In this document: piece after piece, positions 1-51,124 of the stretch
How positions within the stretch are numbered: the first letter of the stretch is position 1
Layout of the letters: each line of letters opens with the position of its first letter
Assembly (NCBI GenBank): GCA_947311765.1
Contig: CAMZLS010000007.1
Location: 1 to 51,124 of the forward strand
DNA: 51,124 nucleotides
Source of the DNA: an uncultured Helicobacteraceae bacterium
GTDB taxonomy: Bacteria; Campylobacterota; Campylobacteria; Campylobacterales; Sulfurimonadaceae
Direction of reading: 5' to 3'
Translations under genes and position numbers: made by a program
The notes under the pieces: model-generated
Databases searched by the model: none
What the model was told of the DNA's origin: nothing
The model's input: only the letters and a program-made list of their open reading frames with translations

Positions 1-30
1 ATAATATAGTTTTTTGAATTAGTTGTGCTT

Positions 31-74
31 AAGATTTTGGCGAAGCGTACTTAGAGTACGTGAGTCAAAAGCTT
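31..74. other. Long imperfect stem-loop near the window edge
   Basis: An outer stem pairs 31-41 with 64-74 (10 of 11 positions, one G-T, one mismatch). After a small internal loop, an inner stem GCGTAC/GTACGT pairs 45-50 with 56-61 around a 5-base loop. It lies just beyond the 3' end of tRNA-Asp (minus strand), so it could end or protect the tRNA transcript, but no T-run follows in that direction. It could equally be one copy of an intergenic repeat family; only one copy is visible here. Confidence 0.45.
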
Positions 75-94
75 CAGTGCAAATAATCAAAAAA

Positions 95-171
95 TGGCGC
101 GGTGGACGAGACTCGAACTCGCGACCCCCTGCGTGACAGGCAGGTATTCTAACCAACTGAACTACCACCGC
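95..171 (-). tRNA. tRNA-Asp (GTC anticodon)
   Basis: On the minus strand the acceptor arms GCGGTGG (165-171) and CCACCGC (99-105) pair perfectly. The anticodon stem CCTGC/GCAGG encloses the loop CTGTCAC, giving anticodon GTC (plus-strand 135-137). The T-loop has the usual TTCGA core, and the 3' end encodes discriminator G plus CCA (95-98). It lies downstream of tRNA-Lys and is probably cotranscribed with it. Confidence 0.97.
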
Positions 172-224
172 AACCTAATAAAATATACTTTATTTAAGAA
201 AAGTAAAAAACTTTTGTGCAAAAA

Positions 225-300
225 TGGTGTCCTGTGTAGGATTTGAACCTACGGCCACATCATTAAAAGTGACGTGCTCTACCAACTGAGCTAACAAGAC
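225..300 (-). tRNA. tRNA-Lys (TTT anticodon)
   Basis: Minus-strand cloverleaf. Acceptor GTCTTGT pairs with ACAGGAC (one G-T pair). The D-arm carries AGCTCAGTTGGTAGAGC. The anticodon loop CTTTTAA gives anticodon TTT (plus-strand 265-267). The T-arm is GTAGG/CCTAC around TTCAAAT, with discriminator A and an encoded CCA at 225-227. It is the first gene behind the strong promoter at 334-362. Confidence 0.97.
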
Positions 301-333
301 ATTTTAAATTCTCACGCTTATTTGTGAGGCGAA

Positions 334-362
334 ATTATACATATAAAAGCTCCCTTTGTCAA
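334..362 (-). promoter_or_regulatory. Consensus sigma70 promoter of the tRNA-Lys/tRNA-Asp unit
   Basis: On the minus strand a perfect -35 TTGACA (plus-strand 357-362) is separated by 17 bases from a perfect -10 TATAAT (334-339). The -10 ends about 33 bases before tRNA-Lys, and a CTCAC/GTGAG hairpin (311-328) lies in the leader. A full-consensus -35 is uncommon in this AT-rich group and fits a highly expressed stable-RNA promoter. Confidence 0.85.
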
Positions 363-369
363 GGGGTTT

Positions 370-1467
370 TTACAAATCTTTGAAAAAGAGCTCTTTATCG
401 AGGAGTAAAAGCATCTTGATTGCGTATAAAGCGCTCTGTTCTTGGATATAATTTCTATCACCGAAAAGTTGGATTTGCTCATACTTTAGACTATCTTTAC
501 TACGAGCAGAGATGCATACTGTACCTACAGGTTTTTCTGTCGTACCCTCATTAGGTCCAGCGATACCACTAATGGCGAGGGCATAATCTGCATAACTAAC
601 ATTGAGTGCCCCTTCACTCATTTCGTTTACAACTTCAAGACTTACTGCGCCATATTTTTCTAAAATTGCATCATCAACAGCAAGCCAATTTGATTTAAGC
701 ACATTAGAATAGGTAACTAAAGAACCCTCAAAAATATTAGAAGCACCACTTTCGTGAGTAAAGAAATAGGCGAGCAGACCACCTGTGCAACTTTCAGCAA
801 AGGTAATTTTTCTATGTGAATGTGATAGTTTTTCAATAATATATACTACAACATTATTTGTTGCAATAAGTTTATGACCTAGTAGTTGTTTCGCAGCAGC
901 GATAAATTGAGCAATATTTCCATATTTTCTACTTTGAACGCTCACCTCAACCCAGCCTTCAACAATAGCAACTAAATCAAGCCGTATATCAAAACTTGTA
1001 GCTAGTGGTTCAAGAAGAATTTTAACATTAGGTATGTTTTCATCAAAAACATGTATCTTGGCTGATTTCTTCTCATCTTCTAAGATAATAGACGGCAAAT
1101 TTCTATTCTCTGTCGCAATAATAACATTGATTATAGCTTTTTCATACTCTATAAGATAGCTTCCCTCTTCAAAAACGCTTGTCTGTGAGGGAATAAGCAT
1201 ATTGTCTTTAAGTATCTGATTATCTGATGTGATGGTGCTGAGTAATTTTCCTACAATAGCAGAAGAGTTTTTCGTTGTGATAATAAGAAGCTTTATTTTT
1301 TCTTTTAAAAGTTGGTCAAGAATAAGAAATAGAGAGTTGTCAGAGTCTTGAAAATAGCTAATTTGCTCAAGATGACCTAGCTTTTCTTTTGCACTGCGAA
1401 TAGCATATCGTTGCAAGGCAGGGTTGTTGAGAAATCGATTTCCAACAAAGAGAAGGTGCTTTTTCAT
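370..1467 (-). CDS. CinA-like protein with nicotinamide-nucleotide amidase (PncC) domain
   Basis: This 365-residue protein ends in a clear CinA C-terminal domain: the TFAESCTGGLLAY segment, the GA(S)NIFEGSLVTYSN region and ISGIAGP. In this family that domain deamidates nicotinamide mononucleotide for NAD recycling. The N-terminal half should be the MoCF-like domain of CinA, but the usual GDELL and GG(x)GPT(x)DD signatures are not visible, so it is either degenerate or strongly diverged. The full-length family is about 410 residues, so this copy is short. It reads away from ileS, with a -10-like TATACT at 1493-1498 (minus strand), and its stop abuts the tRNA promoter. The amidase domain is assigned with confidence; the role of the N-terminal half is not. 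Confidence 0.85.
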   Translation of the reverse strand: MKKHLLFVGNRFLNNPALQRYAIRSAKEKLGHLEQISYFQDSDNSLFLILDQLLKEKIKLLIITTKNSSAIVGKLLSTITSDNQILKDNMLIPSQTSVFEEGSYLIEYEKAIINVIIATENRNLPSIILEDEKKSAKIHVFDENIPNVKILLEPLATSFDIRLDLVAIVEGWVEVSVQSRKYGNIAQFIAAAKQLLGHKLIATNNVVVYIIEKLSHSHRKITFAESCTGGLLAYFFTHESGASNIFEGSLVTYSNVLKSNWLAVDDAILEKYGAVSLEVVNEMSEGALNVSYADYALAISGIAGPNEGTTEKPVGTVCISARSKDSLKYEQIQLFGDRNYIQEQSALYAIKMLLLLDKELFFKDL

Positions 1468-1518
1468 AGGGTATCGCCCTCTTTTTCTTCGTAGTATAGC
1501 ATAAGCTTTAAAAAGACA

Positions 1519-1547
1519 GCTTTTTTTAAACCCCTAAAAGGTATAAT
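1519..1547 (+). promoter_or_regulatory. Probable promoter of ileS
   Basis: A perfect TATAAT sits at 1542-1547, preceded 17 bases earlier by a weak -35 (GCTTTT, 1519-1524) in a T-rich tract. The downstream leader contains a TTACATGTAA palindrome (1566-1575), the only copy of that repeat outside a coding sequence in this window. Confidence 0.55.
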
Positions 1548-1583
1548 GCAAAACTTTTAATTAGATTACATGTAAGGTTTTTT

Positions 1584-4343
1584 ATGGACTACAAAGAGAC
1601 ACTCCTCTTACCAAAAACAGATTTTCCAATGCGTGGAAATCTCGCAAACAATGAGCCAAAGCGTTATAAGACGTGGTATGATAAAGATGTTTATTCTAAA
1701 ATGAAGAGATTGCGTAGTGATGCGGACTCTTTTACGCTACATGATGGACCTCCGTATGCGAATGGGCATATTCATATCGGTCATGCTCTCAATAAAATTT
1801 TAAAAGATATTATTGTCAAACATAACTATTTTAATGGTAAATCTGTGCGTTTAACACCAGGCTGGGACTGCCATGGTCTGCCTATTGAACAACAAGTTGA
1901 GAAAAAACTTGGCGGTAAAAAGAAAAAAGAGCTCTTAAACACTGGTGAAGTAAGAAAACTTTGCCGCGAACATGCTGTAAAATTTGTAGATATTCAGCGT
2001 GATGAGTTTAAAACTATGGGAATTATTGCAGATTGGGAAAAACCTTATCTGACAATGGATTATAAGTTTGAAGCCAATATCTATCGCACGCTATGTGATG
2101 TTGCTAAAAAAGGACTGCTTATTGAGCGTTCTAAGCCAGTATATTGGTCTTGGGCAGAGCGAACAGCACTTGCAGAGGCGGAAGTAGAGTATGAAGATAA
2201 AGAGTCTCACTCTATCTATGTCGCTTTTGAGTTAAATGATGAAGCAAAGCTACGTCTCTCTATCGAAGGCGACGCTGCACTTATTATCTGGACAACAACA
2301 CCGTGGACACTCCCAGCAAATACAGGAATTTCTCTCAATCCTGAGGAGAAGTATGTTCGCAGTGCTGATGGCTATATCGTAGCACAAAAACTTTATGAGA
2401 GTATGCGAGAACTTGAGGTTGTCAAAGGCGAAGTAGTTCAAACTTTTGAGGCAAGTGTATTTGAAAATCTCCACGCTATCAACCCTCTTAATGGTCGTAG
2501 CTCTCATATCGTTCTTGGTGAACATGTTTTGATGGACAGTGGAACGGGATGTGTCCATACTGCTCCTGGGCATGGGGAAGATGATTACCGTATTGGCCTA
2601 AAATATAATCTTGAAGTTATCATGCCTGTTGATGAGACGGGATGCTTTGATACAACAGTTGTAAAAGAGAAACTTCTTCCAAATGCAGAAGAGTTTGTAG
2701 GCAAACATATCTTTAAATCAAATGATGCCATCTTAGAACTTCTTGATAATAAACTCTTACATGTAAGCAAATTTACTCACTCTTATCCGCACTGTTGGCG
2801 TTCACATACGCCACTGATTTTTCGTGCTACTAAGCAGTGGTTTATCTCTGTAGATGAGACTCCAGAAGGAGAGAGTAAAACACTTCGTGAAATTGCAGTT
2901 GATGAAGTCGCTAAAACAGATTTCTATCCCGAAACAGGGCGTAAGCGTTTGAGTTCTATGGTAGAAAATCGCCCAGATTGGTGTATCTCTCGTCAGCGTG
3001 ATTGGGGTGTGCCCATCGCATTTTTTCGTGTAAAAGCGACAGGTGAAGTCATCTTAGATGAGAAAGTGCTTAACTTTGTAGCTATGGTTTTTGAGATGCA
3101 AGGAAGTGATGCTTGGTACAACATGCCAACTGAACAGCTTCTTTATCCAGGTTCTGGTTATAGCGCTGATGAGGTAGAAAAAGTCACTGATATTTTAGAT
3201 GTCTGGTTTGATAGTGGTTCTACTTGGAATGCGGTTTTAAAATCACGCAACTATGATGCAGGTGCGTATCCAACTGATCTGTATCTTGAAGGTTCAGACC
3301 AGCATCGTGGCTGGTTCCAATCTTCACTCTTTTTAAGTGCAGCAGTGCAGCATAAAGCACCATACAAAGGTGTGCTTACTCACGGTTTTACGGTTGATGC
3401 TAAGGGTGAGAAGATGTCTAAGTCTAAAGGCAATGTTATCGCTCCTGAGAAAGTTATCAAGCAATATGGCTCTGAGATTTTACGTTTGTGGGTGGCTATG
3501 AGTGATTATCAAGGGGATCTGAAAATCTCTGATGATATCTTGAAACAGACTTCTGAGAGTTACCGTAAACTAAGAAATACTTTTAGAATAATGCTCGCTA
3601 ATATCAATGATTTAGAGACTGTTATGGCGTATGAAGATCTCAATATACTCGATCAGTGGATTGTCTCAAAAGCCTCCAAAGTTTTTGCAGATGTGCATGC
3701 TAACTTTGAAAAGTATAACTATGTACAAGGTATGAGTCTTTTAAATAATTTTATTGTTAATGATTTAAGCGGGATTTATATAGATGTGACAAAAGATCGT
3801 CTCTATTGTGATGCGAAAGATGACGCGCACCGTCGTGCTAGTCAGAGTGCTATGGCGATAATCACAAAGGCTCTGCTTGGCTTAATGGCTCCAATCTTAA
3901 CCTATACAGCAGATGAGATTTTAGAATCAGCGCCAGCAGTTGTTCGAGGAGATGCAAATGATATCTTTGAATTTCAATATGAAGCTATTGATGTAGCGCA
4001 AGTTGATTTTGCTGAGACTTATATGATGAGTGCGAGAGAGAAATTTTCTGAAATAGTTGATGGACTGAAAAAAGAGAAAACTATCAAGGCTACTTTAGAG
4101 TTAATTATCCAGACATCATCAAGCACTATTGCATCATTACAGAGTGTTGAGGCAGAAGATTGGTTTGTTGTTTCGGGAATTAGTACAAATGCAGTTGCTA
4201 AAGAAGCTGGACGCTTTGAGATTGATGGCGATGTTTTTGTTGTGGGCTTTACAGAAGCTGAAAAATGCCCACGCTGTTGGAAATACCAAGCTCTCTCACA
4301 AGACCTTACATGTAAGCGTTGTGAAAAGGTGCTCAGTGCCTAG
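1584..4343 (+). CDS. ileS: Isoleucyl-tRNA synthetase
   Basis: This class I synthetase charges tRNA-Ile in the cytoplasm and edits misactivated valine. At 919 residues it has the usual bacterial length. The HIGH motif (residues 64-67) follows the typical PPYANG segment, and KMSKS is at 610-614. The connective editing domain with its TTTPWTLPAN region lies between them, and the C-terminal zinc ribbon has two CxxC pairs (CPRC and CKRC). Part of the second pair is encoded by a TTACATGTAA copy at 4306. ATG 1584 is preceded by AAGG. The gene heads a run including a small membrane peptide (8-base overlap), gatA and guaB. Confidence 0.98.
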   Translation: MDYKETLLLPKTDFPMRGNLANNEPKRYKTWYDKDVYSKMKRLRSDADSFTLHDGPPYANGHIHIGHALNKILKDIIVKHNYFNGKSVRLTPGWDCHGLPIEQQVEKKLGGKKKKELLNTGEVRKLCREHAVKFVDIQRDEFKTMGIIADWEKPYLTMDYKFEANIYRTLCDVAKKGLLIERSKPVYWSWAERTALAEAEVEYEDKESHSIYVAFELNDEAKLRLSIEGDAALIIWTTTPWTLPANTGISLNPEEKYVRSADGYIVAQKLYESMRELEVVKGEVVQTFEASVFENLHAINPLNGRSSHIVLGEHVLMDSGTGCVHTAPGHGEDDYRIGLKYNLEVIMPVDETGCFDTTVVKEKLLPNAEEFVGKHIFKSNDAILELLDNKLLHVSKFTHSYPHCWRSHTPLIFRATKQWFISVDETPEGESKTLREIAVDEVAKTDFYPETGRKRLSSMVENRPDWCISRQRDWGVPIAFFRVKATGEVILDEKVLNFVAMVFEMQGSDAWYNMPTEQLLYPGSGYSADEVEKVTDILDVWFDSGSTWNAVLKSRNYDAGAYPTDLYLEGSDQHRGWFQSSLFLSAAVQHKAPYKGVLTHGFTVDAKGEKMSKSKGNVIAPEKVIKQYGSEILRLWVAMSDYQGDLKISDDILKQTSESYRKLRNTFRIMLANINDLETVMAYEDLNILDQWIVSKASKVFADVHANFEKYNYVQGMSLLNNFIVNDLSGIYIDVTKDRLYCDAKDDAHRRASQSAMAIITKALLGLMAPILTYTADEILESAPAVVRGDANDIFEFQYEAIDVAQVDFAETYMMSAREKFSEIVDGLKKEKTIKATLELIIQTSSSTIASLQSVEAEDWFVVSGISTNAVAKEAGRFEIDGDVFVVGFTEAEKCPRCWKYQALSQDLTCKRCEKVLSA

Positions 4344-4461
4344 TCCTACTGAATCTGTACCTTTTAGCTTTGTTGTTATAACGGTAGTGCTGATTTTTGT
4401 TATGGTTGGGATTGGAATTATGGCAGTCAAACGTGCTAAAAAATTAAAGGAAAGTGAATGA
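4336..4461 (+). CDS. 41-residue single-span membrane peptide, function unknown
   Basis: A GTG start at 4336 lies 6 bases after an AAAAGG ribosome-binding site inside the last codons of ileS, in a different frame. The peptide has a short polar N-terminus ([10 protein letters not shown]), one hydrophobic helix of about 20 residues rich in V, I, F and M, and a basic Lys/Arg-rich tail, implying a C-terminus in the cytoplasm. Its TGA overlaps the gatA ATG (ATGA), so the three genes appear translationally coupled. A longer reading from 4129 would lie mostly inside ileS and is less likely. I recognise no family. Confidence 0.6.
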
Positions 4462-5798
4462 TTACACTCAAAGAGGCTCTGAAACTCTCATCTGCTGAGC
4501 TAGAAACATTGAAAGATGAACTGCGCGAGAAGATTGAAGCGCAGAGTGATATCAATGCTTATATTGATGTACATAATGTAGGTGATGGTGTTCCTATCGC
4601 AATCAAAGATAATATTCAAGTTAAAGATTGGTCAGTGACATCTGGCTCAAAAATTCTTCAAGGATATATCGCTCCTTACAGTGCAACTGTTATACAAAAG
4701 CTTCAAAATGCAGGCTTAAGTCCTTTTGGTCGTACCAATATGGACGAATTTGCTATGGGCTCAACTACAGAGAGTAGTTGCTATGGTAAAACACTCAACC
4801 CACATAACAAAGAGTGCGTTCCTGGTGGAAGTTCTGGTGGAAGTGCTGCTGCGGTTGCCGCTGGATTGGCTATCGCTGCTCTAGGGAGTGATACGGGTGG
4901 TTCTATTCGTCAGCCTGCTGCTTTTTGTGGCATTGTTGGGATGAAGCCTACTTATGGGCGTGTGAGTCGCTATGGCTTAGGTGCGTATGCAAGTTCGCTC
5001 GATCAGATAGGACCGATGACACAAAATGTTGAAGATGCTGCTATCTTGTATGACATCATTAGTGGGCATGACCCTAAAGATTCGACAAGTGCGGATATGG
5101 CGTATGAGTCTGTTGCTAATAAGCTTGATAGTTCTCGAAAAATGACTATTGCCGTTCTTCCAAAATATATAGAAAATGCTTCTGATGATATCAAAAATGC
5201 CTATGCTAAAACTATAGAAACTCTCAAAAAAGCAGGGCATACTATAATAGAAAAAGATATGATGGATCCAAAATATGATATCTCAGCCTATTATATCACC
5301 GCAACAGCTGAAGCGACAACAAACTTAGCACGCTATGATGGCATCCGCTATGGAAAGCGTGTTGAGGGTGAGAACCTTCAAGAGACCTATTTCAACACCC
5401 GTTCGGAGGGTTTTGGTGATGAGGTAAAGCGTCGTATAATGCTCGGAAACTTTGTGCTTTCGAGTGGCTTTTATGATGCTTATTATGTAAAAGCGCAGAA
5501 GGTACGTCATCTGATAAAAGAGGAGTATGAGGCACTCTTTAAAGAGGTTGATTTGATACTCTCTCCAATCGCACCAACAGTAGCACCTAAGTGTGGAGAG
5601 TTTGCAGACCCTATGGCTATGTACTTAAGTGATATCTACTCTATATCTGTTAACTTGGCAGGCTTACCAGCTATCTCCTTACCTGTTGATAAAACGGCTG
5701 ATGGTATGCCCGTTGGCTTACAGCTTATCGGTGCGGCTTTTGATGAACAGAGTGTGTTTGATGGTGCTTTGAGTTTAGAAAAAGAGTTACAATTATAA
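4458..5798 (+). CDS. gatA: Glutamyl-tRNA(Gln)/aspartyl-tRNA(Asn) amidotransferase subunit A
   Basis: GatA hydrolyses glutamine and passes ammonia to misacylated Glu-tRNA-Gln or Asp-tRNA-Asn within GatCAB. The amidase-signature core is complete: Lys50 (AIKDNI), the GGSSGGS loop (residues 123-129) with the cis-Ser, and the nucleophile Ser149 in DTGGSIRQP. The length of 446 residues is normal for short epsilonproteobacterial GatA. The start overlaps the preceding small gene by four bases. gatB and gatC are not in this window. Indirect Gln-tRNA synthesis normally pairs with a Glu-tRNA-Gln-forming GluRS, which makes the abnormal gltX at 22839-24074 relevant. Confidence 0.96.
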
Positions 5799-5811
5799 AA
5801 AGGAAACCTAA

Positions 5812-7257
<1,446 letters not shown>

Positions 7258-7266
7258 GGTCTTTCA

Positions 7267-7767
7267 ATGAGTAGTGAAGTTATCTATGCCAGTTTTTGGG
7301 AGCGTCTTGTAGCTTCACTGCTAGATACGCTTATCTTAGCGGTTCCTATTGGGATACTTGTCTATTTTCTTAGTGATGGACAGTGGATGGATTTTGAGCA
7401 ATTTCAAAATGCGATACAGATGGCGCAGTATGGCAATGTAAAAGCTCTTGAAAGCATGCCACAAACAGATATGACATGGGAGCTTCTTTTTGAAGCTTTG
7501 ATGATGCTTGTTATTATTATTTTTTGGAGACGTTGGGCTGGAGCTACTCCAGGAAAGAAGATGCTTGGCATAGAAGTAGTCAATTTCACAGATAATACAC
7601 CCTTAACAAACAAGCAGATAATTATTCGCTACATCGGATATCTTATTTCAACGCTTCCTTTTTTGCTCGGTTTTTTTATGGTCCTATTCCGTCAAGATAA
7701 ACGCGCACTCCATGACCTCCTAGCAGGAACAGCTGTTATTCATACTTTGCGCTATAATACAACTTAA
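7267..7767 (+). CDS. RDD-family integral membrane protein
   Basis: This 166-residue protein shows the RDD-family layout. The first helix (about residues 10-35) starts with a Trp-Glu-Arg and Asp-Thr region, a second hydrophobic span lies at 80-92, and the GATPGKKMLGI motif precedes two further spans. It ends with the conserved KRALHDLLAGT segment. RDD proteins are poorly defined; some are linked to ion exchange. The start is 9 bases after guaB with an AAGGT site. Confidence 0.85.
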   Translation: MSSEVIYASFWERLVASLLDTLILAVPIGILVYFLSDGQWMDFEQFQNAIQMAQYGNVKALESMPQTDMTWELLFEALMMLVIIIFWRRWAGATPGKKMLGIEVVNFTDNTPLTNKQIIIRYIGYLISTLPFLLGFFMVLFRQDKRALHDLLAGTAVIHTLRYNTT

Positions 7768-7788
7768 ATTTACATATAAAGAGTTTTT

Positions 7789-8928
7789 GTGACATTCCAG
7801 CCATACCCCTTTGAAAAATTAAACAAACTTTTAGAAGACATCACTCCAAATAAGAACTTAGAACCTTCGGTTTTAACCATAGGTGAGCCTCAGTTTGAGA
7901 CACCTGAATTTATTCAAAATGCACTCAAAGAGGCGACACCGCTACTGAAAAAATATCCCAAGACAACAGGAGAGAGCTATCTACGCGAGGCTATGAGAGG
8001 TTTTATGCACAGGCGTTTTGGTGTAAACCTTGATAACTCGCAGATTATTCCTAGTTTTGGAACAAGAGAGGTGCTTTTTAACTTTCCACAATTTTTACTT
8101 TTTGATAAAGAGCGGCCAACTATGGCATTTACAAACCCTTTTTATCAGATTTATGAGGGTGCGGCTATCGCTTCACGCTCAAAAACTATCTATCTCAATC
8201 TTAACAAAGATAATAGCTTCAAGCCTGAGATAGATAAAAAGCAGCTAGCACAATGTGACTTGGTGATTATCAATTTTCCAAATAATCCAACTGCTTCAAG
8301 CATGAGTATTGAAGAGCTAGGCAAGTGGGTAAAACTAGCACTAAAATACGATTTTGTTTTACTCAACGATGAGTGTTATAGTGAAATATATACGGATACA
8401 CCACCTCCATCACTTCTTGAAGCTTCCTTGCATGTAAGCAATGATAAGTTTAAAAATATCCTTGTTATCAACTCTATCTCTAAACGCTCCTCAGCCCCAG
8501 GACTGCGTTCAGGCTTTATAGCTGGAGATGCGCAGATTCTAAAAGAGTATATGAAGTACCGCACCTATATCGGGGCTGCTTCACCTCTGCCTCTGCAAGT
8601 TGCCGCTGCCACGGCGTGGACGGACGAGAAGCATGTCAGTTTTGCAAGAGCAGTGTATAAGAAAAATTTTGAAATTGCACAAGAGATTTTAGGAACGCAG
8701 ATACCCGAAGCGACCTTTTATATCTGGTTACATGTAAAAGATGCTTTAGTCTTTACATGTAAGCTCTACGAAAAATACAATGTCAAAGTCTTGCCAGGTG
8801 AGTTTTTAGGTCGGGAGGATGCGAGAGTGAATCCTGCAAAAGATTATATTCGTATTGCCTTGGTGGAAAATGAGACAAAAACGCGAGAAGCATTGATGAG
8901 AATTAAGGAGTGTTTAGATGAGCAGTAA
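7789..8928 (+). CDS. Class I/II PLP aminotransferase, probable succinyldiaminopimelate transaminase (DapC-like)
   Basis: A fold-type I aminotransferase of 379 residues with a GTG start. Visible signatures are the NFPNNPT segment, the DECY/SEIY region binding the cofactor, and the PLP lysine Lys232 in SISKRSSAPGLRSG. Epsilonproteobacteria place this aminotransferase next to murC (as in the HP0624-HP0623 order of Helicobacter pylori, by recall), and related proteins are annotated as N-succinyldiaminopimelate aminotransferase. That would supply meso-diaminopimelate for peptidoglycan, fitting the murC neighbour. Substrate is inferred from context. Two TTACATGTAA copies (8728, 8753) lie only 25 bases apart here. 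Confidence 0.8.
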   Translation: MTFQPYPFEKLNKLLEDITPNKNLEPSVLTIGEPQFETPEFIQNALKEATPLLKKYPKTTGESYLREAMRGFMHRRFGVNLDNSQIIPSFGTREVLFNFPQFLLFDKERPTMAFTNPFYQIYEGAAIASRSKTIYLNLNKDNSFKPEIDKKQLAQCDLVIINFPNNPTASSMSIEELGKWVKLALKYDFVLLNDECYSEIYTDTPPPSLLEASLHVSNDKFKNILVINSISKRSSAPGLRSGFIAGDAQILKEYMKYRTYIGAASPLPLQVAAATAWTDEKHVSFARAVYKKNFEIAQEILGTQIPEATFYIWLHVKDALVFTCKLYEKYNVKVLPGEFLGREDARVNPAKDYIRIALVENETKTREALMRIKECLDEQ

Positions 8929-9421
8929 AATTAAAGAAAAAATCCTCAAAGCCCAAGAAGAAGGTGATATAGCAAGTCTGTATGTTCTAGAACAAGAGGT
9001 GCACGATACTCTTAATGAGGAAGATATTACAGGTTTTTATGCTAATATTTTAGAATTAGCACTAGAAAATCTTACCAATGCTTTAGAGAGCGCAAGGCGT
9101 TTTAATCTTGATGAGGTACAAGATTTTGCTACAATTCGCGCACTTTATGAGTATGCTATCGAACATTATAGCGCTGAAAGTATTAGCGATGGGGCTGCTC
9201 TTTTTGAAATTTTAGAAGGATTGAGTGAGGATGAAGGATTTTCAAAGGCAATGAAAGTGCATAGACTCAGTGCCAATGAGGGCTTGAATTTTGAAGATTT
9301 TTTAGAAAAAATTGCTGATATTGAGGCGACTCAAGAGGCAGGAACTTTTTATATCTCTTGTTTTAGCGATGAGGCGGAGCGTCTTTTAAATATCGCCCTA
9401 GTGAGCGAAGGCGCACAATGA
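8918..9421 (+). CDS. Acidic helical protein of unknown function
   Basis: The 167-residue product is rich in Glu, Asp, Leu and Ala with no signal peptide, membrane span or cysteine cluster that I recognise. Predicted character is all-helical and soluble. It starts inside the end of the aminotransferase gene (11-base overlap) behind AAGGAG, and its own end overlaps the murC start by four bases (ATGA). Tight coupling on both sides suggests a real protein made in step with cell-wall precursor enzymes. I cannot name a family. Confidence 0.75.
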   Translation: MSSKIKEKILKAQEEGDIASLYVLEQEVHDTLNEEDITGFYANILELALENLTNALESARRFNLDEVQDFATIRALYEYAIEHYSAESISDGAALFEILEGLSEDEGFSKAMKVHRLSANEGLNFEDFLEKIADIEATQEAGTFYISCFSDEAERLLNIALVSEGAQ

Positions 9422-10725
9422 AGTATCACTTTATAGGCATAGGCGGTATCGGCATCTCAGGCTTAGCCAAATATATGTACTTTCGTGGGCATAAGGTGAG
9501 TGGTTCGGATATCAAAGAGTCTGTTATCACAAGAAAACTCGAATCAGAAGGCTTACATGTAAGCATTCCTCAAGTAGCACAAAATATCACCGACCAAGAG
9601 TGTGTTATCCATTCTGCTATTATTCGAGGAGATAATCCCGAAGTTTTAGAGGCAAAAGCGAAGGGTATTAAAGTGATGGCAAGACGCGAGGCACTTTTGG
9701 AGATTTTACATGATTCTAAAGTCTATGCGGTCGCAGGCGCACATGGAAAAAGCACCACCTCAGCTATCCTCTCTTCTATCATGCACGGTTCAGCTATTAT
9801 TGGGGCGGAGTCTAAGGAGTTTGGCTCAAATGTGCGCTATTGTGATGATAGCGATATCTTGATTTTTGAAGCCGATGAGAGTGATGGAAGTTTTTTAAAT
9901 TCTAATCCTTTTGTTGCTATCGTAACCAATGCCGAGCCTGAGCATATGGAGTATTATAATTACGACGAGGAGCTTTTTTATAACTGTTATAGAGAGTTTA
10001 TCCAAAAAGCTCCGTGGCGTGTTTTAAATGCAGAAGATCCTTTTTTAAGCACGATAGATGGTGATGCTACGCGTCTTTATCCAAGCAGAGATATCAGAAA
10101 TATTGAGTATATTTTAAAAGGCGATGAGCCTTATACACGCTTTACATGTAAGGATTATGGAATCTTTGAGGTGTGGGGTTTTGGCAAGCATATTGCACTA
10201 GACGCAGCCTTAGCTATCTTAGCAGCTGAGAAGAGTATGGATATGGAAGATATCCGTAAAAATGTCTTACACTACAAGGGTATCAAAAAGCGTTTTGATA
10301 TCCTCTCAAGTGATGAAAATGTAGTGATAATAGATGATTATGGACACCATCCTACGGAAATAAAAGCAACTTTGGAGTCTGTGCAAGTTTACAAAAAGTT
10401 AAAAAAAATAGAACATATCATTGCCATCTGGCAACCGCATAAATACTCACGAACACTGGATAATCTTGAGGCTTTTAAGGCTTGTTTTGAGGGGGTCGAT
10501 TCGCTTGTTATTCTTCCTGTATGGGCGGCGGGTGAGGCGGAGGTTTTTATAGATTTTGAAAAAGAGTTTTCTCATTATAATCTGAGCTTGGTAGAGAGAC
10601 TTAATCGCGCAGACAATAGTATTGCATTAATAAAAGATGATACAATAGTGCAAATTTTAGATAGTGGATTGATAGTTGGTTTCGGTGCTGGCGATATCAC
10701 CTATCAGATACGAGGGCAAAAATGA
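9418..10725 (+). CDS. murC: UDP-N-acetylmuramate--L-alanine ligase
   Basis: MurC adds L-Ala to UDP-MurNAc, the first peptide step of peptidoglycan synthesis in the cytoplasm. The 435-residue protein has the N-terminal GIGGIGISGLA nucleotide-sugar loop, the ATP loop GAHGKSTTS (about residues 104-112), EADESDGSF, the central-domain NAEPEHMEYY and the C-terminal DDYGHHPTEI motif. It overlaps both neighbours by four bases and carries TTACATGTAA copies at 9553 and 10142. Confidence 0.97.
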   Translation: MKYHFIGIGGIGISGLAKYMYFRGHKVSGSDIKESVITRKLESEGLHVSIPQVAQNITDQECVIHSAIIRGDNPEVLEAKAKGIKVMARREALLEILHDSKVYAVAGAHGKSTTSAILSSIMHGSAIIGAESKEFGSNVRYCDDSDILIFEADESDGSFLNSNPFVAIVTNAEPEHMEYYNYDEELFYNCYREFIQKAPWRVLNAEDPFLSTIDGDATRLYPSRDIRNIEYILKGDEPYTRFTCKDYGIFEVWGFGKHIALDAALAILAAEKSMDMEDIRKNVLHYKGIKKRFDILSSDENVVIIDDYGHHPTEIKATLESVQVYKKLKKIEHIIAIWQPHKYSRTLDNLEAFKACFEGVDSLVILPVWAAGEAEVFIDFEKEFSHYNLSLVERLNRADNSIALIKDDTIVQILDSGLIVGFGAGDITYQIRGQK

Positions 10726-11051
10726 GTTATATTTTAGGTTTATTAGCAGTAGGCGTTTTCTTTTTGGTATTGCATAATCTCACAGAACTTGAGAAAAATC
10801 AGAAAAATCTTATCGTAGCAGTTTTACTAGGGCTTATCTTAAGTATGTATCTCTTCAATCTTTACTCAGATGTTCAGCGAGAAAAGGTTTTAAATGTTGT
10901 TATAGAGTACAAGCAGAATAAAACCCTTACATGTAATGGTATAGATGTTAATCAAACAAACTTCTCTTATAGCGTAGGAACACAAACATTTATAGGACGT
11001 GAAAACACTCCACATTATGGAAGATTGATTAGTGCTACAGAGTGTGAATAA
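10722..11051 (+). CDS. Small membrane protein following murC
   Basis: A 109-residue protein with two hydrophobic N-terminal helices (about residues 2-18 and 29-48) and a polar C-terminal part of about 60 residues that probably faces the periplasm. It contains a few cysteines but no motif I can name. It overlaps murC by four bases. A small membrane protein after murC is also found in Helicobacter and Campylobacter (HP0622-like by position, from memory). Function unknown; a TTACATGTAA copy at 10927 supplies the Thr-Cys of LTCNG. Confidence 0.75.
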   Translation: MSYILGLLAVGVFFLVLHNLTELEKNQKNLIVAVLLGLILSMYLFNLYSDVQREKVLNVVIEYKQNKTLTCNGIDVNQTNFSYSVGTQTFIGRENTPHYGRLISATECE

Positions 11052-11066
11052 GGTTAGGAATTAAAT

Positions 11067-12173
11067 GTGAAATTATTTACTAAAAAAAGAGTTCTTTTTC
11101 TTTTTTTACTGATTATTCTCGTATTACTTTTTGCCATTGTGCACTTTAACGGAGAGATAAAATATCAAAATTTAAGTAATATCAGCGATAAACTTTCCAT
11201 AGCTTTGCATGATCAGTTAGAGCGTGAAGAAGAAGATGCTCTGCGTTTTGCTCTTGTCCTTTCTCAAAATGAAGCTATCAAAGATGCTCTTTTACAAGAT
11301 AACGAAGATCGTGGTTATGAGATTTTATCTACGATAATGAAAAAACTAAAAGAGAACACAAACACCTTATTGCGTTCACAGATTATCACGCCTGAGTATC
11401 TTATTTTTGCTCGAAGCTGGGATGATACTTATTCTGGTATGCCTTTAGAAGATTCTCGTAAAGATTTACAATACTTTAAAACCAATAAAAAGCCACGTGT
11501 TTCAATAGAAGTAGGACGACGCTTGGGCATTAAAGCAACCGTACCTCTTTATAAAAAAGGCAGGCTTTTAGGCTTTGTAGAGGTTTTACAATTTTTTGAT
11601 ACAACGACTACTTTTTTTAGAGAGTTTGGAATTGATTTGTATATTTTGATGGATTATGACTTTTATAATACTGCTGTTTTAATGCAAAGCAATCCAACCA
11701 TAGGAGCATATATCATCGCTAATCGTGCTTATAATAATACACATGTAAATACTTTAGAGCGTCTTGATTTTAAAAAACTTCAAGCAAAAAAGTTTGTAGA
11801 AGTTGATGATAAGATTCTTTTTTATGAGCCTATAAAAAATGCAAATTCAGAGCTTATTGGAGCTTTTGTAATGGTAATGCCTCAAAAAAATATAGCCAAT
11901 TTTGGCAATAGTGACGAAGATATTTCAATTTTTCTCAATTTTTCTCGCAAAAATTTGTATGATATCGTCAAAAAAGAGACGCTCAAAAACGATCTCTATA
12001 AAAGCCAATACGACAAGGCACTTTTATATCTTAAAGACACAGTAGCAGATGAAGATAGAGAGCTTTTTATTCAAGAGGCGAATAAAATATTGCATAGTTA
12101 TACAAAAGAGGAGTTAATAGCCTTGATTTTAAAACATAGAAGTATTCGACGAATAAAGGGGGAAATTCGATGA
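11067..12173 (+). CDS. Membrane-anchored periplasmic Cache-type sensor protein
   Basis: The 368-residue protein starts at GTG 11067. One N-terminal hydrophobic helix (residues about 9-27) is followed by a long extracytoplasmic region with a helical stalk (30-100) and a Cache-like alpha/beta region. The latter includes GRRLGIKATVPLYKKGRLLGFVEV and a later LIGAFVMVMPQ strand, typical of double-Cache ligand sensors. No second membrane span, kinase or methyl-accepting domain follows, so it has no output of its own. It overlaps the response regulator gene by four bases and is probably a periplasmic receptor for the adjacent kinase. The ligand is unknown; the position before soxX suggests a sulfur compound. 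Confidence 0.75.
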   Translation: MKLFTKKRVLFLFLLIILVLLFAIVHFNGEIKYQNLSNISDKLSIALHDQLEREEEDALRFALVLSQNEAIKDALLQDNEDRGYEILSTIMKKLKENTNTLLRSQIITPEYLIFARSWDDTYSGMPLEDSRKDLQYFKTNKKPRVSIEVGRRLGIKATVPLYKKGRLLGFVEVLQFFDTTTTFFREFGIDLYILMDYDFYNTAVLMQSNPTIGAYIIANRAYNNTHVNTLERLDFKKLQAKKFVEVDDKILFYEPIKNANSELIGAFVMVMPQKNIANFGNSDEDISIFLNFSRKNLYDIVKKETLKNDLYKSQYDKALLYLKDTVADEDRELFIQEANKILHSYTKEELIALILKHRSIRRIKGEIR

Positions 12174-12823
12174 AAGTTTTATTATTAGAAGATGAATATG
12201 CTTTACGCATTAGTATCGAAGAGTTTTTAGAAGATATTGGTTATGATGTTGATGGATATGGCAATGGGGACGAGGCGTATGAAGCGGTGTATGAAAAAAG
12301 CTATGCTATCTTACTTTTAGATGTCAATGTTCCTGGGATGAATGGCTTTGATCTTCTAGGAACACTTCGCAAAGATGGCAATAAAACTCCTGCTATTTTT
12401 CTCACTTCCATGACAGATATTCAAGATTTACAAGAGGGATATAAAAAAGGGTGCTGTGACTATATACGCAAACCTTTTGATTTAGATGAGTTGCAGTTAC
12501 GCATGATGCAGGTGTGCAAAAATGTTTTACATGAAGATGAGGATATACTTACCTTGGCAGAGGGGCTTAGATATGATCTCAAGCAGTTTACATTGACCTA
12601 TAATGACAAGCATGTCTTACTAAGTAAAACAGAGAAAGATATACTAAATATGCTCCTTAACCATTATAATCAAGTTGTCTCCATCGCAATGTTTCAGGAT
12701 GAAATTTGGGGAGAATATGTAGATCCTGCCAATATAAGAGTACAAATAAATAATTTAAGAAAAAAACTTCCAAAAGATGTTATTCAAAATCGTCGTGGAT
12801 TAGGATATGTCATTGAAAGATAG
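12170..12823 (+). CDS. OmpR/PhoB-family response regulator
   Basis: A 217-residue regulator with a receiver domain (residues 1-115: acidic pair E7/D8, phospho-acceptor Asp51 in LLLDVNVPG, Thr/Ser after FLTSM, Lys in RKPFD) and a C-terminal winged helix (about 130-217) ending in NRRGLGYVIER. OmpR-type regulators bind phased direct repeats, and three TTTACA repeats at 10-11 base spacing lie upstream of soxX. It overlaps the Cache gene by 4 bases and the kinase gene by 17. It is the likely regulator of sox, by inference from position. Confidence 0.93.
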   Translation: MKVLLLEDEYALRISIEEFLEDIGYDVDGYGNGDEAYEAVYEKSYAILLLDVNVPGMNGFDLLGTLRKDGNKTPAIFLTSMTDIQDLQEGYKKGCCDYIRKPFDLDELQLRMMQVCKNVLHEDEDILTLAEGLRYDLKQFTLTYNDKHVLLSKTEKDILNMLLNHYNQVVSIAMFQDEIWGEYVDPANIRVQINNLRKKLPKDVIQNRRGLGYVIER

Positions 12824-13976
12824 CTCTTACGCCCTTAAAAATGCCTTGTTTTATACTCTTCTTGTAACTTGCATACTTCTTGTGCCACTCTATATTTATA
12901 CGCTTTATTCTAAGACTATCTATGAAATTGAAAATGAGCTTATTTTAAAAGAACATGCAACGCGTATTATACGATCTATGCAAGAGTATGACTCGATTCA
13001 CGAGGAGTATTTCGAATTTCCTCGTTTTAAGAGCATAGAATCTGGACTGTATGACCTGCAATTTAAACCAATCTTTACACTTATTACAAAACCTCTTTTA
13101 AATCTAAGCGAGGGTTATCATATTTATAATAATTACGCATACTTAGTCCTCTCTCTTCCAAAAGAGCGTTATTTTTCTGCGGAATATCTTATTGTTGCCA
13201 CAGAGCTTTCGTATGCGTCTGTGTATCTTAAGGTTGCGAGCATATTGCTCTCTATTGCTATGCTCGTACTCTTATTATCTTTCTTCTTTTTAAAACGGTT
13301 TGCTTTGCCTTTTAAGAGAGTAAATAAGAAGTTAGATAATTTCATTAAAGACTCTATGCACGAGATAAACACGCCTCTAAGTATCATTAATGTCAATATT
13401 GATCTGCACAATCGAAAATTCCCTCAAACAAAATATCTCCAGCGCATCAAAACAGCAACAAAAATTTTATCTACGATATATGATGATATGGATTATTTAA
13501 TTAAAAATAGACAGCGTAATTTTGAAATTGAGGCTATAAATTTAAAAGATTTTTTATATGAGAGGGTAAATTATTTTGCAGAAGTCGCAGCAATGAAAGA
13601 GATAAAACTTCTCTGCCTTCAATGTGATGATCTTATGATTACTTTTAACACAACACAGCTTCAGCGTATCATAGATAATAATATTTCTAATGCCATTAAG
13701 TACTCTGAGCCTAAGGGGAAAGTGGAAGTATCTCTGCATGATTTTGATAAGGGATGTAAAATTATTTTTAGAGATTATGGAGTAGGCATGAAAAATCCTG
13801 AAAAGATATTTGAGCGATACTATCGTGAAAGTTCTCAAGTTGGTGGTTTTGGAATAGGACTAAATATTGTCAAAGCGATTATAGACGAACATAACATATC
13901 CTTACATGTAAGCTCGGTTTACAATGAAGGTTCGACTTTTATATACACTTTTCCTGCAAATATGAAACAGCTATAA
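12807..13976 (+). CDS. Membrane sensor histidine kinase upstream of sox
   Basis: The 389-residue kinase has two membrane helices (about 15-33 and 143-163) enclosing a periplasmic part of roughly 110 residues, then a short linker. The phospho-acceptor His185 is in MHEINTPLS. The ATPase domain has the N box (NNISNAIKYSE), the G1 box DYGVGMKNP and the G2 box GGFGIGLNIV. No HAMP domain is obvious. A TTACATGTAA copy at 13902 encodes Leu-His-Val near the end. The small periplasmic region and the linked Cache protein suggest a ternary receptor-kinase-regulator system. Confidence 0.92.
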   Translation: MSLKDSSYALKNALFYTLLVTCILLVPLYIYTLYSKTIYEIENELILKEHATRIIRSMQEYDSIHEEYFEFPRFKSIESGLYDLQFKPIFTLITKPLLNLSEGYHIYNNYAYLVLSLPKERYFSAEYLIVATELSYASVYLKVASILLSIAMLVLLLSFFFLKRFALPFKRVNKKLDNFIKDSMHEINTPLSIINVNIDLHNRKFPQTKYLQRIKTATKILSTIYDDMDYLIKNRQRNFEIEAINLKDFLYERVNYFAEVAAMKEIKLLCLQCDDLMITFNTTQLQRIIDNNISNAIKYSEPKGKVEVSLHDFDKGCKIIFRDYGVGMKNPEKIFERYYRESSQVGGFGIGLNIVKAIIDEHNISLHVSSVYNEGSTFIYTFPANMKQL

Positions 13977-13982
13977 TAATTT

Positions 13983-14024
13983 TTTACAAATCTTTACATT
14001 AATTTTACACAAGCAACATACAAT
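13983..14024 (+). promoter_or_regulatory. Probable soxX promoter with three phased TTTACA operator repeats
   Basis: TTTACA occurs at 13983-13988, 13993-13998 and 14004-14009, so starts are 10 and 11 bases apart, one helical turn each. A -10-like TACAAT follows at 14019-14024, about 30 bases before soxX. OmpR-family regulators typically bind such direct repeats, and an OmpR-type regulator is encoded just upstream. The repeats and spacing are visible; binding is inferred. A strong AGGAGGGTG site (14041-14049) precedes the soxX ATG. Confidence 0.6.
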
Positions 14025-14053
14025 ACACTTAATCAAAAAAAGGAGGGTGACAT

Positions 14054-14614
14054 ATGAGGAAGTTAATTTTGATGGGCTTAGCTTTGGGAATGACGATGGC
14101 AGTAGCTTCAGACTTAAGAAGTGCTATTGAAACACCAGATGCTAGTAAGCTTATTGCGAAGGATCTTTTAGAGCCTGCAAAAGTATATACTATGCCAAGC
14201 GGATGTATCACAAATGATAAGGATTCCATTGCGAGAGGAAAGTTTATTTTTCATAACTTAAATGGAAAAAAAGCAAAAGGAAAGCTCCCTAAAGGTCTTT
14301 CGAAAAAGCAGATGAAACCAGGTAAGACATATTTACCACAAGATAAAATCCCTGCAAAACAGTATGGAAATTGTGTAGCGTGTCATAATATTGAAGGTGC
14401 TAGAGGTGCTGGAAATATCGGTCCTGACTTAACAAACTACAACGAGTTTTTTATCAAAACAGGTGCTAGAGATAATGCCTTTGTTTTTCAAAAAATTGCA
14501 GACCCACGTATCGACAATCCAAATACACACATGACAGTTAATTTAACAACAAAGCTTTTTACAACACATGAGATTTGTGAAATCGCTTCATATATCGTAT
14601 CGATAAAAAAATAA
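14054..14614 (+). CDS. soxX: Sulfur-oxidation c-type cytochrome SoxX
   Basis: SoxX is the small heme subunit of SoxXA, which couples thiosulfate oxidatively to the SoxY cysteine in the periplasm. The 186-residue precursor has a signal peptide (about residues 1-19), one CxxCH heme site (CVACH, 107-111), GNIGPDLT after it, and Met160 as the likely distal ligand. It starts the sox gene run, 11 bases before soxY. No TTACATGTAA copy occurs in soxXYZAB. Confidence 0.93.
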   Translation: MRKLILMGLALGMTMAVASDLRSAIETPDASKLIAKDLLEPAKVYTMPSGCITNDKDSIARGKFIFHNLNGKKAKGKLPKGLSKKQMKPGKTYLPQDKIPAKQYGNCVACHNIEGARGAGNIGPDLTNYNEFFIKTGARDNAFVFQKIADPRIDNPNTHMTVNLTTKLFTTHEICEIASYIVSIKK

Positions 14615-14624
14615 GGAAAGACAT

Positions 14625-15086
14625 ATGCAAAGAAGATCATTTTTAAGAGGCTTAGGTTTAGTTGCGGTTGCTTCAACAGTAAGTACTCCAACAATGCTTT
14701 TGGCAGCTCCAAAAGGTCCAAACGAACTCAATATAGACTTAGCAGTAAAAGCTATTACAGGCGCTAAAGCAGTTGTAAAATCTGAAAAAGTTCATATGAA
14801 AGCTCCAGAAATTGCAGAAAATGGTGCAGTTGTGCCTGTTACTGTAACAGTTGATTCTCCAATGACTGATGATGATTATATAAAAGCAATTCATATTTTT
14901 GCTACGAAAAACTCAAATGTTCGTTGTGCAGATGTGATGCTAACACCAATGAACGGCATAGCAATGTTTGCAACGCGTGTAAAACTTGGAAAATCTCAAG
15001 AGATTATGGCACTTGTTGAAACGAGCAAGGGTGAGTTTTTAAGTACTTCGCAAAGCGTAAAAGTTACCATTGGTGGCTGTGGTTGA
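14625..15086 (+). CDS. soxY: Sulfur carrier protein SoxY
   Basis: SoxY carries sulfur intermediates covalently on a C-terminal cysteine in the periplasm. The 153-residue precursor starts with a twin-arginine signal (RRSFLRG) and ends in the diagnostic GGCG tail (Cys152). It lies between soxX and soxZ. The 56-base gap to soxZ contains a strong hairpin. Confidence 0.96.
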   Translation: MQRRSFLRGLGLVAVASTVSTPTMLLAAPKGPNELNIDLAVKAITGAKAVVKSEKVHMKAPEIAENGAVVPVTVTVDSPMTDDDYIKAIHIFATKNSNVRCADVMLTPMNGIAMFATRVKLGKSQEIMALVETSKGEFLSTSQSVKVTIGGCG

Positions 15087-15088
15087 TA

Positions 15089-15117
15089 TTTTCTTTATAG
15101 CACCAATATAAAGAAAA
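15089..15117 (+). other. 11-bp stem-loop between soxY and soxZ
   Basis: TTTTCTTTATA (15089-15099) and TATAAAGAAAA (15107-15117) are perfect inverted repeats around a 7-base loop. The T-run needed for termination is absent on the plus strand, so it is more likely an mRNA processing or stability element in the polycistronic transcript. On the minus strand it would resemble a terminator, but no minus gene is present there. Confidence 0.55.
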
Positions 15118-15142
15118 AAAGATAATTAAAAGGAAAAATATT

Positions 15143-15478
15143 ATGGGAAAAAGAAAATCATTAATCAAAATTAAGCCTAAAAAATATAAAACTGGCGAAA
15201 TTGTAAAAGTGAGTTTTATGGTTATGCATCCAATGGATACTGGTATGCGTAAAAACAAAAAAACTGGTAAAATTGTTCCAGCACACTATATCAATGAAGT
15301 GAAATTCATGTTCAATGGAAAAGTATTTACTACAATGAAAACATGGGAATCTCTTTCTACAAATCCTGTTTTTACTGTGAACTTTAAGGTACCTGGTAAG
15401 GGAAAAATAACAGTTTCTTACACAGATAACACTGGTGAAAGCCAAGAGAAAAGCAAAAAAATTAAACCAAAAGGCTAG
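15143..15478 (+). CDS. soxZ: Thiosulfate oxidation carrier partner SoxZ
   Basis: SoxZ forms a heterodimer with SoxY. The 111-residue protein has the SoxZ beta-sandwich pattern: start with (K)IK, GEIVKVSFMVMHPMDTGMR, NEVKFMFNGK, the TNPVFTVNFKVPG strand and GKITVSYTDNTG. It has no signal peptide, in line with export of SoxZ together with the Tat-targeted SoxY. ATG 15143 is preceded by AAAAGGAAAA; soxA starts three bases after its stop. Confidence 0.95.
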   Translation: MGKRKSLIKIKPKKYKTGEIVKVSFMVMHPMDTGMRKNKKTGKIVPAHYINEVKFMFNGKVFTTMKTWESLSTNPVFTVNFKVPGKGKITVSYTDNTGESQEKSKKIKPKG

Positions 15479-15481
15479 ATT

Positions 15482-16252
15482 ATGGTATCTAAAAAGATAA
15501 TTTTAGCATTTGCGCTTATTGGTGTCTTAGCTTTTAGTGGAGAACAATTTGCCATGAGTGACTCTGATCGTGCTATTTATGCAGAAATGTTAGAAAGTAA
15601 TCCTGCTGATATGGATGTGGAATACGGTAGTGAATTAATGGAAGATTTAGTGGGCGGTGACGAAGGTCTAGCAAAATTTTTAGGTGTTAGTGAAGATGAA
15701 CTTCCTGCTTATATCGCTGGTTTTCCGCGTTACATAGAAAAACTTGGACTTGTTGTTGGACTTGATCAGGTTCTTCAGGCCTTAATGGCTGAGAATGGAA
15801 AAAAACCTTTTAAACTTAAAAGTAAAGATATGTTTGCTTTAAGCACATACGCAAAATCAATTGCAAATGGTGAAGCGAGCAATATCGATGTAAATGCAAA
15901 TGAACATATGAAAAAAGCCCTTGCCTTGGGTGAGAAAACTTTTATGACAAAGCGCGGTGGACGCGGACTTTCTTGTAATAGTTGTCATGCTCCTGCAGTG
16001 ATTGGTGCAATTTTACGGACACAACCACTTCCAGAATTAGGTGCTGATGGTGTTGCAGTTGCTGCTACATGGCCTGGATATCGTATGACAAAATCATCTT
16101 TGAGAACACTACAAAGACGCTTTCAAGGTTGCATGAAAAATGCACTCTTAAAAGTTATTCCTATCGGTTCTGCTGAGATGGTTGCTTTGGAAGTATATCT
16201 AACAAACAGAGCCAAAGGAATTGAAATAGCTGTTCCTGGTTTGAAACGCTAA
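15482..16252 (+). CDS. soxA: Sulfur-oxidation cytochrome SoxA, monoheme form
   Basis: SoxA is the catalytic cytochrome subunit of SoxXA. The 256-residue precursor has a signal peptide (about 1-20), one heme site CNSCH (165-169) and the catalytic Cys217 in RRFQGCMKN, whose cysteine persulfide ligates the heme. Only one CxxCH is present, so this is the monoheme type rather than the diheme type of Paracoccus. It lies three bases after soxZ and nine before soxB. Confidence 0.95.
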   Translation: MVSKKIILAFALIGVLAFSGEQFAMSDSDRAIYAEMLESNPADMDVEYGSELMEDLVGGDEGLAKFLGVSEDELPAYIAGFPRYIEKLGLVVGLDQVLQALMAENGKKPFKLKSKDMFALSTYAKSIANGEASNIDVNANEHMKKALALGEKTFMTKRGGRGLSCNSCHAPAVIGAILRTQPLPELGADGVAVAATWPGYRMTKSSLRTLQRRFQGCMKNALLKVIPIGSAEMVALEVYLTNRAKGIEIAVPGLKR

Positions 16253-16261
16253 GGGCTAGAA

Positions 16262-18040
16262 ATGGATATTTCAAGAAGAGATTTTATGCAGATTGCAGCA
16301 GCATTAGGACTTGTTACAGTGACTAACGGTTGCGCTTCAGCAGTACCAGGAAAAAGCATTAGCAAGGTATCTGCAAAAGATATTTATGGTTTTAATGCTA
16401 CGGGTAAACTTACTTTATTACATATGTGTGATATTCATGCACATATTAAACCACTCTATTGGAGAGAGCCATCAACACTAATCTCTGCTCCAAACCTTGT
16501 GGGAACACCTGGCTTTTTATGTGGTGAGGCTTTCTCAAAACATTATGGTTTAGAGCCAAGCTCATTAGATGCATATTTTGATACACATGTAGATTTTGAA
16601 GCTTTAGCTAAGAAGTTTGGTAAAATGGGTGGGATTGCCCATATGAAAACAGTTGTTAATACTATCAAAGCAGAGCGTGGAGATGAAAATGTTCTCTTTT
16701 TAGACTCTGGTGATACATGGCAAGGTACAGGTGTAGCCCTTAAAACTCGTGGTGAAGCGATTGTAAAAGCACAGAACTATCTCGGTGTTGATGTGATGGT
16801 TGGACACTGGGAATTTACTTATGGTAAAGAGCGTGTTTTAGAACTTATTGAGATGCTTGACGCAAAATTTATCTCTCAAAATGTGGTCGGTGATGATCCT
16901 TTTGAAGATGAGTATGAAGAGTTAATATTTGAACCATATACTATAGAAGAACGCGCAGGTGCTAAGATTGGTATTATTGGCCAATCTTTTCCATTTACTT
17001 CTACGGCAAATCCAAAAGAGTTTACCGAGGGGTGGAGTTTTGGTCTGCGTCTTGATACGCTTCAAGAGTATGTTGATGAGTTACGCAATGAGCATAAGGT
17101 TGATTGTGTTGTTGTTCTTTCGCATGATGGTTTTAGTGTTGATCAAGAAGTAGCAAAGAAAATTAATGGTATTGACTTTATCTTAAGTGGGCACACACAC
17201 GATCCATCGCCACAGCCAATTATCATCAACGATACTGTTATTATGATTGCAGGAAGCCATGGAAAATTTATCGGACGACTTGATATTGATATCAAAGATC
17301 ATAAGATAAAAGGCTATGAGTATAAGCTCATTCCAATTGCGTCAAATATCATTCCAGCAGACCCTAAGGGTGTGAAACTTGTCAATGACTTATATGCTCC
17401 ATTTAATAAAGAGCTTAATGAAGTTCTAGGAAAGACGAAAAATACACTCTATAAGCGTGATACATTCTTCTCAACCTTTGATCAGCTCATAAATGATGCG
17501 ATTATGGATGAGATGAAGTGCGATATCTCTTTTACGCCAGGCTATCGCTGGGGAACAACAGTTCTTGGCGGTGACAATATCTTAATGGATAATGTTTATG
17601 AGATGTGTGGTATCACCTATCCAAATGTATATACTTTTGAGTTAAAAGGTGCTAGAATTGCTCAACTCTTAGAAGATATTGCAGATAATGTATTTAATGC
17701 AAATCCTCTCTATCAACAAGGTGGAGATATGAGTCGCCTTGGTGGTGTGACATATGATATTACGGTTTCAGCCAAGGCTGGAGAGCGTATTACGAAACTG
17801 ATGATTGGTGGCAAGCCAATTGATTTGAAAAAAACCTACATTGTATCTTCATGGGGTGGTAACTTGCAAAATGCAGGTGAAAATCTTCAAAAAGATAAAA
17901 TCCGTGCGGTTTATGATGTAACTCGTGATTATATCAAACGCCAAAAAGTTGTCAATGTGAGCAATAAAGGAAATGTAACTCTATTGGATTACGATTGTGG
18001 CTGTCCTGTTAAGGGCAAGCGTGGACACGCCACGCTTTAG
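16262..18040 (+). CDS. soxB: Thiosulfohydrolase SoxB
   Basis: SoxB hydrolyses SoxY-bound thiosulfonate, releasing sulfate, using two Mn ions in the periplasm. The 592-residue precursor has a Tat signal (SRRDFMQ). Metallophosphatase motifs are CDIHAHI, DSGDTWQGT, the SoxB-specific GHWEFTYG, SHDGFSVD and SGHTHD, and a 5'-nucleotidase-type C-terminal domain follows. It is somewhat longer than typical SoxB of about 560-570 residues. It follows soxA directly and precedes a metallo-beta-lactamase gene. Confidence 0.97.
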   Translation: MDISRRDFMQIAAALGLVTVTNGCASAVPGKSISKVSAKDIYGFNATGKLTLLHMCDIHAHIKPLYWREPSTLISAPNLVGTPGFLCGEAFSKHYGLEPSSLDAYFDTHVDFEALAKKFGKMGGIAHMKTVVNTIKAERGDENVLFLDSGDTWQGTGVALKTRGEAIVKAQNYLGVDVMVGHWEFTYGKERVLELIEMLDAKFISQNVVGDDPFEDEYEELIFEPYTIEERAGAKIGIIGQSFPFTSTANPKEFTEGWSFGLRLDTLQEYVDELRNEHKVDCVVVLSHDGFSVDQEVAKKINGIDFILSGHTHDPSPQPIIINDTVIMIAGSHGKFIGRLDIDIKDHKIKGYEYKLIPIASNIIPADPKGVKLVNDLYAPFNKELNEVLGKTKNTLYKRDTFFSTFDQLINDAIMDEMKCDISFTPGYRWGTTVLGGDNILMDNVYEMCGITYPNVYTFELKGARIAQLLEDIADNVFNANPLYQQGGDMSRLGGVTYDITVSAKAGERITKLMIGGKPIDLKKTYIVSSWGGNLQNAGENLQKDKIRAVYDVTRDYIKRQKVVNVSNKGNVTLLDYDCGCPVKGKRGHATL

Positions 18041-18049
18041 GAAAGATTT

Positions 18050-18961
18050 ATGAAAAAGATACTTTTAGCAATAGTGCTAGTAAACTTACAAGTCTTGGCT
18101 TTTGAGTATGGTTTAACTCCTGTAAAAGTGAATGAAAGCATTTACTGCTATTTTGGTAAGCCCGAAGTAATGAATAAAGAAAATAATGGAAATATGGTAA
18201 ATTCATGTTTCGTTAATATGGGAACAAGTTGGCTTGTCATCGACTCTGGTCCCTCTTACATGTACGCCAAAGAAGCACTCTTACATGTAAACAAAATTAA
18301 AAAAATGCCAGTGAAATTTGTGATAAACACTCATATTCATGACGATCATTGGCTTGGTAATGGTTATTTTGCTAGTCATGGAGCGACTATCATTGGTTCT
18401 ATGCTGTTTAAAAAAGAGATTCATTCTGATGAAACTCCTAGAATGGCGCATCGTATCTCCTCAGAGGCTTATGCCAATACAGTACCTACCATTCCCAGTA
18501 GATTTGTTTCTAAGGATGAAGATCTTGATATTGCTAGCTTACATGTAAAGCTTATTAATGTGGATTATAAAGCACATACGAATGGTGATCTTCTAGTGTA
18601 CATTCCTAAAATCAAAACACTTTTTGTAGGGGACTTGCTTTTTAATGATCGTTTGCCTTCTTTGCGTGATGGTGATATAAATGGTTGGTTGAAAGCACTT
18701 GAGATGATTAAAACCATGAACACAAGGACTCTTATTGGCGGACATGGCGATATTACAAACAAAAAGGCTTTGGATTTAACATATGAATATCTCACTAAAC
18801 TTCGCGAAAAAGTTCGTAAAGCGCTTGAAGAAGAGAAGGACATTTCTGAGGCACTAGAGTCTATCACAATGAAAGAGTATGAAGATACGGCACTCTTTGA
18901 TGTGATGCATAAACAAAATGTTGAAGTAGCATACCGAATGCTGGAATGGGAAAGTGAATAA
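18050..18961 (+). CDS. Secreted metallo-beta-lactamase-fold hydrolase, SoxH-like
   Basis: The 303-residue protein has a signal peptide (about 1-17) and the zinc motif THIHDDH (residues 94-100), with further metal-site segments AHTNGD, GDLLFND and GGHGD. Its position behind soxB matches SoxH-type proteins of sox clusters, whose reaction is not settled; hydrolysis of a thiol or persulfide adduct is an inference. TTACATGTAA copies at 18281 and 18539 encode Leu-His-Val segments. It begins nine bases after soxB with an AGGAAAG site. Confidence 0.85.
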   Translation: MKKILLAIVLVNLQVLAFEYGLTPVKVNESIYCYFGKPEVMNKENNGNMVNSCFVNMGTSWLVIDSGPSYMYAKEALLHVNKIKKMPVKFVINTHIHDDHWLGNGYFASHGATIIGSMLFKKEIHSDETPRMAHRISSEAYANTVPTIPSRFVSKDEDLDIASLHVKLINVDYKAHTNGDLLVYIPKIKTLFVGDLLFNDRLPSLRDGDINGWLKALEMIKTMNTRTLIGGHGDITNKKALDLTYEYLTKLREKVRKALEEEKDISEALESITMKEYEDTALFDVMHKQNVEVAYRMLEWESE

Positions 18962-19014
18962 GAGTCCTTTTTTTGCTTATCATTTTAGGTGTGTCGTTGA
19001 TGGCGATAGAGTAA
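18958..19014 (+). pseudogene. Possible remnant of a signal-peptide-encoding gene start
   Basis: In the gap between the hydrolase and the DsrE-like gene, the frame from ATA 18958 to TAA 19012 reads as 18 codons with signal-peptide character (basic residue, then LFLLIILGVSLMA). The initiating codon is ATA rather than ATG, and the frame stops at once. It may be a degraded beginning of another secreted sox accessory gene, or chance in T-rich DNA. Confidence 0.25.
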
Positions 19015-19046
19015 AGAAGCTATTTTTTAAATAAAGGAGAAAAATA

Positions 19047-19478
19047 ATGCGTATATTATTATCGCTACTGATTTTTATCAGTTTTATCCAAGCAGAGACA
19101 CGCTTTGCTGACCCAGAACCATCTATCATAGAGCCAAGACAGATTGTTTTTTCGGTGACTGAAGATAGTTCTCATGCGATAGATCATATATTAAGTGTTG
19201 CAAATAATGTCTTAAAATTTTATGGTCCAGAGAATGTGGAGATGGAGATAGTTGCCTACTCAAAAGGTATTCGACTCCTTTTAAATCGTGACCATTCAAC
19301 TATGATACGAGTTGATGCACTGATGCAGTATGGTGTCACATTTATCGCTTGTGGCAATACAATGAAAACGAAAAACATTAGAAAGGATCAGCTTATTAAG
19401 GGTTCAGAGATAGTGACTGCAGGTGTTGTAGAACTTCTTGAGCGTGTTCAAGAGGGCTGGCTTTATATTAAACCTTAA
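19047..19478 (+). CDS. Secreted DsrE/DsrF-like protein
   Basis: A 143-residue protein with a signal peptide (about 1-16) and a DsrE-like alpha/beta domain: (R)QIVFSVTED, the central VEMEIVAYSKGIRLLL strand and GVTFIACGNTMK with Cys102 at the position where DsrE-family sulfur carriers have their cysteine. DsrE relatives bind and transfer persulfide sulfur. A periplasmic version next to sox suggests handling of Sox-derived sulfur, by inference. An AAAGGAG site precedes ATG 19047. Confidence 0.82.
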   Translation: MRILLSLLIFISFIQAETRFADPEPSIIEPRQIVFSVTEDSSHAIDHILSVANNVLKFYGPENVEMEIVAYSKGIRLLLNRDHSTMIRVDALMQYGVTFIACGNTMKTKNIRKDQLIKGSEIVTAGVVELLERVQEGWLYIKP

Positions 19479-19487
19479 GGAGTTAGA

Positions 19488-20405
19488 ATGAGATTAATTT
19501 GGATTGCCATATTTGTGGTTTTAAGTATAAGTGGTGCAGTTGCCAAGGGTGATTTTCATCTTTTTGATATACAAAATGCTGATGCAAAGGTGACACCTGA
19601 AGTTATTGTAAAAGCTTTTGAAGCGAGTGGTTATGAAATTGCTGTCAATAGCGAGATGAATAAACCGTTTAAAATTCAGTTTCAACAGACAAATTTTAAA
19701 ATTTTCACACTTTTAACTCTCTTTCATACAGAGTTTTCGCAAGAGTTGGTAAAAAAACATGCAAATGCAGGTATTTTTGTTCCAATGGGTGTTGGTATCT
19801 ATCAAGGAAAGAATGAAGATATCTTACATGTAAGTATTTTAACAGCACAAGCACAAGCTAAAATCTTGGGATTTGATGATGTAATCTTGCATAAGATTGA
19901 AGAAGCAAACATGGCAGTTATGAAAAAAACCTTTCCAAAGGCAAAGATAAGTATCTCTAAAGATGCCATAAAAGCAAAAGGCCCATTAGTCACTATATTT
20001 AAAATGGAAGTTGATGAAGATTGGGAAGAGGCAAAAGAAGAGCTTCAGATGATGGTTGAAGATGGATTTAAGCCTTATGGTTTTGTAATGCCAGGATTTA
20101 CAGACTTTAATTACATAATGACTAAAGAAGAGACCATTGAGAGTCCTTATGATTTTTATGATACTTACTCTGTTTGCAAGCTACGAGTTATCTATACAGT
20201 CGCTAAAACACGTCCTGAAGCAGCAGCTTTTGCTCCATGTACATTAATGATGTATAAGAAAAAAGGTGAAGATAAAATCGTTATGGGATTTCCTGGGGTT
20301 TACAACTGGATGAGTAGCGCAGATATCAAAGATAAAGAGACAAGTGCAGTACTCATGAAAGCACAAATAGATTTTGAGACTATATTGAGAGAGGCTACAG
20401 AGTAG
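19488..20405 (+). CDS. Secreted DUF302-domain protein
   Basis: The 305-residue protein has a signal peptide (about 1-19) and two related halves. The second contains the DUF302 hallmark around FAPCTLMMYKKKGEDKIVMG followed by WMSSADI. DUF302 proteins often accompany sulfur oxidation genes but have no proven function. It starts 9 bases after the DsrE-like gene behind AAGGAG, so it is probably the last gene of the sox transcript. A TTACATGTAA copy lies at 19824. Confidence 0.8.
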   Translation: MRLIWIAIFVVLSISGAVAKGDFHLFDIQNADAKVTPEVIVKAFEASGYEIAVNSEMNKPFKIQFQQTNFKIFTLLTLFHTEFSQELVKKHANAGIFVPMGVGIYQGKNEDILHVSILTAQAQAKILGFDDVILHKIEEANMAVMKKTFPKAKISISKDAIKAKGPLVTIFKMEVDEDWEEAKEELQMMVEDGFKPYGFVMPGFTDFNYIMTKEETIESPYDFYDTYSVCKLRVIYTVAKTRPEAAAFAPCTLMMYKKKGEDKIVMGFPGVYNWMSSADIKDKETSAVLMKAQIDFETILREATE

Positions 20406-20503
20406 CCAGCCTCCTCGCACCCATCTACTTCATAAACAATACATATACTACACGATGTCAACAACTATACTCTTGAAATCACACCCCCTACGGGAGCGTA
20501 ATC

Positions 20504-21097
20504 TTAGGGAATTTTTGGTGGGTTTATTGCATCGCCTAAAAAGGCGTAGGATTTTCCGATTCTGGCTACTGGGTCGAACTCTATTGTCATTCGCTCTTTG
20601 TCTGTTATTGCTTCATCTTGAATATAAATCTTCTTGACATTTAAAACTAGAGGGATTGTTAAACCGCCACCAAGGTTTATTTCTTGGTTAAATTCACAAA
20701 AATAAGCTACTGGAACATTTTGAATCATTGGCACAAATTCATCAAACAGAGTTTCAGTTTGGATATTAAAAATATCTGCTTCACTGAGTTCTTTATCCAA
20801 CTCTTTTGAGCTAAAGTGCATTTTATCTAGACTTTTTTCATCCACCATACAGATAGTACACTTTTTAGTTTTACGTATATTAGCCAAAGTATCTTTTGGA
20901 GTACCATCAGATTTATGACCAACAGAGATGAGCACAGTTGCAGGATCCGAAGAGAGTCCTATAAAATAAGAAAATGGTGCTATGTTTATAAGCCCTTCAT
21001 CTTCTGTAACAACCCATGCAATAGGTCTCGGTATAATGGTTTGCGCCATAAGTTTGTATCTATCATTTACTTTACTATCTTCTAGATTAAAAATCAT
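20504..21097 (-). CDS. Flavin reductase-like (FMN-binding split barrel) protein
   Basis: The 197-residue protein begins with the flavin-reductase pattern TIIPRPIAWVVTEDEGLINIAPFSYF, followed by PATVLISVG and KDTLANI, typical of FMN-binding split-barrel reductases. It probably uses FMN with NAD(P)H; substrate unknown. It is the third gene of a minus-strand run starting with the DUF134 regulator, 24 bases after the NifX-like gene. Confidence 0.88.
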   Translation of the reverse strand: MIFNLEDSKVNDRYKLMAQTIIPRPIAWVVTEDEGLINIAPFSYFIGLSSDPATVLISVGHKSDGTPKDTLANIRKTKKCTICMVDEKSLDKMHFSSKELDKELSEADIFNIQTETLFDEFVPMIQNVPVAYFCEFNQEINLGGGLTIPLVLNVKKIYIQDEAITDKERMTIEFDPVARIGKSYAFLGDAINPPKIP

Positions 21098-21121
21098 TTT
21101 TTTTCCTTTAGTTATTTAAAT

Positions 21122-21487
21122 TTAATTTTTTATATTTCCAGCTAAAAAGTTTTTAACAACTTCATCTGCTGTGAGACCATCTTTTTTTCTAATTTTTTTA
21201 ACTTTTAAACCGATTGACTCTAAAGCTTCTCTCATATTTTCACCAACTGCCTGAACAAGAATAATATCACAGCCCTGCAAGCCTCTAACATCTTTGGCAT
21301 GTTCATTTGTATGCTCTTCGCTTCCCATATGCTTATGCGTATGTTGATGATGTGCTTCACCTTGTCCATGACGATTTGCTACAAATTTTACGATATTACC
21401 ATCTTCATAGATAACAAAAAATGCTGCCTGTCCTGTTCTTTTTGCTATTGTCTGTTTGTCTATATCTACTGTTATTACTATTTTCAT
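21122..21487 (-). CDS. His-rich NifX/NifB-type iron-molybdenum cofactor binding domain protein
   Basis: The 121-residue protein has the dinitrogenase Fe-Mo cofactor domain fold seen in NifX, NifY and the NifB C-terminus: an initial MKIVITVD strand, GCDIILVQAVGENMREALESIGLKV and a C-terminal helix. A histidine-rich insert (about residues 40-66, including HHQHTHKH) suggests metal binding. No nif genes are nearby, so it is probably a metal-cluster carrier of another kind. It lies between the DUF134 and flavin reductase genes. Confidence 0.8.
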   Translation of the reverse strand: MKIVITVDIDKQTIAKRTGQAAFFVIYEDGNIVKFVANRHGQGEAHHQHTHKHMGSEEHTNEHAKDVRGLQGCDIILVQAVGENMREALESIGLKVKKIRKKDGLTADEVVKNFLAGNIKN

Positions 21488-21503
21488 TTTTTTCTACTTT
21501 AGC

Positions 21504-21791
21504 TTAATTCTCTCTGTATTGAACACGAATGGCTTTTTGATTTACGAAAGCATCTGCTATTTTTTTTCTAGCAGACTCTACTAATCTTGAAAAAGTTGTT
21601 CGAGATATTCCCATTTTATCTGCAGACTCTTGTTGATAAAGAGATTCCAAGTCAGCTAAACGAATAGCTTCCATCTCATCTTCATAGATTATGACTCTTT
21701 GCAAGTTTTTTCTTTGTAATCCACAAGGCTTAAAGCAAAGCTCACTAAAATCAGCATCAATTTTTCTGTTAATTCGTTTTCTACCACGCAT
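21504..21791 (-). CDS. DUF134-family DNA-binding protein
   Basis: A small basic protein with the DUF134 pattern: RGRK(R) start, the F-x-P-x-G segment (CFKPCGLQ), EAIRLADLESLYQQESADKMGISRTTFSRLV helix-turn-helix and ARKKIADAF. The start at 21791 (MRGRK) fits the family better than an upstream ATG at 21800 and has a GGA eight bases before it. DUF134 proteins are often coded next to NifX-like domains, as here. It may control its own operon through the palindrome at 21830-21841. Confidence 0.82.
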   Translation of the reverse strand: MRGRKRINRKIDADFSELCFKPCGLQRKNLQRVIIYEDEMEAIRLADLESLYQQESADKMGISRTTFSRLVESARKKIADAFVNQKAIRVQYREN

Positions 21792-21821
21792 AATCTGCAT
21801 CCATATTTAAAATATAAACAA

Positions 21822-21841
21822 ATTATAGCGAACATATGTTC
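21822..21841 (-). promoter_or_regulatory. Promoter with perfect 12-base palindrome GAACATATGTTC
   Basis: On the minus strand a perfect -10 TATAAT (plus-strand 21822-21827) serves the DUF134 operon. The perfect palindrome GAACATATGTTC (21830-21841) lies two bases upstream, in the -10/-35 spacer, where a dimeric repressor would block polymerase. The DUF134 product is the obvious candidate. The palindrome and -10 are visible; the regulator is inferred. Confidence 0.5.
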
Positions 21842-21879
21842 ATAATATCAAGCTATTTTAAATATAAGCTATATACAGC

Positions 21880-21908
21880 TTGGAAAATTAGTAGGATGAG
21901 TATATAAT
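21880..21908 (+). promoter_or_regulatory. Promoter of the 21937 lipoprotein gene
   Basis: A -35-like TTGGAA (21880-21885) is separated by 17 bases from a perfect TATAAT (21903-21908). The ribosome-binding site AAAAGG (21925-21930) and ATG 21937 follow. Because transcription would start near 21915, the upstream in-frame GTG at 21913 is unlikely to be the start. Confidence 0.6.
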
Positions 21909-21936
21909 AGCAGTGACAAAACACAAAAGGTTTTCA

Positions 21937-22431
21937 ATGCGCTCTATTTTAATTCTCATCATGACACTCTTTTTCATCTCTGGATGCTCACGAACATCGG
22001 CATTTGATTTTTTTAAGATGGATTCCAATTATGAGAGGGCTGTTGATAATTTACAAACAGGAACTATAGTCAATTCATTTGAGACAAAAGCAATTCTTTC
22101 AACTATCTATCTCAATCGTGTCTATCCTGAAAAATATAATGATGGTGAATACTTTTTTGTATCTATATATCTGCGTGAGGATATTCGTCTTTACTTTAAA
22201 TCAGGAATGAATAATAAAAAGTATAAATTTACCCTCAATGGCGATCAGCCAATAGAGGGCAAAGAGCTAGAGACGGATGATGAACTACGCATAACAATGC
22301 CTATAACAAATGAGTGGAATCGTTACTATTTAGTGAAGTTTCCAAAACAGCAGATGAATAAACTTGACCTTATTTTAGAAAACGATGAATTTGACTCGGT
22401 TCACTTAGTGTATCAAAAAGATGAGCAATAG
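21937..22431 (+). CDS. Putative lipoprotein of unknown function
   Basis: The 164-residue precursor has a signal peptide ending in a lipobox (FISGC), so Cys17 is probably lipidated. The mature part is acidic and basic mixed, with beta-rich segments (EYFFVSIYL, RYYLVKFP, SVHLVYQ) and no motif I can name. ATG 21937 is chosen because AAAAGG precedes it by 6 bases. Its 3' end runs into the decayed slt remnant coming from the opposite strand. Confidence 0.75.
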   Translation: MRSILILIMTLFFISGCSRTSAFDFFKMDSNYERAVDNLQTGTIVNSFETKAILSTIYLNRVYPEKYNDGEYFFVSIYLREDIRLYFKSGMNNKKYKFTLNGDQPIEGKELETDDELRITMPITNEWNRYYLVKFPKQQMNKLDLILENDEFDSVHLVYQKDEQ

Positions 22432-22555
22432 AGATTTTCTCACCTAAAATCTCCTTAAAGTTTTTAGCACGACTTGGTGGTTTGGAGTTTATCTCTTTTA
22501 GGGTAACTGCATTAGCGCTAAAGGCTAAGGCAGTAAGAAACAAAAGTTTTATCAT
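22370..22555 (-). pseudogene. Truncated N-terminal remnant of a soluble lytic transglycosylase gene (slt)
   Basis: The frame begins at ATG 22555, overlapping the yggT stop (ATGA). It encodes a signal peptide (MIKLLFLTALAFSANA) and a short segment with KPPSRAKNF resembling the start of epsilonproteobacterial Slt proteins. It then runs into sequence antisense to the lipoprotein gene and stops after 61 codons. Campylobacter jejuni has gltX-yggT-slt in this order (Cj0845c-Cj0844c-Cj0843c, from memory), which supports a deletion of nearly all of slt. A genuine small secreted peptide is the alternative. Confidence 0.55.
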
Positions 22556-22842
22556 ACAACATTAGCGATAGAATTAATCACACTGACAAGTAAAACATCA
22601 GCAATCTGAAGAGCGATGATAATAATAAGCGGTGATAAATCAACACCATTGTAAACACTAGGAATATAACGACGCACAAGTACATAGGCAGGTTCTGTGA
22701 TACGATATAACAGCTGAACGATAGGATTATTTGGGTCAGGTCTTACCCAGGTCAAAAGCGATGCGATAATAACAACCCAAATATATATAGTTACAAGATT
22801 GTGCAAAATCCCACCTAGTCCAAAAATAATATTACTCATCAT
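22552..22842 (-). CDS. YggT-family membrane protein
   Basis: The 96-residue protein has the YggT pattern: a first hydrophobic helix with ASLLTWVRPDPNNPIVQLLYRITEP, then a second helix pair rich in Ile, Leu and Val (SPLIIIIALQIADVLL). YggT proteins are inner-membrane proteins of uncertain role, implicated in osmotic or envelope stress in some bacteria. It overlaps gltX by four bases and the slt remnant by three. Confidence 0.88.
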   Translation of the reverse strand: MMSNIIFGLGGILHNLVTIYIWVVIIASLLTWVRPDPNNPIVQLLYRITEPAYVLVRRYIPSVYNGVDLSPLIIIIALQIADVLLVSVINSIANVV

Positions 22843-24074
22843 TTTATAATCTCCTCAAGATAATTTTTTAAATAGGGATAAAGTTTTGAAATATCAACTT
22901 CATCTTCTGTGCCCGTAAGCAAGAATGAGAGAGGCTTTAAGAGTCTATCACCTTCAAACTTACTCTCTTTTTCAAGATAGGCTATAAATGAATCAAACTT
23001 CTCAAAATGAGGTGCTTTTTGAAAAATATCACATATGGTTTGAGCCTCTTTTGTAAAAGAGTCAGGAACTTTTTTAGAAGCAAAGATTGGCTCGATTTTT
23101 GCACGAAGTTCTTGCAAAGTAGCTACTTCTTTAAGATAAATCTTAGCGATTTTACCAATATCATTATCCGCAAAACCAACATAACGAGAGAGCTCTTTAT
23201 CATCAAGCACTATAAGATGCTCTTTATTGATAGAGCAAAGTCTCTCTTTATCAAACTGCGCAGGGGCATAAGAGATACTCTCAAGAGAGAACCACTCTTG
23301 CGCCTCTTTTAGGGTGAAAATTTCTTTTGGTGTTGTATTGTTTAAGCAGATAAGATAGTTCGCTATAGCTTCAGGTAAAAAGCCCTCTTCAAGCAGTGAT
23401 TTAACACTTACATCATCTGAGATACTAGGAAGATGCGCATATTTTATTTTTTTATTGTAGTTCAAAGCTTGGCGAATGGCTATCTGTTTGGGCGTATTGT
23501 CTCTGTGTGCTTCATCACGAATAATCATAGAGATATCACTAATCATATCATCAACCGCAGATGCGAAGTTTTGGGTAGAGTTTTTATCCTTATCTAAGAT
23601 GATAAAACTATCAATCTCCTCAGGCGTATAATCACTCTCACCCATAATAATATCGCTTACATGTAAGCTCTTTTTAGGTTTTTTAATACGGATAACAAAA
23701 GGGTTCATATTGTCAATAACAAGTTCAGCAGGTAAGTTTTCACAAGTACCATCATAAGGAGTCTCGTCCTCTAGCTTTTTTGGTCTGCAAAAACAGTTAA
23801 ATGCCTCTTTTTCATGAAGAAGTTGCAATGCCATAGCGCGATGATGTCTTAGATTGTTGCTTTGGTAAATAACTTCTTGGTACTCGATACCAAAAAGCCC
23901 TAAAATATCAAGAATTTCTTGGTCTTTTCCTTTGATATTGCACTCTTTGTCAGCATCTTCAATGCGCACAATAAAAGCTTCACTATTTTGTTTTGATATA
24001 AGATAGTTGAAAATTGCAAAACGGAGATTTCCGATATACATATCACCCGTAGGTGATGGTGCGAAACGTAGCAT
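22839..24074 (-). CDS. gltX: Glutamyl-tRNA synthetase paralogue with altered catalytic signatures
   Basis: The 411-residue protein aligns by eye along its whole length to discriminating or non-discriminating bacterial GluRS: FAPSPTG at the start, RIED, NTPKQ, and the LLEEGFLPEAIANYL and C-terminal YPYLKNYL segments. Key motifs depart from the family. The HIGH-equivalent is YIGN (Tyr13 instead of His), RIEDTD is RIEDAD, R-G-E-D-H is RDEAH (186-190), and the KMSKS loop between HLP (214-216) and VSVKSLL is missing. The frame is intact with no stop. Epsilonproteobacteria usually have two GluRS, so this may be an inactive or repurposed copy. It begins an operon with yggT and the slt remnant. Confidence 0.85.
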   Translation of the reverse strand: MLRFAPSPTGDMYIGNLRFAIFNYLISKQNSEAFIVRIEDADKECNIKGKDQEILDILGLFGIEYQEVIYQSNNLRHHRAMALQLLHEKEAFNCFCRPKKLEDETPYDGTCENLPAELVIDNMNPFVIRIKKPKKSLHVSDIIMGESDYTPEEIDSFIILDKDKNSTQNFASAVDDMISDISMIIRDEAHRDNTPKQIAIRQALNYNKKIKYAHLPSISDDVSVKSLLEEGFLPEAIANYLICLNNTTPKEIFTLKEAQEWFSLESISYAPAQFDKERLCSINKEHLIVLDDKELSRYVGFADNDIGKIAKIYLKEVATLQELRAKIEPIFASKKVPDSFTKEAQTICDIFQKAPHFEKFDSFIAYLEKESKFEGDRLLKPLSFLLTGTEDEVDISKLYPYLKNYLEEIIK

Positions 24075-24084
24075 TAAGATTCCT

Positions 24085-24238
24085 AAAATAATTTTGCAAA
24101 TAATAGCACTTAGGCACTTATGATGCTCTAAAGTTATATCTATTAGGTAAAAAACTTAACTTTCGCACATAAAACCTAACTCTTTTTGAATGATAACAAT
24201 AAGATTTTTAAAATAATTTTACAATGTTTATGATGCTC
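24085..24238. repeat. Imperfect direct duplication in the gltX upstream region
   Basis: AAAATAATTTTGCAA (24085-24099) and AAAATAATTTTACAA (24210-24224) are each followed by TTATGATGCTC (24118-24128 and 24228-24238), at different distances. The 170-base gap between the gltX start and the flavoprotein gene therefore contains two diverged copies of one segment. No gene is seen in it. A TATTAT -10-like element for gltX is visible on the minus strand near the first copy. Confidence 0.45.
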
Positions 24239-24244
24239 AGGAAT

Positions 24245-25471
24245 TTATAGGTTTTTTGCAGCCAGATAAGCACTAGCAAAAGCAAAGTGAAGATTGTAGC
24301 CACCACGCTCGCCGACGATATCGAGTACTTCACCAGCAAAATAGAGCCCTTTTACAAGTTGCGACTGCATTGTTTTAGGGTCTATTTTTTCTGTTGAGAT
24401 ACCACCACCGCTGACTTCTGCATGTCTGAAACCATGCGTATCATTCACCTCAAAATGCCATTGGCTTATATTAAAGAGGATTTTTTTGAGCTCTTTTCTT
24501 GTAATATCTCGACATAATGTGTGCGGATTTATCTTGCATGTAAGCAGAAGTTGCGGAATGATTTTTGATGCAATCAAACCTACTAAAAGTTGCTCTATTG
24601 AGCGATAAGGGAGCTCTTTTATGAGTTGTGTTAGTTTGGCTTGAAGTTGTGTGTTTGTAAATTGTGGCAGAAGATTGAGCGTGATACTCACATGCTGATG
24701 GTTTATAAGTGCCAGAGAAGCGCCTTGGGAAATATCCAAGATAGCGAAACCTGAAATGCCGTATTTTGTAAAAAGTAGGTCTCCATAAACTGTCTCACGC
24801 TTTTGGCGGTCTATAAAAAGTGTCACACTTCCACTAAGCTTAATCCCAGCCATTTTAGCAACTAAAGTAGAATTGAGATGCAGTTGCACTAAAGAGGGAT
24901 AGCTTGGTATGATTTCATGTCCAAAATTTCGTGCGAGTTGATACCCCTCAATTGAGCCACCTAATTGTAAAGCCGCTTCACTTCCTGTGCAGATAATTAA
25001 GGCATCAAAACTCTCTGTTTGAACTATAAATTGACTATTTTTTTTCTCAATCTTTTGAATATTTTGATTATAAAGTATCTTTACATGTAAGGATAAGGCT
25101 TGATTTTGTAAAAGCATCTGAACACTTTTAGCTTCATTGGAGAGTGGATAGACGCGTCCATCTTCTTTGATATCTAAAAAAAGTCCCAAAGAGCTACAGA
25201 ACTTCTCAAACTCTTTAAAAGTAAACTGTCTCAGTGCATCTTGAACAAAGCTTGGATTCTCACCAAAATAGTTGCTTACATGTAAGGAGGTGTTGGAGAT
25301 ATTACAGCGACCATTTCCAGAGGCTAAAATCTTTTTGCCTACCTTATCGCTTTTTTCAAAGAGAGTAACACTATGACCTGCTTTTGCAGCAGTGATTGCA
25401 GCCATTAAGCCTGCTGCACCACCACCAATAATGGCTACATTTTTACTCAAATGAGATTGACTTTTGTCCAT
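24245..25471 (-). CDS. HI0933/YhiN-family flavoprotein
   Basis: The protein of about 408 residues begins with a Rossmann FAD loop (AIIGGGAAGLMAA), then FEKSDKVGKKILASGNGRCNISN, the family signature. It ends with GGGIS and FAGEVLDIVGERGGYNLHFAFASAYLAA. These are putative FAD/NAD(P)-binding oxidoreductases (BaiN-like) whose substrate is mostly unknown. ATG 25471 is chosen, but a TTG at 25483 is possible. It overlaps the preceding solute-binding gene by about 29 bases. TTACATGTAA copies are at 25081 and 25276. Confidence 0.9.
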   Translation of the reverse strand: MDKSQSHLSKNVAIIGGGAAGLMAAITAAKAGHSVTLFEKSDKVGKKILASGNGRCNISNTSLHVSNYFGENPSFVQDALRQFTFKEFEKFCSSLGLFLDIKEDGRVYPLSNEAKSVQMLLQNQALSLHVKILYNQNIQKIEKKNSQFIVQTESFDALIICTGSEAALQLGGSIEGYQLARNFGHEIIPSYPSLVQLHLNSTLVAKMAGIKLSGSVTLFIDRQKRETVYGDLLFTKYGISGFAILDISQGASLALINHQHVSITLNLLPQFTNTQLQAKLTQLIKELPYRSIEQLLVGLIASKIIPQLLLTCKINPHTLCRDITRKELKKILFNISQWHFEVNDTHGFRHAEVSGGGISTEKIDPKTMQSQLVKGLYFAGEVLDIVGERGGYNLHFAFASAYLAAKNL

Positions 25472-26243
25472 TTGGCGTAACAACTTTTACTCGTATCCAT
25501 TTTTGTATCATGCGATTGAGCGTACCATCTTTGCGCCATCTCTCTAAAATAGTATTTACTTTATCTCTAAGTGCAACATTTTTTGGTGCAAAAGCCCAGG
25601 CTAAACGCTCCTCAGTATAAGGCACATACCAACCCATAATTCCATCGAGCGAGAGCTCAGCAGTATAGTACCAGATAGAGGGTGCATCATGAAAGAAATA
25701 ATCTATTTTTTTATCTAAAACTGCTACGATACCTTGCTTCACTGTGGTAAATCCTTTATGCTCAGCATTGTAAAAATTATCTTTTACAAAAGCTTCCCCT
25801 GTTGTTGAGTAGATATATCCTATACGCTTGTTGCGTCCATGAGATTCAATAGAAGGTGCACTATCACCTACACGCATCACTGCCATCTGTGAAATACTCA
25901 TATATGGATCTGAAAAAAGTGTATATTCGCTACGTTTTTGTGTAATACTTACCCCTGCCATAACAATATCTACAGTATCTGTTTTAAGGGCTATAGCTAA
26001 CTGCTCCCAAGGTAAAACTTTGATGCGAAGCTTTCGATGTAACTCTTCTGAAAGTGCCTGAGCAAAATCAGCCTCAAGCCCTGTTGCTTTGTCAGCATTT
26101 TTAAACGCTATTGGAGCATAGTTTATACTCATTCCAACAACAAGTTCTTTTTGCACTTTGGGAGTGGCTCCACTGTTTGGTGTACATCCCATAAGGAGAA
26201 AAACGCTCAAAAGAAGCGCAAAGGATATAATTTTTCTTAACAT
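25443..26243 (-). CDS. Solute-binding lipoprotein of the amino-acid (SBP_bac_3) family
   Basis: A periplasmic binding protein of about 266 residues with a lipobox (LLMGC) after a short signal peptide. It shows SBP_bac_3 features: GMSINYAPIAFK, ATGLEADFAQAL, DIVMAGVSITQKRSEYTLFSDPY and a C-terminal LERWRKDGTLNRMI. It likely binds an amino acid or similar small polar ligand. ATG 26243 is chosen because AAAAGG lies seven bases upstream; earlier ATGs at 26276 and 26267 overlap a TATAAT promoter element and lack such a site. No permease genes are adjacent. Confidence 0.85.
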   Translation of the reverse strand: MLRKIISFALLLSVFLLMGCTPNSGATPKVQKELVVGMSINYAPIAFKNADKATGLEADFAQALSEELHRKLRIKVLPWEQLAIALKTDTVDIVMAGVSITQKRSEYTLFSDPYMSISQMAVMRVGDSAPSIESHGRNKRIGYIYSTTGEAFVKDNFYNAEHKGFTTVKQGIVAVLDKKIDYFFHDAPSIWYYTAELSLDGIMGWYVPYTEERLAWAFAPKNVALRDKVNTILERWRKDGTLNRMIQKWIRVKVVTPNGQKSISFE

Positions 26244-26313
26244 TACAAACCTTTTATTTTTTGTCATTATAGCCAAGGTATAATTAGATTATTAAAGCAT
26301 AGGAAGTATATTG

Positions 26314-28077
26314 ATGAAAATAAGCTGGAAAACACTTTTTGAAGATGCAAAACCCTTTAAAAATAGAATTATAACAGGACAGATAATCGCACTTTTTGCG
26401 GTTTTAGTGAGTCTACCAATACCATTACTTTTTCCTGTCTTGATTGATGAGGTGCTTTTGCATAAACCTGCGTGGCTTATTGAGACAATAAATCTCTTTT
26501 ATCAGCCTAAGGAAGCCTACTTTTATATTGTAGTTGTTTTTCTCACAACGCTTTTTTTACGAGTAAGTTTTTTTATACTCAATGTCTTACAAATTCGACT
26601 CTTTACAAAGGTTTCAAAAGCTCTCGTTTTTAAGTTACGAGAACGCTTACTGCATCATTTGGAAAAAGTCTCTGTTGCAGAGTACGAAGCGCTTGGTGGA
26701 GGAGGAGTAAGTTCTAAACTTGTCACAGATATCAATACTATAGATGATTTTATTGGTCTAAGTATTGGAAAGTTTCTGATTTCTAGTTTTTCACTTCTTG
26801 GGGTGAGTGTGGTTTTATTGTTGATAAATTGGCAATTGGCAATTATTTTACTAATTCTAAATCCCACAGTAATGACAATAACAACACTTTTAGGAAGAAA
26901 AATCCGAAAACTGAAGAAAAAAGAAAATCTCAACATAGAGATTTTTCAAGACACCTTGAGTGAAACACTTGATCTGTTTATTCAGATACGCACACATAAT
27001 CAAGAAAAACGCTATATCGCAAGCATGATAGATAATGCTCGAAATATCCGTGATGCCTCTTCAAACTTTGCTTGGAAAAGTGAGGCAGCAGGGCAGTTTT
27101 CAGGTGTGATTTTTCTTGCAGGTTTTGAGCTTTTACGCGCTATTGCAATGGTAATGGTCTTTTTCTCACAGCTAAGTATTGGTGAGATGTTTGCGGTTAT
27201 GGGTTATCTATGGTTTATGATTACGCCGCTTCAAGAGTTGCTAGGTATCGTTTTTTCTTATCAAAATGCCAGAAGCGCGCTAGAGCGATTAAATGAGATT
27301 TTAAGCTTACAGCATGAACCGCAATATGAGTCAAAACAGAACCCTTTTAAAGATAGCAATACAAACTCTATATCCTTAAAAAATATCTCTTTTTCTTATG
27401 GAGAGAAAAAAGTTCTTCACGAAATCTCTATGGAGATACCTAAGGGAAAAACTATTGCACTTTTAGGTGAAAGTGGAAGTGGAAAAAGCACTTTAGCCCA
27501 TATTATATTAGGGCTTTACAGCGCTAATGCTGGAGAGATATATATAGATGGTATCTCTGTCAAAGAGATAGGACTAGATGTTTTACGCGATCACATAGCC
27601 CTTGTGCTACAATCTCCTAAAATGTTCAATGACACACTACGCCATAATCTTACCTTAGGACGCGACATAGCCGATGAGAAACTTTATGAAGCCTTACATG
27701 TAGCGCAATTAGGTCTTGTAATCTCTAAGCTTCAAAACGGTCTTGATACTCGTATAGGAAAAGATGGCATTCGTCTTTCAGGTGGAGAGCGTCAGCGTCT
27801 TGCAATAGCGCGCATGTTGGTTTTTAATCCAAATATCATCATCTTAGATGAGTCCACATCAGCACTCGATGTTATTACAGAAAATCATCTTTTCGCCTCA
27901 TTGCGAGATTTTTTAAAGAGTAAAACAATGATTATTATCGCGCACCGCCTCAGCACAATAGAGCACGCTGATTTAGTATATGTCATTGAAAAAGGCTCTA
28001 TTATCGAATCAGGATCTCCTAAAAAACTTTTAGAAGATTCGGGACATTTTAGTAGATTTGTAGCAGCACAAAGTTAA
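26314..28077 (+). CDS. ABC exporter, fused permease and ATPase (MsbA-like half-transporter)
   Basis: The roughly 587-residue half-transporter has an N-terminal membrane domain with about six helices (residues 15-310). The nucleotide-binding domain has Walker A GESGSGKST (about 385-393), the signature LSGGERQR, Walker B IIILDES and the switch region IIAHRLST. It dimerises to export a lipid, peptide or drug; the substrate cannot be told. ATG 26314 has AGGAAG seven bases upstream. It diverges from the solute-binding gene and converges on glgB. Confidence 0.92.
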   Translation: MKISWKTLFEDAKPFKNRIITGQIIALFAVLVSLPIPLLFPVLIDEVLLHKPAWLIETINLFYQPKEAYFYIVVVFLTTLFLRVSFFILNVLQIRLFTKVSKALVFKLRERLLHHLEKVSVAEYEALGGGGVSSKLVTDINTIDDFIGLSIGKFLISSFSLLGVSVVLLLINWQLAIILLILNPTVMTITTLLGRKIRKLKKKENLNIEIFQDTLSETLDLFIQIRTHNQEKRYIASMIDNARNIRDASSNFAWKSEAAGQFSGVIFLAGFELLRAIAMVMVFFSQLSIGEMFAVMGYLWFMITPLQELLGIVFSYQNARSALERLNEILSLQHEPQYESKQNPFKDSNTNSISLKNISFSYGEKKVLHEISMEIPKGKTIALLGESGSGKSTLAHIILGLYSANAGEIYIDGISVKEIGLDVLRDHIALVLQSPKMFNDTLRHNLTLGRDIADEKLYEALHVAQLGLVISKLQNGLDTRIGKDGIRLSGGERQRLAIARMLVFNPNIIILDESTSALDVITENHLFASLRDFLKSKTMIIIAHRLSTIEHADLVYVIEKGSIIESGSPKKLLEDSGHFSRFVAAQS

Positions 28078-28082
28078 AAAAA

Positions 28083-30002
28083 TTAGACTTTCTTAAGATA
28101 AACAACGCCTAGTGGTGGGAGTGTTACATGTAAGGTATTTTTGCGTCCGTGACACTCTTTTGGTACTGTTTTTATAGGTAGGGGATTTATAATATCCCAG
28201 CCTTCAAACTCTGAGTATTGGGAGTTGAAAATCTCTTCATACATGCCTCGCTTGGAAACACCTATGTTGTAGCCTGTATGGGTCTGGTCTGAAAAGTTAC
28301 AGATGATGATGATATCTTTATCTTTTGCATTTCCCTTGCGAATGAAACTGATAACATTTGCCTCATTATCATTTTCATCTATCCACTCAAAACCTTTTGA
28401 TTCTACATCATTTTTATGTAAGGCTCCCTCTTCTTGGTAGAGTTTGTTGAGTGTTTTTATAAGGTTTTGCATCCCTTTATGCTGAGGCTGTTCACAAAGA
28501 TGCCAGTCTAAACTCTGCTCATAGTTCCACTCTGCAAATTGGGCAAATTCTCCTCCCATAAAGAGAAGTTTTTTACCAGGGTGTGCCATCATTAAGCTAA
28601 ACATTGAACGAAGATGTGCAAACTTTTGATTATTGTCTCCTGGCATCTTGTTGATAAGTGAGCCTTTCATATGAACAACCTCATCATGAGAGAGTGGGAG
28701 CGTATAGTTTTCATTATACATGTAAACAAAACTAAAGGTTAATGTATCATGATGATGCTGTTTATATATTGGGTCAAGTTTAAAATACTTCAAGGTATCA
28801 TGCATCCAGCCCATATTCCATTTATAACCAAATCCTAAGCCACCTTTATCGACAGGACGGCTCACCATAGGGAAATTTGTGGACTCTTCAGCAAACATCA
28901 TAATATCGCTAAATTCATCATAAACACTAGAGTTAAGCTGTTTTAAAAACTTAATAGCACCAAGGTTTTCATTGCCTCCGTGTTCATTAGGAAGCCACTC
29001 ACCCTCTTCTCGACCAAAATCAAGATAGAGCATGGAAGCTACCGCATCAACACGGATACCATCAATATGATATTTTTCTAGCCAAAACATTGCAGAGCTA
29101 ATCAAAAATGCTCGTACTTCATTGCGCTCATAATTAAAAATTGCACTTTTCCATTGTGGATGGTAGCCTAAGCGTGGGTCTTTATGCTCGTATAGACAGG
29201 TTCCATCAAAATTCATCAAACCATGCCCATCGGTAACAAAATGAGAAGGTACCCAATCCAAAATTACACCAATATTGTGCTCATGCATAATAGCTACAAA
29301 ATCCATAAAATCTTGCGGTGAACCATAACGCGCTGTCGGAGCGAAATAGCCTGTCACTTGATAGCCCCAAGAACCCTCAAAAGGAAATTCAGTAATAGGA
29401 AGAATCTCTATATGGGTAAAATTCATCTCATTGAGATAGAGTGCTAACTCTTGCGCAGACTCTTTATATGTTAAAAAACGATTGCCCTCCTCTACCTTAC
29501 GCCGCCATGAGCCTAAATGCACCTCATAGATAGAAATTGGGGCTTTATGAGAATTTCTTTTATGGCGTGATTTCATCCAAATTTTATCATTCCACTCATA
29601 ATTTTCAATATCACAGACTCGCGAAGCAGAACTTGGTGCTACCTCAGCATAGAAGGCGAAAGGGTCTGATTTATCAGTGTTTGCATTATCTCCATCACCT
29701 AAGATATGATAGCGATAGGTTACGCCTAGTTGAACATTTTCAACAAAACCTTCCCAAATTCCAGACCCATCTTCACGACACTTCAAGGGGTGTGAATGGA
29801 TATCATAGTTATTAAAATCAGCACGAACAGAGACAGAGTGGGCATTAGGTGCCCAGACTGCAAAGTATGTACCATTTTTTCCATAACGCTCCATCTGATG
29901 TGCTCCAAGGCACTTGTATAACTTTGTGTGTGTTCCCTCTTTAAAGAGGTATATATCTAATTCACTAAAACGGCTTACATCATGAAATATTGGATAAGGC
30001 AT
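28083..30002 (-). CDS. glgB: 1,4-alpha-glucan branching enzyme
   Basis: GlgB makes alpha-1,6 branches in glycogen (family GH13). The 639-residue protein has an N-terminal CBM48-like domain (VWAPNAHSVSVRADFN), the GH13 regions DWVPSHF, DGIRVDAVASMLYLD (nucleophile Asp), FAEEST (acid Glu) and LSHDEVVH, and a C-terminal beta domain. It is the last gene of the minus-strand glycogen run, 11 bases after glgA. A TTACATGTAA copy lies near its 3' end (28124). Its stop lies five bases from the stop of the convergent ABC transporter. Confidence 0.97.
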   Translation of the reverse strand: MPYPIFHDVSRFSELDIYLFKEGTHTKLYKCLGAHQMERYGKNGTYFAVWAPNAHSVSVRADFNNYDIHSHPLKCREDGSGIWEGFVENVQLGVTYRYHILGDGDNANTDKSDPFAFYAEVAPSSASRVCDIENYEWNDKIWMKSRHKRNSHKAPISIYEVHLGSWRRKVEEGNRFLTYKESAQELALYLNEMNFTHIEILPITEFPFEGSWGYQVTGYFAPTARYGSPQDFMDFVAIMHEHNIGVILDWVPSHFVTDGHGLMNFDGTCLYEHKDPRLGYHPQWKSAIFNYERNEVRAFLISSAMFWLEKYHIDGIRVDAVASMLYLDFGREEGEWLPNEHGGNENLGAIKFLKQLNSSVYDEFSDIMMFAEESTNFPMVSRPVDKGGLGFGYKWNMGWMHDTLKYFKLDPIYKQHHHDTLTFSFVYMYNENYTLPLSHDEVVHMKGSLINKMPGDNNQKFAHLRSMFSLMMAHPGKKLLFMGGEFAQFAEWNYEQSLDWHLCEQPQHKGMQNLIKTLNKLYQEEGALHKNDVESKGFEWIDENDNEANVISFIRKGNAKDKDIIIICNFSDQTHTGYNIGVSKRGMYEEIFNSQYSEFEGWDIINPLPIKTVPKECHGRKNTLHVTLPPLGVVYLKKV

Positions 30003-30013
30003 AACAGACTCCT

Positions 30014-31480
30014 TTATGAGTTGTGTTTTTCTATAGCGTATCGATAGACATCTTCATAAGATTTTGCGGCATCATCCCAACCAAAGTGCATTTTCATTGC
30101 ATTTTTTTGTAAGGTTTGAAAAGCTTTTTGATTATTATGATACACACTTACTGCCCACATGACAGTATGATACAATGCCTCATGTGTTGCATCATAAAAC
30201 TTAAATCCATTGCCACTCATCTGCTCTTCATTAAAGTTCTCTATCGTATCATCTAGCCCACCTGTTGCACGAACGATAGGAAGGGTTCCATAACGCAGAG
30301 AGTAGATTTGATTAAGTCCGCACGGCTCAAAGAGTGAAGGCATTAAAAACATATCACTTCCTGCTTCTATCTGGTGAGCAAGTGCATCACTATAACCTAC
30401 ATGTAAGCCAAATTTTCCAGCGTGACGCGAGGCGACTTCGCTAAAATAGTTCTCTGCCCATTTTTCACCTGTTCCTAAGATAATAATCTGCAAATCTTGA
30501 GCTAATAAGCCATCTATAACACCAGAAATCAATCCTATACCTTTTTGCTCTGCAAAACGCCCAACAAAACCTAAAAGAGGAGTATCATCACGCTCTTCAA
30601 GTCCAAAATGCTTCTGCAAAGCACGCTTACATGTAAGCTTTCCATCCATATCACCTAGATCAAACATTTGAGGCAAATATTTGTCAATGGCAGGACTCCA
30701 CTCATCATAATCAACCCCATTTAAGATACCAAATAGTTTTTCTGAGTGTGCTTGTATATGATGCTCTAAACCAAAACCAAATTCTGAGGTTTGAATCTCC
30801 TTTGCGTAACCTGAAGAAACAGTTGTCACAGCATCAGCATGAGCTATACCACCCTTGAGAAGATTAAGCTGGTCGTGACTTTCAAACTCTCGAGTATTAA
30901 AATGATCCCAACCTATCTCCAATACATCCACGCCACCTTTGAAAAAGTTTCCTTGATGTTGTAGGTTGTGAATAGTTAAAATACTCGCCGCATTTGCAAA
31001 ATCATGCACAAAACGGGTACGCATAAGAAGAGGAATCGCTGCTGTGTGCCAATCATTTGCATGGATAATATCGGGTACGAAATTTAGCATTTTACATAAT
31101 TGCAAAGAAGCCTTTGAGAGGAAAATAAAGCGGTTATCATTATCTATATATGATTCACCATGCTCTTCGTAGAGACCCTTACGCCCAAAAAACTGCTCAT
31201 AGTCTATAAAATAGATTGGTACTTCGCTTTCAGGCAAGGTGCTTGTATATACGCCTGCCCACAACTCTCCCATTGGTCCCATAGGTACACCTAAAGTACC
31301 ATCAACATGATTAAGCTTCGTCTTGTCTATCTGATAATATCGAGGCATCACTACAATAATATTGTGCCCTAGCTCTTTAAGTGCCTTAGGAAGCGCTCCT
31401 GAGACATCAGCCAAGCCTCCTGTTTTTGCAAAAGGGACGATTTCTGATGCGACAAATAAAATATTTAGTTTTTTACTCAT
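30014..31480 (-). CDS. glgA: Glycogen synthase, first of two tandem copies (downstream copy)
   Basis: This GT5 glycogen synthase of 488 residues transfers glucose from an NDP-glucose to glycogen. It has the N-terminal KTGGLADVSGALPKAL donor-binding motif, HANDWHTA, and the GT-B C-terminal motif PSLFEPCGLNQ. It overlaps the upstream second glgA by eight bases. The two copies are clearly paralogous but not recent duplicates; whether they differ in donor or primer use cannot be read from sequence. Confidence 0.95.
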   Translation of the reverse strand: MSKKLNILFVASEIVPFAKTGGLADVSGALPKALKELGHNIIVVMPRYYQIDKTKLNHVDGTLGVPMGPMGELWAGVYTSTLPESEVPIYFIDYEQFFGRKGLYEEHGESYIDNDNRFIFLSKASLQLCKMLNFVPDIIHANDWHTAAIPLLMRTRFVHDFANAASILTIHNLQHQGNFFKGGVDVLEIGWDHFNTREFESHDQLNLLKGGIAHADAVTTVSSGYAKEIQTSEFGFGLEHHIQAHSEKLFGILNGVDYDEWSPAIDKYLPQMFDLGDMDGKLTCKRALQKHFGLEERDDTPLLGFVGRFAEQKGIGLISGVIDGLLAQDLQIIILGTGEKWAENYFSEVASRHAGKFGLHVGYSDALAHQIEAGSDMFLMPSLFEPCGLNQIYSLRYGTLPIVRATGGLDDTIENFNEEQMSGNGFKFYDATHEALYHTVMWAVSVYHNNQKAFQTLQKNAMKMHFGWDDAAKSYEDVYRYAIEKHNS

Positions 31481-32852
31481 AAGTATCCTTCATATAGAGT
31501 TTTATATATGACTGAGTACGATTAGCAAAAGAGAAATCACACTGCATATCAAAAGTCATCATAGTATTTTTTTTCTCTCTTGTAAGCCTTAGAGCTCTCT
31601 CTATCGTATCTAAAAAAGCTTTTTTTGTAGGTTTTAAAAATATAAAACCTTGTCCACAACTTTTTTCATCTTCAAAAACAGTATCAAAAAGTCCTCCAAC
31701 ACCATGGACTATAGGAATTGTTCCATAGCGCATAGCTATCATCTGATTCAGTCCACATGGCTCAAAAAGCGAGGGCATTAGTAAAAAATCTCCTCCTGCA
31801 TAGATTCGGTGAGATAAGGCTTCATCATAGCCGTAAAGAAGAGTAAAATTTTCATTTTTTTGAGCTATTTTTTCCAAAGGCTTTCGATAATGGCTGTCAC
31901 CCTCCACTAAGAGTACAAAATTCAAGCGTTTTTCCAAGATTGGTTTGAGACTCTGTAGCAAAAGATCAAAACCTTTTTGCTCCACTAGACGGCTAATCAT
32001 TACAAAAAGAGCTTTTCTCGGATCTTTCAGTTTCAGCTCTTTTAAGAGTGCTTTTTTATTAAGGTATTTAGCATCAATATTTTGAGCGCTATAGTTTGCA
32101 ACAAGCGCTTTATCTGTTTGTGGGTCAAAAAGTGATGTATCGATACCATTTAAGATACCTACAAGTTTTTTACTATGAAAAGATAAAAACCCCTCAAGTC
32201 CACAGCCAAATTTTTCTGTAAGTATCTCTTTTGCATATTGAGGACTTACGGTAGTAAGCATATCACTATATGCAATACCTGCTTTCATAAAATTGATATT
32301 ACCATAAAATTCCAAAGCATCCATCGTAAAATAGTTTGTATCAATACCCAAACGCCCTAACGAGGAGTAATCAAAAATACCCTGATAAGCAAGATTATGA
32401 ATGGTAAAAACAGTTCTTATTTTCAAAGAGCGTTCTTGAATATAGAGTGCTGACAAGGCTGTATGCCAATCATTAAGATGTATGACATCAGCCTTTACAT
32501 GTAAGGCTAATTCTACAATAGCACGAGAAAAAATACCAAACCTTAAATCATCATTTGAGTAGCCATAAGGCTCTTGTGTTGTACTTAACACAGGAGCGTG
32601 AATAAAAAAGGTTTTTACATTTTTATTTTGAACTGAATAAATACTCACAAGATACGATATTCCACCTAAGATAAGTGTAAAATCTAAAGGCTCTTTTGTA
32701 AAAGCAGACTTATCCATAAACCCGTACAGAGGCATCACTGAAACTATATCAATCTTCTCTGAAAGTGCCTGAGGAAGTGCTCCTGCTACATCTGCTAAGC
32801 CTCCTGTTTTTGCAAAGGGAAAAATTTCACTTGATGCAAAAAGAGTTTTCAT
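31473..32852 (-). CDS. glgA: Glycogen synthase, second tandem copy (upstream copy)
   Basis: A second GT5 protein of 459 residues with KTGGLADVAGALPQAL, HLNDWHTA and PSLFEPCGLNQM. All GT5 motifs including the catalytic lysine and the glutamates of the C-terminal motif are present, so it should be active. It is about 30 residues shorter than the neighbouring copy. Its start overlaps the galT-like stop by one base. The tandem pair may divide chain initiation and elongation, as suggested for organisms with two glycogen synthases. Confidence 0.93.
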   Translation of the reverse strand: MKTLFASSEIFPFAKTGGLADVAGALPQALSEKIDIVSVMPLYGFMDKSAFTKEPLDFTLILGGISYLVSIYSVQNKNVKTFFIHAPVLSTTQEPYGYSNDDLRFGIFSRAIVELALHVKADVIHLNDWHTALSALYIQERSLKIRTVFTIHNLAYQGIFDYSSLGRLGIDTNYFTMDALEFYGNINFMKAGIAYSDMLTTVSPQYAKEILTEKFGCGLEGFLSFHSKKLVGILNGIDTSLFDPQTDKALVANYSAQNIDAKYLNKKALLKELKLKDPRKALFVMISRLVEQKGFDLLLQSLKPILEKRLNFVLLVEGDSHYRKPLEKIAQKNENFTLLYGYDEALSHRIYAGGDFLLMPSLFEPCGLNQMIAMRYGTIPIVHGVGGLFDTVFEDEKSCGQGFIFLKPTKKAFLDTIERALRLTREKKNTMMTFDMQCDFSFANRTQSYIKLYMKDTYE

Positions 32853-33907
32853 TAGATCTCTTTAGAGTTCAAAAGAGAGGCGCACTCTTCTGGTGAAACA
32901 GGGTTGATTGCCATGCCTGTTGCTATTTCAAAACCGCCAAGACGATAAATTCTAGGTGTTATGCGAATAGTAAAACGATAATTTTTATGTAGATAATCCA
33001 TATATGGTTCATTTTCAAAATTGCTATTGAGTGGTGGCAGACGGAAGAAAAGGTTATAATCAAACTCACCTAATTGCTGTTTGAGTTTTTGAAAAAGATG
33101 ACGCAATAGCAAGGCAAGCTCGCCTAGCTCATCACGAGAGCACTCTTCTAAACTCTTAATATTACGCCTAGGAGCAATCATCACCTCAAAAGGAAAAGCG
33201 CTTGCAAAGGGACAAAAAGCGACAAAGCTTCCAAGCTCTTCAACAATACGCTCCTTACATGTAAGCTCATTTTCTAAAATATCCTCTACTTTTCCACGAC
33301 CATGACGACGATAATATTGTAGATTTCGTTCTAAAAATGTTAATTCACTTTGAGGCATTATAGGCAAAGCAAGTATCTGTGTATGAGGATGTGCTTGCGT
33401 GGCGCCTGCGCTAGCACCAACATTTTTAAAGATACTAAAATGTACCAAACGATGATCATTTTTCAAATCATCAATTCGGATTATAATACTGCGTAACCAA
33501 TTTTCAATAGATTGGGTATCTAAACCTTCAATACCGCAATCATGGCAAGTTGAATCGATAAGCACCTCGTGAGCGCCTACGCCCGGGATAGATTCAAACA
33601 TTCCATTACGACGAGATTTATCTTCAAGTTCAACTTGAACTGCCTTATACAAATTTGGAACAACGCGTGTTTTCCAGTGAGGGGCATTGGCTTCATTATC
33701 GCGTATAGCAAAAACCTCAGGTGGTGTTAAAGACTCATTGCCTTCACAAAAAGGGCATCTACTCGCAAGAAGAGGCTTATCTATTTTGTTTGTATATTCT
33801 CTAAAATGCGAAGACATACCCTTAGGGTACAAATCAGGACGATGCAGACGCTCTGGAGCAATAATAACATATTGATTATGAAGTCGATCACGTCGTATTT
33901 CAGACAT
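32852..33907 (-). CDS. galT: GalT-family nucleotidylyltransferase (galactose-1-phosphate uridylyltransferase-like)
   Basis: The 351-residue protein belongs to the GalT branch of the HIT superfamily: zinc cysteines CPFC (51-54), GAHEVLID, and the active-site HPHTQ (173-177) that carries the covalent nucleotide. Classical GalT exchanges UMP between UDP-glucose and galactose-1-phosphate. No galK or galE is nearby and the gene sits in a glycogen operon, so it may instead interconvert NDP-glucose and glucose-1-phosphate. GalT-family enzymes with ADP-glucose phosphorylase activity are known in plants. It overlaps the GH57 gene by eight bases. Confidence 0.85.
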   Translation of the reverse strand: MSEIRRDRLHNQYVIIAPERLHRPDLYPKGMSSHFREYTNKIDKPLLASRCPFCEGNESLTPPEVFAIRDNEANAPHWKTRVVPNLYKAVQVELEDKSRRNGMFESIPGVGAHEVLIDSTCHDCGIEGLDTQSIENWLRSIIIRIDDLKNDHRLVHFSIFKNVGASAGATQAHPHTQILALPIMPQSELTFLERNLQYYRRHGRGKVEDILENELTCKERIVEELGSFVAFCPFASAFPFEVMIAPRRNIKSLEECSRDELGELALLLRHLFQKLKQQLGEFDYNLFFRLPPLNSNFENEPYMDYLHKNYRFTIRITPRIYRLGGFEIATGMAINPVSPEECASLLNSKEI

Positions 33908-35936
33908 TTGAGACTCCTAATTTTATATTGAGCTCAAGATTTTCTTTAAAATCAGATGAAAATAGCAGTGAAATTTGCTGTGATACTGTATCAAACCCAC
34001 TTTCACTTTGCGAAACAGTTTTGAGCGTGTAGGCACTTATATTGGATTTTTTACTAAGTGTTAGAGTGAGCTTTTTTTGAGTAAAAGTATCTATAATCTC
34101 TAGGCTATCAATATCTAAAAAATCCAAACCATCTTCCATAAGTTTAGCATTTAATATACATAAATGAGGATGGGCAAAATGCAAATTAAACTCTGCACCA
34201 TAATACAGTTTCTCTTTATACTCACTCTTACATGTAAGGCTTAATGAAATACTACTGTCTTCAAACTTATACTGCTTTACAAGTGTAGTTGGATACTCTT
34301 TATCTAAGTAAATACCACCATTACGACTGAAAGTATGATTTTTTTCATCAAGCACAAAGGCTTGATTTGCAAAATCTCCTACTTCATGAAAAGAGGCTTT
34401 TTTAAAACGCTCTAACTCAAAAGGATTTGGTGAAAAGTGGTCAATAAAAGAATATTTAGGATGCCAATCATAAATCAGTTGCGCTTTTAAATCTTCATCT
34501 ATTACATCATCATTACCATGAATGGTTGCAATCTCATCAGCAGGATTTTCTTGGCTTACATGGAAGACTTTTTTAGGATGTAAAATCTTCTCATGGTAGG
34601 CCTCTTTACGGCGCATCAGCGTGTTTTGCCAGTTAAAAAGAGACTCTAATGAACCAAATTCTACCATCTGCCCACCAAACTTACTTGAAAAAACAAGTGA
34701 AAGTTCACGCGTCAATACCTTGAGCTCATCATAGCCATCTCTGTCTATATCAGCTACTTCAAAAGCTATCTTTTTCTTTGCAAAAGAGCGTTCTATATCA
34801 AGAAGATATGTGTAAGCATTATCGCGTAGATTTGGAAGGTAAAGTCCTCCAAAAACGCCATGCCAAAAGACATCATTTGTCTGGAGTTTATAGAGGCTTT
34901 CAAGAGCATTTTTTGTCAGCTTGTCTTGATTGATACTGTGTGAGAGCATACGCTTATGCAGATAATTACTCTCATGATATTTGATAAAAAAGTTTTTCCA
35001 GATTCCGCCTTTGATAAAAGCAACACCCATACTATCAAAATACTCATCGCCTACATCTTCTTTAAGTTTTTCAAGAGCCAAAGTCTGCTCGCTTCGCAAA
35101 CTCCACTCACCCATCTCAAAATAAGAGGTATTGTTAAGATAAGCAATGCCTTTTGAGCGATTCTCTTGCAGATACGCCTTGTAATGCTTCGTCTCGATAC
35201 GCTCATTTTTTAAAACAGCTTCTACAAAACCCTCTAACCATTTTTTCTCATACACCCACTCATGCGTTTCAGGCCAGAGTCCAAATTTTTCGGCATCATC
35301 AAAGATAATCGCAGCTGAGTTTTCATTTTGTGCGCATCCTAAGATTGCATCAATTGCACGATCTACACTAAAAAACGGAAGTGCATACCGTAGTGATTGA
35401 GAGATAGGAAAGAGCGCTAAAGGATATCCCCCCTCCTCCGTCTCATAATATCCATCCATATTTTTTGTATCAAAACCACTACTTAAAAAATGGTAATCAT
35501 CCACAACGGCGTATTTGATACCCGAAGCATGTAAATCAGGAACTAAAGAAGATTCCCACACACGCTCAGTGAGCCATAAACCACTCGGTTTTTCTCTAAA
35601 ATTTTTCTCTATAAAGATATTTAATTTATTGATTTGTGCTTGACGGTCACGCGAAGGGATAGCACTCAATACTGGTTCATAATAGCCCGCACTTACCCAT
35701 TCAATAGCACCTTTTTGTGTCAATTTTTTCATATTTGAAAAAATTTTTGGGTGCTTTTGCTTAATCTGCTCTAGTAACCAACCGCTACAGTGCACTGCAA
35801 ATTTAAAATCTGGGTATTTCGCCATTGTTTCAAAAAATGGCCCATAACATAAGTCTATAGCTTCATCAACTGACTCACCAAAATTATCAACAGGTTGGTG
35901 CATGTGAATTCCCAATAAAAGAGAAACTTTATTCAT
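33900..35936 (-). CDS. GH57-family 4-alpha-glucanotransferase or alpha-amylase
   Basis: A GH57 protein of about 678 residues. Motif 1 is HMHQP near the start, the nucleophile Glu lies in LWLTERVWE, and the acid Asp in IIFDDAEKFGLW. C-terminal DUF1925/DUF1926-like beta domains follow, the layout of 4-alpha-glucanotransferases. It rearranges alpha-1,4-glucans in the cytoplasm (no signal peptide). ATG 35936 is chosen because AGGAG lies ten bases upstream; longer starts crowd this site. It follows the second GH57 gene with no gap worth noting. Confidence 0.87.
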   Translation of the reverse strand: MNKVSLLLGIHMHQPVDNFGESVDEAIDLCYGPFFETMAKYPDFKFAVHCSGWLLEQIKQKHPKIFSNMKKLTQKGAIEWVSAGYYEPVLSAIPSRDRQAQINKLNIFIEKNFREKPSGLWLTERVWESSLVPDLHASGIKYAVVDDYHFLSSGFDTKNMDGYYETEEGGYPLALFPISQSLRYALPFFSVDRAIDAILGCAQNENSAAIIFDDAEKFGLWPETHEWVYEKKWLEGFVEAVLKNERIETKHYKAYLQENRSKGIAYLNNTSYFEMGEWSLRSEQTLALEKLKEDVGDEYFDSMGVAFIKGGIWKNFFIKYHESNYLHKRMLSHSINQDKLTKNALESLYKLQTNDVFWHGVFGGLYLPNLRDNAYTYLLDIERSFAKKKIAFEVADIDRDGYDELKVLTRELSLVFSSKFGGQMVEFGSLESLFNWQNTLMRRKEAYHEKILHPKKVFHVSQENPADEIATIHGNDDVIDEDLKAQLIYDWHPKYSFIDHFSPNPFELERFKKASFHEVGDFANQAFVLDEKNHTFSRNGGIYLDKEYPTTLVKQYKFEDSSISLSLTCKSEYKEKLYYGAEFNLHFAHPHLCILNAKLMEDGLDFLDIDSLEIIDTFTQKKLTLTLSKKSNISAYTLKTVSQSESGFDTVSQQISLLFSSDFKENLELNIKLGVSNV

Positions 35937-35949
35937 ATTTTTCATACTC

Positions 35950-37986
35950 CTAGACAAACCAGTTTTCACTGTAATCTGTGCTTAAATCTAACTCTAATTC
36001 TCCAAAACCAGGCAGCGTTTGAACAACAAGCTCTTTCTCTTCAAATTCAAAACGGCATTGAATAATATTTACATCTATAGTTTTTTTAGAGATTCGTATC
36101 TCTAGCCATTTATCTGAAGAGACTTCAATTTCAATACCTTTATGCATCTGTTTATAATTTTTTTCTCTACAATCATTGCACTTTAAGCTTACATGTAAGG
36201 CTATTGGATCAATAGTAATATGGAAGGTATCGCTTTTAAAGAGTGCTTTCATATCCGCATCAAAGGCAAAATAGATATTATCTTCATCTTGTCCATAGTA
36301 GATTTTTCGCACAGGTCCACGAACTCTATCCATAGTTGAAAATAACTTACTTTCATCGACAACTCCACAGCCTATCCACTCAAAAAACGAGTCATGAATA
36401 CCATTGATATTTGGAGATATAGGCGACTGCGGTTGCAAGTGAAAATTTTGTGAACTTCTATTTTCAATAATTGGCTTAAAAAGATCACTAGGTGGTGAAA
36501 TGTGCATCAAATCATAAATAGCAATAAGATGGGAACGAAAAAGTGTGTCAAACTCTTGACCAAACTCAGTGAAGTGATCATCACCATACCACCAAAACCA
36601 ATCAGAACACTCTGAAGCTAAGAAATGCTCTATAATTTTTGCTTTTGTCTCATCATCTAAGTTCTCTTCATGATGCATAAAATCACGCTTAGTGAGATAA
36701 ATAAGTTCCCAACCACGCGTTTTTTCACTATGGCCTACCCAAGTATTAAACTCACCATGAATCCAACTTCCTGGGGCTAATCTCTCCAAAGGCTTTGCAG
36801 GCAACTTTGCCACATCATCCATATGAACGCTCTTGCACCACGGAGTATTCGCTAGTTTTGTATAGAGTGCATCAAAAAAATCAAAGGCATTATTTGGAAA
36901 AAATTCCCAAGCATTTTCACCATCTAAAATAACAAAGACAGTAGCATCACTGTTTTCACTATTGATAGGAGCGAGAGAATTGACAAAATGCTCTGCTGCC
37001 TTGCTTGCATCCCAAAAACGATAGGTAAAACCTATTAAATCACTCAAGGCGTGATCACGAAATCCCATACACATACCTTTATACATGTAAGGACTATAGA
37101 GCTCAGCTCTCTCTGAATCGCCTAATGATTTAAAGAGTATCGCCTCATCTGTAGCTATCCACTCAATCGCGCACTCTTTTAAAAGAGCAACGCTTTGCTC
37201 ATCAACAGCGCCTTCTGCTGGCCAAAAACCCTCACACTCAAAACCAAAAGTATCAAGAAAAAGAGTTTGTGCGCGTTCAATTTGAAGTCGCGCATCTTCT
37301 TGTAGCGGCATATGCTGTTTTGGAATATTAGTACTTTGATTTGCCCTTGTCGCATTATTCATATCCATCAGAAGTGGTAAAATAGGATGATTCAGAGGTG
37401 TAGTTGAGATAGAGATGCGCCCCTCTTTATGCAGTTGTGAATAATAAGGAAATAGCTTTTTAATAAAGACAACAAGTTCATACAGCAAAAGCTGCTTATC
37501 TTCTTGATTGAAGTGACATCCTTTTTTTATTAGGGTATCAATCAGAGCATTGTGAGAACGAAGATAGACTCCACACCATGAGAGCATAAAAAGCATCTCT
37601 AAATCACGAAGTTCTTCATTATTATAGTGCTCTTTGTCATATAAAGCCTTATATGTAGGCAGTGGAGCCACCATAGTATCATAAGGGGTGCTTTTACAGA
37701 TTTTAATTATCCATTGATGATCAATTTCACTTAAAGTTGATGGGTCATCTAACCATATTTTTAAAAATCTATCATGATTTTGAGGTTCATTATAATAGAG
37801 TTCAATCTGCTCGATAAGAGGGGGAGTAATATTAAAAGTAGCCTTGAGCCCCTCATGGCGAGAGAGCATCCAAGGCATATCATAGTAGTCTTTTATCGTA
37901 TGTAAAAAAACCCAAGGCATCTGCATGACACCTGATGCATCACGATAATCAGGCTGATGCATGTGCCACATAAAACTTAGATTCAA
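35950..37986 (-). CDS. GH57-family glycoside hydrolase, alpha-amylase/amylopullulanase type
   Basis: A second, different GH57 protein of about 678 residues. It has WHMHQPDYR at the start, GFWPAEGAVDE with the likely nucleophile region, FVILDGENAWEFF with the acid residue, and a C-terminal beta-rich domain. The subtype resembles amylopullulanase-like GH57 enzymes that hydrolyse alpha-1,4 and sometimes alpha-1,6 links. TTG 37986 is chosen: AAAGG precedes it by seven bases, it follows the previous stop by ten, and it yields the usual short lead before HMHQP. A longer ATG start at 38064 would overlap the upstream gene by 68 bases. Confidence 0.85.
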   Translation of the reverse strand: MNLSFMWHMHQPDYRDASGVMQMPWVFLHTIKDYYDMPWMLSRHEGLKATFNITPPLIEQIELYYNEPQNHDRFLKIWLDDPSTLSEIDHQWIIKICKSTPYDTMVAPLPTYKALYDKEHYNNEELRDLEMLFMLSWCGVYLRSHNALIDTLIKKGCHFNQEDKQLLLYELVVFIKKLFPYYSQLHKEGRISISTTPLNHPILPLLMDMNNATRANQSTNIPKQHMPLQEDARLQIERAQTLFLDTFGFECEGFWPAEGAVDEQSVALLKECAIEWIATDEAILFKSLGDSERAELYSPYMYKGMCMGFRDHALSDLIGFTYRFWDASKAAEHFVNSLAPINSENSDATVFVILDGENAWEFFPNNAFDFFDALYTKLANTPWCKSVHMDDVAKLPAKPLERLAPGSWIHGEFNTWVGHSEKTRGWELIYLTKRDFMHHEENLDDETKAKIIEHFLASECSDWFWWYGDDHFTEFGQEFDTLFRSHLIAIYDLMHISPPSDLFKPIIENRSSQNFHLQPQSPISPNINGIHDSFFEWIGCGVVDESKLFSTMDRVRGPVRKIYYGQDEDNIYFAFDADMKALFKSDTFHITIDPIALHVSLKCNDCREKNYKQMHKGIEIEVSSDKWLEIRISKKTIDVNIIQCRFEFEEKELVVQTLPGFGELELDLSTDYSENWFV

Positions 37987-37996
37987 GTATCTGCCT

Positions 37997-40498
37997 TTAT
38001 TCGTTTGACCACTGCACAATCTTTGCACTATAGTTTTTATATATTGCCTCTCCGTGAGCCTCATCTTTGGCTTGGATATAGAGGTTTAAATGATCACTAT
38101 ACTGATCTGGAATCATTAAGACCCAATCAGTCTCATTTTCCCAAATCTTAACTCCATCAGCAGAGGATGATTTTTTACCCTTAGCATCTTCAAGGAATTT
38201 ACGCATCATCTTACCCTTAAGGGCTTGAGTACACTCTATCTGAATGCTACGGTAATCAAAAGTTTCTATGCCTTTAGAGAGCTCTGATAGTTTTACGCCA
38301 TGGCAACTCACAAGCTCCATAATCTTCAAACTTGCATACATAGCGTCACGCGTCACGCCAAATTCCGTAAAGGCAAAGTTACCATCAACAGTAGCGATAA
38401 GCGCATACTCTTTGAGTTGTTTAGTAGTAAAGTTTGAGTACTTTCCACGCTCTATTTCAAGATTTTCAAAATAGAAGATGTCAGGTGCCCATGTTGGTAA
38501 AAAGACTTTTTTCTTTTCACCATCTGCATCTATGTTAAGAAGGTGCAAGACAGCAAAAAGTCCTGTAATTTTATCAAGAACTTCTCCCTCGTCTGTTACT
38601 AAGCTCAAGCGTTGCGCATTAGGATAAATCATCACACCCATGTCTAATTCTAAACTTTTCACAATAGCGGAGATATTTTCTTCAGAGCGTTTTTCAAGAC
38701 TTTCAATATTAAAAAGTTTTTTTCTGTCATGGTAGGCATTAAGGACGATATTTTCTAGTCCTAAATCATTAAGCATCGTTGGGAAAATATCAGCAGTACT
38801 CCCATGCATCAAATCAACCGCGACACGAAAAGAACCACATTTAATAATACCTTGATCAATACTACGCTCTACTGCTGTCTTGTAATTATGGCACTCTTGA
38901 TGATGTAAACTTTCATGAATTTCACCCACTTGGGAATAATCTACACGACGAAATTTTTCTATAAAAAATGCTTTTTCAATTCCTTTTGAAGAGTTTGAAT
39001 CAATACGAATTGCTTCTTCGTTAAAGAGAGTAACCTGAGAACTTGTAGGGTCGATAAGATCTTGCTTAAAGTGTGCACCCGCTACAAGAGAGTTATCATG
39101 TGCTAAGGTGTAACGCAAAACTGACGGTGGCGTACTTTTAAGATCAATAACATTCACACCAGCAGATAAAAGTCCCCCTAAAAAGGCACGCTTGAGCATA
39201 CGCGAGTTTTTATCGTGGTCGCGTCCAACAATAACTTTAGAGCCAACAGGAAGTTGTGTAGCAAAGGATTCCGCAAGTTTTGTTGCCATCTCGCACGAGA
39301 GTTCAACATTACTTTTTCCTGTCACTGTTCCATTTTCAAAGATAGAATTTTTATAGCGATTTCCCCAAACAAGGTTATTACTAATAATAGAAGCGGCTTC
39401 GATTTTTTTATCTGGCCAGATAACAACATCTTGCTCAAATGTTACAAGTTCTCCAACTTCACATCCTTGGGCTAAAATAAGTCCTGCTTTTGCCGTAACA
39501 TTTTTATCAATGATATTATTATTACAGATGACACTATTATCAAGACGAGTATTTTTACCTATGTTGATATCTTCCCAGAGTACGCTATTGCGAAGATTAG
39601 AGCCCGTTGCTATACTTACATTATCTCCAATGACTACATTGTTTAGTTTCACGCCATTTTCAATTGTAACATTTTTACCTAAGACTACATTACCAATAAT
39701 TTCAATACTTTTATCTAAATCATACGCCACATCACTATAGAGTGTTCCATCGGGGTAGCTTTGTGCTTTTCCAGGGATAGTGAAGTTGAGTTTCTCTCCT
39801 AAAATATCTTCAAAAACTTCACGGTAACTTTCAGGATTACCAACATCACGCCAATAGCCCTCTAAGCTATGTGCCATCAGAGGAATCTCTTTTTGCATTA
39901 ATAATGGAAATAAATCTTTTGCAAAATCAAAATTTTCACCCCTTGGAATAAAATCAAGAATTTCTGGTTCTACAATATAGATACCTGTATTGATAGTATC
40001 ACTAAAAACTTCGCCCCAGCTCGGCTTCTCTAAGAACTTTTCAATGATATTATCTTCATTGGCAATAACAACACCAAATTGCAGAGGATTATCAACAGAG
40101 GTCAGTCCAATAGAGAGCTGTGCTTTTTCGCGTGTATGAAAATCAAAGAGTTTTTGAAAATCAAAGTCAGTTACCAGGTCACCACTGATAATAATAAAAT
40201 TTTCATCACCAATAAGCTCTTGTCCAAGTTTAACAGCTCCCGCAGTTCCATAATCATCATCAGGAATAATGTAAGAGACTTTGATACCAAAATCACTTCC
40301 GTCTCCAAAATAATCTTGAATGATTTCAGGCTTAAAATAGAGTAATACAATAAACTCAGTGATGCCTAAATCTTTAAGCGTCATCATAGTGTGCTCCATC
40401 ATAGGACGGTTCACGATAGGTAACATTGGTTTTGGTCTTGAATTGGTTAAAGGCTGAATTCGTGTTCCGAATCCACCCGCCATAACTACAGCTTTCAT
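37997..40498 (-). CDS. Sugar nucleotidyltransferase fused to a degenerate phosphomannomutase-like domain
   Basis: The 833-residue protein has an N-terminal nucleotidyltransferase (residues 1-235; AGGFGTRIQPLT, GTAGAVKLG, SGDLVTDFD) and left-handed beta-helix hexapeptide repeats (about 255-360). A phosphohexomutase-like region follows (about 380-833). The mutase lacks the catalytic phosphoserine loop (GAHFKQD at about 474-480 in place of TASHNP) and the DxDxDR metal loop (PNAQR near 627), so that half is probably regulatory. Such fusions are usually annotated mannose-1-phosphate guanylyltransferase. In this operon it may supply the NDP-glucose for the glycogen synthases. Confidence 0.87.
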   Translation of the reverse strand: MKAVVMAGGFGTRIQPLTNSRPKPMLPIVNRPMMEHTMMTLKDLGITEFIVLLYFKPEIIQDYFGDGSDFGIKVSYIIPDDDYGTAGAVKLGQELIGDENFIIISGDLVTDFDFQKLFDFHTREKAQLSIGLTSVDNPLQFGVVIANEDNIIEKFLEKPSWGEVFSDTINTGIYIVEPEILDFIPRGENFDFAKDLFPLLMQKEIPLMAHSLEGYWRDVGNPESYREVFEDILGEKLNFTIPGKAQSYPDGTLYSDVAYDLDKSIEIIGNVVLGKNVTIENGVKLNNVVIGDNVSIATGSNLRNSVLWEDINIGKNTRLDNSVICNNNIIDKNVTAKAGLILAQGCEVGELVTFEQDVVIWPDKKIEAASIISNNLVWGNRYKNSIFENGTVTGKSNVELSCEMATKLAESFATQLPVGSKVIVGRDHDKNSRMLKRAFLGGLLSAGVNVIDLKSTPPSVLRYTLAHDNSLVAGAHFKQDLIDPTSSQVTLFNEEAIRIDSNSSKGIEKAFFIEKFRRVDYSQVGEIHESLHHQECHNYKTAVERSIDQGIIKCGSFRVAVDLMHGSTADIFPTMLNDLGLENIVLNAYHDRKKLFNIESLEKRSEENISAIVKSLELDMGVMIYPNAQRLSLVTDEGEVLDKITGLFAVLHLLNIDADGEKKKVFLPTWAPDIFYFENLEIERGKYSNFTTKQLKEYALIATVDGNFAFTEFGVTRDAMYASLKIMELVSCHGVKLSELSKGIETFDYRSIQIECTQALKGKMMRKFLEDAKGKKSSSADGVKIWENETDWVLMIPDQYSDHLNLYIQAKDEAHGEAIYKNYSAKIVQWSNE

Positions 40499-40561
40499 AA
40501 TGGCATCTCCTCTTTACATATAGTTTATTCTAATCTTAAATGCATAAAAATTAAGTAAAAA

Positions 40562-40837
40562 CTACAACTTTAATAATGAATTTTGCGAACCGAATGGAGA
40601 AGTTACACATTCAAGTTCATCATCACAGTGCCATGCACCATTTACTCGGTAGCCGAATTCATATTGAGCATTGGCATCCAAGAGTCTTCTTAGTGAAAAT
40701 TCACCACTTTTTTTCATTTTCATAGCTTCACTTTTCCATTTATTCCACGAACCACAAAGAACCACATCTTCATCCTCTTTAGGAGTAAAACTAAATGTAA
40801 CCCAAGACTTCTTACCTTTTGGTGTAATTTTTACCAT
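40562..40837 (-). CDS. Stand-alone CBM48 (AMPK-type glycogen-binding) protein
   Basis: The 91-residue protein is a single early-set domain of the CBM48/AMPK beta type: VTFSFTPKEDEDVVLCGSWNKW, the FSLRRLLDANAQYEFGYRVNG strand pair and the conserved Trp-x-x-D (WHCDDE). It has no catalytic domain. It may bind glycogen and recruit neighbouring enzymes. It lies between pgk and the nucleotidyltransferase fusion in the operon. Confidence 0.88.
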   Translation of the reverse strand: MVKITPKGKKSWVTFSFTPKEDEDVVLCGSWNKWKSEAMKMKKSGEFSLRRLLDANAQYEFGYRVNGAWHCDDELECVTSPFGSQNSLLKL

Positions 40838-40854
40838 AATTTTTCCTTTTTTAT

Positions 40855-42069
40855 TTATGTATCCATACGGTCAAGATTTTCAAAACCTGGTAAAATCTTG
40901 CCCTCTAAAAGTTCTAAGCTTGCACCACCGCCTGTTGAGATAAAACTAAAGTTTTCAGCTTCACTAGCCTTATCAACTGCATCCGCAGTGTCACCACCTC
41001 CCACTATAGTATAAACATAAGAATCAGCAATTGCATTCGCAATTTTAAAAGTCCCTTTTGAAAACTTATCAATCTCATAAATTCCCATAGGTCCATTCCA
41101 GATAATTGTATTTGAAAGCCCAATAGCTTCACTAAAAAGTTTTACCGTTGCAGGTCCAATATCAACCGCTTGAAATCCCTCAAGAATATCTTGTGAAGGG
41201 ACAACTTTTACATCAACAGAGTGCTCGGTTGAATCTGTAATCACTACATCAACAGGGAGATAAATTTTTACGCTGTTTTTACGCGCTAAATCTAAAACAT
41301 CACGAGCTGTATCAATGAAATCTTCTTCATATAAAGAGTTTTGCATATCATAGCCTAGTGCTTTTAGAAAAGTATTACTCATAGCACCACCGATAATAAG
41401 CTTATCAATTTTTTGAAGCACCGCTTTAAGTAGAGTAATTTTTGAAGAAATTTTCGCACCACCCACAACAAGAGCTATAGGACGTGTAGGATTAAGCAAG
41501 GCTTTTGAAAATGCTTCAATCTCTTTTATCATCAAAAAGCCTGCTACTTTAGTATCTACATATTCAGTCACTCCATAAGTTGAGGCATGTTTACGATGCG
41601 ATGTTCCAAAGGCATCGTTTACAAATACATCACAGATTGAGCCTAATTTTTTCGATAATTCAGTATCATTTTGCTTTTCACCCTCACGAAAACGGATATT
41701 TTCAAGCAAGAAAACTCGCTCTAGCGAACAGGTTGCAATTTCACCTTTAGAGGCTTCAAAATCCTCAATAAATTCTACTTTTTTATTTAACAGACGTTCG
41801 AGTCGCTTGCGAACATGTTTGAGGCTATATTTTTCATCATACTGCCCTTTTGGTCGCCCAAAATGAGTGACTAGAGTGATAGAACAGGCGTTATGGTCTA
41901 TACAGTAGTTAATACTAGGCAACGCCGAACGGATACGACGATCATCTGTAATATTATTGTGTGAATCAACGGGGACATTAAAATCTACCCGTATTAAAAC
42001 ACGCTTGCCTGCAACATCTATATTTTTTAAACTTTTAACACCATGCATAAAATCAAGATTAGAGGTCAA
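40855..42069 (-). CDS. pgk: Phosphoglycerate kinase
   Basis: It interconverts 1,3-bisphosphoglycerate and 3-phosphoglycerate. The 404-residue protein has the N-terminal RVDFNVP, the triose-binding HFGRPKG, LLENIRF, VNDAFGTSHR, GGAKISSKI, WNGPMGIYE and the GGGDTADAV/STGGGASLELLEG C-terminal loop. It is 9 bases after the phosphorylase gene. In an autotroph using the reductive TCA cycle it would mainly run toward sugar, by inference. Confidence 0.97.
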   Translation of the reverse strand: MTSNLDFMHGVKSLKNIDVAGKRVLIRVDFNVPVDSHNNITDDRRIRSALPSINYCIDHNACSITLVTHFGRPKGQYDEKYSLKHVRKRLERLLNKKVEFIEDFEASKGEIATCSLERVFLLENIRFREGEKQNDTELSKKLGSICDVFVNDAFGTSHRKHASTYGVTEYVDTKVAGFLMIKEIEAFSKALLNPTRPIALVVGGAKISSKITLLKAVLQKIDKLIIGGAMSNTFLKALGYDMQNSLYEEDFIDTARDVLDLARKNSVKIYLPVDVVITDSTEHSVDVKVVPSQDILEGFQAVDIGPATVKLFSEAIGLSNTIIWNGPMGIYEIDKFSKGTFKIANAIADSYVYTIVGGGDTADAVDKASEAENFSFISTGGGASLELLEGKILPGFENLDRMDT

Positions 42070-42078
42070 GAACTTTCC

Positions 42079-43725
42079 TTATTTGTTAAACATACGCTCA
42101 TAGTATTCATTTGCCATACGTCCTGAATCAAATTCAAATTCAATCTCTGACATCGCATTCTTCATGATTACAACCCACTCTTCAGGCTTATCATAATATG
42201 TTGGAAGGATTTTATCTTCTAAAATATCCATCATATTTTCATTATCAATACGGTCTTGCTCGCTAATAGGCAAGGTGTGATCAAGTGCAGGGATAGTAAA
42301 AGCATTTTTACCATCTCTTGCAAACTCTGGATGCCAACCATCATCAATAGAGAAGTGAATTGAGCCATTCATACTTGCAGTCATTCCGCTTGTTCCACTT
42401 GCTTCACGAGTAATGCGAGGTGTATTTAACCAGACATCACTTCCTTGCTTAAGAAGACGCGAAAGTGAGAGTTCGTAGCCGATAAGCACTGCCATATTTT
42501 TATAATGATGTGAGATATGGATAAGTTCATTAAAAATAGCAGTTGCTCCATGATCTGTTGGGTATGGTTTTCCTGCCCAGATAATCTGCACTGGTCTCTT
42601 GGTATTTTTCATCAGTTTTTCAAAACGCTCTAGGTCATACTTAAGAAGACCTGGACGCTTATACTCTGCAAAACGACGCGCCCAAACAATAGTTAAGACT
42701 TCAGGGTCAAACATCTTGCCAGTTTGATCGGCGACTACATCAAAAAGAATCTTTTTCAAGTGTTTTTTACGTGCTACTACTTCATAATCTTCGTGCTCAT
42801 CAAGGGCACGAAAGAGAGTTTTATCTGTCCAAAACTTTTTATTTTGTGCGTTGGTGATAGAGATAATCTCACAACGATTTTCTACATCACCCCACATCTC
42901 ATTGGAGACAACACCGTGGATTTTTGAAACTGCATTGGCAATTTTTGCACTACGAAGTGCGCCAACTGTGAGAGAAAAATCATCTCCATGCTCATAGCCA
43001 CTTATTTCACGCACTACTTCCAAAGAGTGACCATTAAAAAAGCCCATCTCATGTAAGAAGTTTATATTGTGAATCTCATTTCCTGCAGCTTCAGGTGTAT
43101 GTGTTGTAAAAACAACATGCTTGCGAAGTTCTTGCATATTTTGATAGTGTTTTTGATAAAGCTCATACACAAGAGGGAGCGCGTGACCTTCATTCATATG
43201 ATAGATATCAATTTTTTGATTAAGTGCTTCAAGAACTCTTGTTCCACCAATGCCTAAAATTATCTCTTGTGCAACACGAGTACGCTCATTTCCATCATAA
43301 AGCTTATGAGTAATAGTACGAGAAAGATAATCATTTTCATCGATATCAGTTGAGAGTAAAATCATCGGTGCAGTTCCAAACACATCTGGACGCACTAAGA
43401 AAGCTTTGATTTTTACATCTTCATTATGTATCTTTACATGTACATTAACATCAAGTTCTTCTAAAAAATAGTAAAACTTACGAGTATATGATGCACGCAA
43501 AGTTCGATCTTCATTGCGTGCTTGATCATAGTAACCAAAGCTCCAAAGAAGCCCAACACCTATAACATTTTGTTTTAAATCATAAGCACTTCTCATATGA
43601 GAACCTGCTAAAAATCCTAATCCACCTGAGTAGATTTTAAGTGATTGATCAATAGCAAATTCCATTGAGAAATATGCCGCCGCTGTACTGTATTTTTTGC
43701 TAATATCGTATGAAAATAGATTCAC
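42079..43725 (-). CDS. glgP: Short-type alpha-glucan phosphorylase (GT35) lacking the PLP lysine
   Basis: The 548-residue protein matches short archaeal/bacterial alpha-glucan phosphorylases: YFSMEFA and YSGGLGFLAG at the start, HMNEGHA, TTHTPEAAGNE, WARRFAEYKRP and EASGTSGM near the end. The lysine that carries pyridoxal phosphate in this family (GTSGMK) is Thr449 here (GTSGMT). It may therefore be PLP-independent, inactive, or a glycosyltransferase of related fold. The operon context predicts glycogen breakdown. It lies between pgi and pgk. Confidence 0.82.
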   Translation of the reverse strand: MNLFSYDISKKYSTAAAYFSMEFAIDQSLKIYSGGLGFLAGSHMRSAYDLKQNVIGVGLLWSFGYYDQARNEDRTLRASYTRKFYYFLEELDVNVHVKIHNEDVKIKAFLVRPDVFGTAPMILLSTDIDENDYLSRTITHKLYDGNERTRVAQEIILGIGGTRVLEALNQKIDIYHMNEGHALPLVYELYQKHYQNMQELRKHVVFTTHTPEAAGNEIHNINFLHEMGFFNGHSLEVVREISGYEHGDDFSLTVGALRSAKIANAVSKIHGVVSNEMWGDVENRCEIISITNAQNKKFWTDKTLFRALDEHEDYEVVARKKHLKKILFDVVADQTGKMFDPEVLTIVWARRFAEYKRPGLLKYDLERFEKLMKNTKRPVQIIWAGKPYPTDHGATAIFNELIHISHHYKNMAVLIGYELSLSRLLKQGSDVWLNTPRITREASGTSGMTASMNGSIHFSIDDGWHPEFARDGKNAFTIPALDHTLPISEQDRIDNENMMDILEDKILPTYYDKPEEWVVIMKNAMSEIEFEFDSGRMANEYYERMFNK

Positions 43726-43738
43726 TCTAATCCTTAAA

Positions 43739-44980
43739 TTATTTTTGTAGATTTTTGTAAAGTATCACTTTACCCAGTTCTACACCTGGTTGATTATAGG
43801 TATTTACCCTAAGCATTGCGCCAATAAGTGAAGTCAATAGTTCATAATAAACTATCATAGCACCAATATTTTGTGGTGTCACCTTATCTAGGCTTATCTT
43901 ATCTACTGCTACACCTGCTTCTATAACACTCTGCGCTGTTGCCTCACATTGGGCATTGATAAGGGTGTTAAAACTTTGATTATTGATAAAATTTGTTTTT
44001 TCTATGCTATGAAGGCTAATGTCTGGAACAGATAAATCATTTTCAAAATCTTCGATATTGATAAATGTCACACTTTTATCTTGTGGACCTTCGATAACAA
44101 GTTGTAAAAATGAGTGTTGATCAACCGCACCGATAATACCGATAGGAGTTAAACCTACACGATTTTTATTCACATCTACTTTTCCTAATGATTCGCCCCA
44201 CAACTGCACATACCATTTTGTCAAATTTTCTAAACAGTCTGCATATGAGAAGAGAACATTGATACTCTGTTTTTTAGAATTTTCATACATGTAACAGGCT
44301 TTTTCAAGAAGATGTTGCTCTTGGTTTTCAAAAAAACTGTTTACAAAACTACCTGCACCCCCTAAAAGTGTCTGCATATCATAGCCAGCTATCTGTAAAG
44401 GCACAACACCCACTGCACTTAAAACTGAAAAGCGTCCGCCTACATTATCTGGAATATTAAATTCATGAATGCCATGATGTTGTGCAAATTCTGAGAGTGA
44501 AGAGCCCTTATCTGTAATAGCAAAAATGCGTTTGGCATCTTCTCCATCAAGGTCAAGCTTACATGTAGAGATAACTCTCTTAAATATAGAAGTTGTCTCT
44601 ATCGTAGAACCTGATTTTGAGATAATAAAAAAGAGTGCTTTTTCTTGATCTATTTTTGTCAATGTCTCTGTAATAGTAATCGGATCTGAATTTTCAAAAA
44701 AAAGTATCTCTTTTGCGTCAGGAGTGAAAGGTCTCAATATCGAGTCAATAGCCTTAATTCCTAAAGATGAGCCGCCAACACCTATGATAACTATCTGTTC
44801 ATATTTAGAAGTATCTATACTTTCGAGTCTTTGAAGATGCGCAAGCGAAGAGGTAGGAAGTTTATAATATCCTATCTCATCGCTTATCATCTCATGCGTG
44901 AGCTTTTCCATAACCATCTGCATAATCTCTTCACGCTCTGATGTTAATTCAAAAGAAAACTCTCTTCTAAAACTAAGCAT
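43739..44980 (-). CDS. pgi: Glucose-6-phosphate isomerase
   Basis: It interconverts glucose-6-phosphate and fructose-6-phosphate, linking glycogen to gluconeogenesis. The 413-residue protein is the short epsilonproteobacterial type. It shows GVGGSSLGIKA, the SKSGSTIET phosphate loop, DNVGGRFSVLSAVG and a late GVELGK segment with the usual catalytic Glu/Lys area. It overlaps gap by one base and precedes the phosphorylase gene. Confidence 0.95.
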   Translation of the reverse strand: MLSFRREFSFELTSEREEIMQMVMEKLTHEMISDEIGYYKLPTSSLAHLQRLESIDTSKYEQIVIIGVGGSSLGIKAIDSILRPFTPDAKEILFFENSDPITITETLTKIDQEKALFFIISKSGSTIETTSIFKRVISTCKLDLDGEDAKRIFAITDKGSSLSEFAQHHGIHEFNIPDNVGGRFSVLSAVGVVPLQIAGYDMQTLLGGAGSFVNSFFENQEQHLLEKACYMYENSKKQSINVLFSYADCLENLTKWYVQLWGESLGKVDVNKNRVGLTPIGIIGAVDQHSFLQLVIEGPQDKSVTFINIEDFENDLSVPDISLHSIEKTNFINNQSFNTLINAQCEATAQSVIEAGVAVDKISLDKVTPQNIGAMIVYYELLTSLIGAMLRVNTYNQPGVELGKVILYKNLQK

Positions 44981-45975
44981 TACTTATTTCCAACAAGAAC
45001 GCACACATCTACTAGACGTGAACTATATCCCCACTCATTATCATACCAAGCAAGAACTTTCAGCGTTGTCCCATCCACTAAACTTGTCATATCGGGAACA
45101 TAGGTTGAACTGTAAGTGGAACCTATAAAGTCACTTGAAACACGCTTGTCCGTATCAATTTCGATAAGACCTTTAAACTTACCCTCTGCCGCTTTTTCAA
45201 AAGCTGTATTTACTGCTTCTATCGTTGTCTCTTTTTTAAGGTTTACAGTTAAATCTACAACGGAAACATCAGGAGTTGGTACACGCATAGCGTAACCATT
45301 AAGTTTTCCTTTTAACTGAGGCATAACCAAGGCGATGGCTTTTGCTGCGCCTGTTGTTGTTGGAATCATATTAACTGCCGCTGCTCTTGCACGGCGTTGA
45401 TCTTTGTTGTGTTTCACATCTAAAACATTTTGATCATTTGTATAAGAGTGGATGGTCGTCATTAAACCATTTTCTATACCAAACTCATCATCTAAAACTT
45501 TACAAATAGGTGCAAGGCAGTTTGTTGTACAGCTAGCATTAGAGATGATAGCCTCACCCTTGTACTCATCTGTGTTGATATTTAAAACATAAGTAGGTGT
45601 ATCATCTTTTGCAGGAGCAGACATAACAACTTTTTTCACGCCATTTTTAATATAGGCTTGCGCTTTCTCTGTTGTCAAAAATACACCCGTACATTCGATA
45701 ACAAGCTCAGCCCCAACAGAGCCAAAATCAAGTTCATTCAGGTTTCGAGTGCTAAACATTGTAACTTTTTTGCCATTAATCATAATAGTGCTATCATCAA
45801 TAACTTTTGCATCTACACCAGTGTGCACGCTGTCATATTTAAAAAGGTACTCAAGCATATCTGCTTTAGCTGTTGTATTAATGGCCACAAGCTCAATATC
45901 ATCGCGAGATGTAACAATCTTTGCTACAATCATTCCTATTCTTCCTGTTCCGTTAATCGCTACTTTTAGTGCCAT
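44980..45975 (-). CDS. gap: Glyceraldehyde-3-phosphate dehydrogenase
   Basis: The 331-residue enzyme has the NAD(P) loop INGTGRIG and the catalytic Cys149 in SNASCTTNCLAP with its HSYT partner segment. C-terminal WYDNEWGYS is also present. The cofactor-binding turn reads AINTTA (residues 31-36) and lacks the aspartate of strictly NAD-dependent enzymes (IND), which suggests NADP or dual use. AAGGAA precedes the ATG. It is the first gene of the glycogen/gluconeogenesis run. Confidence 0.96.
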   Translation of the reverse strand: MALKVAINGTGRIGMIVAKIVTSRDDIELVAINTTAKADMLEYLFKYDSVHTGVDAKVIDDSTIMINGKKVTMFSTRNLNELDFGSVGAELVIECTGVFLTTEKAQAYIKNGVKKVVMSAPAKDDTPTYVLNINTDEYKGEAIISNASCTTNCLAPICKVLDDEFGIENGLMTTIHSYTNDQNVLDVKHNKDQRRARAAAVNMIPTTTGAAKAIALVMPQLKGKLNGYAMRVPTPDVSVVDLTVNLKKETTIEAVNTAFEKAAEGKFKGLIEIDTDKRVSSDFIGSTYSSTYVPDMTSLVDGTTLKVLAWYDNEWGYSSRLVDVCVLVGNK

Positions 45976-46083
45976 GTTTTTTCCTTATTATATTGGAAAC
46001 ATTCTACTCTTTTTTGGCTTTTAAAGTTTTATAAAACTGCTCATAAAATAATCTTTTTTGAATTTTTTCAAAAGAAGTCAGGC

Positions 46084-46126
46084 GCTTATCAACTTACATG
46101 CAAGGGAATTTATGCTTGCAATAAGC
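46084..46126. other. Nested inverted repeats in the gap upstream region
   Basis: GCTTAT (46084-46089) pairs with ATAAGC (46121-46126), and TGCAAG (46099-46104) pairs with CTTGCA (46115-46120), leaving a 9-base bulge on one side. A one-mismatch relative of the TTACATGTAA repeat (46094-46103) is part of the left arm. It lies in the 197-base gap between gap and the hybrid kinase, where no gene is seen. It may belong to the 5' leader of gap or the 3' end of the kinase transcript; both run on the minus strand. Confidence 0.4.
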
Positions 46127-46155
46127 TACAAACAAGGGGATTGGAGACTGAACGG

Positions 46156-46174
46156 AAGAGGGAAAACCCCTCTT
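46156..46174 (-). terminator. Hairpin at the stop of the hybrid kinase gene
   Basis: AAGAGGG (46156-46162) pairs with CCCTCTT (46168-46174) around a 5-base loop, overlapping the kinase stop codon. It is GC-rich for this genome and well placed for termination of the minus-strand transcript. A clear T-run does not follow, so Rho-independent termination is uncertain. Confidence 0.4.
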
Positions 46175-49100
46175 ATTGTGCTTCTTTCATTTTTGATAAT
46201 ATCATATCTTTATTATCACCTGCTCTGATAGTAGAGGCACATATATCAGTATCATCATCTTCTTTTTCAATAAAAACCAAAGGTACAACACCTTCGTCTC
46301 TGGCTTTTTGTGCGACTTTACATAAATCACCATGGATGCAAGAGTAGTCGTACATGGCATAAGTAAAGAGATAATTTTCTATCAAATCAATAAACTCCTC
46401 CATACTATCTGCTGTAGCAATTTCATATCCAGATCTTTTCAGTATTGCAGCGTAGATAGCCTGCTCGAGTCTATGCTTACAATAAAGAAGTACAGCTTTA
46501 TATTCAGCCTTTGTTGTATTTGTAAGTTCGCCTTTTTCAATATTACCAATTTGAGATTTCTCTTTTTTGATAACTTCAATCCCGTCAGCATCTTCACGCG
46601 TGTCTAATTCTTGAAGCACATCTATCTTTGTTTGATTACTAATATTATCAGGTAAAAATTTTTCAATGATATTCTTAATTTCGCTAAGATTTAGTGGTTT
46701 ATAGACATAGCCATCCATGCCAATTTTCATATATTTTTCCCTATCACCCTTGAGCGCATTGGCTGTCAATGCGATAATAGGCACATGATCTAAACCATAT
46801 CTCTTCTCATGCTCTAATATTTTTTCTGTAGCTTCCATACCGTTCATTACAGGCATTTGAATATCCATAAATATAATATCAAATTTAGCATTTTTTCGTG
46901 CTTCAAAAGCTTCAAATCCATTTGACACCAATGTTACAACTAGACCAAATCTCTCCAATGTACGTAAAATCAATTTTTGATTTATTACATTATCCTCTGC
47001 AACCAAAGCATTTATTTTGTTAAAATGTGCCATAGGCAGAGAAGTCTCTTCATTAGGATTATTTAAACTATCTTTAGCGTATATATTTTCATGCATGATT
47101 TGCATGATTTTTCTTTTTGTGATAGGCTTTTGTATAGTTTTGATATAACTATACTTACTCAAATCAACAAGTTGCTTCATCCTCCCAGTTGTCATTAGTA
47201 CAATAGGTATATTTAAAATAGCAAATTTTTCTAGTCCATCTGCTTTACTTTCATAATGATGATCTAAAAATAAAATATCAGGTACTTCCATCTTTTCTGT
47301 TTTACTAAAGAGCTGATCATAAGTATTGTGTTGAAACGAGGCACCCATGTGTTCAACATATAATTTTAAATTGTTATACGATTGGCTTTTTGTAGATAGT
47401 AAAGGACTAACAAAGCCTACAGAAAGATTTGAACAAACCACATCCTCTTTGTCATTCATATCTTTAATGCTTTGGAGATCTTTTTCTAGTCTAAGCGTGA
47501 AGAAGAAGCAAGAGCCTCCACCCTCAATGTCAGCAACATCTAGTTCACCGCCCATAAGTTTTACAATATTACTTGAAATAGTTAAGCCCAAGCCTGTACC
47601 ACCGTATTTTCTGCTCGTGCCAGAATCTTCTTGAGAAAACGCTTGAAATATGCTCTTTCTTTTCTCTTTGCTTATTCCTATTCCTGAATCTTTTACAGCA
47701 AATTTTACAGTAGTGTAGTTTTCCTCATCTTTAACTATATCCATATGGAAACTAATTTCGCCCCCAATAGGCGTAAACTTAATAGCATTGCTAATCAAGT
47801 TTGTCAATACTTGTGATAGCTTAATGGGATCTCCGAAAACTTTTGAAGGAATATCTGGATTTATGGATATGCCAAGATCTATCTTTTTTTCATCTGCTCC
47901 TGAAGCAAAGGTTTCGACTGAGGACTCTAGTTTGCCACAAATATCAAAGCTAATATACTCTAAATCCATCTTATTTGCATTAATTTTTGAGAAATCCAAT
48001 ATATCGTTAACAATACCTAAGAGGTTATCTGAACTATCAACAATAATATCAACAAATTCTTTTTGGTCTGAAGATAAATCCGTCCCTTTGAGTAGTTGAG
48101 CAAAGCCTACGATACCATTAAGAGGTGTACGAATTTCATGTGACATATTTGCAAGAAAGAGATCTTTTGCTATATTTGCCTCTTCTGCTATAAGCTCCTT
48201 TTCTTGCAGTAATTTAATAATAGAGCAGAAGTAGGAGTAGATTTTCTTTTTGTCCGAAAGATCCTCGAGAGAACCTACTGACTCTGTGATTTCATCTCTA
48301 CTTTTTGATGTTAAGATATTAACCTCACTCATCATCTCTTCAAGCGCCTTGTCTTCACCTCTTGACACAATATAATTTCGTACAAGCACAATAAGTATAA
48401 ACAGTAAACTTAGTATAATCACCACTATATTAACCAAAAGCACAGACTCTTTAGACTGAATATTATCTGCTAGTTTTGCTGATAAAAATTGCAGTGTATC
48501 TTTTTTTGATTTTTTAAAAAGATTCTGCTTTTCCTGAATTGTTGCTACCCAGTCTTTTGTAGTTGTGCTGTATCTTGCATCAGTATAATCTAAGAGAATA
48601 TCAATCCTCATACTATCTAGCTTGCTTATTATATCATCAGTTTTTTTTGATAAAAAAACTCGATCTAAATCCTTCCTAATAGGTGTAATATAATTATATT
48701 TCACTATATCTGGTACAGCTGACTGTCTGATATAATTATCCCATCTAGCAAGATCTGTAGAGAGGAATGACTTTTCGTTTACCAAAAAGTACACAACAAG
48801 TATCTCTTCATTTGTAGCATTAGTATAAAGCTTACTCATATCTCTAAAAAAGGTCAGATATGGCTTGTTTTCATTGGTCCCATATGAACTCACTTTATCC
48901 CAATACGATTGGATAGGGTGCAAGATTTTTCTATGATACTCTCCATTTAAGAATATAGAGAGTCCTAAGCTTTCATCAACATCTATGTTGTATCGAATAT
49001 TTTCTAGAGTATTTGCTATATGGACATCTTCAAAAAGCTTAACCTTAGGTGCTGAAGATTTATTTGTGTCAAAAAAGAGCGTATTTATTCTCTCGATTAG

Positions 49101-49403
49101 TGAAATATCATTTGATTGTTGCCCAAGTTGATTGGCAATCAAGTCAGTAGCATCCCTGTCTTTTTGACACTCTGCTTTGAGCCTCTTTTGATTTGCACTC
49201 ATAATTGTTGCACAGATTATCTCTTGAGTGACAGACTCTTCTAGTGACTGATACAATTCTGTCTTGTTGAGGTGTTTTTGAAGATCGAGTGTCTGTATAT
49301 AGCTACTCCAAATATTTTGTATAAAATAAATCCCAATAACAAATACAACAAGAAGTGGCACAATAACAATTATTGAACTTAGCCGTACTTTATTTATTGT
49401 CAT
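46173..49403 (-). CDS. NIT-type hybrid histidine kinase with several receiver domains
   Basis: The 1076-residue kinase has membrane helices at about 10-30 and 321-343 around a helical periplasmic region resembling the nitrate/nitrite-sensing NIT domain. HisKA follows with His422 (MSHEIRTPLNG), then the ATPase (N box NLISNAIKF, DSGIGI, GGTGLGLTI; about 520-640). A diverged receiver lies at about 655-775 (Asp714) and a canonical one at about 795-918 (Asp847 in FMDIQMP, Lys902 in YKPLN). A third receiver-like region covers about 955-1060. No DNA-binding output is attached. It is the last gene of an operon with two secreted PilJ-like proteins. Confidence 0.88.
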   Translation of the reverse strand: MTINKVRLSSIIVIVPLLVVFVIGIYFIQNIWSSYIQTLDLQKHLNKTELYQSLEESVTQEIICATIMSANQKRLKAECQKDRDATDLIANQLGQQSNDISLIERINTLFFDTNKSSAPKVKLFEDVHIANTLENIRYNIDVDESLGLSIFLNGEYHRKILHPIQSYWDKVSSYGTNENKPYLTFFRDMSKLYTNATNEEILVVYFLVNEKSFLSTDLARWDNYIRQSAVPDIVKYNYITPIRKDLDRVFLSKKTDDIISKLDSMRIDILLDYTDARYSTTTKDWVATIQEKQNLFKKSKKDTLQFLSAKLADNIQSKESVLLVNIVVIILSLLFILIVLVRNYIVSRGEDKALEEMMSEVNILTSKSRDEITESVGSLEDLSDKKKIYSYFCSIIKLLQEKELIAEEANIAKDLFLANMSHEIRTPLNGIVGFAQLLKGTDLSSDQKEFVDIIVDSSDNLLGIVNDILDFSKINANKMDLEYISFDICGKLESSVETFASGADEKKIDLGISINPDIPSKVFGDPIKLSQVLTNLISNAIKFTPIGGEISFHMDIVKDEENYTTVKFAVKDSGIGISKEKRKSIFQAFSQEDSGTSRKYGGTGLGLTISSNIVKLMGGELDVADIEGGGSCFFFTLRLEKDLQSIKDMNDKEDVVCSNLSVGFVSPLLSTKSQSYNNLKLYVEHMGASFQHNTYDQLFSKTEKMEVPDILFLDHHYESKADGLEKFAILNIPIVLMTTGRMKQLVDLSKYSYIKTIQKPITKRKIMQIMHENIYAKDSLNNPNEETSLPMAHFNKINALVAEDNVINQKLILRTLERFGLVVTLVSNGFEAFEARKNAKFDIIFMDIQMPVMNGMEATEKILEHEKRYGLDHVPIIALTANALKGDREKYMKIGMDGYVYKPLNLSEIKNIIEKFLPDNISNQTKIDVLQELDTREDADGIEVIKKEKSQIGNIEKGELTNTTKAEYKAVLLYCKHRLEQAIYAAILKRSGYEIATADSMEEFIDLIENYLFTYAMYDYSCIHGDLCKVAQKARDEGVVPLVFIEKEDDDTDICASTIRAGDNKDMILSKMKEAQ

Positions 49404-49470
49404 AATTTTTCCCTTCTCTTTTCACAAAATTATTTTATACAATTTTACTTGCATTATATTGATACAACAA

Positions 49471-50274
49471 TTATTTTGAAATCTCTGTCAAAATTATTTT
49501 ACTCATATCGTTAGCTTTATTATAAGCTTTATCAGCCCTTTCTTGCACAATGACGGGCATGAACTTATTATCAAACATCCATACAGTATTAAAATATTTC
49601 AAATGTTTGTTGGTCGCATCTAAAAGCTTTTTAAATTCAGGACTTTTATAATATTTTGAACTTTTAAGCATCTTTATTGAATTTGCATATATCCTCACCC
49701 CATTATTCCAATGTTTCTCTATGGTTGGGTCTGGTAATCCCCACATTTTCATCATATAGTGAGTAGAAAGTCTTCTAGCTGATGCGGCTATCTCTATAGA
49801 TGCATTTAACATTTTACTATCATTTATTTTCTCTTTTTCAAGCAGATATTTTTTCATATTTGCTAATTCCACAATGACAGAGCGAATATTTCCATGTATA
49901 AACAGACCCTCTTTCATAAGTCTGTCTGGATCATTATCATTAAGTGCAGTTAATAGCGCAGTCTTGACTGGCTTCCATGCCTTTTTGCTACGCACAATGC
50001 TATTTTTGATATATTCATCTTTGAAATTTTTGTCTATATCATTGATTGTATTCTCATACTCTTTGATACTCTTCTTGAGTGTCTCGTTTGGTGACTTATA
50101 TGAAACTTCTGTAGCTATCAAAGAATAAGTCTCTAGCATTTTTCTCATATTTGACATCTGCTTGCCTGATGCTAAAATGGCGTTCATGCTTGTTTTGATC
50201 TCTGCCGCCTGAGTGGTAGCGAAACCAAATATAATTGCAACTATTAAATATTTTATATTAATGTATAGTTTCAT
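49471..50274 (-). CDS. Secreted helical PilJ/NarX-like sensor-domain protein (second)
   Basis: The 267-residue protein has a signal peptide (about 1-23, ending near TQAAE) and a helical bundle resembling the type IV pili methyl-accepting N-terminal (PilJ) domain. Features are ASGKQMSNMRKMLETY early and ASIEIAASARRLSTHYMMKMWG later. No second membrane span or output is present. It sits 22 bases after a related gene and 67 bases before the hybrid kinase, so it probably serves as a periplasmic accessory sensor. Ligand unknown. Confidence 0.7.
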   Translation of the reverse strand: MKLYINIKYLIVAIIFGFATTQAAEIKTSMNAILASGKQMSNMRKMLETYSLIATEVSYKSPNETLKKSIKEYENTINDIDKNFKDEYIKNSIVRSKKAWKPVKTALLTALNDNDPDRLMKEGLFIHGNIRSVIVELANMKKYLLEKEKINDSKMLNASIEIAASARRLSTHYMMKMWGLPDPTIEKHWNNGVRIYANSIKMLKSSKYYKSPEFKKLLDATNKHLKYFNTVWMFDNKFMPVIVQERADKAYNKANDMSKIILTEISK

Positions 50275-50295
50275 AATAGACTCCTGTGGTTTCAG

Positions 50296-51087
50296 CTATT
50301 TTTTTAAGTCAACATACAGTGACGATATCTCATCCATTTTACTCGTAATTTCATCAGAAGTATTGAAAACAATGAGTGGCAATCCACCCATTTGAATATC
50401 AAGGTAAAACTTATAGACAATTTTCCATAGTCTATCTACTCTTTTAAGTTTTTTCTTTATCTCTGGAGAGTTTGTTTTGTTGCTCATAAGCTCTTTGTGA
50501 TTTCTAGTGAAACTTTCAACAGCAGCATTCATCTGTTTGATGGTATTTTTATCTTTAATCCCTAGCTGATAAGCAATGTAGTATTTTGCGATACGCTGGG
50601 CTAGCATACCTTGTCGTTCAGATAAATCAATAAGTTTTGATGTTTCTGCACTAGAGAGCTTAGAGAGAGAGACCATAATATACTCATTACCTTCTAGCAT
50701 AGTCTCACTAAGATCAAGAACATATTGAGCATTGTCTATATTGAAGTCCTCTTGGGTCTTAGCTAAGATATCTTCATTATTCATATCAACAAATTCTAGC
50801 AGGTTAACTATTCTAGGCTTGTCAATAGAATTTTTTAGGCTAGCTTGTGCATGCTGCGACTCTCTCAGTGTGCGAGAGAGTTGCTTGTTTGCTTTGTTTA
50901 CAGCAATATTACCACCCCTATAGAGATAATCTTTTGCTATCCTCTGAGATAACATTCTCTGCTTGCCGGCAATATTAATCAATTCAAGCGTACTCAGTTT
51001 ATCTTTTGCTAATGCAAGTGAGGAAAATGATAACGCTACAATCACAGCTAAGCTCATTTTTTTAGAAACAATACTTATCTTAGTCAT
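50296..51087 (-). CDS. Secreted PilJ/NarX-like sensor-domain protein (first)
   Basis: The 263-residue protein has a signal peptide (about 1-27) and two copies of the PilJ signature: INIAGKQRMLSQRIAKDYL at about 38-55 and IDLSERQGMLAQRIAKYY at about 153-170. This signature resembles the P-box of NarX/NarQ nitrate sensors, which makes nitrate or nitrite a plausible ligand. No transmembrane or signalling output follows. AAGGAT precedes the ATG. The gene starts the three-gene operon; upstream sequence is cut by the window end. Confidence 0.8.
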   Translation of the reverse strand: MTKISIVSKKMSLAVIVALSFSSLALAKDKLSTLELINIAGKQRMLSQRIAKDYLYRGGNIAVNKANKQLSRTLRESQHAQASLKNSIDKPRIVNLLEFVDMNNEDILAKTQEDFNIDNAQYVLDLSETMLEGNEYIMVSLSKLSSAETSKLIDLSERQGMLAQRIAKYYIAYQLGIKDKNTIKQMNAAVESFTRNHKELMSNKTNSPEIKKKLKRVDRLWKIVYKFYLDIQMGGLPLIVFNTSDEITSKMDEISSLYVDLKK

Positions 51088-51124
51088 AAATCATCCTTAT
51101 TATACATCAAGTTTCACCACGCTG

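What the first reader, a model, noticed from the sequence alone, without database searches (positions are those of the whole stretch)
1566..36198. TTACATGTAA is a highly iterated palindrome in this genome
The 10-mer occurs 21 times exactly in 51 kb. At about 36% GC, roughly 0.2 copies are expected, so enrichment is near 100-fold. The flanks are also biased: the next base is G in 17 of 21 copies and the preceding base C in 14 of 21, giving the 12-base palindrome CTTACATGTAAG (11 full copies). Copies occur in both strands' genes of unrelated function and lie inside coding sequence in 20 of 21 cases. This resembles HIP1 of cyanobacteria or DNA uptake sequences rather than an operator. I know of no described equivalent in Campylobacterota. 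Possible roles are DNA uptake or repair, nucleoid organisation, methylation or mismatch-repair marking.
Basis: partly seen in the sequence, partly recalled or inferred. Interest (0 to 1): 0.88.

Follow-up and report, generated by a model that had tools for sequence, protein, structure and literature searches.

The report
Methylation-linked repeated palindrome in Campylobacterota
A 10-letter DNA palindrome occurs about 870 times in this bacterium and is kept almost letter-perfect at the same places in related species, apparently tied to a stand-alone DNA-methylating enzyme, so it looks like a self-recognition mark on the chromosome, although its function has not been tested.

Summary
TTACATGTAA occurs 21 times in the window (shuffles: mean 0.14) and 866 times in the 1.98-Mb genome (reversed control 0). 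Of 200 genomes searched, 25 have at least 30 copies: Sulfurimonadaceae and Sulfurospirillum. Flanks around ACATGT differ by lineage (dialects). Sites are held in place: in the genes compared between two species of the window's genus, 22 of 22 coding copies with unchanged residues are intact, against 18.6% of other codon triplets; in Sulfurospirillum 18 of 20 against 20.7%. The core contains CATG, the inferred target of a nearby-endonuclease-free NlaIII/HpyI-type adenine methyltransferase found in 17 of 25 motif-rich and 28 of 175 other genomes. One Sulfurospirillum lost that gene from a syntenic locus; there 0 of 33 compared sites survive. The link is imperfect: six rich genomes have no detectable homologue, two only a diverged one, and G029 has the gene with few sites, so a second factor, a reader, is implied. 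Best guess: a methylation-marked self-recognition signal, probably for natural DNA uptake (compare Campylobacter CtsM), kept by molecular drive. Main rival: HIP1-style repair marking.

The parts
1566..1575 (.). motif copy, intergenic, 8 bp before a class I tRNA synthetase gene (ORF 1584-4343)
   Evidence: one mismatch in G001
2757..2766 (.). motif copy in the tRNA synthetase gene
   Evidence: exact in G001
4306..4315 (.). motif copy in the tRNA synthetase gene
   Evidence: exact in G001
8728..8737 (.). motif copy in aminotransferase gene; close pair with 8753
   Evidence: exact in G001
8753..8762 (.). motif copy in aminotransferase gene
   Evidence: exact in G001
9553..9562 (.). motif copy in Mur ligase gene
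   Evidence: exact in G001
10142..10151 (.). motif copy in Mur ligase gene
   Evidence: not kept in G001 (4 mismatches)
10927..10936 (.). motif copy in ORF 10722-11051 (no Pfam family)
   Evidence: exact in G001
13902..13911 (.). motif copy in histidine kinase gene
   Evidence: not compared with relatives
18281..18290 (.). motif copy in metallo-beta-lactamase-superfamily gene
   Evidence: not compared
18539..18548 (.). motif copy in metallo-beta-lactamase-superfamily gene
   Evidence: not compared
19824..19833 (.). motif copy in ORF 19488-20405 (weak DUF302)
   Evidence: not compared
23657..23666 (.). motif copy in class I (Glu/Gln-type) tRNA synthetase gene, minus strand
   Evidence: not compared
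25081..25090 (.). motif copy in HI0933-like flavoprotein gene, minus strand
   Evidence: exact in G001 and G005
25276..25285 (.). motif copy in HI0933-like flavoprotein gene
   Evidence: exact in G001, lost in G005
28124..28133 (.). motif copy in glycogen branching enzyme gene, minus strand
   Evidence: exact in G001
30627..30636 (.). motif copy in starch/glycogen synthase gene, minus strand
   Evidence: exact in G001 and G005
32495..32504 (.). motif copy in second starch/glycogen synthase gene
   Evidence: exact in G001
33255..33264 (.). motif copy in galactose-1-phosphate uridylyltransferase-like gene
   Evidence: exact in G001, lost in G005
34228..34237 (.). motif copy in GH57 glucanotransferase-like gene
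   Evidence: exact in G001
36189..36198 (.). motif copy in GH57 gene
   Evidence: not compared

Best explanation
The palindrome is a self-recognition mark on the chromosome. SHOWN: it is genome-wide, centred on ACATGT with lineage-specific flanks, and kept at fixed positions by selection or drive strong enough to freeze synonymous sites in the pairs compared; a D12-class adenine methyltransferase of the NlaIII/HpyI kind, with no ICEA endonuclease beside it, is associated with it, and in one Sulfurospirillum its absence goes with loss of every compared site. This would work like DNA uptake sequences of Neisseria and Pasteurellaceae, gated by methylation as in Campylobacter jejuni (CtsM, RAATTY).
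For: 866 copies, reversed control 0; patchy distribution over 200 genomes; dialects. Orthologous sites: 24 of 30 exact between G000 and G001 at 76% DNA identity, background 9-12%; 22 of 22 kept where residues are the same, against 18.6%; Sulfurospirillum 18 of 20 against 20.7%. Methyltransferase (E up to 1e-50) in 17 of 25 rich and 28 of 175 other genomes, Fisher p=1.8e-7 without correction for phylogeny; within family f1 14 of 21 against 10 of 100 (p=1.6e-7), outside it 3 of 4 against 18 of 75 (p=0.055). It lies beside recO (g1, g5), xseA (g4), tsaD (three g16 genomes) or at one locus in three Sulfurospirillum; no ICEA gene in 15 of 15 loci from rich genomes, while ICEA is next to homologues elsewhere. 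G193: gene missing from a syntenic locus, 0 of 33 G139 sites and 0 of 18 G181 sites left. Spacing close to random, low density on two plasmids, higher density between genes: as expected of a drive limited by coding constraint. Methylation-gated uptake exists in the phylum (PMC8468864, PMC10046745, passages).
Against: No uptake, methylation or binding data; no competence gene was searched for. Known uptake sequences are not palindromic (recalled). Of the 25 rich genomes, G052, G116 and G037 (99-100% complete) and G032, G040, G067 (80-83% complete) have no homologue of the enzyme, and G045 and G193 only a diverged D12 protein. G029 has the gene and 48 copies, and 28 other genomes have the gene and under 30 copies. 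The enzymes of rich genomes are not one clade (at least 3 changes on the tree), those of G057 and G062 group with enzymes of poor genomes. Absence of ICEA is not special to rich genomes: 82 of 100 loci lack it; in G062 the next gene carries a VRR-nuclease domain and in G051 another methyltransferase gene is adjacent. The whole Pfam family PF02086 does not separate the groups well: 15 of 18 rich, 11 of 18 other genomes. In g16 only 4 of 7 site comparisons (G016 with G057 or G062) are kept.
Confidence: 0.42

Rival explanations
1. HIP1-type mark for DNA repair: methylated sites tell a mismatch-repair or recombination system which strand or DNA to keep, and biased repair creates and keeps the palindrome as a by-product (Elhai's model for cyanobacteria).
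For: Same anatomy as HIP1: high-copy palindrome around a methyltransferase site, alternative sequences in relatives, deviations frequent at the outermost position. Enzyme beside recO or xseA in three genera. Spacing in G181 is somewhat more even than random (CV 0.81).
Against: The model saturates at about one site per 1000 bp, from which I would expect even spacing; here G000 and G139 are random to clustered (CV 1.08 and 1.02; 15 gaps up to 110 bp in G000 against 4.5 expected) at about one copy per 2.1-2.3 kb. A ratchet acting only next to methylated sites does not obviously explain why ACATGT outside TACATGTA is scarce (22 against about 60 expected in 281 kb of G000).
Confidence: 0.22
2. Binding site of a chromosome-organising or replication-linked protein (nucleoid, occlusion or segregation factor), selected for itself, methylation incidental.
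For: Conservation of single sites; dialects could be drift of a dimeric DNA-binding protein; G052 and G116 carry the motif without a detectable homologue of the enzyme.
Against: About 900-1300 copies at near-random spacing is far above known occlusion or segregation sites (recalled); none of the compared sites is left in G193.
Confidence: 0.15
3. Trace of a restriction-modification conflict: sites are kept or CATG elsewhere avoided because of a present or lost endonuclease.
For: The enzyme family is that of NlaIII/HpyI systems, ICEA beside homologues; CATG is mildly under-represented (843 against about 1070).
Against: Restriction leads to avoidance, not to hundred-fold enrichment and codon-level conservation of a 10-mer.
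Confidence: 0.05

Closest known systems
HIP1 and alternative HIPs of cyanobacteria (Elhai 2015, PMC4390886; outline, abstract, sections 2.3 and 2.6 and the first of two parts of 3.4 read)
   Same: Palindrome at roughly one per 1-2 kb, methyltransferase whose site lies in the core, alternative sequences in relatives, deviations frequent at the outermost position
   Different: Different sequence and phylum; AT-rich even in a 52% GC genome; 10-12 bp; dialects around one core; codon-level site conservation and a genome that lacks the enzyme and the sites are shown here; denser between genes
Methylation-gated uptake in Campylobacter jejuni (CtsM, RAATTY; passages in PMC8468864 and PMC10046745; the original paper is not held)
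   Same: Same phylum; adenine methylation of a short site marks self DNA
   Different: RAATTY is short and, as far as I recall, not enriched like this; here the site is long and enriched about 200-fold; uptake not tested
DNA uptake sequences of Neisseria and Pasteurellaceae (PMC1939737, abstract and outline only)
   Same: Hundreds to a thousand and more copies, near-matches, dialects (recalled), some close pairs able to form hairpins
   Different: Those are not palindromic and not linked to a methyltransferase (recalled)
NlaIII / HpyI (CATG) restriction-modification; M.HpyAI methylates CATG at adenine (PMC3936762, passages)
   Same: Methyltransferase of the same kind, by ICEA next to homologues and by annotation of homologues
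   Different: No ICEA beside it in the 15 loci from motif-rich genomes; housekeeping neighbours in several; specificity not measured

Membership tests
HIP (highly iterated palindrome) | palindrome strongly enriched genome-wide | tested here: met
   866 copies, reversed control 0; 108 against 0.5 in 281 kb
HIP (highly iterated palindrome) | methyltransferase whose site lies in the core is present in enriched genomes | tested here: inconclusive
   17 of 25 rich, 28 of 175 others; specificity CATG inferred from the family, not measured
HIP (highly iterated palindrome) | deviations concentrated at outer positions, core spared | tested here: inconclusive
   52 one-mismatch sites in 281 kb of G000: outermost 25, second 0, third 19, core 4 and 4; core spared, but the second position does not fit
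HIP1 proper | sequence GCGATCGC in cyanobacteria | tested here: not met
   TTACATGTAA in Campylobacterota
DNA uptake sequence | raises uptake of DNA that carries it | not testable with these tools
   needs a transformation assay
DNA uptake sequence | high copy number with lineage dialects | tested here: met
DNA uptake sequence | oriented, non-palindromic word (recalled) | tested here: not met
   perfect 10-bp palindrome with palindromic flank preference
CtsM-type methylation-gated uptake | orphan adenine methyltransferase for the site | tested here: inconclusive
   NlaIII-type gene without ICEA in 17 of 25 rich genomes by homology, neighbourhoods read in 15 loci
CtsM-type methylation-gated uptake | only methylated DNA is taken up | not testable with these tools
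   needs an uptake assay
NlaIII/HpyI-type methyltransferases | D12-class domain with DPPY motif and relation to ICEA-paired enzymes | tested here: met
   PF02086 2.2e-42; DPPYN invariant in 16 of 16; ICEA next to the homologue in G019; best structure match E. coli Dam, but weak, TM 0.41 and 12% identity; no direct comparison with the H. pylori or NlaIII protein
operator / regulon site | sits in promoters of co-regulated genes | tested here: not met
   97 of 116 copies in 298 kb of G000 inside ORFs; also between convergent genes
REP/BIME-type repeats | longer repeat unit outside genes | tested here: not met
   similarity ends about 2-3 bp beyond the 10-mer; mostly coding

The most novel reading that the evidence does not exclude
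A new kind of uptake signal: a long palindromic, methylation-gated DNA uptake sequence with genus-specific dialects, written by a domesticated restriction methyltransferase and read by an unknown pilus or periplasmic protein, that has arisen repeatedly in free-living Campylobacterota and would recast HIP-like palindromes as transformation signals.
Probability: 0.33. Interest if true: 0.92.

Novelty: new variant of a known kind. Interest (0 to 1): 0.78.

Why it matters
The function of HIP1 in cyanobacteria has long been open (recalled). Here is what looks like a second, independent system with useful contrasts: sister genomes with and without it, dialects, codon-level evidence that individual sites are maintained, and one lineage in which the methyltransferase is missing from its locus and all compared sites are gone. 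Sulfurospirillum diekertiae strain ACSDCE has been isolated (abstract of PMC8865925 in the listing; plasmid record), so methylation, uptake and repair can be tested.

Tried and rejected
Chance or composition: rejected (G005, 52% GC in the 77 kb read, has 1061 copies). Window-only feature: rejected. Operator or promoter element: rejected. Terminator: of 7 close pairs listed I folded 4, all form hairpins, but most copies are single. REP-like repeat: rejected. PF01555 methyltransferases as the partner: 9 of 18 rich and 9 of 18 other genomes. PF02086 as a whole: 15 of 18 and 11 of 18; only the subfamily search separates better. Active removal of sites in G193: considered because 0 of 33 is below the 20% of A/T-matched 10-mers, but among unchanged residues 0 of 9 against 24% is compatible with plain decay; G193 has 324 sites within one mismatch, 49 exact included, against a control of 119. 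Ratio of one-mismatch to exact sites as a general test of enzyme loss: not usable because of dialects. Sequence search of solved structures with the enzyme: nothing at E up to 1. Paper hits for the 10-mer and for TTTACATGTAAA looked like chance occurrences, judged from the listings only.

Not done: competence genes, a reader gene, methylation data, whole-genome Markov models, replichore bias, other methyltransferase families in G052 and G116.

Full report
Observation. The window holds 21 exact copies of TTACATGTAA where shuffles give 0.14. The genome (G000, 1.98 Mb, 148 contigs) has 866 copies and none of the reversed word. In 281 kb of it (the window plus 20 other stretches) there are 108 copies against 0.5 expected from an order-2 model; no other 10-bp palindrome comes near. 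With both strands folded together, the base outside the 10-mer is C in 70% and the next is C or G in 70%. One-mismatch sites are 52, of which 25 at the outermost position, 0 at the second, 19 at the third, 4 and 4 in the core. ACATGT outside TACATGTA is scarce: 22 against about 60 expected.

Distribution. Of 200 genomes searched (own genome included), 25 have at least 30 copies: both of the window's genus (866, 896), two of two of genus g5 (1061, 794), four of four of g4 (193-354), eight of eight of g16 (48-756), five of genus g2 (340, 397, 96, 77, 31), and all four of genus g37 (1220, 1309, 1099, 49). The other 175 have 0 to 22. That the window's family f1 is Sulfurimonadaceae is my inference.

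Dialects. Counts of ACATGT show that some Sulfurimonas with few exact 10-mers are still enriched: G063 has 2143 ACATGT (reversed control 398), 96 exact 10-mers and 854 within one mismatch, exact ones included. Stretches of 17 genomes, read around ACATGT, show different flanks: C at the outer position in G000, G016 and G051; C with a relaxed next position in the 52% GC genome G005; T in G139 and G181 (TTTACATGTAAA); T in G004 and G021, followed by A in G004; weak flanks in G063, G094, G068 and G120 (G063, G068, G120 and G045 rest on one 20-kb stretch each; G029 and G045 show no clear pattern).

Position. In 298 kb of G000, 97 of 116 copies are inside ORFs (61 as Leu-His-Val, 35 around Thr-Cys, 1 in the third phase); density per kb is 0.35 in ORFs and 0.95 outside. 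In G139 and G181 it is 0.26 and 0.31 against 3.0 and 2.6, and gaps between convergent genes are the richest (9 copies in 1.1 kb and 3 in 0.6 kb). Gaps between copies are near exponential (CV 1.08, 1.02 and 0.81 in G000, G139, G181); G000 has an excess of short gaps, 15 up to 110 bp against 4.5. Four of seven close pairs were folded and form hairpins. Two Sulfurospirillum plasmids carry 4 copies in 39.9 kb and 2 in 50 kb (the second is part of a 200-kb record of another strain), against 0.45 per kb on the G139 chromosome.

Sites are maintained. Between G000 and G001, 30 of 39 copies in three G000 stretches fell in aligned DNA (the other 9 were not counted); 24 are exact in G001 at 76% identity, background 9-12%; against G005, 6 of 10 at 69%, background 3-5%. 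Other pairs: G005 and G022 7 of 7 one way and 7 of 9 the other, G004 and G021 1 of 2, g16 4 of 7. At codon level, G000 to G001: 22 coding sites with unchanged residues, all 22 intact, while 18.6% of other unchanged codon triplets are identical; 6 sites with changed residues are all lost. G139 to G181 or G169: 18 of 20 against 20.7%, with 3 further sites lost with changed residues. G000 to G005: 4 of 5 against 7.8%, with 14 further sites lost with changed residues.

The methyltransferase. A D12-class adenine methyltransferase of about 330 residues (PF02086, 2.2e-42) with invariant DPPYN and a model whose best solved match is E. coli Dam, weakly (TM 0.41), lies beside recO in G000, G001, G005 and G022, beside xseA in G004 and G021, beside tsaD in G016, G057 and G062, and at one shared locus in G139, G169 and G181. 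Homologues elsewhere sit beside ICEA, the NlaIII-like endonuclease (recalled); ICEA was found in 18 of 100 loci scanned and in 0 of 15 from motif-rich genomes, so most loci of any kind lack it. H. pylori M.HpyAI methylates CATG (PMC3936762, passages); I did not compare its sequence, the link is by ICEA and by annotation of homologues. Homologues with E up to 1e-50 occur in 17 of 25 rich and 28 of 175 other genomes, p=1.8e-7 without phylogenetic correction; inside f1 14 of 21 against 10 of 100, outside 3 of 4 against 18 of 75, p=0.055. The enzymes of rich genomes are not one clade.

Natural loss. In G193 the DNA on both sides of the Sulfurospirillum locus aligns and the gene is absent (1275 bp shrunk to 474; about 18 bp of its 3' end align, no other remnant found). 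G193 is closer to G139 than G181 is (79.9% against 76.5% DNA identity; two proteins; distances only, no tree). G139 shares 23 of 25 sites with G181 or G169 (reverse direction 23 of 29), so these sites are taken as ancestral; in G193 0 of 33 G139 sites and 0 of 18 G181 sites are exact, and 0 of 9 with unchanged residues. G193 still has 49 copies, none in the 220 kb read.

Against. G052, G116 and G037 have motifs and no homologue; G032, G040 and G067 lack it but are 80-83% complete; G045 and G193 have only a diverged D12 protein. In 460 kb of G052 there are 66 copies against 1.2 expected. G029 has the gene, 70-72% identical to those of G057 and G062 and 66-67% to some of poor genomes, with 48 copies. 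So the enzyme alone is not sufficient and, as far as these searches can tell, not strictly needed; a reader is implied.

Mechanism and novelty. Site-by-site conservation, dialects, low density on two plasmids and near-random spacing fit a drive by preferential uptake or recombination; the phylum has a methylation-gated uptake system. HIP1 is nearest in anatomy and the repair model the main rival. Searches of the held library for the 10-mer, two 12-mers, HIP and uptake terms with these taxa showed no description in the listings; passages of four papers on relatives or with CATG hits held none either. Subscription papers, preprints and REBASE were not searched. I rate it a new variant of a known kind.

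Noticed in passing
window 36199-51124: No motif copy in 14.9 kb although about 6.5 would be expected at the genome average; possibly acquired DNA (GC 35.6% against 37.0% in the rest of the window).
   Followed up: partly
L085:7656-8672: The methyltransferase gene of the window's genome itself holds three motif copies (8102, 8489, 8561), two of them kept in G001.
   Followed up: partly
L126:10709-10732, L007:12812-12839, L005:1075-1103, L016:3754-3777: Close motif pairs 14-19 bp apart between genes form stable hairpins; the one in L126 has longer arms and a T-rich tail like a terminator.
   Followed up: partly
G193 (49 copies; none in 220 kb): The remaining copies of the motif in this genome lie in parts not read, perhaps clustered in recently acquired DNA.
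   Followed up: no
L042:475-2511: In G193 a 678-residue ORF joins a C5-cytosine and a D12 adenine methyltransferase domain.
   Followed up: no
G005 against G000: The two genera with the enzyme beside recO differ strongly in GC (about 52% in 77 kb of G005, 36% in G000) and still share motif sites.
   Followed up: partly
window 28083-38064: Two starch/glycogen synthase genes side by side and two GH57 genes near a branching enzyme: a glycogen locus with duplicated parts.
   Followed up: no
window 370-1467: CinA-type gene (competence-damaged protein family, PF02464) near the edge of the window.
   Followed up: no

Follow-up and report, generated by a model that had tools for sequence, protein, structure and literature searches.

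The gene studied here lies on the minus strand of a 51,124-nt stretch of DNA (the window) from the assembly of an uncultured Helicobacteraceae bacterium, and encodes a second glutamyl-tRNA synthetase, GltX2 (GluRS2). The frame has zero internal stops, and its product passes the curated cut-off of the TIGR00464 gltX_bact profile (296.9 bits against 289.95) and is 61–63% identical to the GltX2 of relatives and about 35% identical to GltX1, which places it in the GltX2 group. The features of the locus are the following:

22839..24074, minus strand: gltX2 (GluRS2), 411 aa, catalytic motifs gone (open frame, profile match, alignment)
24027..24038, minus strand: HIGH site, now YIGN, residues 13–16 (alignment; intact relatives have HIGN)
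23949..23966, minus strand: RIEDTD, now RIEDAD, residues 37–42 (alignment)
23742..23795, minus strand: zinc-binding motif C94, C96, Y107, C111 (motif as defined in PMC4381286)
23505..23519, minus strand: RGEDH, now RDEAH, residues 186–190 (alignment)
23409..23429, minus strand: site of the deleted KMSKS loop, HLP-SISDD-VSVKSLL (alignment)
23166..23195, minus strand: ELSRYVGFAD helical patch, shared by intact and dead GltX2 within the family
22926..22964, minus strand: anticodon-binding loop GLKGKNxxKPLR, degenerate in the window as SKFEGDRLLKPLS (alignment)
22552..22842, minus strand: yggT, its start and the gltX2 stop overlapping as ATGA

All four altered signatures reported by the first-pass annotation (YIGN, RIEDAD, RDEAH and the deleted KMSKS loop) were found in this open 411-aa frame. 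Since N is the usual residue at the fourth HIGH position in GluRS2, the change of H to Y is the sole genuine loss at that site. From P to VK, across the former KMSKS loop, 7 residues are left against 18 in intact homologues. The zinc motif is 10 residues shorter than in most relatives, through a deletion inside the zinc domain, and retains its four ligands, which show no variation among 58 aligned sequences, both intact and dead. Judged from the motif losses, the protein is expected to be catalytically dead and to charge no tRNA. The AlphaFold2 model (pLDDT 91.7, pTM 0.89), whose best Foldseek matches are all bacterial GluRS with a TM-score of about 0.8–0.85, predicts a confidently folding protein with the bacterial GluRS fold, which agrees with the initial proposal of a catalytically dead but folded synthetase. 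The same annotation had described the tRNA-binding C-terminus as well preserved, and this had to be revised: the window protein gives no match to Pfam Anticodon_2 and the anticodon loop has been lost convergently, as described below; the overall fold of this region is still predicted.

The window genome contains one other PF00749 protein, a canonical GluRS1 of 461 aa on contig C25, which is the second complete gltX that had been looked for, and it also contains GatB. No GlnRS was found in this assembly, which is 94% complete and split into 148 contigs; its 33 tRNA matches include no tRNA-Gln, tRNA-Phe or tRNA-Ile. Because the assembly is incomplete and fragmented and also misses these tRNAs, the missing GlnRS is weak evidence. 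In G001, a genome of the same genus, GlnRS is present and GltX2 is even more degenerate than in the window, and for the window genome we infer the GlnRS step.

A search of 228 genomes of the family, taken as that of Sulfurimonas, provided 205 gltX2 genes. With motif classes resting on one alignment, and many genomes being fragmented assemblies, 103 of these genes keep KMSK, 82 are loop-deleted, 17 have a substituted motif and 3 are truncated; among the 202 that could be classified, the damaged genes, loop-deleted and substituted alike, have open frames. Sequencing error was in practice ruled out as the source of the motif loss: a loss of this kind is found in 81 other genomes of the family, including G001, which carries a different form. 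Intact GltX2 proteins are mostly 432 aa long. Against 18 residues at this site in intact forms, the loop-deleted ones retain between 7 and 12 and, since this number varies, several different deletions are likely; the full-length proteins with a substituted motif look like intermediates. In one assembly two overlapping gltX2 pieces were observed (G137:C98 and G137:C174), probably reflecting mixed strains or contamination.

Of 30 genomes with a dead GltX2, 29 contained a third PF00749 protein, about 750 aa long, which was present in only 3 of 30 in a set picked for full-length GltX2; two of these three (G046 and G199) carry a substituted KMSKS. NF011291 identifies this protein as a GlnRS carrying a GatB/YqeY tail. 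Of the 228 family genomes 111 have it, and its distribution follows the state of GltX2: damaged GltX2 was found with GlnRS in 89 genomes (G085, with a loop-deleted form, being one example) and without it in 10, intact GltX2 with GlnRS in 11 and without it in 92 (p = 1.6e-32 by a Fisher test, which ignores relatedness). When independent pairs were drawn on the well-supported branches of the GltX1 tree, leaving aside the rows of incomplete genomes with no detected gltX2, the commonest outcome was 6 concordant and 0 discordant pairs, with a median sign-test p of about 0.03; on the GltX2 tree the result was weaker, with 5 concordant and 0 discordant pairs and a median p of 0.125. The HIGH and MSKR motifs are intact in all 43 GlnRS sequences inspected. 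The initial expectation that loss of one of two GluRS would affect the supply of Gln-tRNA was therefore not borne out, as a GlnRS with its motifs intact is found in the relatives whose GltX2 is dead.

Outside the family, Arcobacter BM504 combines a dead GltX2 with a GlnRS of 765 aa, while two other Arcobacteraceae and one Sulfurovum have an intact GltX2 and no GlnRS. The GlnRS of BM504 is 77–80% identical to those of the family, GltX1 only 58–63%, and this difference indicates horizontal transfer of GlnRS. Some genomes hold GlnRS together with a still canonical GltX2, from which we infer that GlnRS came first and the loss in GltX2 second. Genomes with GlnRS and canonical GltX2 motifs include G043, G053, G065, G109, G216 and G227, possibly recent GlnRS acquisitions. 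It was also observed that glnS often lies directly beside gltX2 (L261, L262, L263, L277, L284 and others), usually in divergent and sometimes in tandem orientation (G084, G144), an arrangement suggestive of insertion or co-regulation at that site. No tRNA-Gln gene was found in any of the loci examined.

The association has gaps on both sides. GltX2 is retained in 102 of the 111 genomes with GlnRS, and no gltX2 was found in the other nine, of which four (G128, G211, G175 and G037) are 93–100% complete; because of these nine, GltX2 is not universally needed. Conversely, GlnRS was not detected in G051, G052 and G064 (loci L022, L100 and L106; 92–97% complete) despite a loop-deleted GltX2, and these may be true exceptions. 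A search for a different GlnRS in these three and in G184 found none; the G184 assembly is incomplete, since it misses GltX1 too. The third PF00749 protein of G034 was rejected as a GlnRS, being by eye a GluQ-RS-like frame of 275 aa. This frame (L408, 1456–2283) adjoins an HI0933-like flavoprotein frame, in an assembly with 7% contamination.

The losses appear to have occurred many times. On a GltX2 tree of 108 rows, built by a quick search with the KMSKS columns removed and showing long branches, many dead GltX2 sit beside the intact GltX2 of their own genus, and counting losses as irreversible gave about 24, including the Arcobacter one, which is an independent loss outside the family. After collapsing branches with an SH-aLRT under 80 or under 95, and merging the dead children of one polytomy, this count became 18 or 8, respectively; plain parsimony gave 19 changes on the GltX2 tree and 16 on the GltX1 tree, which likewise came from a quick search and has long branches. 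A single loss, inherited vertically or spread as a glnS-gltX2 cassette, was rejected as the sole cause, because dead GltX2 group with intact forms of their own genus and the deletion sizes differ. Repeated loss alongside a replacement enzyme, in a gene that selection still preserves, suggests that the old enzyme has a second job.

We then compared selection on the two classes by approximate NG86 estimates of dN/dS. Among loop-deleted pairs the ratio was 0.11–0.32 for the 40 closest listed, with a median of 0.21 over 203 non-independent pairs; the median for intact pairs was 0.076. Pooling non-overlapping pairs gave 0.172 for loop-deleted (13 pairs) and 0.045 for intact genes (16 pairs), so that the loop-deleted genes, too, are under purifying selection. 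The catalytic segments were relaxed about 8.5-fold in dead relative to intact forms (0.203 against 0.024 in the first catalytic part, 0.154 against 0.018 in the second); the corresponding values were 0.221 and 0.046 in the stem-contact part, 0.235 and 0.072 in the anticodon part, 0.136 and 0.050 in the helical patch (2.7-fold), and 0.110 and 0.061 in the zinc domain (1.8-fold), the best preserved domain. The relaxation of gltX2 is thus mainly in catalysis, where the regional ratio rises most.

The same picture is seen at single sites. In intact forms 161 sites are fixed, and 103 of these persist in 90% or more of the dead clades; this conservation may partly mirror fold stability. The changes that recur among dead clades are K397E (16 of 24), D199E (15), N16D (10), G197S (9) and N179D (8), in addition to the loop; the anticodon loop is convergently charge-reversed in dead forms. 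By contrast, dead forms keep the zinc ligands C94, C96, Y117 and C121 (reference numbering), and ELSRYVGFAD is kept nearly throughout, one substituted form reading ELYRYVGFAD; in Arcobacter the helical patch has a distinct version, common to intact and dead proteins. Selection and retention together support a functional dead GltX2.

The reading we favour, with a probability of about 0.75, is replacement by GlnRS plus retention of GltX2 for a non-catalytic role. Intact GltX2 is predicted to mischarge tRNA-Gln with Glu, providing the substrate of GatCAB; a horizontally acquired GlnRS would then have taken over the synthesis of Gln-tRNA-Gln, displacing the indirect route. In the genomes with GlnRS, the catalytic sites (HIGH, RGEDH and KMSKS) and the basic anticodon loop have repeatedly disappeared from GltX2, which has nevertheless stayed full-length. 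GltX2 would have been kept for a second, non-catalytic function already present in the intact protein, and its probable seat would be the zinc-binding connective domain together with the helical patch next to it. GatCAB is commonly regarded as necessary for Asn-tRNA in Campylobacterota. For the transamidosome of Thermotoga maritima, GluRS is reported to contact GatCAB with its zinc domain, which was argued to be the core role of the domain (PMC4381286), and some epsilon-proteobacteria hold two GluRS, GlnRS and GatCAB together (PMC3927822). The likeliest single mechanism, put forward only tentatively, would be a partnership of dead GltX2 with GatCAB, structural or regulatory in nature; what was observed on this point is the conserved zinc motif and the GatB still present in the window genome.

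Alternatively, dead GltX2 could be a tRNA-binding regulator or chaperone, which would bind tRNA-Gln or another tRNA through the zinc/connective domain in order to regulate, store or proofread it. The best preserved domain of dead GltX2 is the zinc domain, which positions the tRNA acceptor arm (PMC4381286), and Helicobacter pylori GluRS2 reads mainly the acceptor stem of tRNA-Gln (PMC9976931); we nevertheless consider this role rather unlikely, as the basic anticodon loop has become acidic in most dead clades (K397E) and the window protein is unmatched by Anticodon_2. A pseudogene in progress, made redundant by the gain of GlnRS and decaying without selection, would explain a dN/dS about fourfold above that of intact forms and the four genomes with GlnRS, at least 93% complete, that show no gltX2. 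The matched frames of the listed copies, however, contain no stops, the pooled dN/dS is 0.17 for the whole gene, falling to 0.11 in the zinc domain, gltX2 persists in nearly all genomes with GlnRS and the fold is predicted with high confidence; neither a broken frame nor a dN/dS near 1, by which a pseudogene would be recognised, was found for loop-deleted gltX2. Such decay is therefore improbable, and the early pseudogene considered in the first-pass annotation gives way to a gene retained by selection.

Slightly less probable still is that only the frame is kept, for translational coupling to the overlapping yggT, with an idle protein. Of 96 intact genes 93 have the ATGA overlap, as do 58 of 77 loop-deleted ones, with 14 more overlapping as TAATG or TGATG, but coupling requires an open frame and not specific amino acids, and dN/dS stays far under 1 and differs from one part of the protein to another. 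That the altered active site still charges tRNA, as the retained Glu-binding R3, Rossmann core and many fixed sites might suggest, is highly implausible given the lost HIGH histidine, the changed RGEDH, the absence of the whole KMSKS loop and the coincidence of the losses with a replacement GlnRS. As to the possibility, raised at the outset, that many relatives share these changes and have proven charging activity, the loss did turn out to be common to many relatives, but what accompanies it is a replacement enzyme and not proven charging activity.

Replacement by GlnRS with retention of GltX2 may be compared with known systems. Intact Campylobacterota GluRS2, such as that of H. pylori, belong to the same gene group and have the same fold, intact relatives being of the HIGN type, and intact GluRS2 within the family of the window show the same gltX2-yggT overlap; unlike them, the window gene has lost HIGH, RGEDH, KMSKS and the anticodon loop, and most relatives with such losses have GlnRS. 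In the hyperthermophile T. maritima, as cited in PMC3927822, GluRS2 is reported to charge neither tRNA-Glu nor tRNA-Gln and is thus likewise a second, non-charging GluRS, as is predicted for the window protein; there, however, it is said to be a GluRS1 duplicate carrying an H-phi-G-G motif, whereas the loss seen here recurs from a GluRS2 that is intact in relatives, together with the gain of GlnRS. Dasgupta and Basu (2014, PMC3927822) reported a GlnRS with a YqeY tail and GluRS2 in 6 of 10 epsilon-proteobacteria, and suggested that this GlnRS was possibly non-functional; in our data, instead, GluRS2 is the damaged protein and the GlnRS motifs are intact (43/43). KMSKS is not mentioned in the accessible part of their text, and a literature search, largely outside subscription journals, found no description of motif loss in GluRS2.

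Among synthetase folds that serve something besides charging the cognate tRNA are HisZ and GluQ-RS, the former an old single repurposing and the latter an active truncated enzyme; in dead GltX2, by comparison, losses recur and almost the whole length of the protein is kept. The inference published on GlnRS would be reversed, since in these bacteria the acquired GlnRS appears to be functional and the damage lies in GluRS2. More broadly, Campylobacterota GluRS2 may be bifunctional, combining the charging of tRNA-Gln with an independent structural or regulatory role of its zinc/helical module, probably with GatCAB, which the gain of GlnRS would have exposed; we put this at somewhat less than even odds. 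If true, this would amount to up to some twenty natural separation-of-function experiments and a recurrent class of synthetase pseudoenzymes. These bacteria also provide a replicated natural experiment in which a synthetase stripped of catalysis and anticodon reading is still kept by selection, and in which a hidden second function of GluRS2 becomes directly testable in cultured strains.
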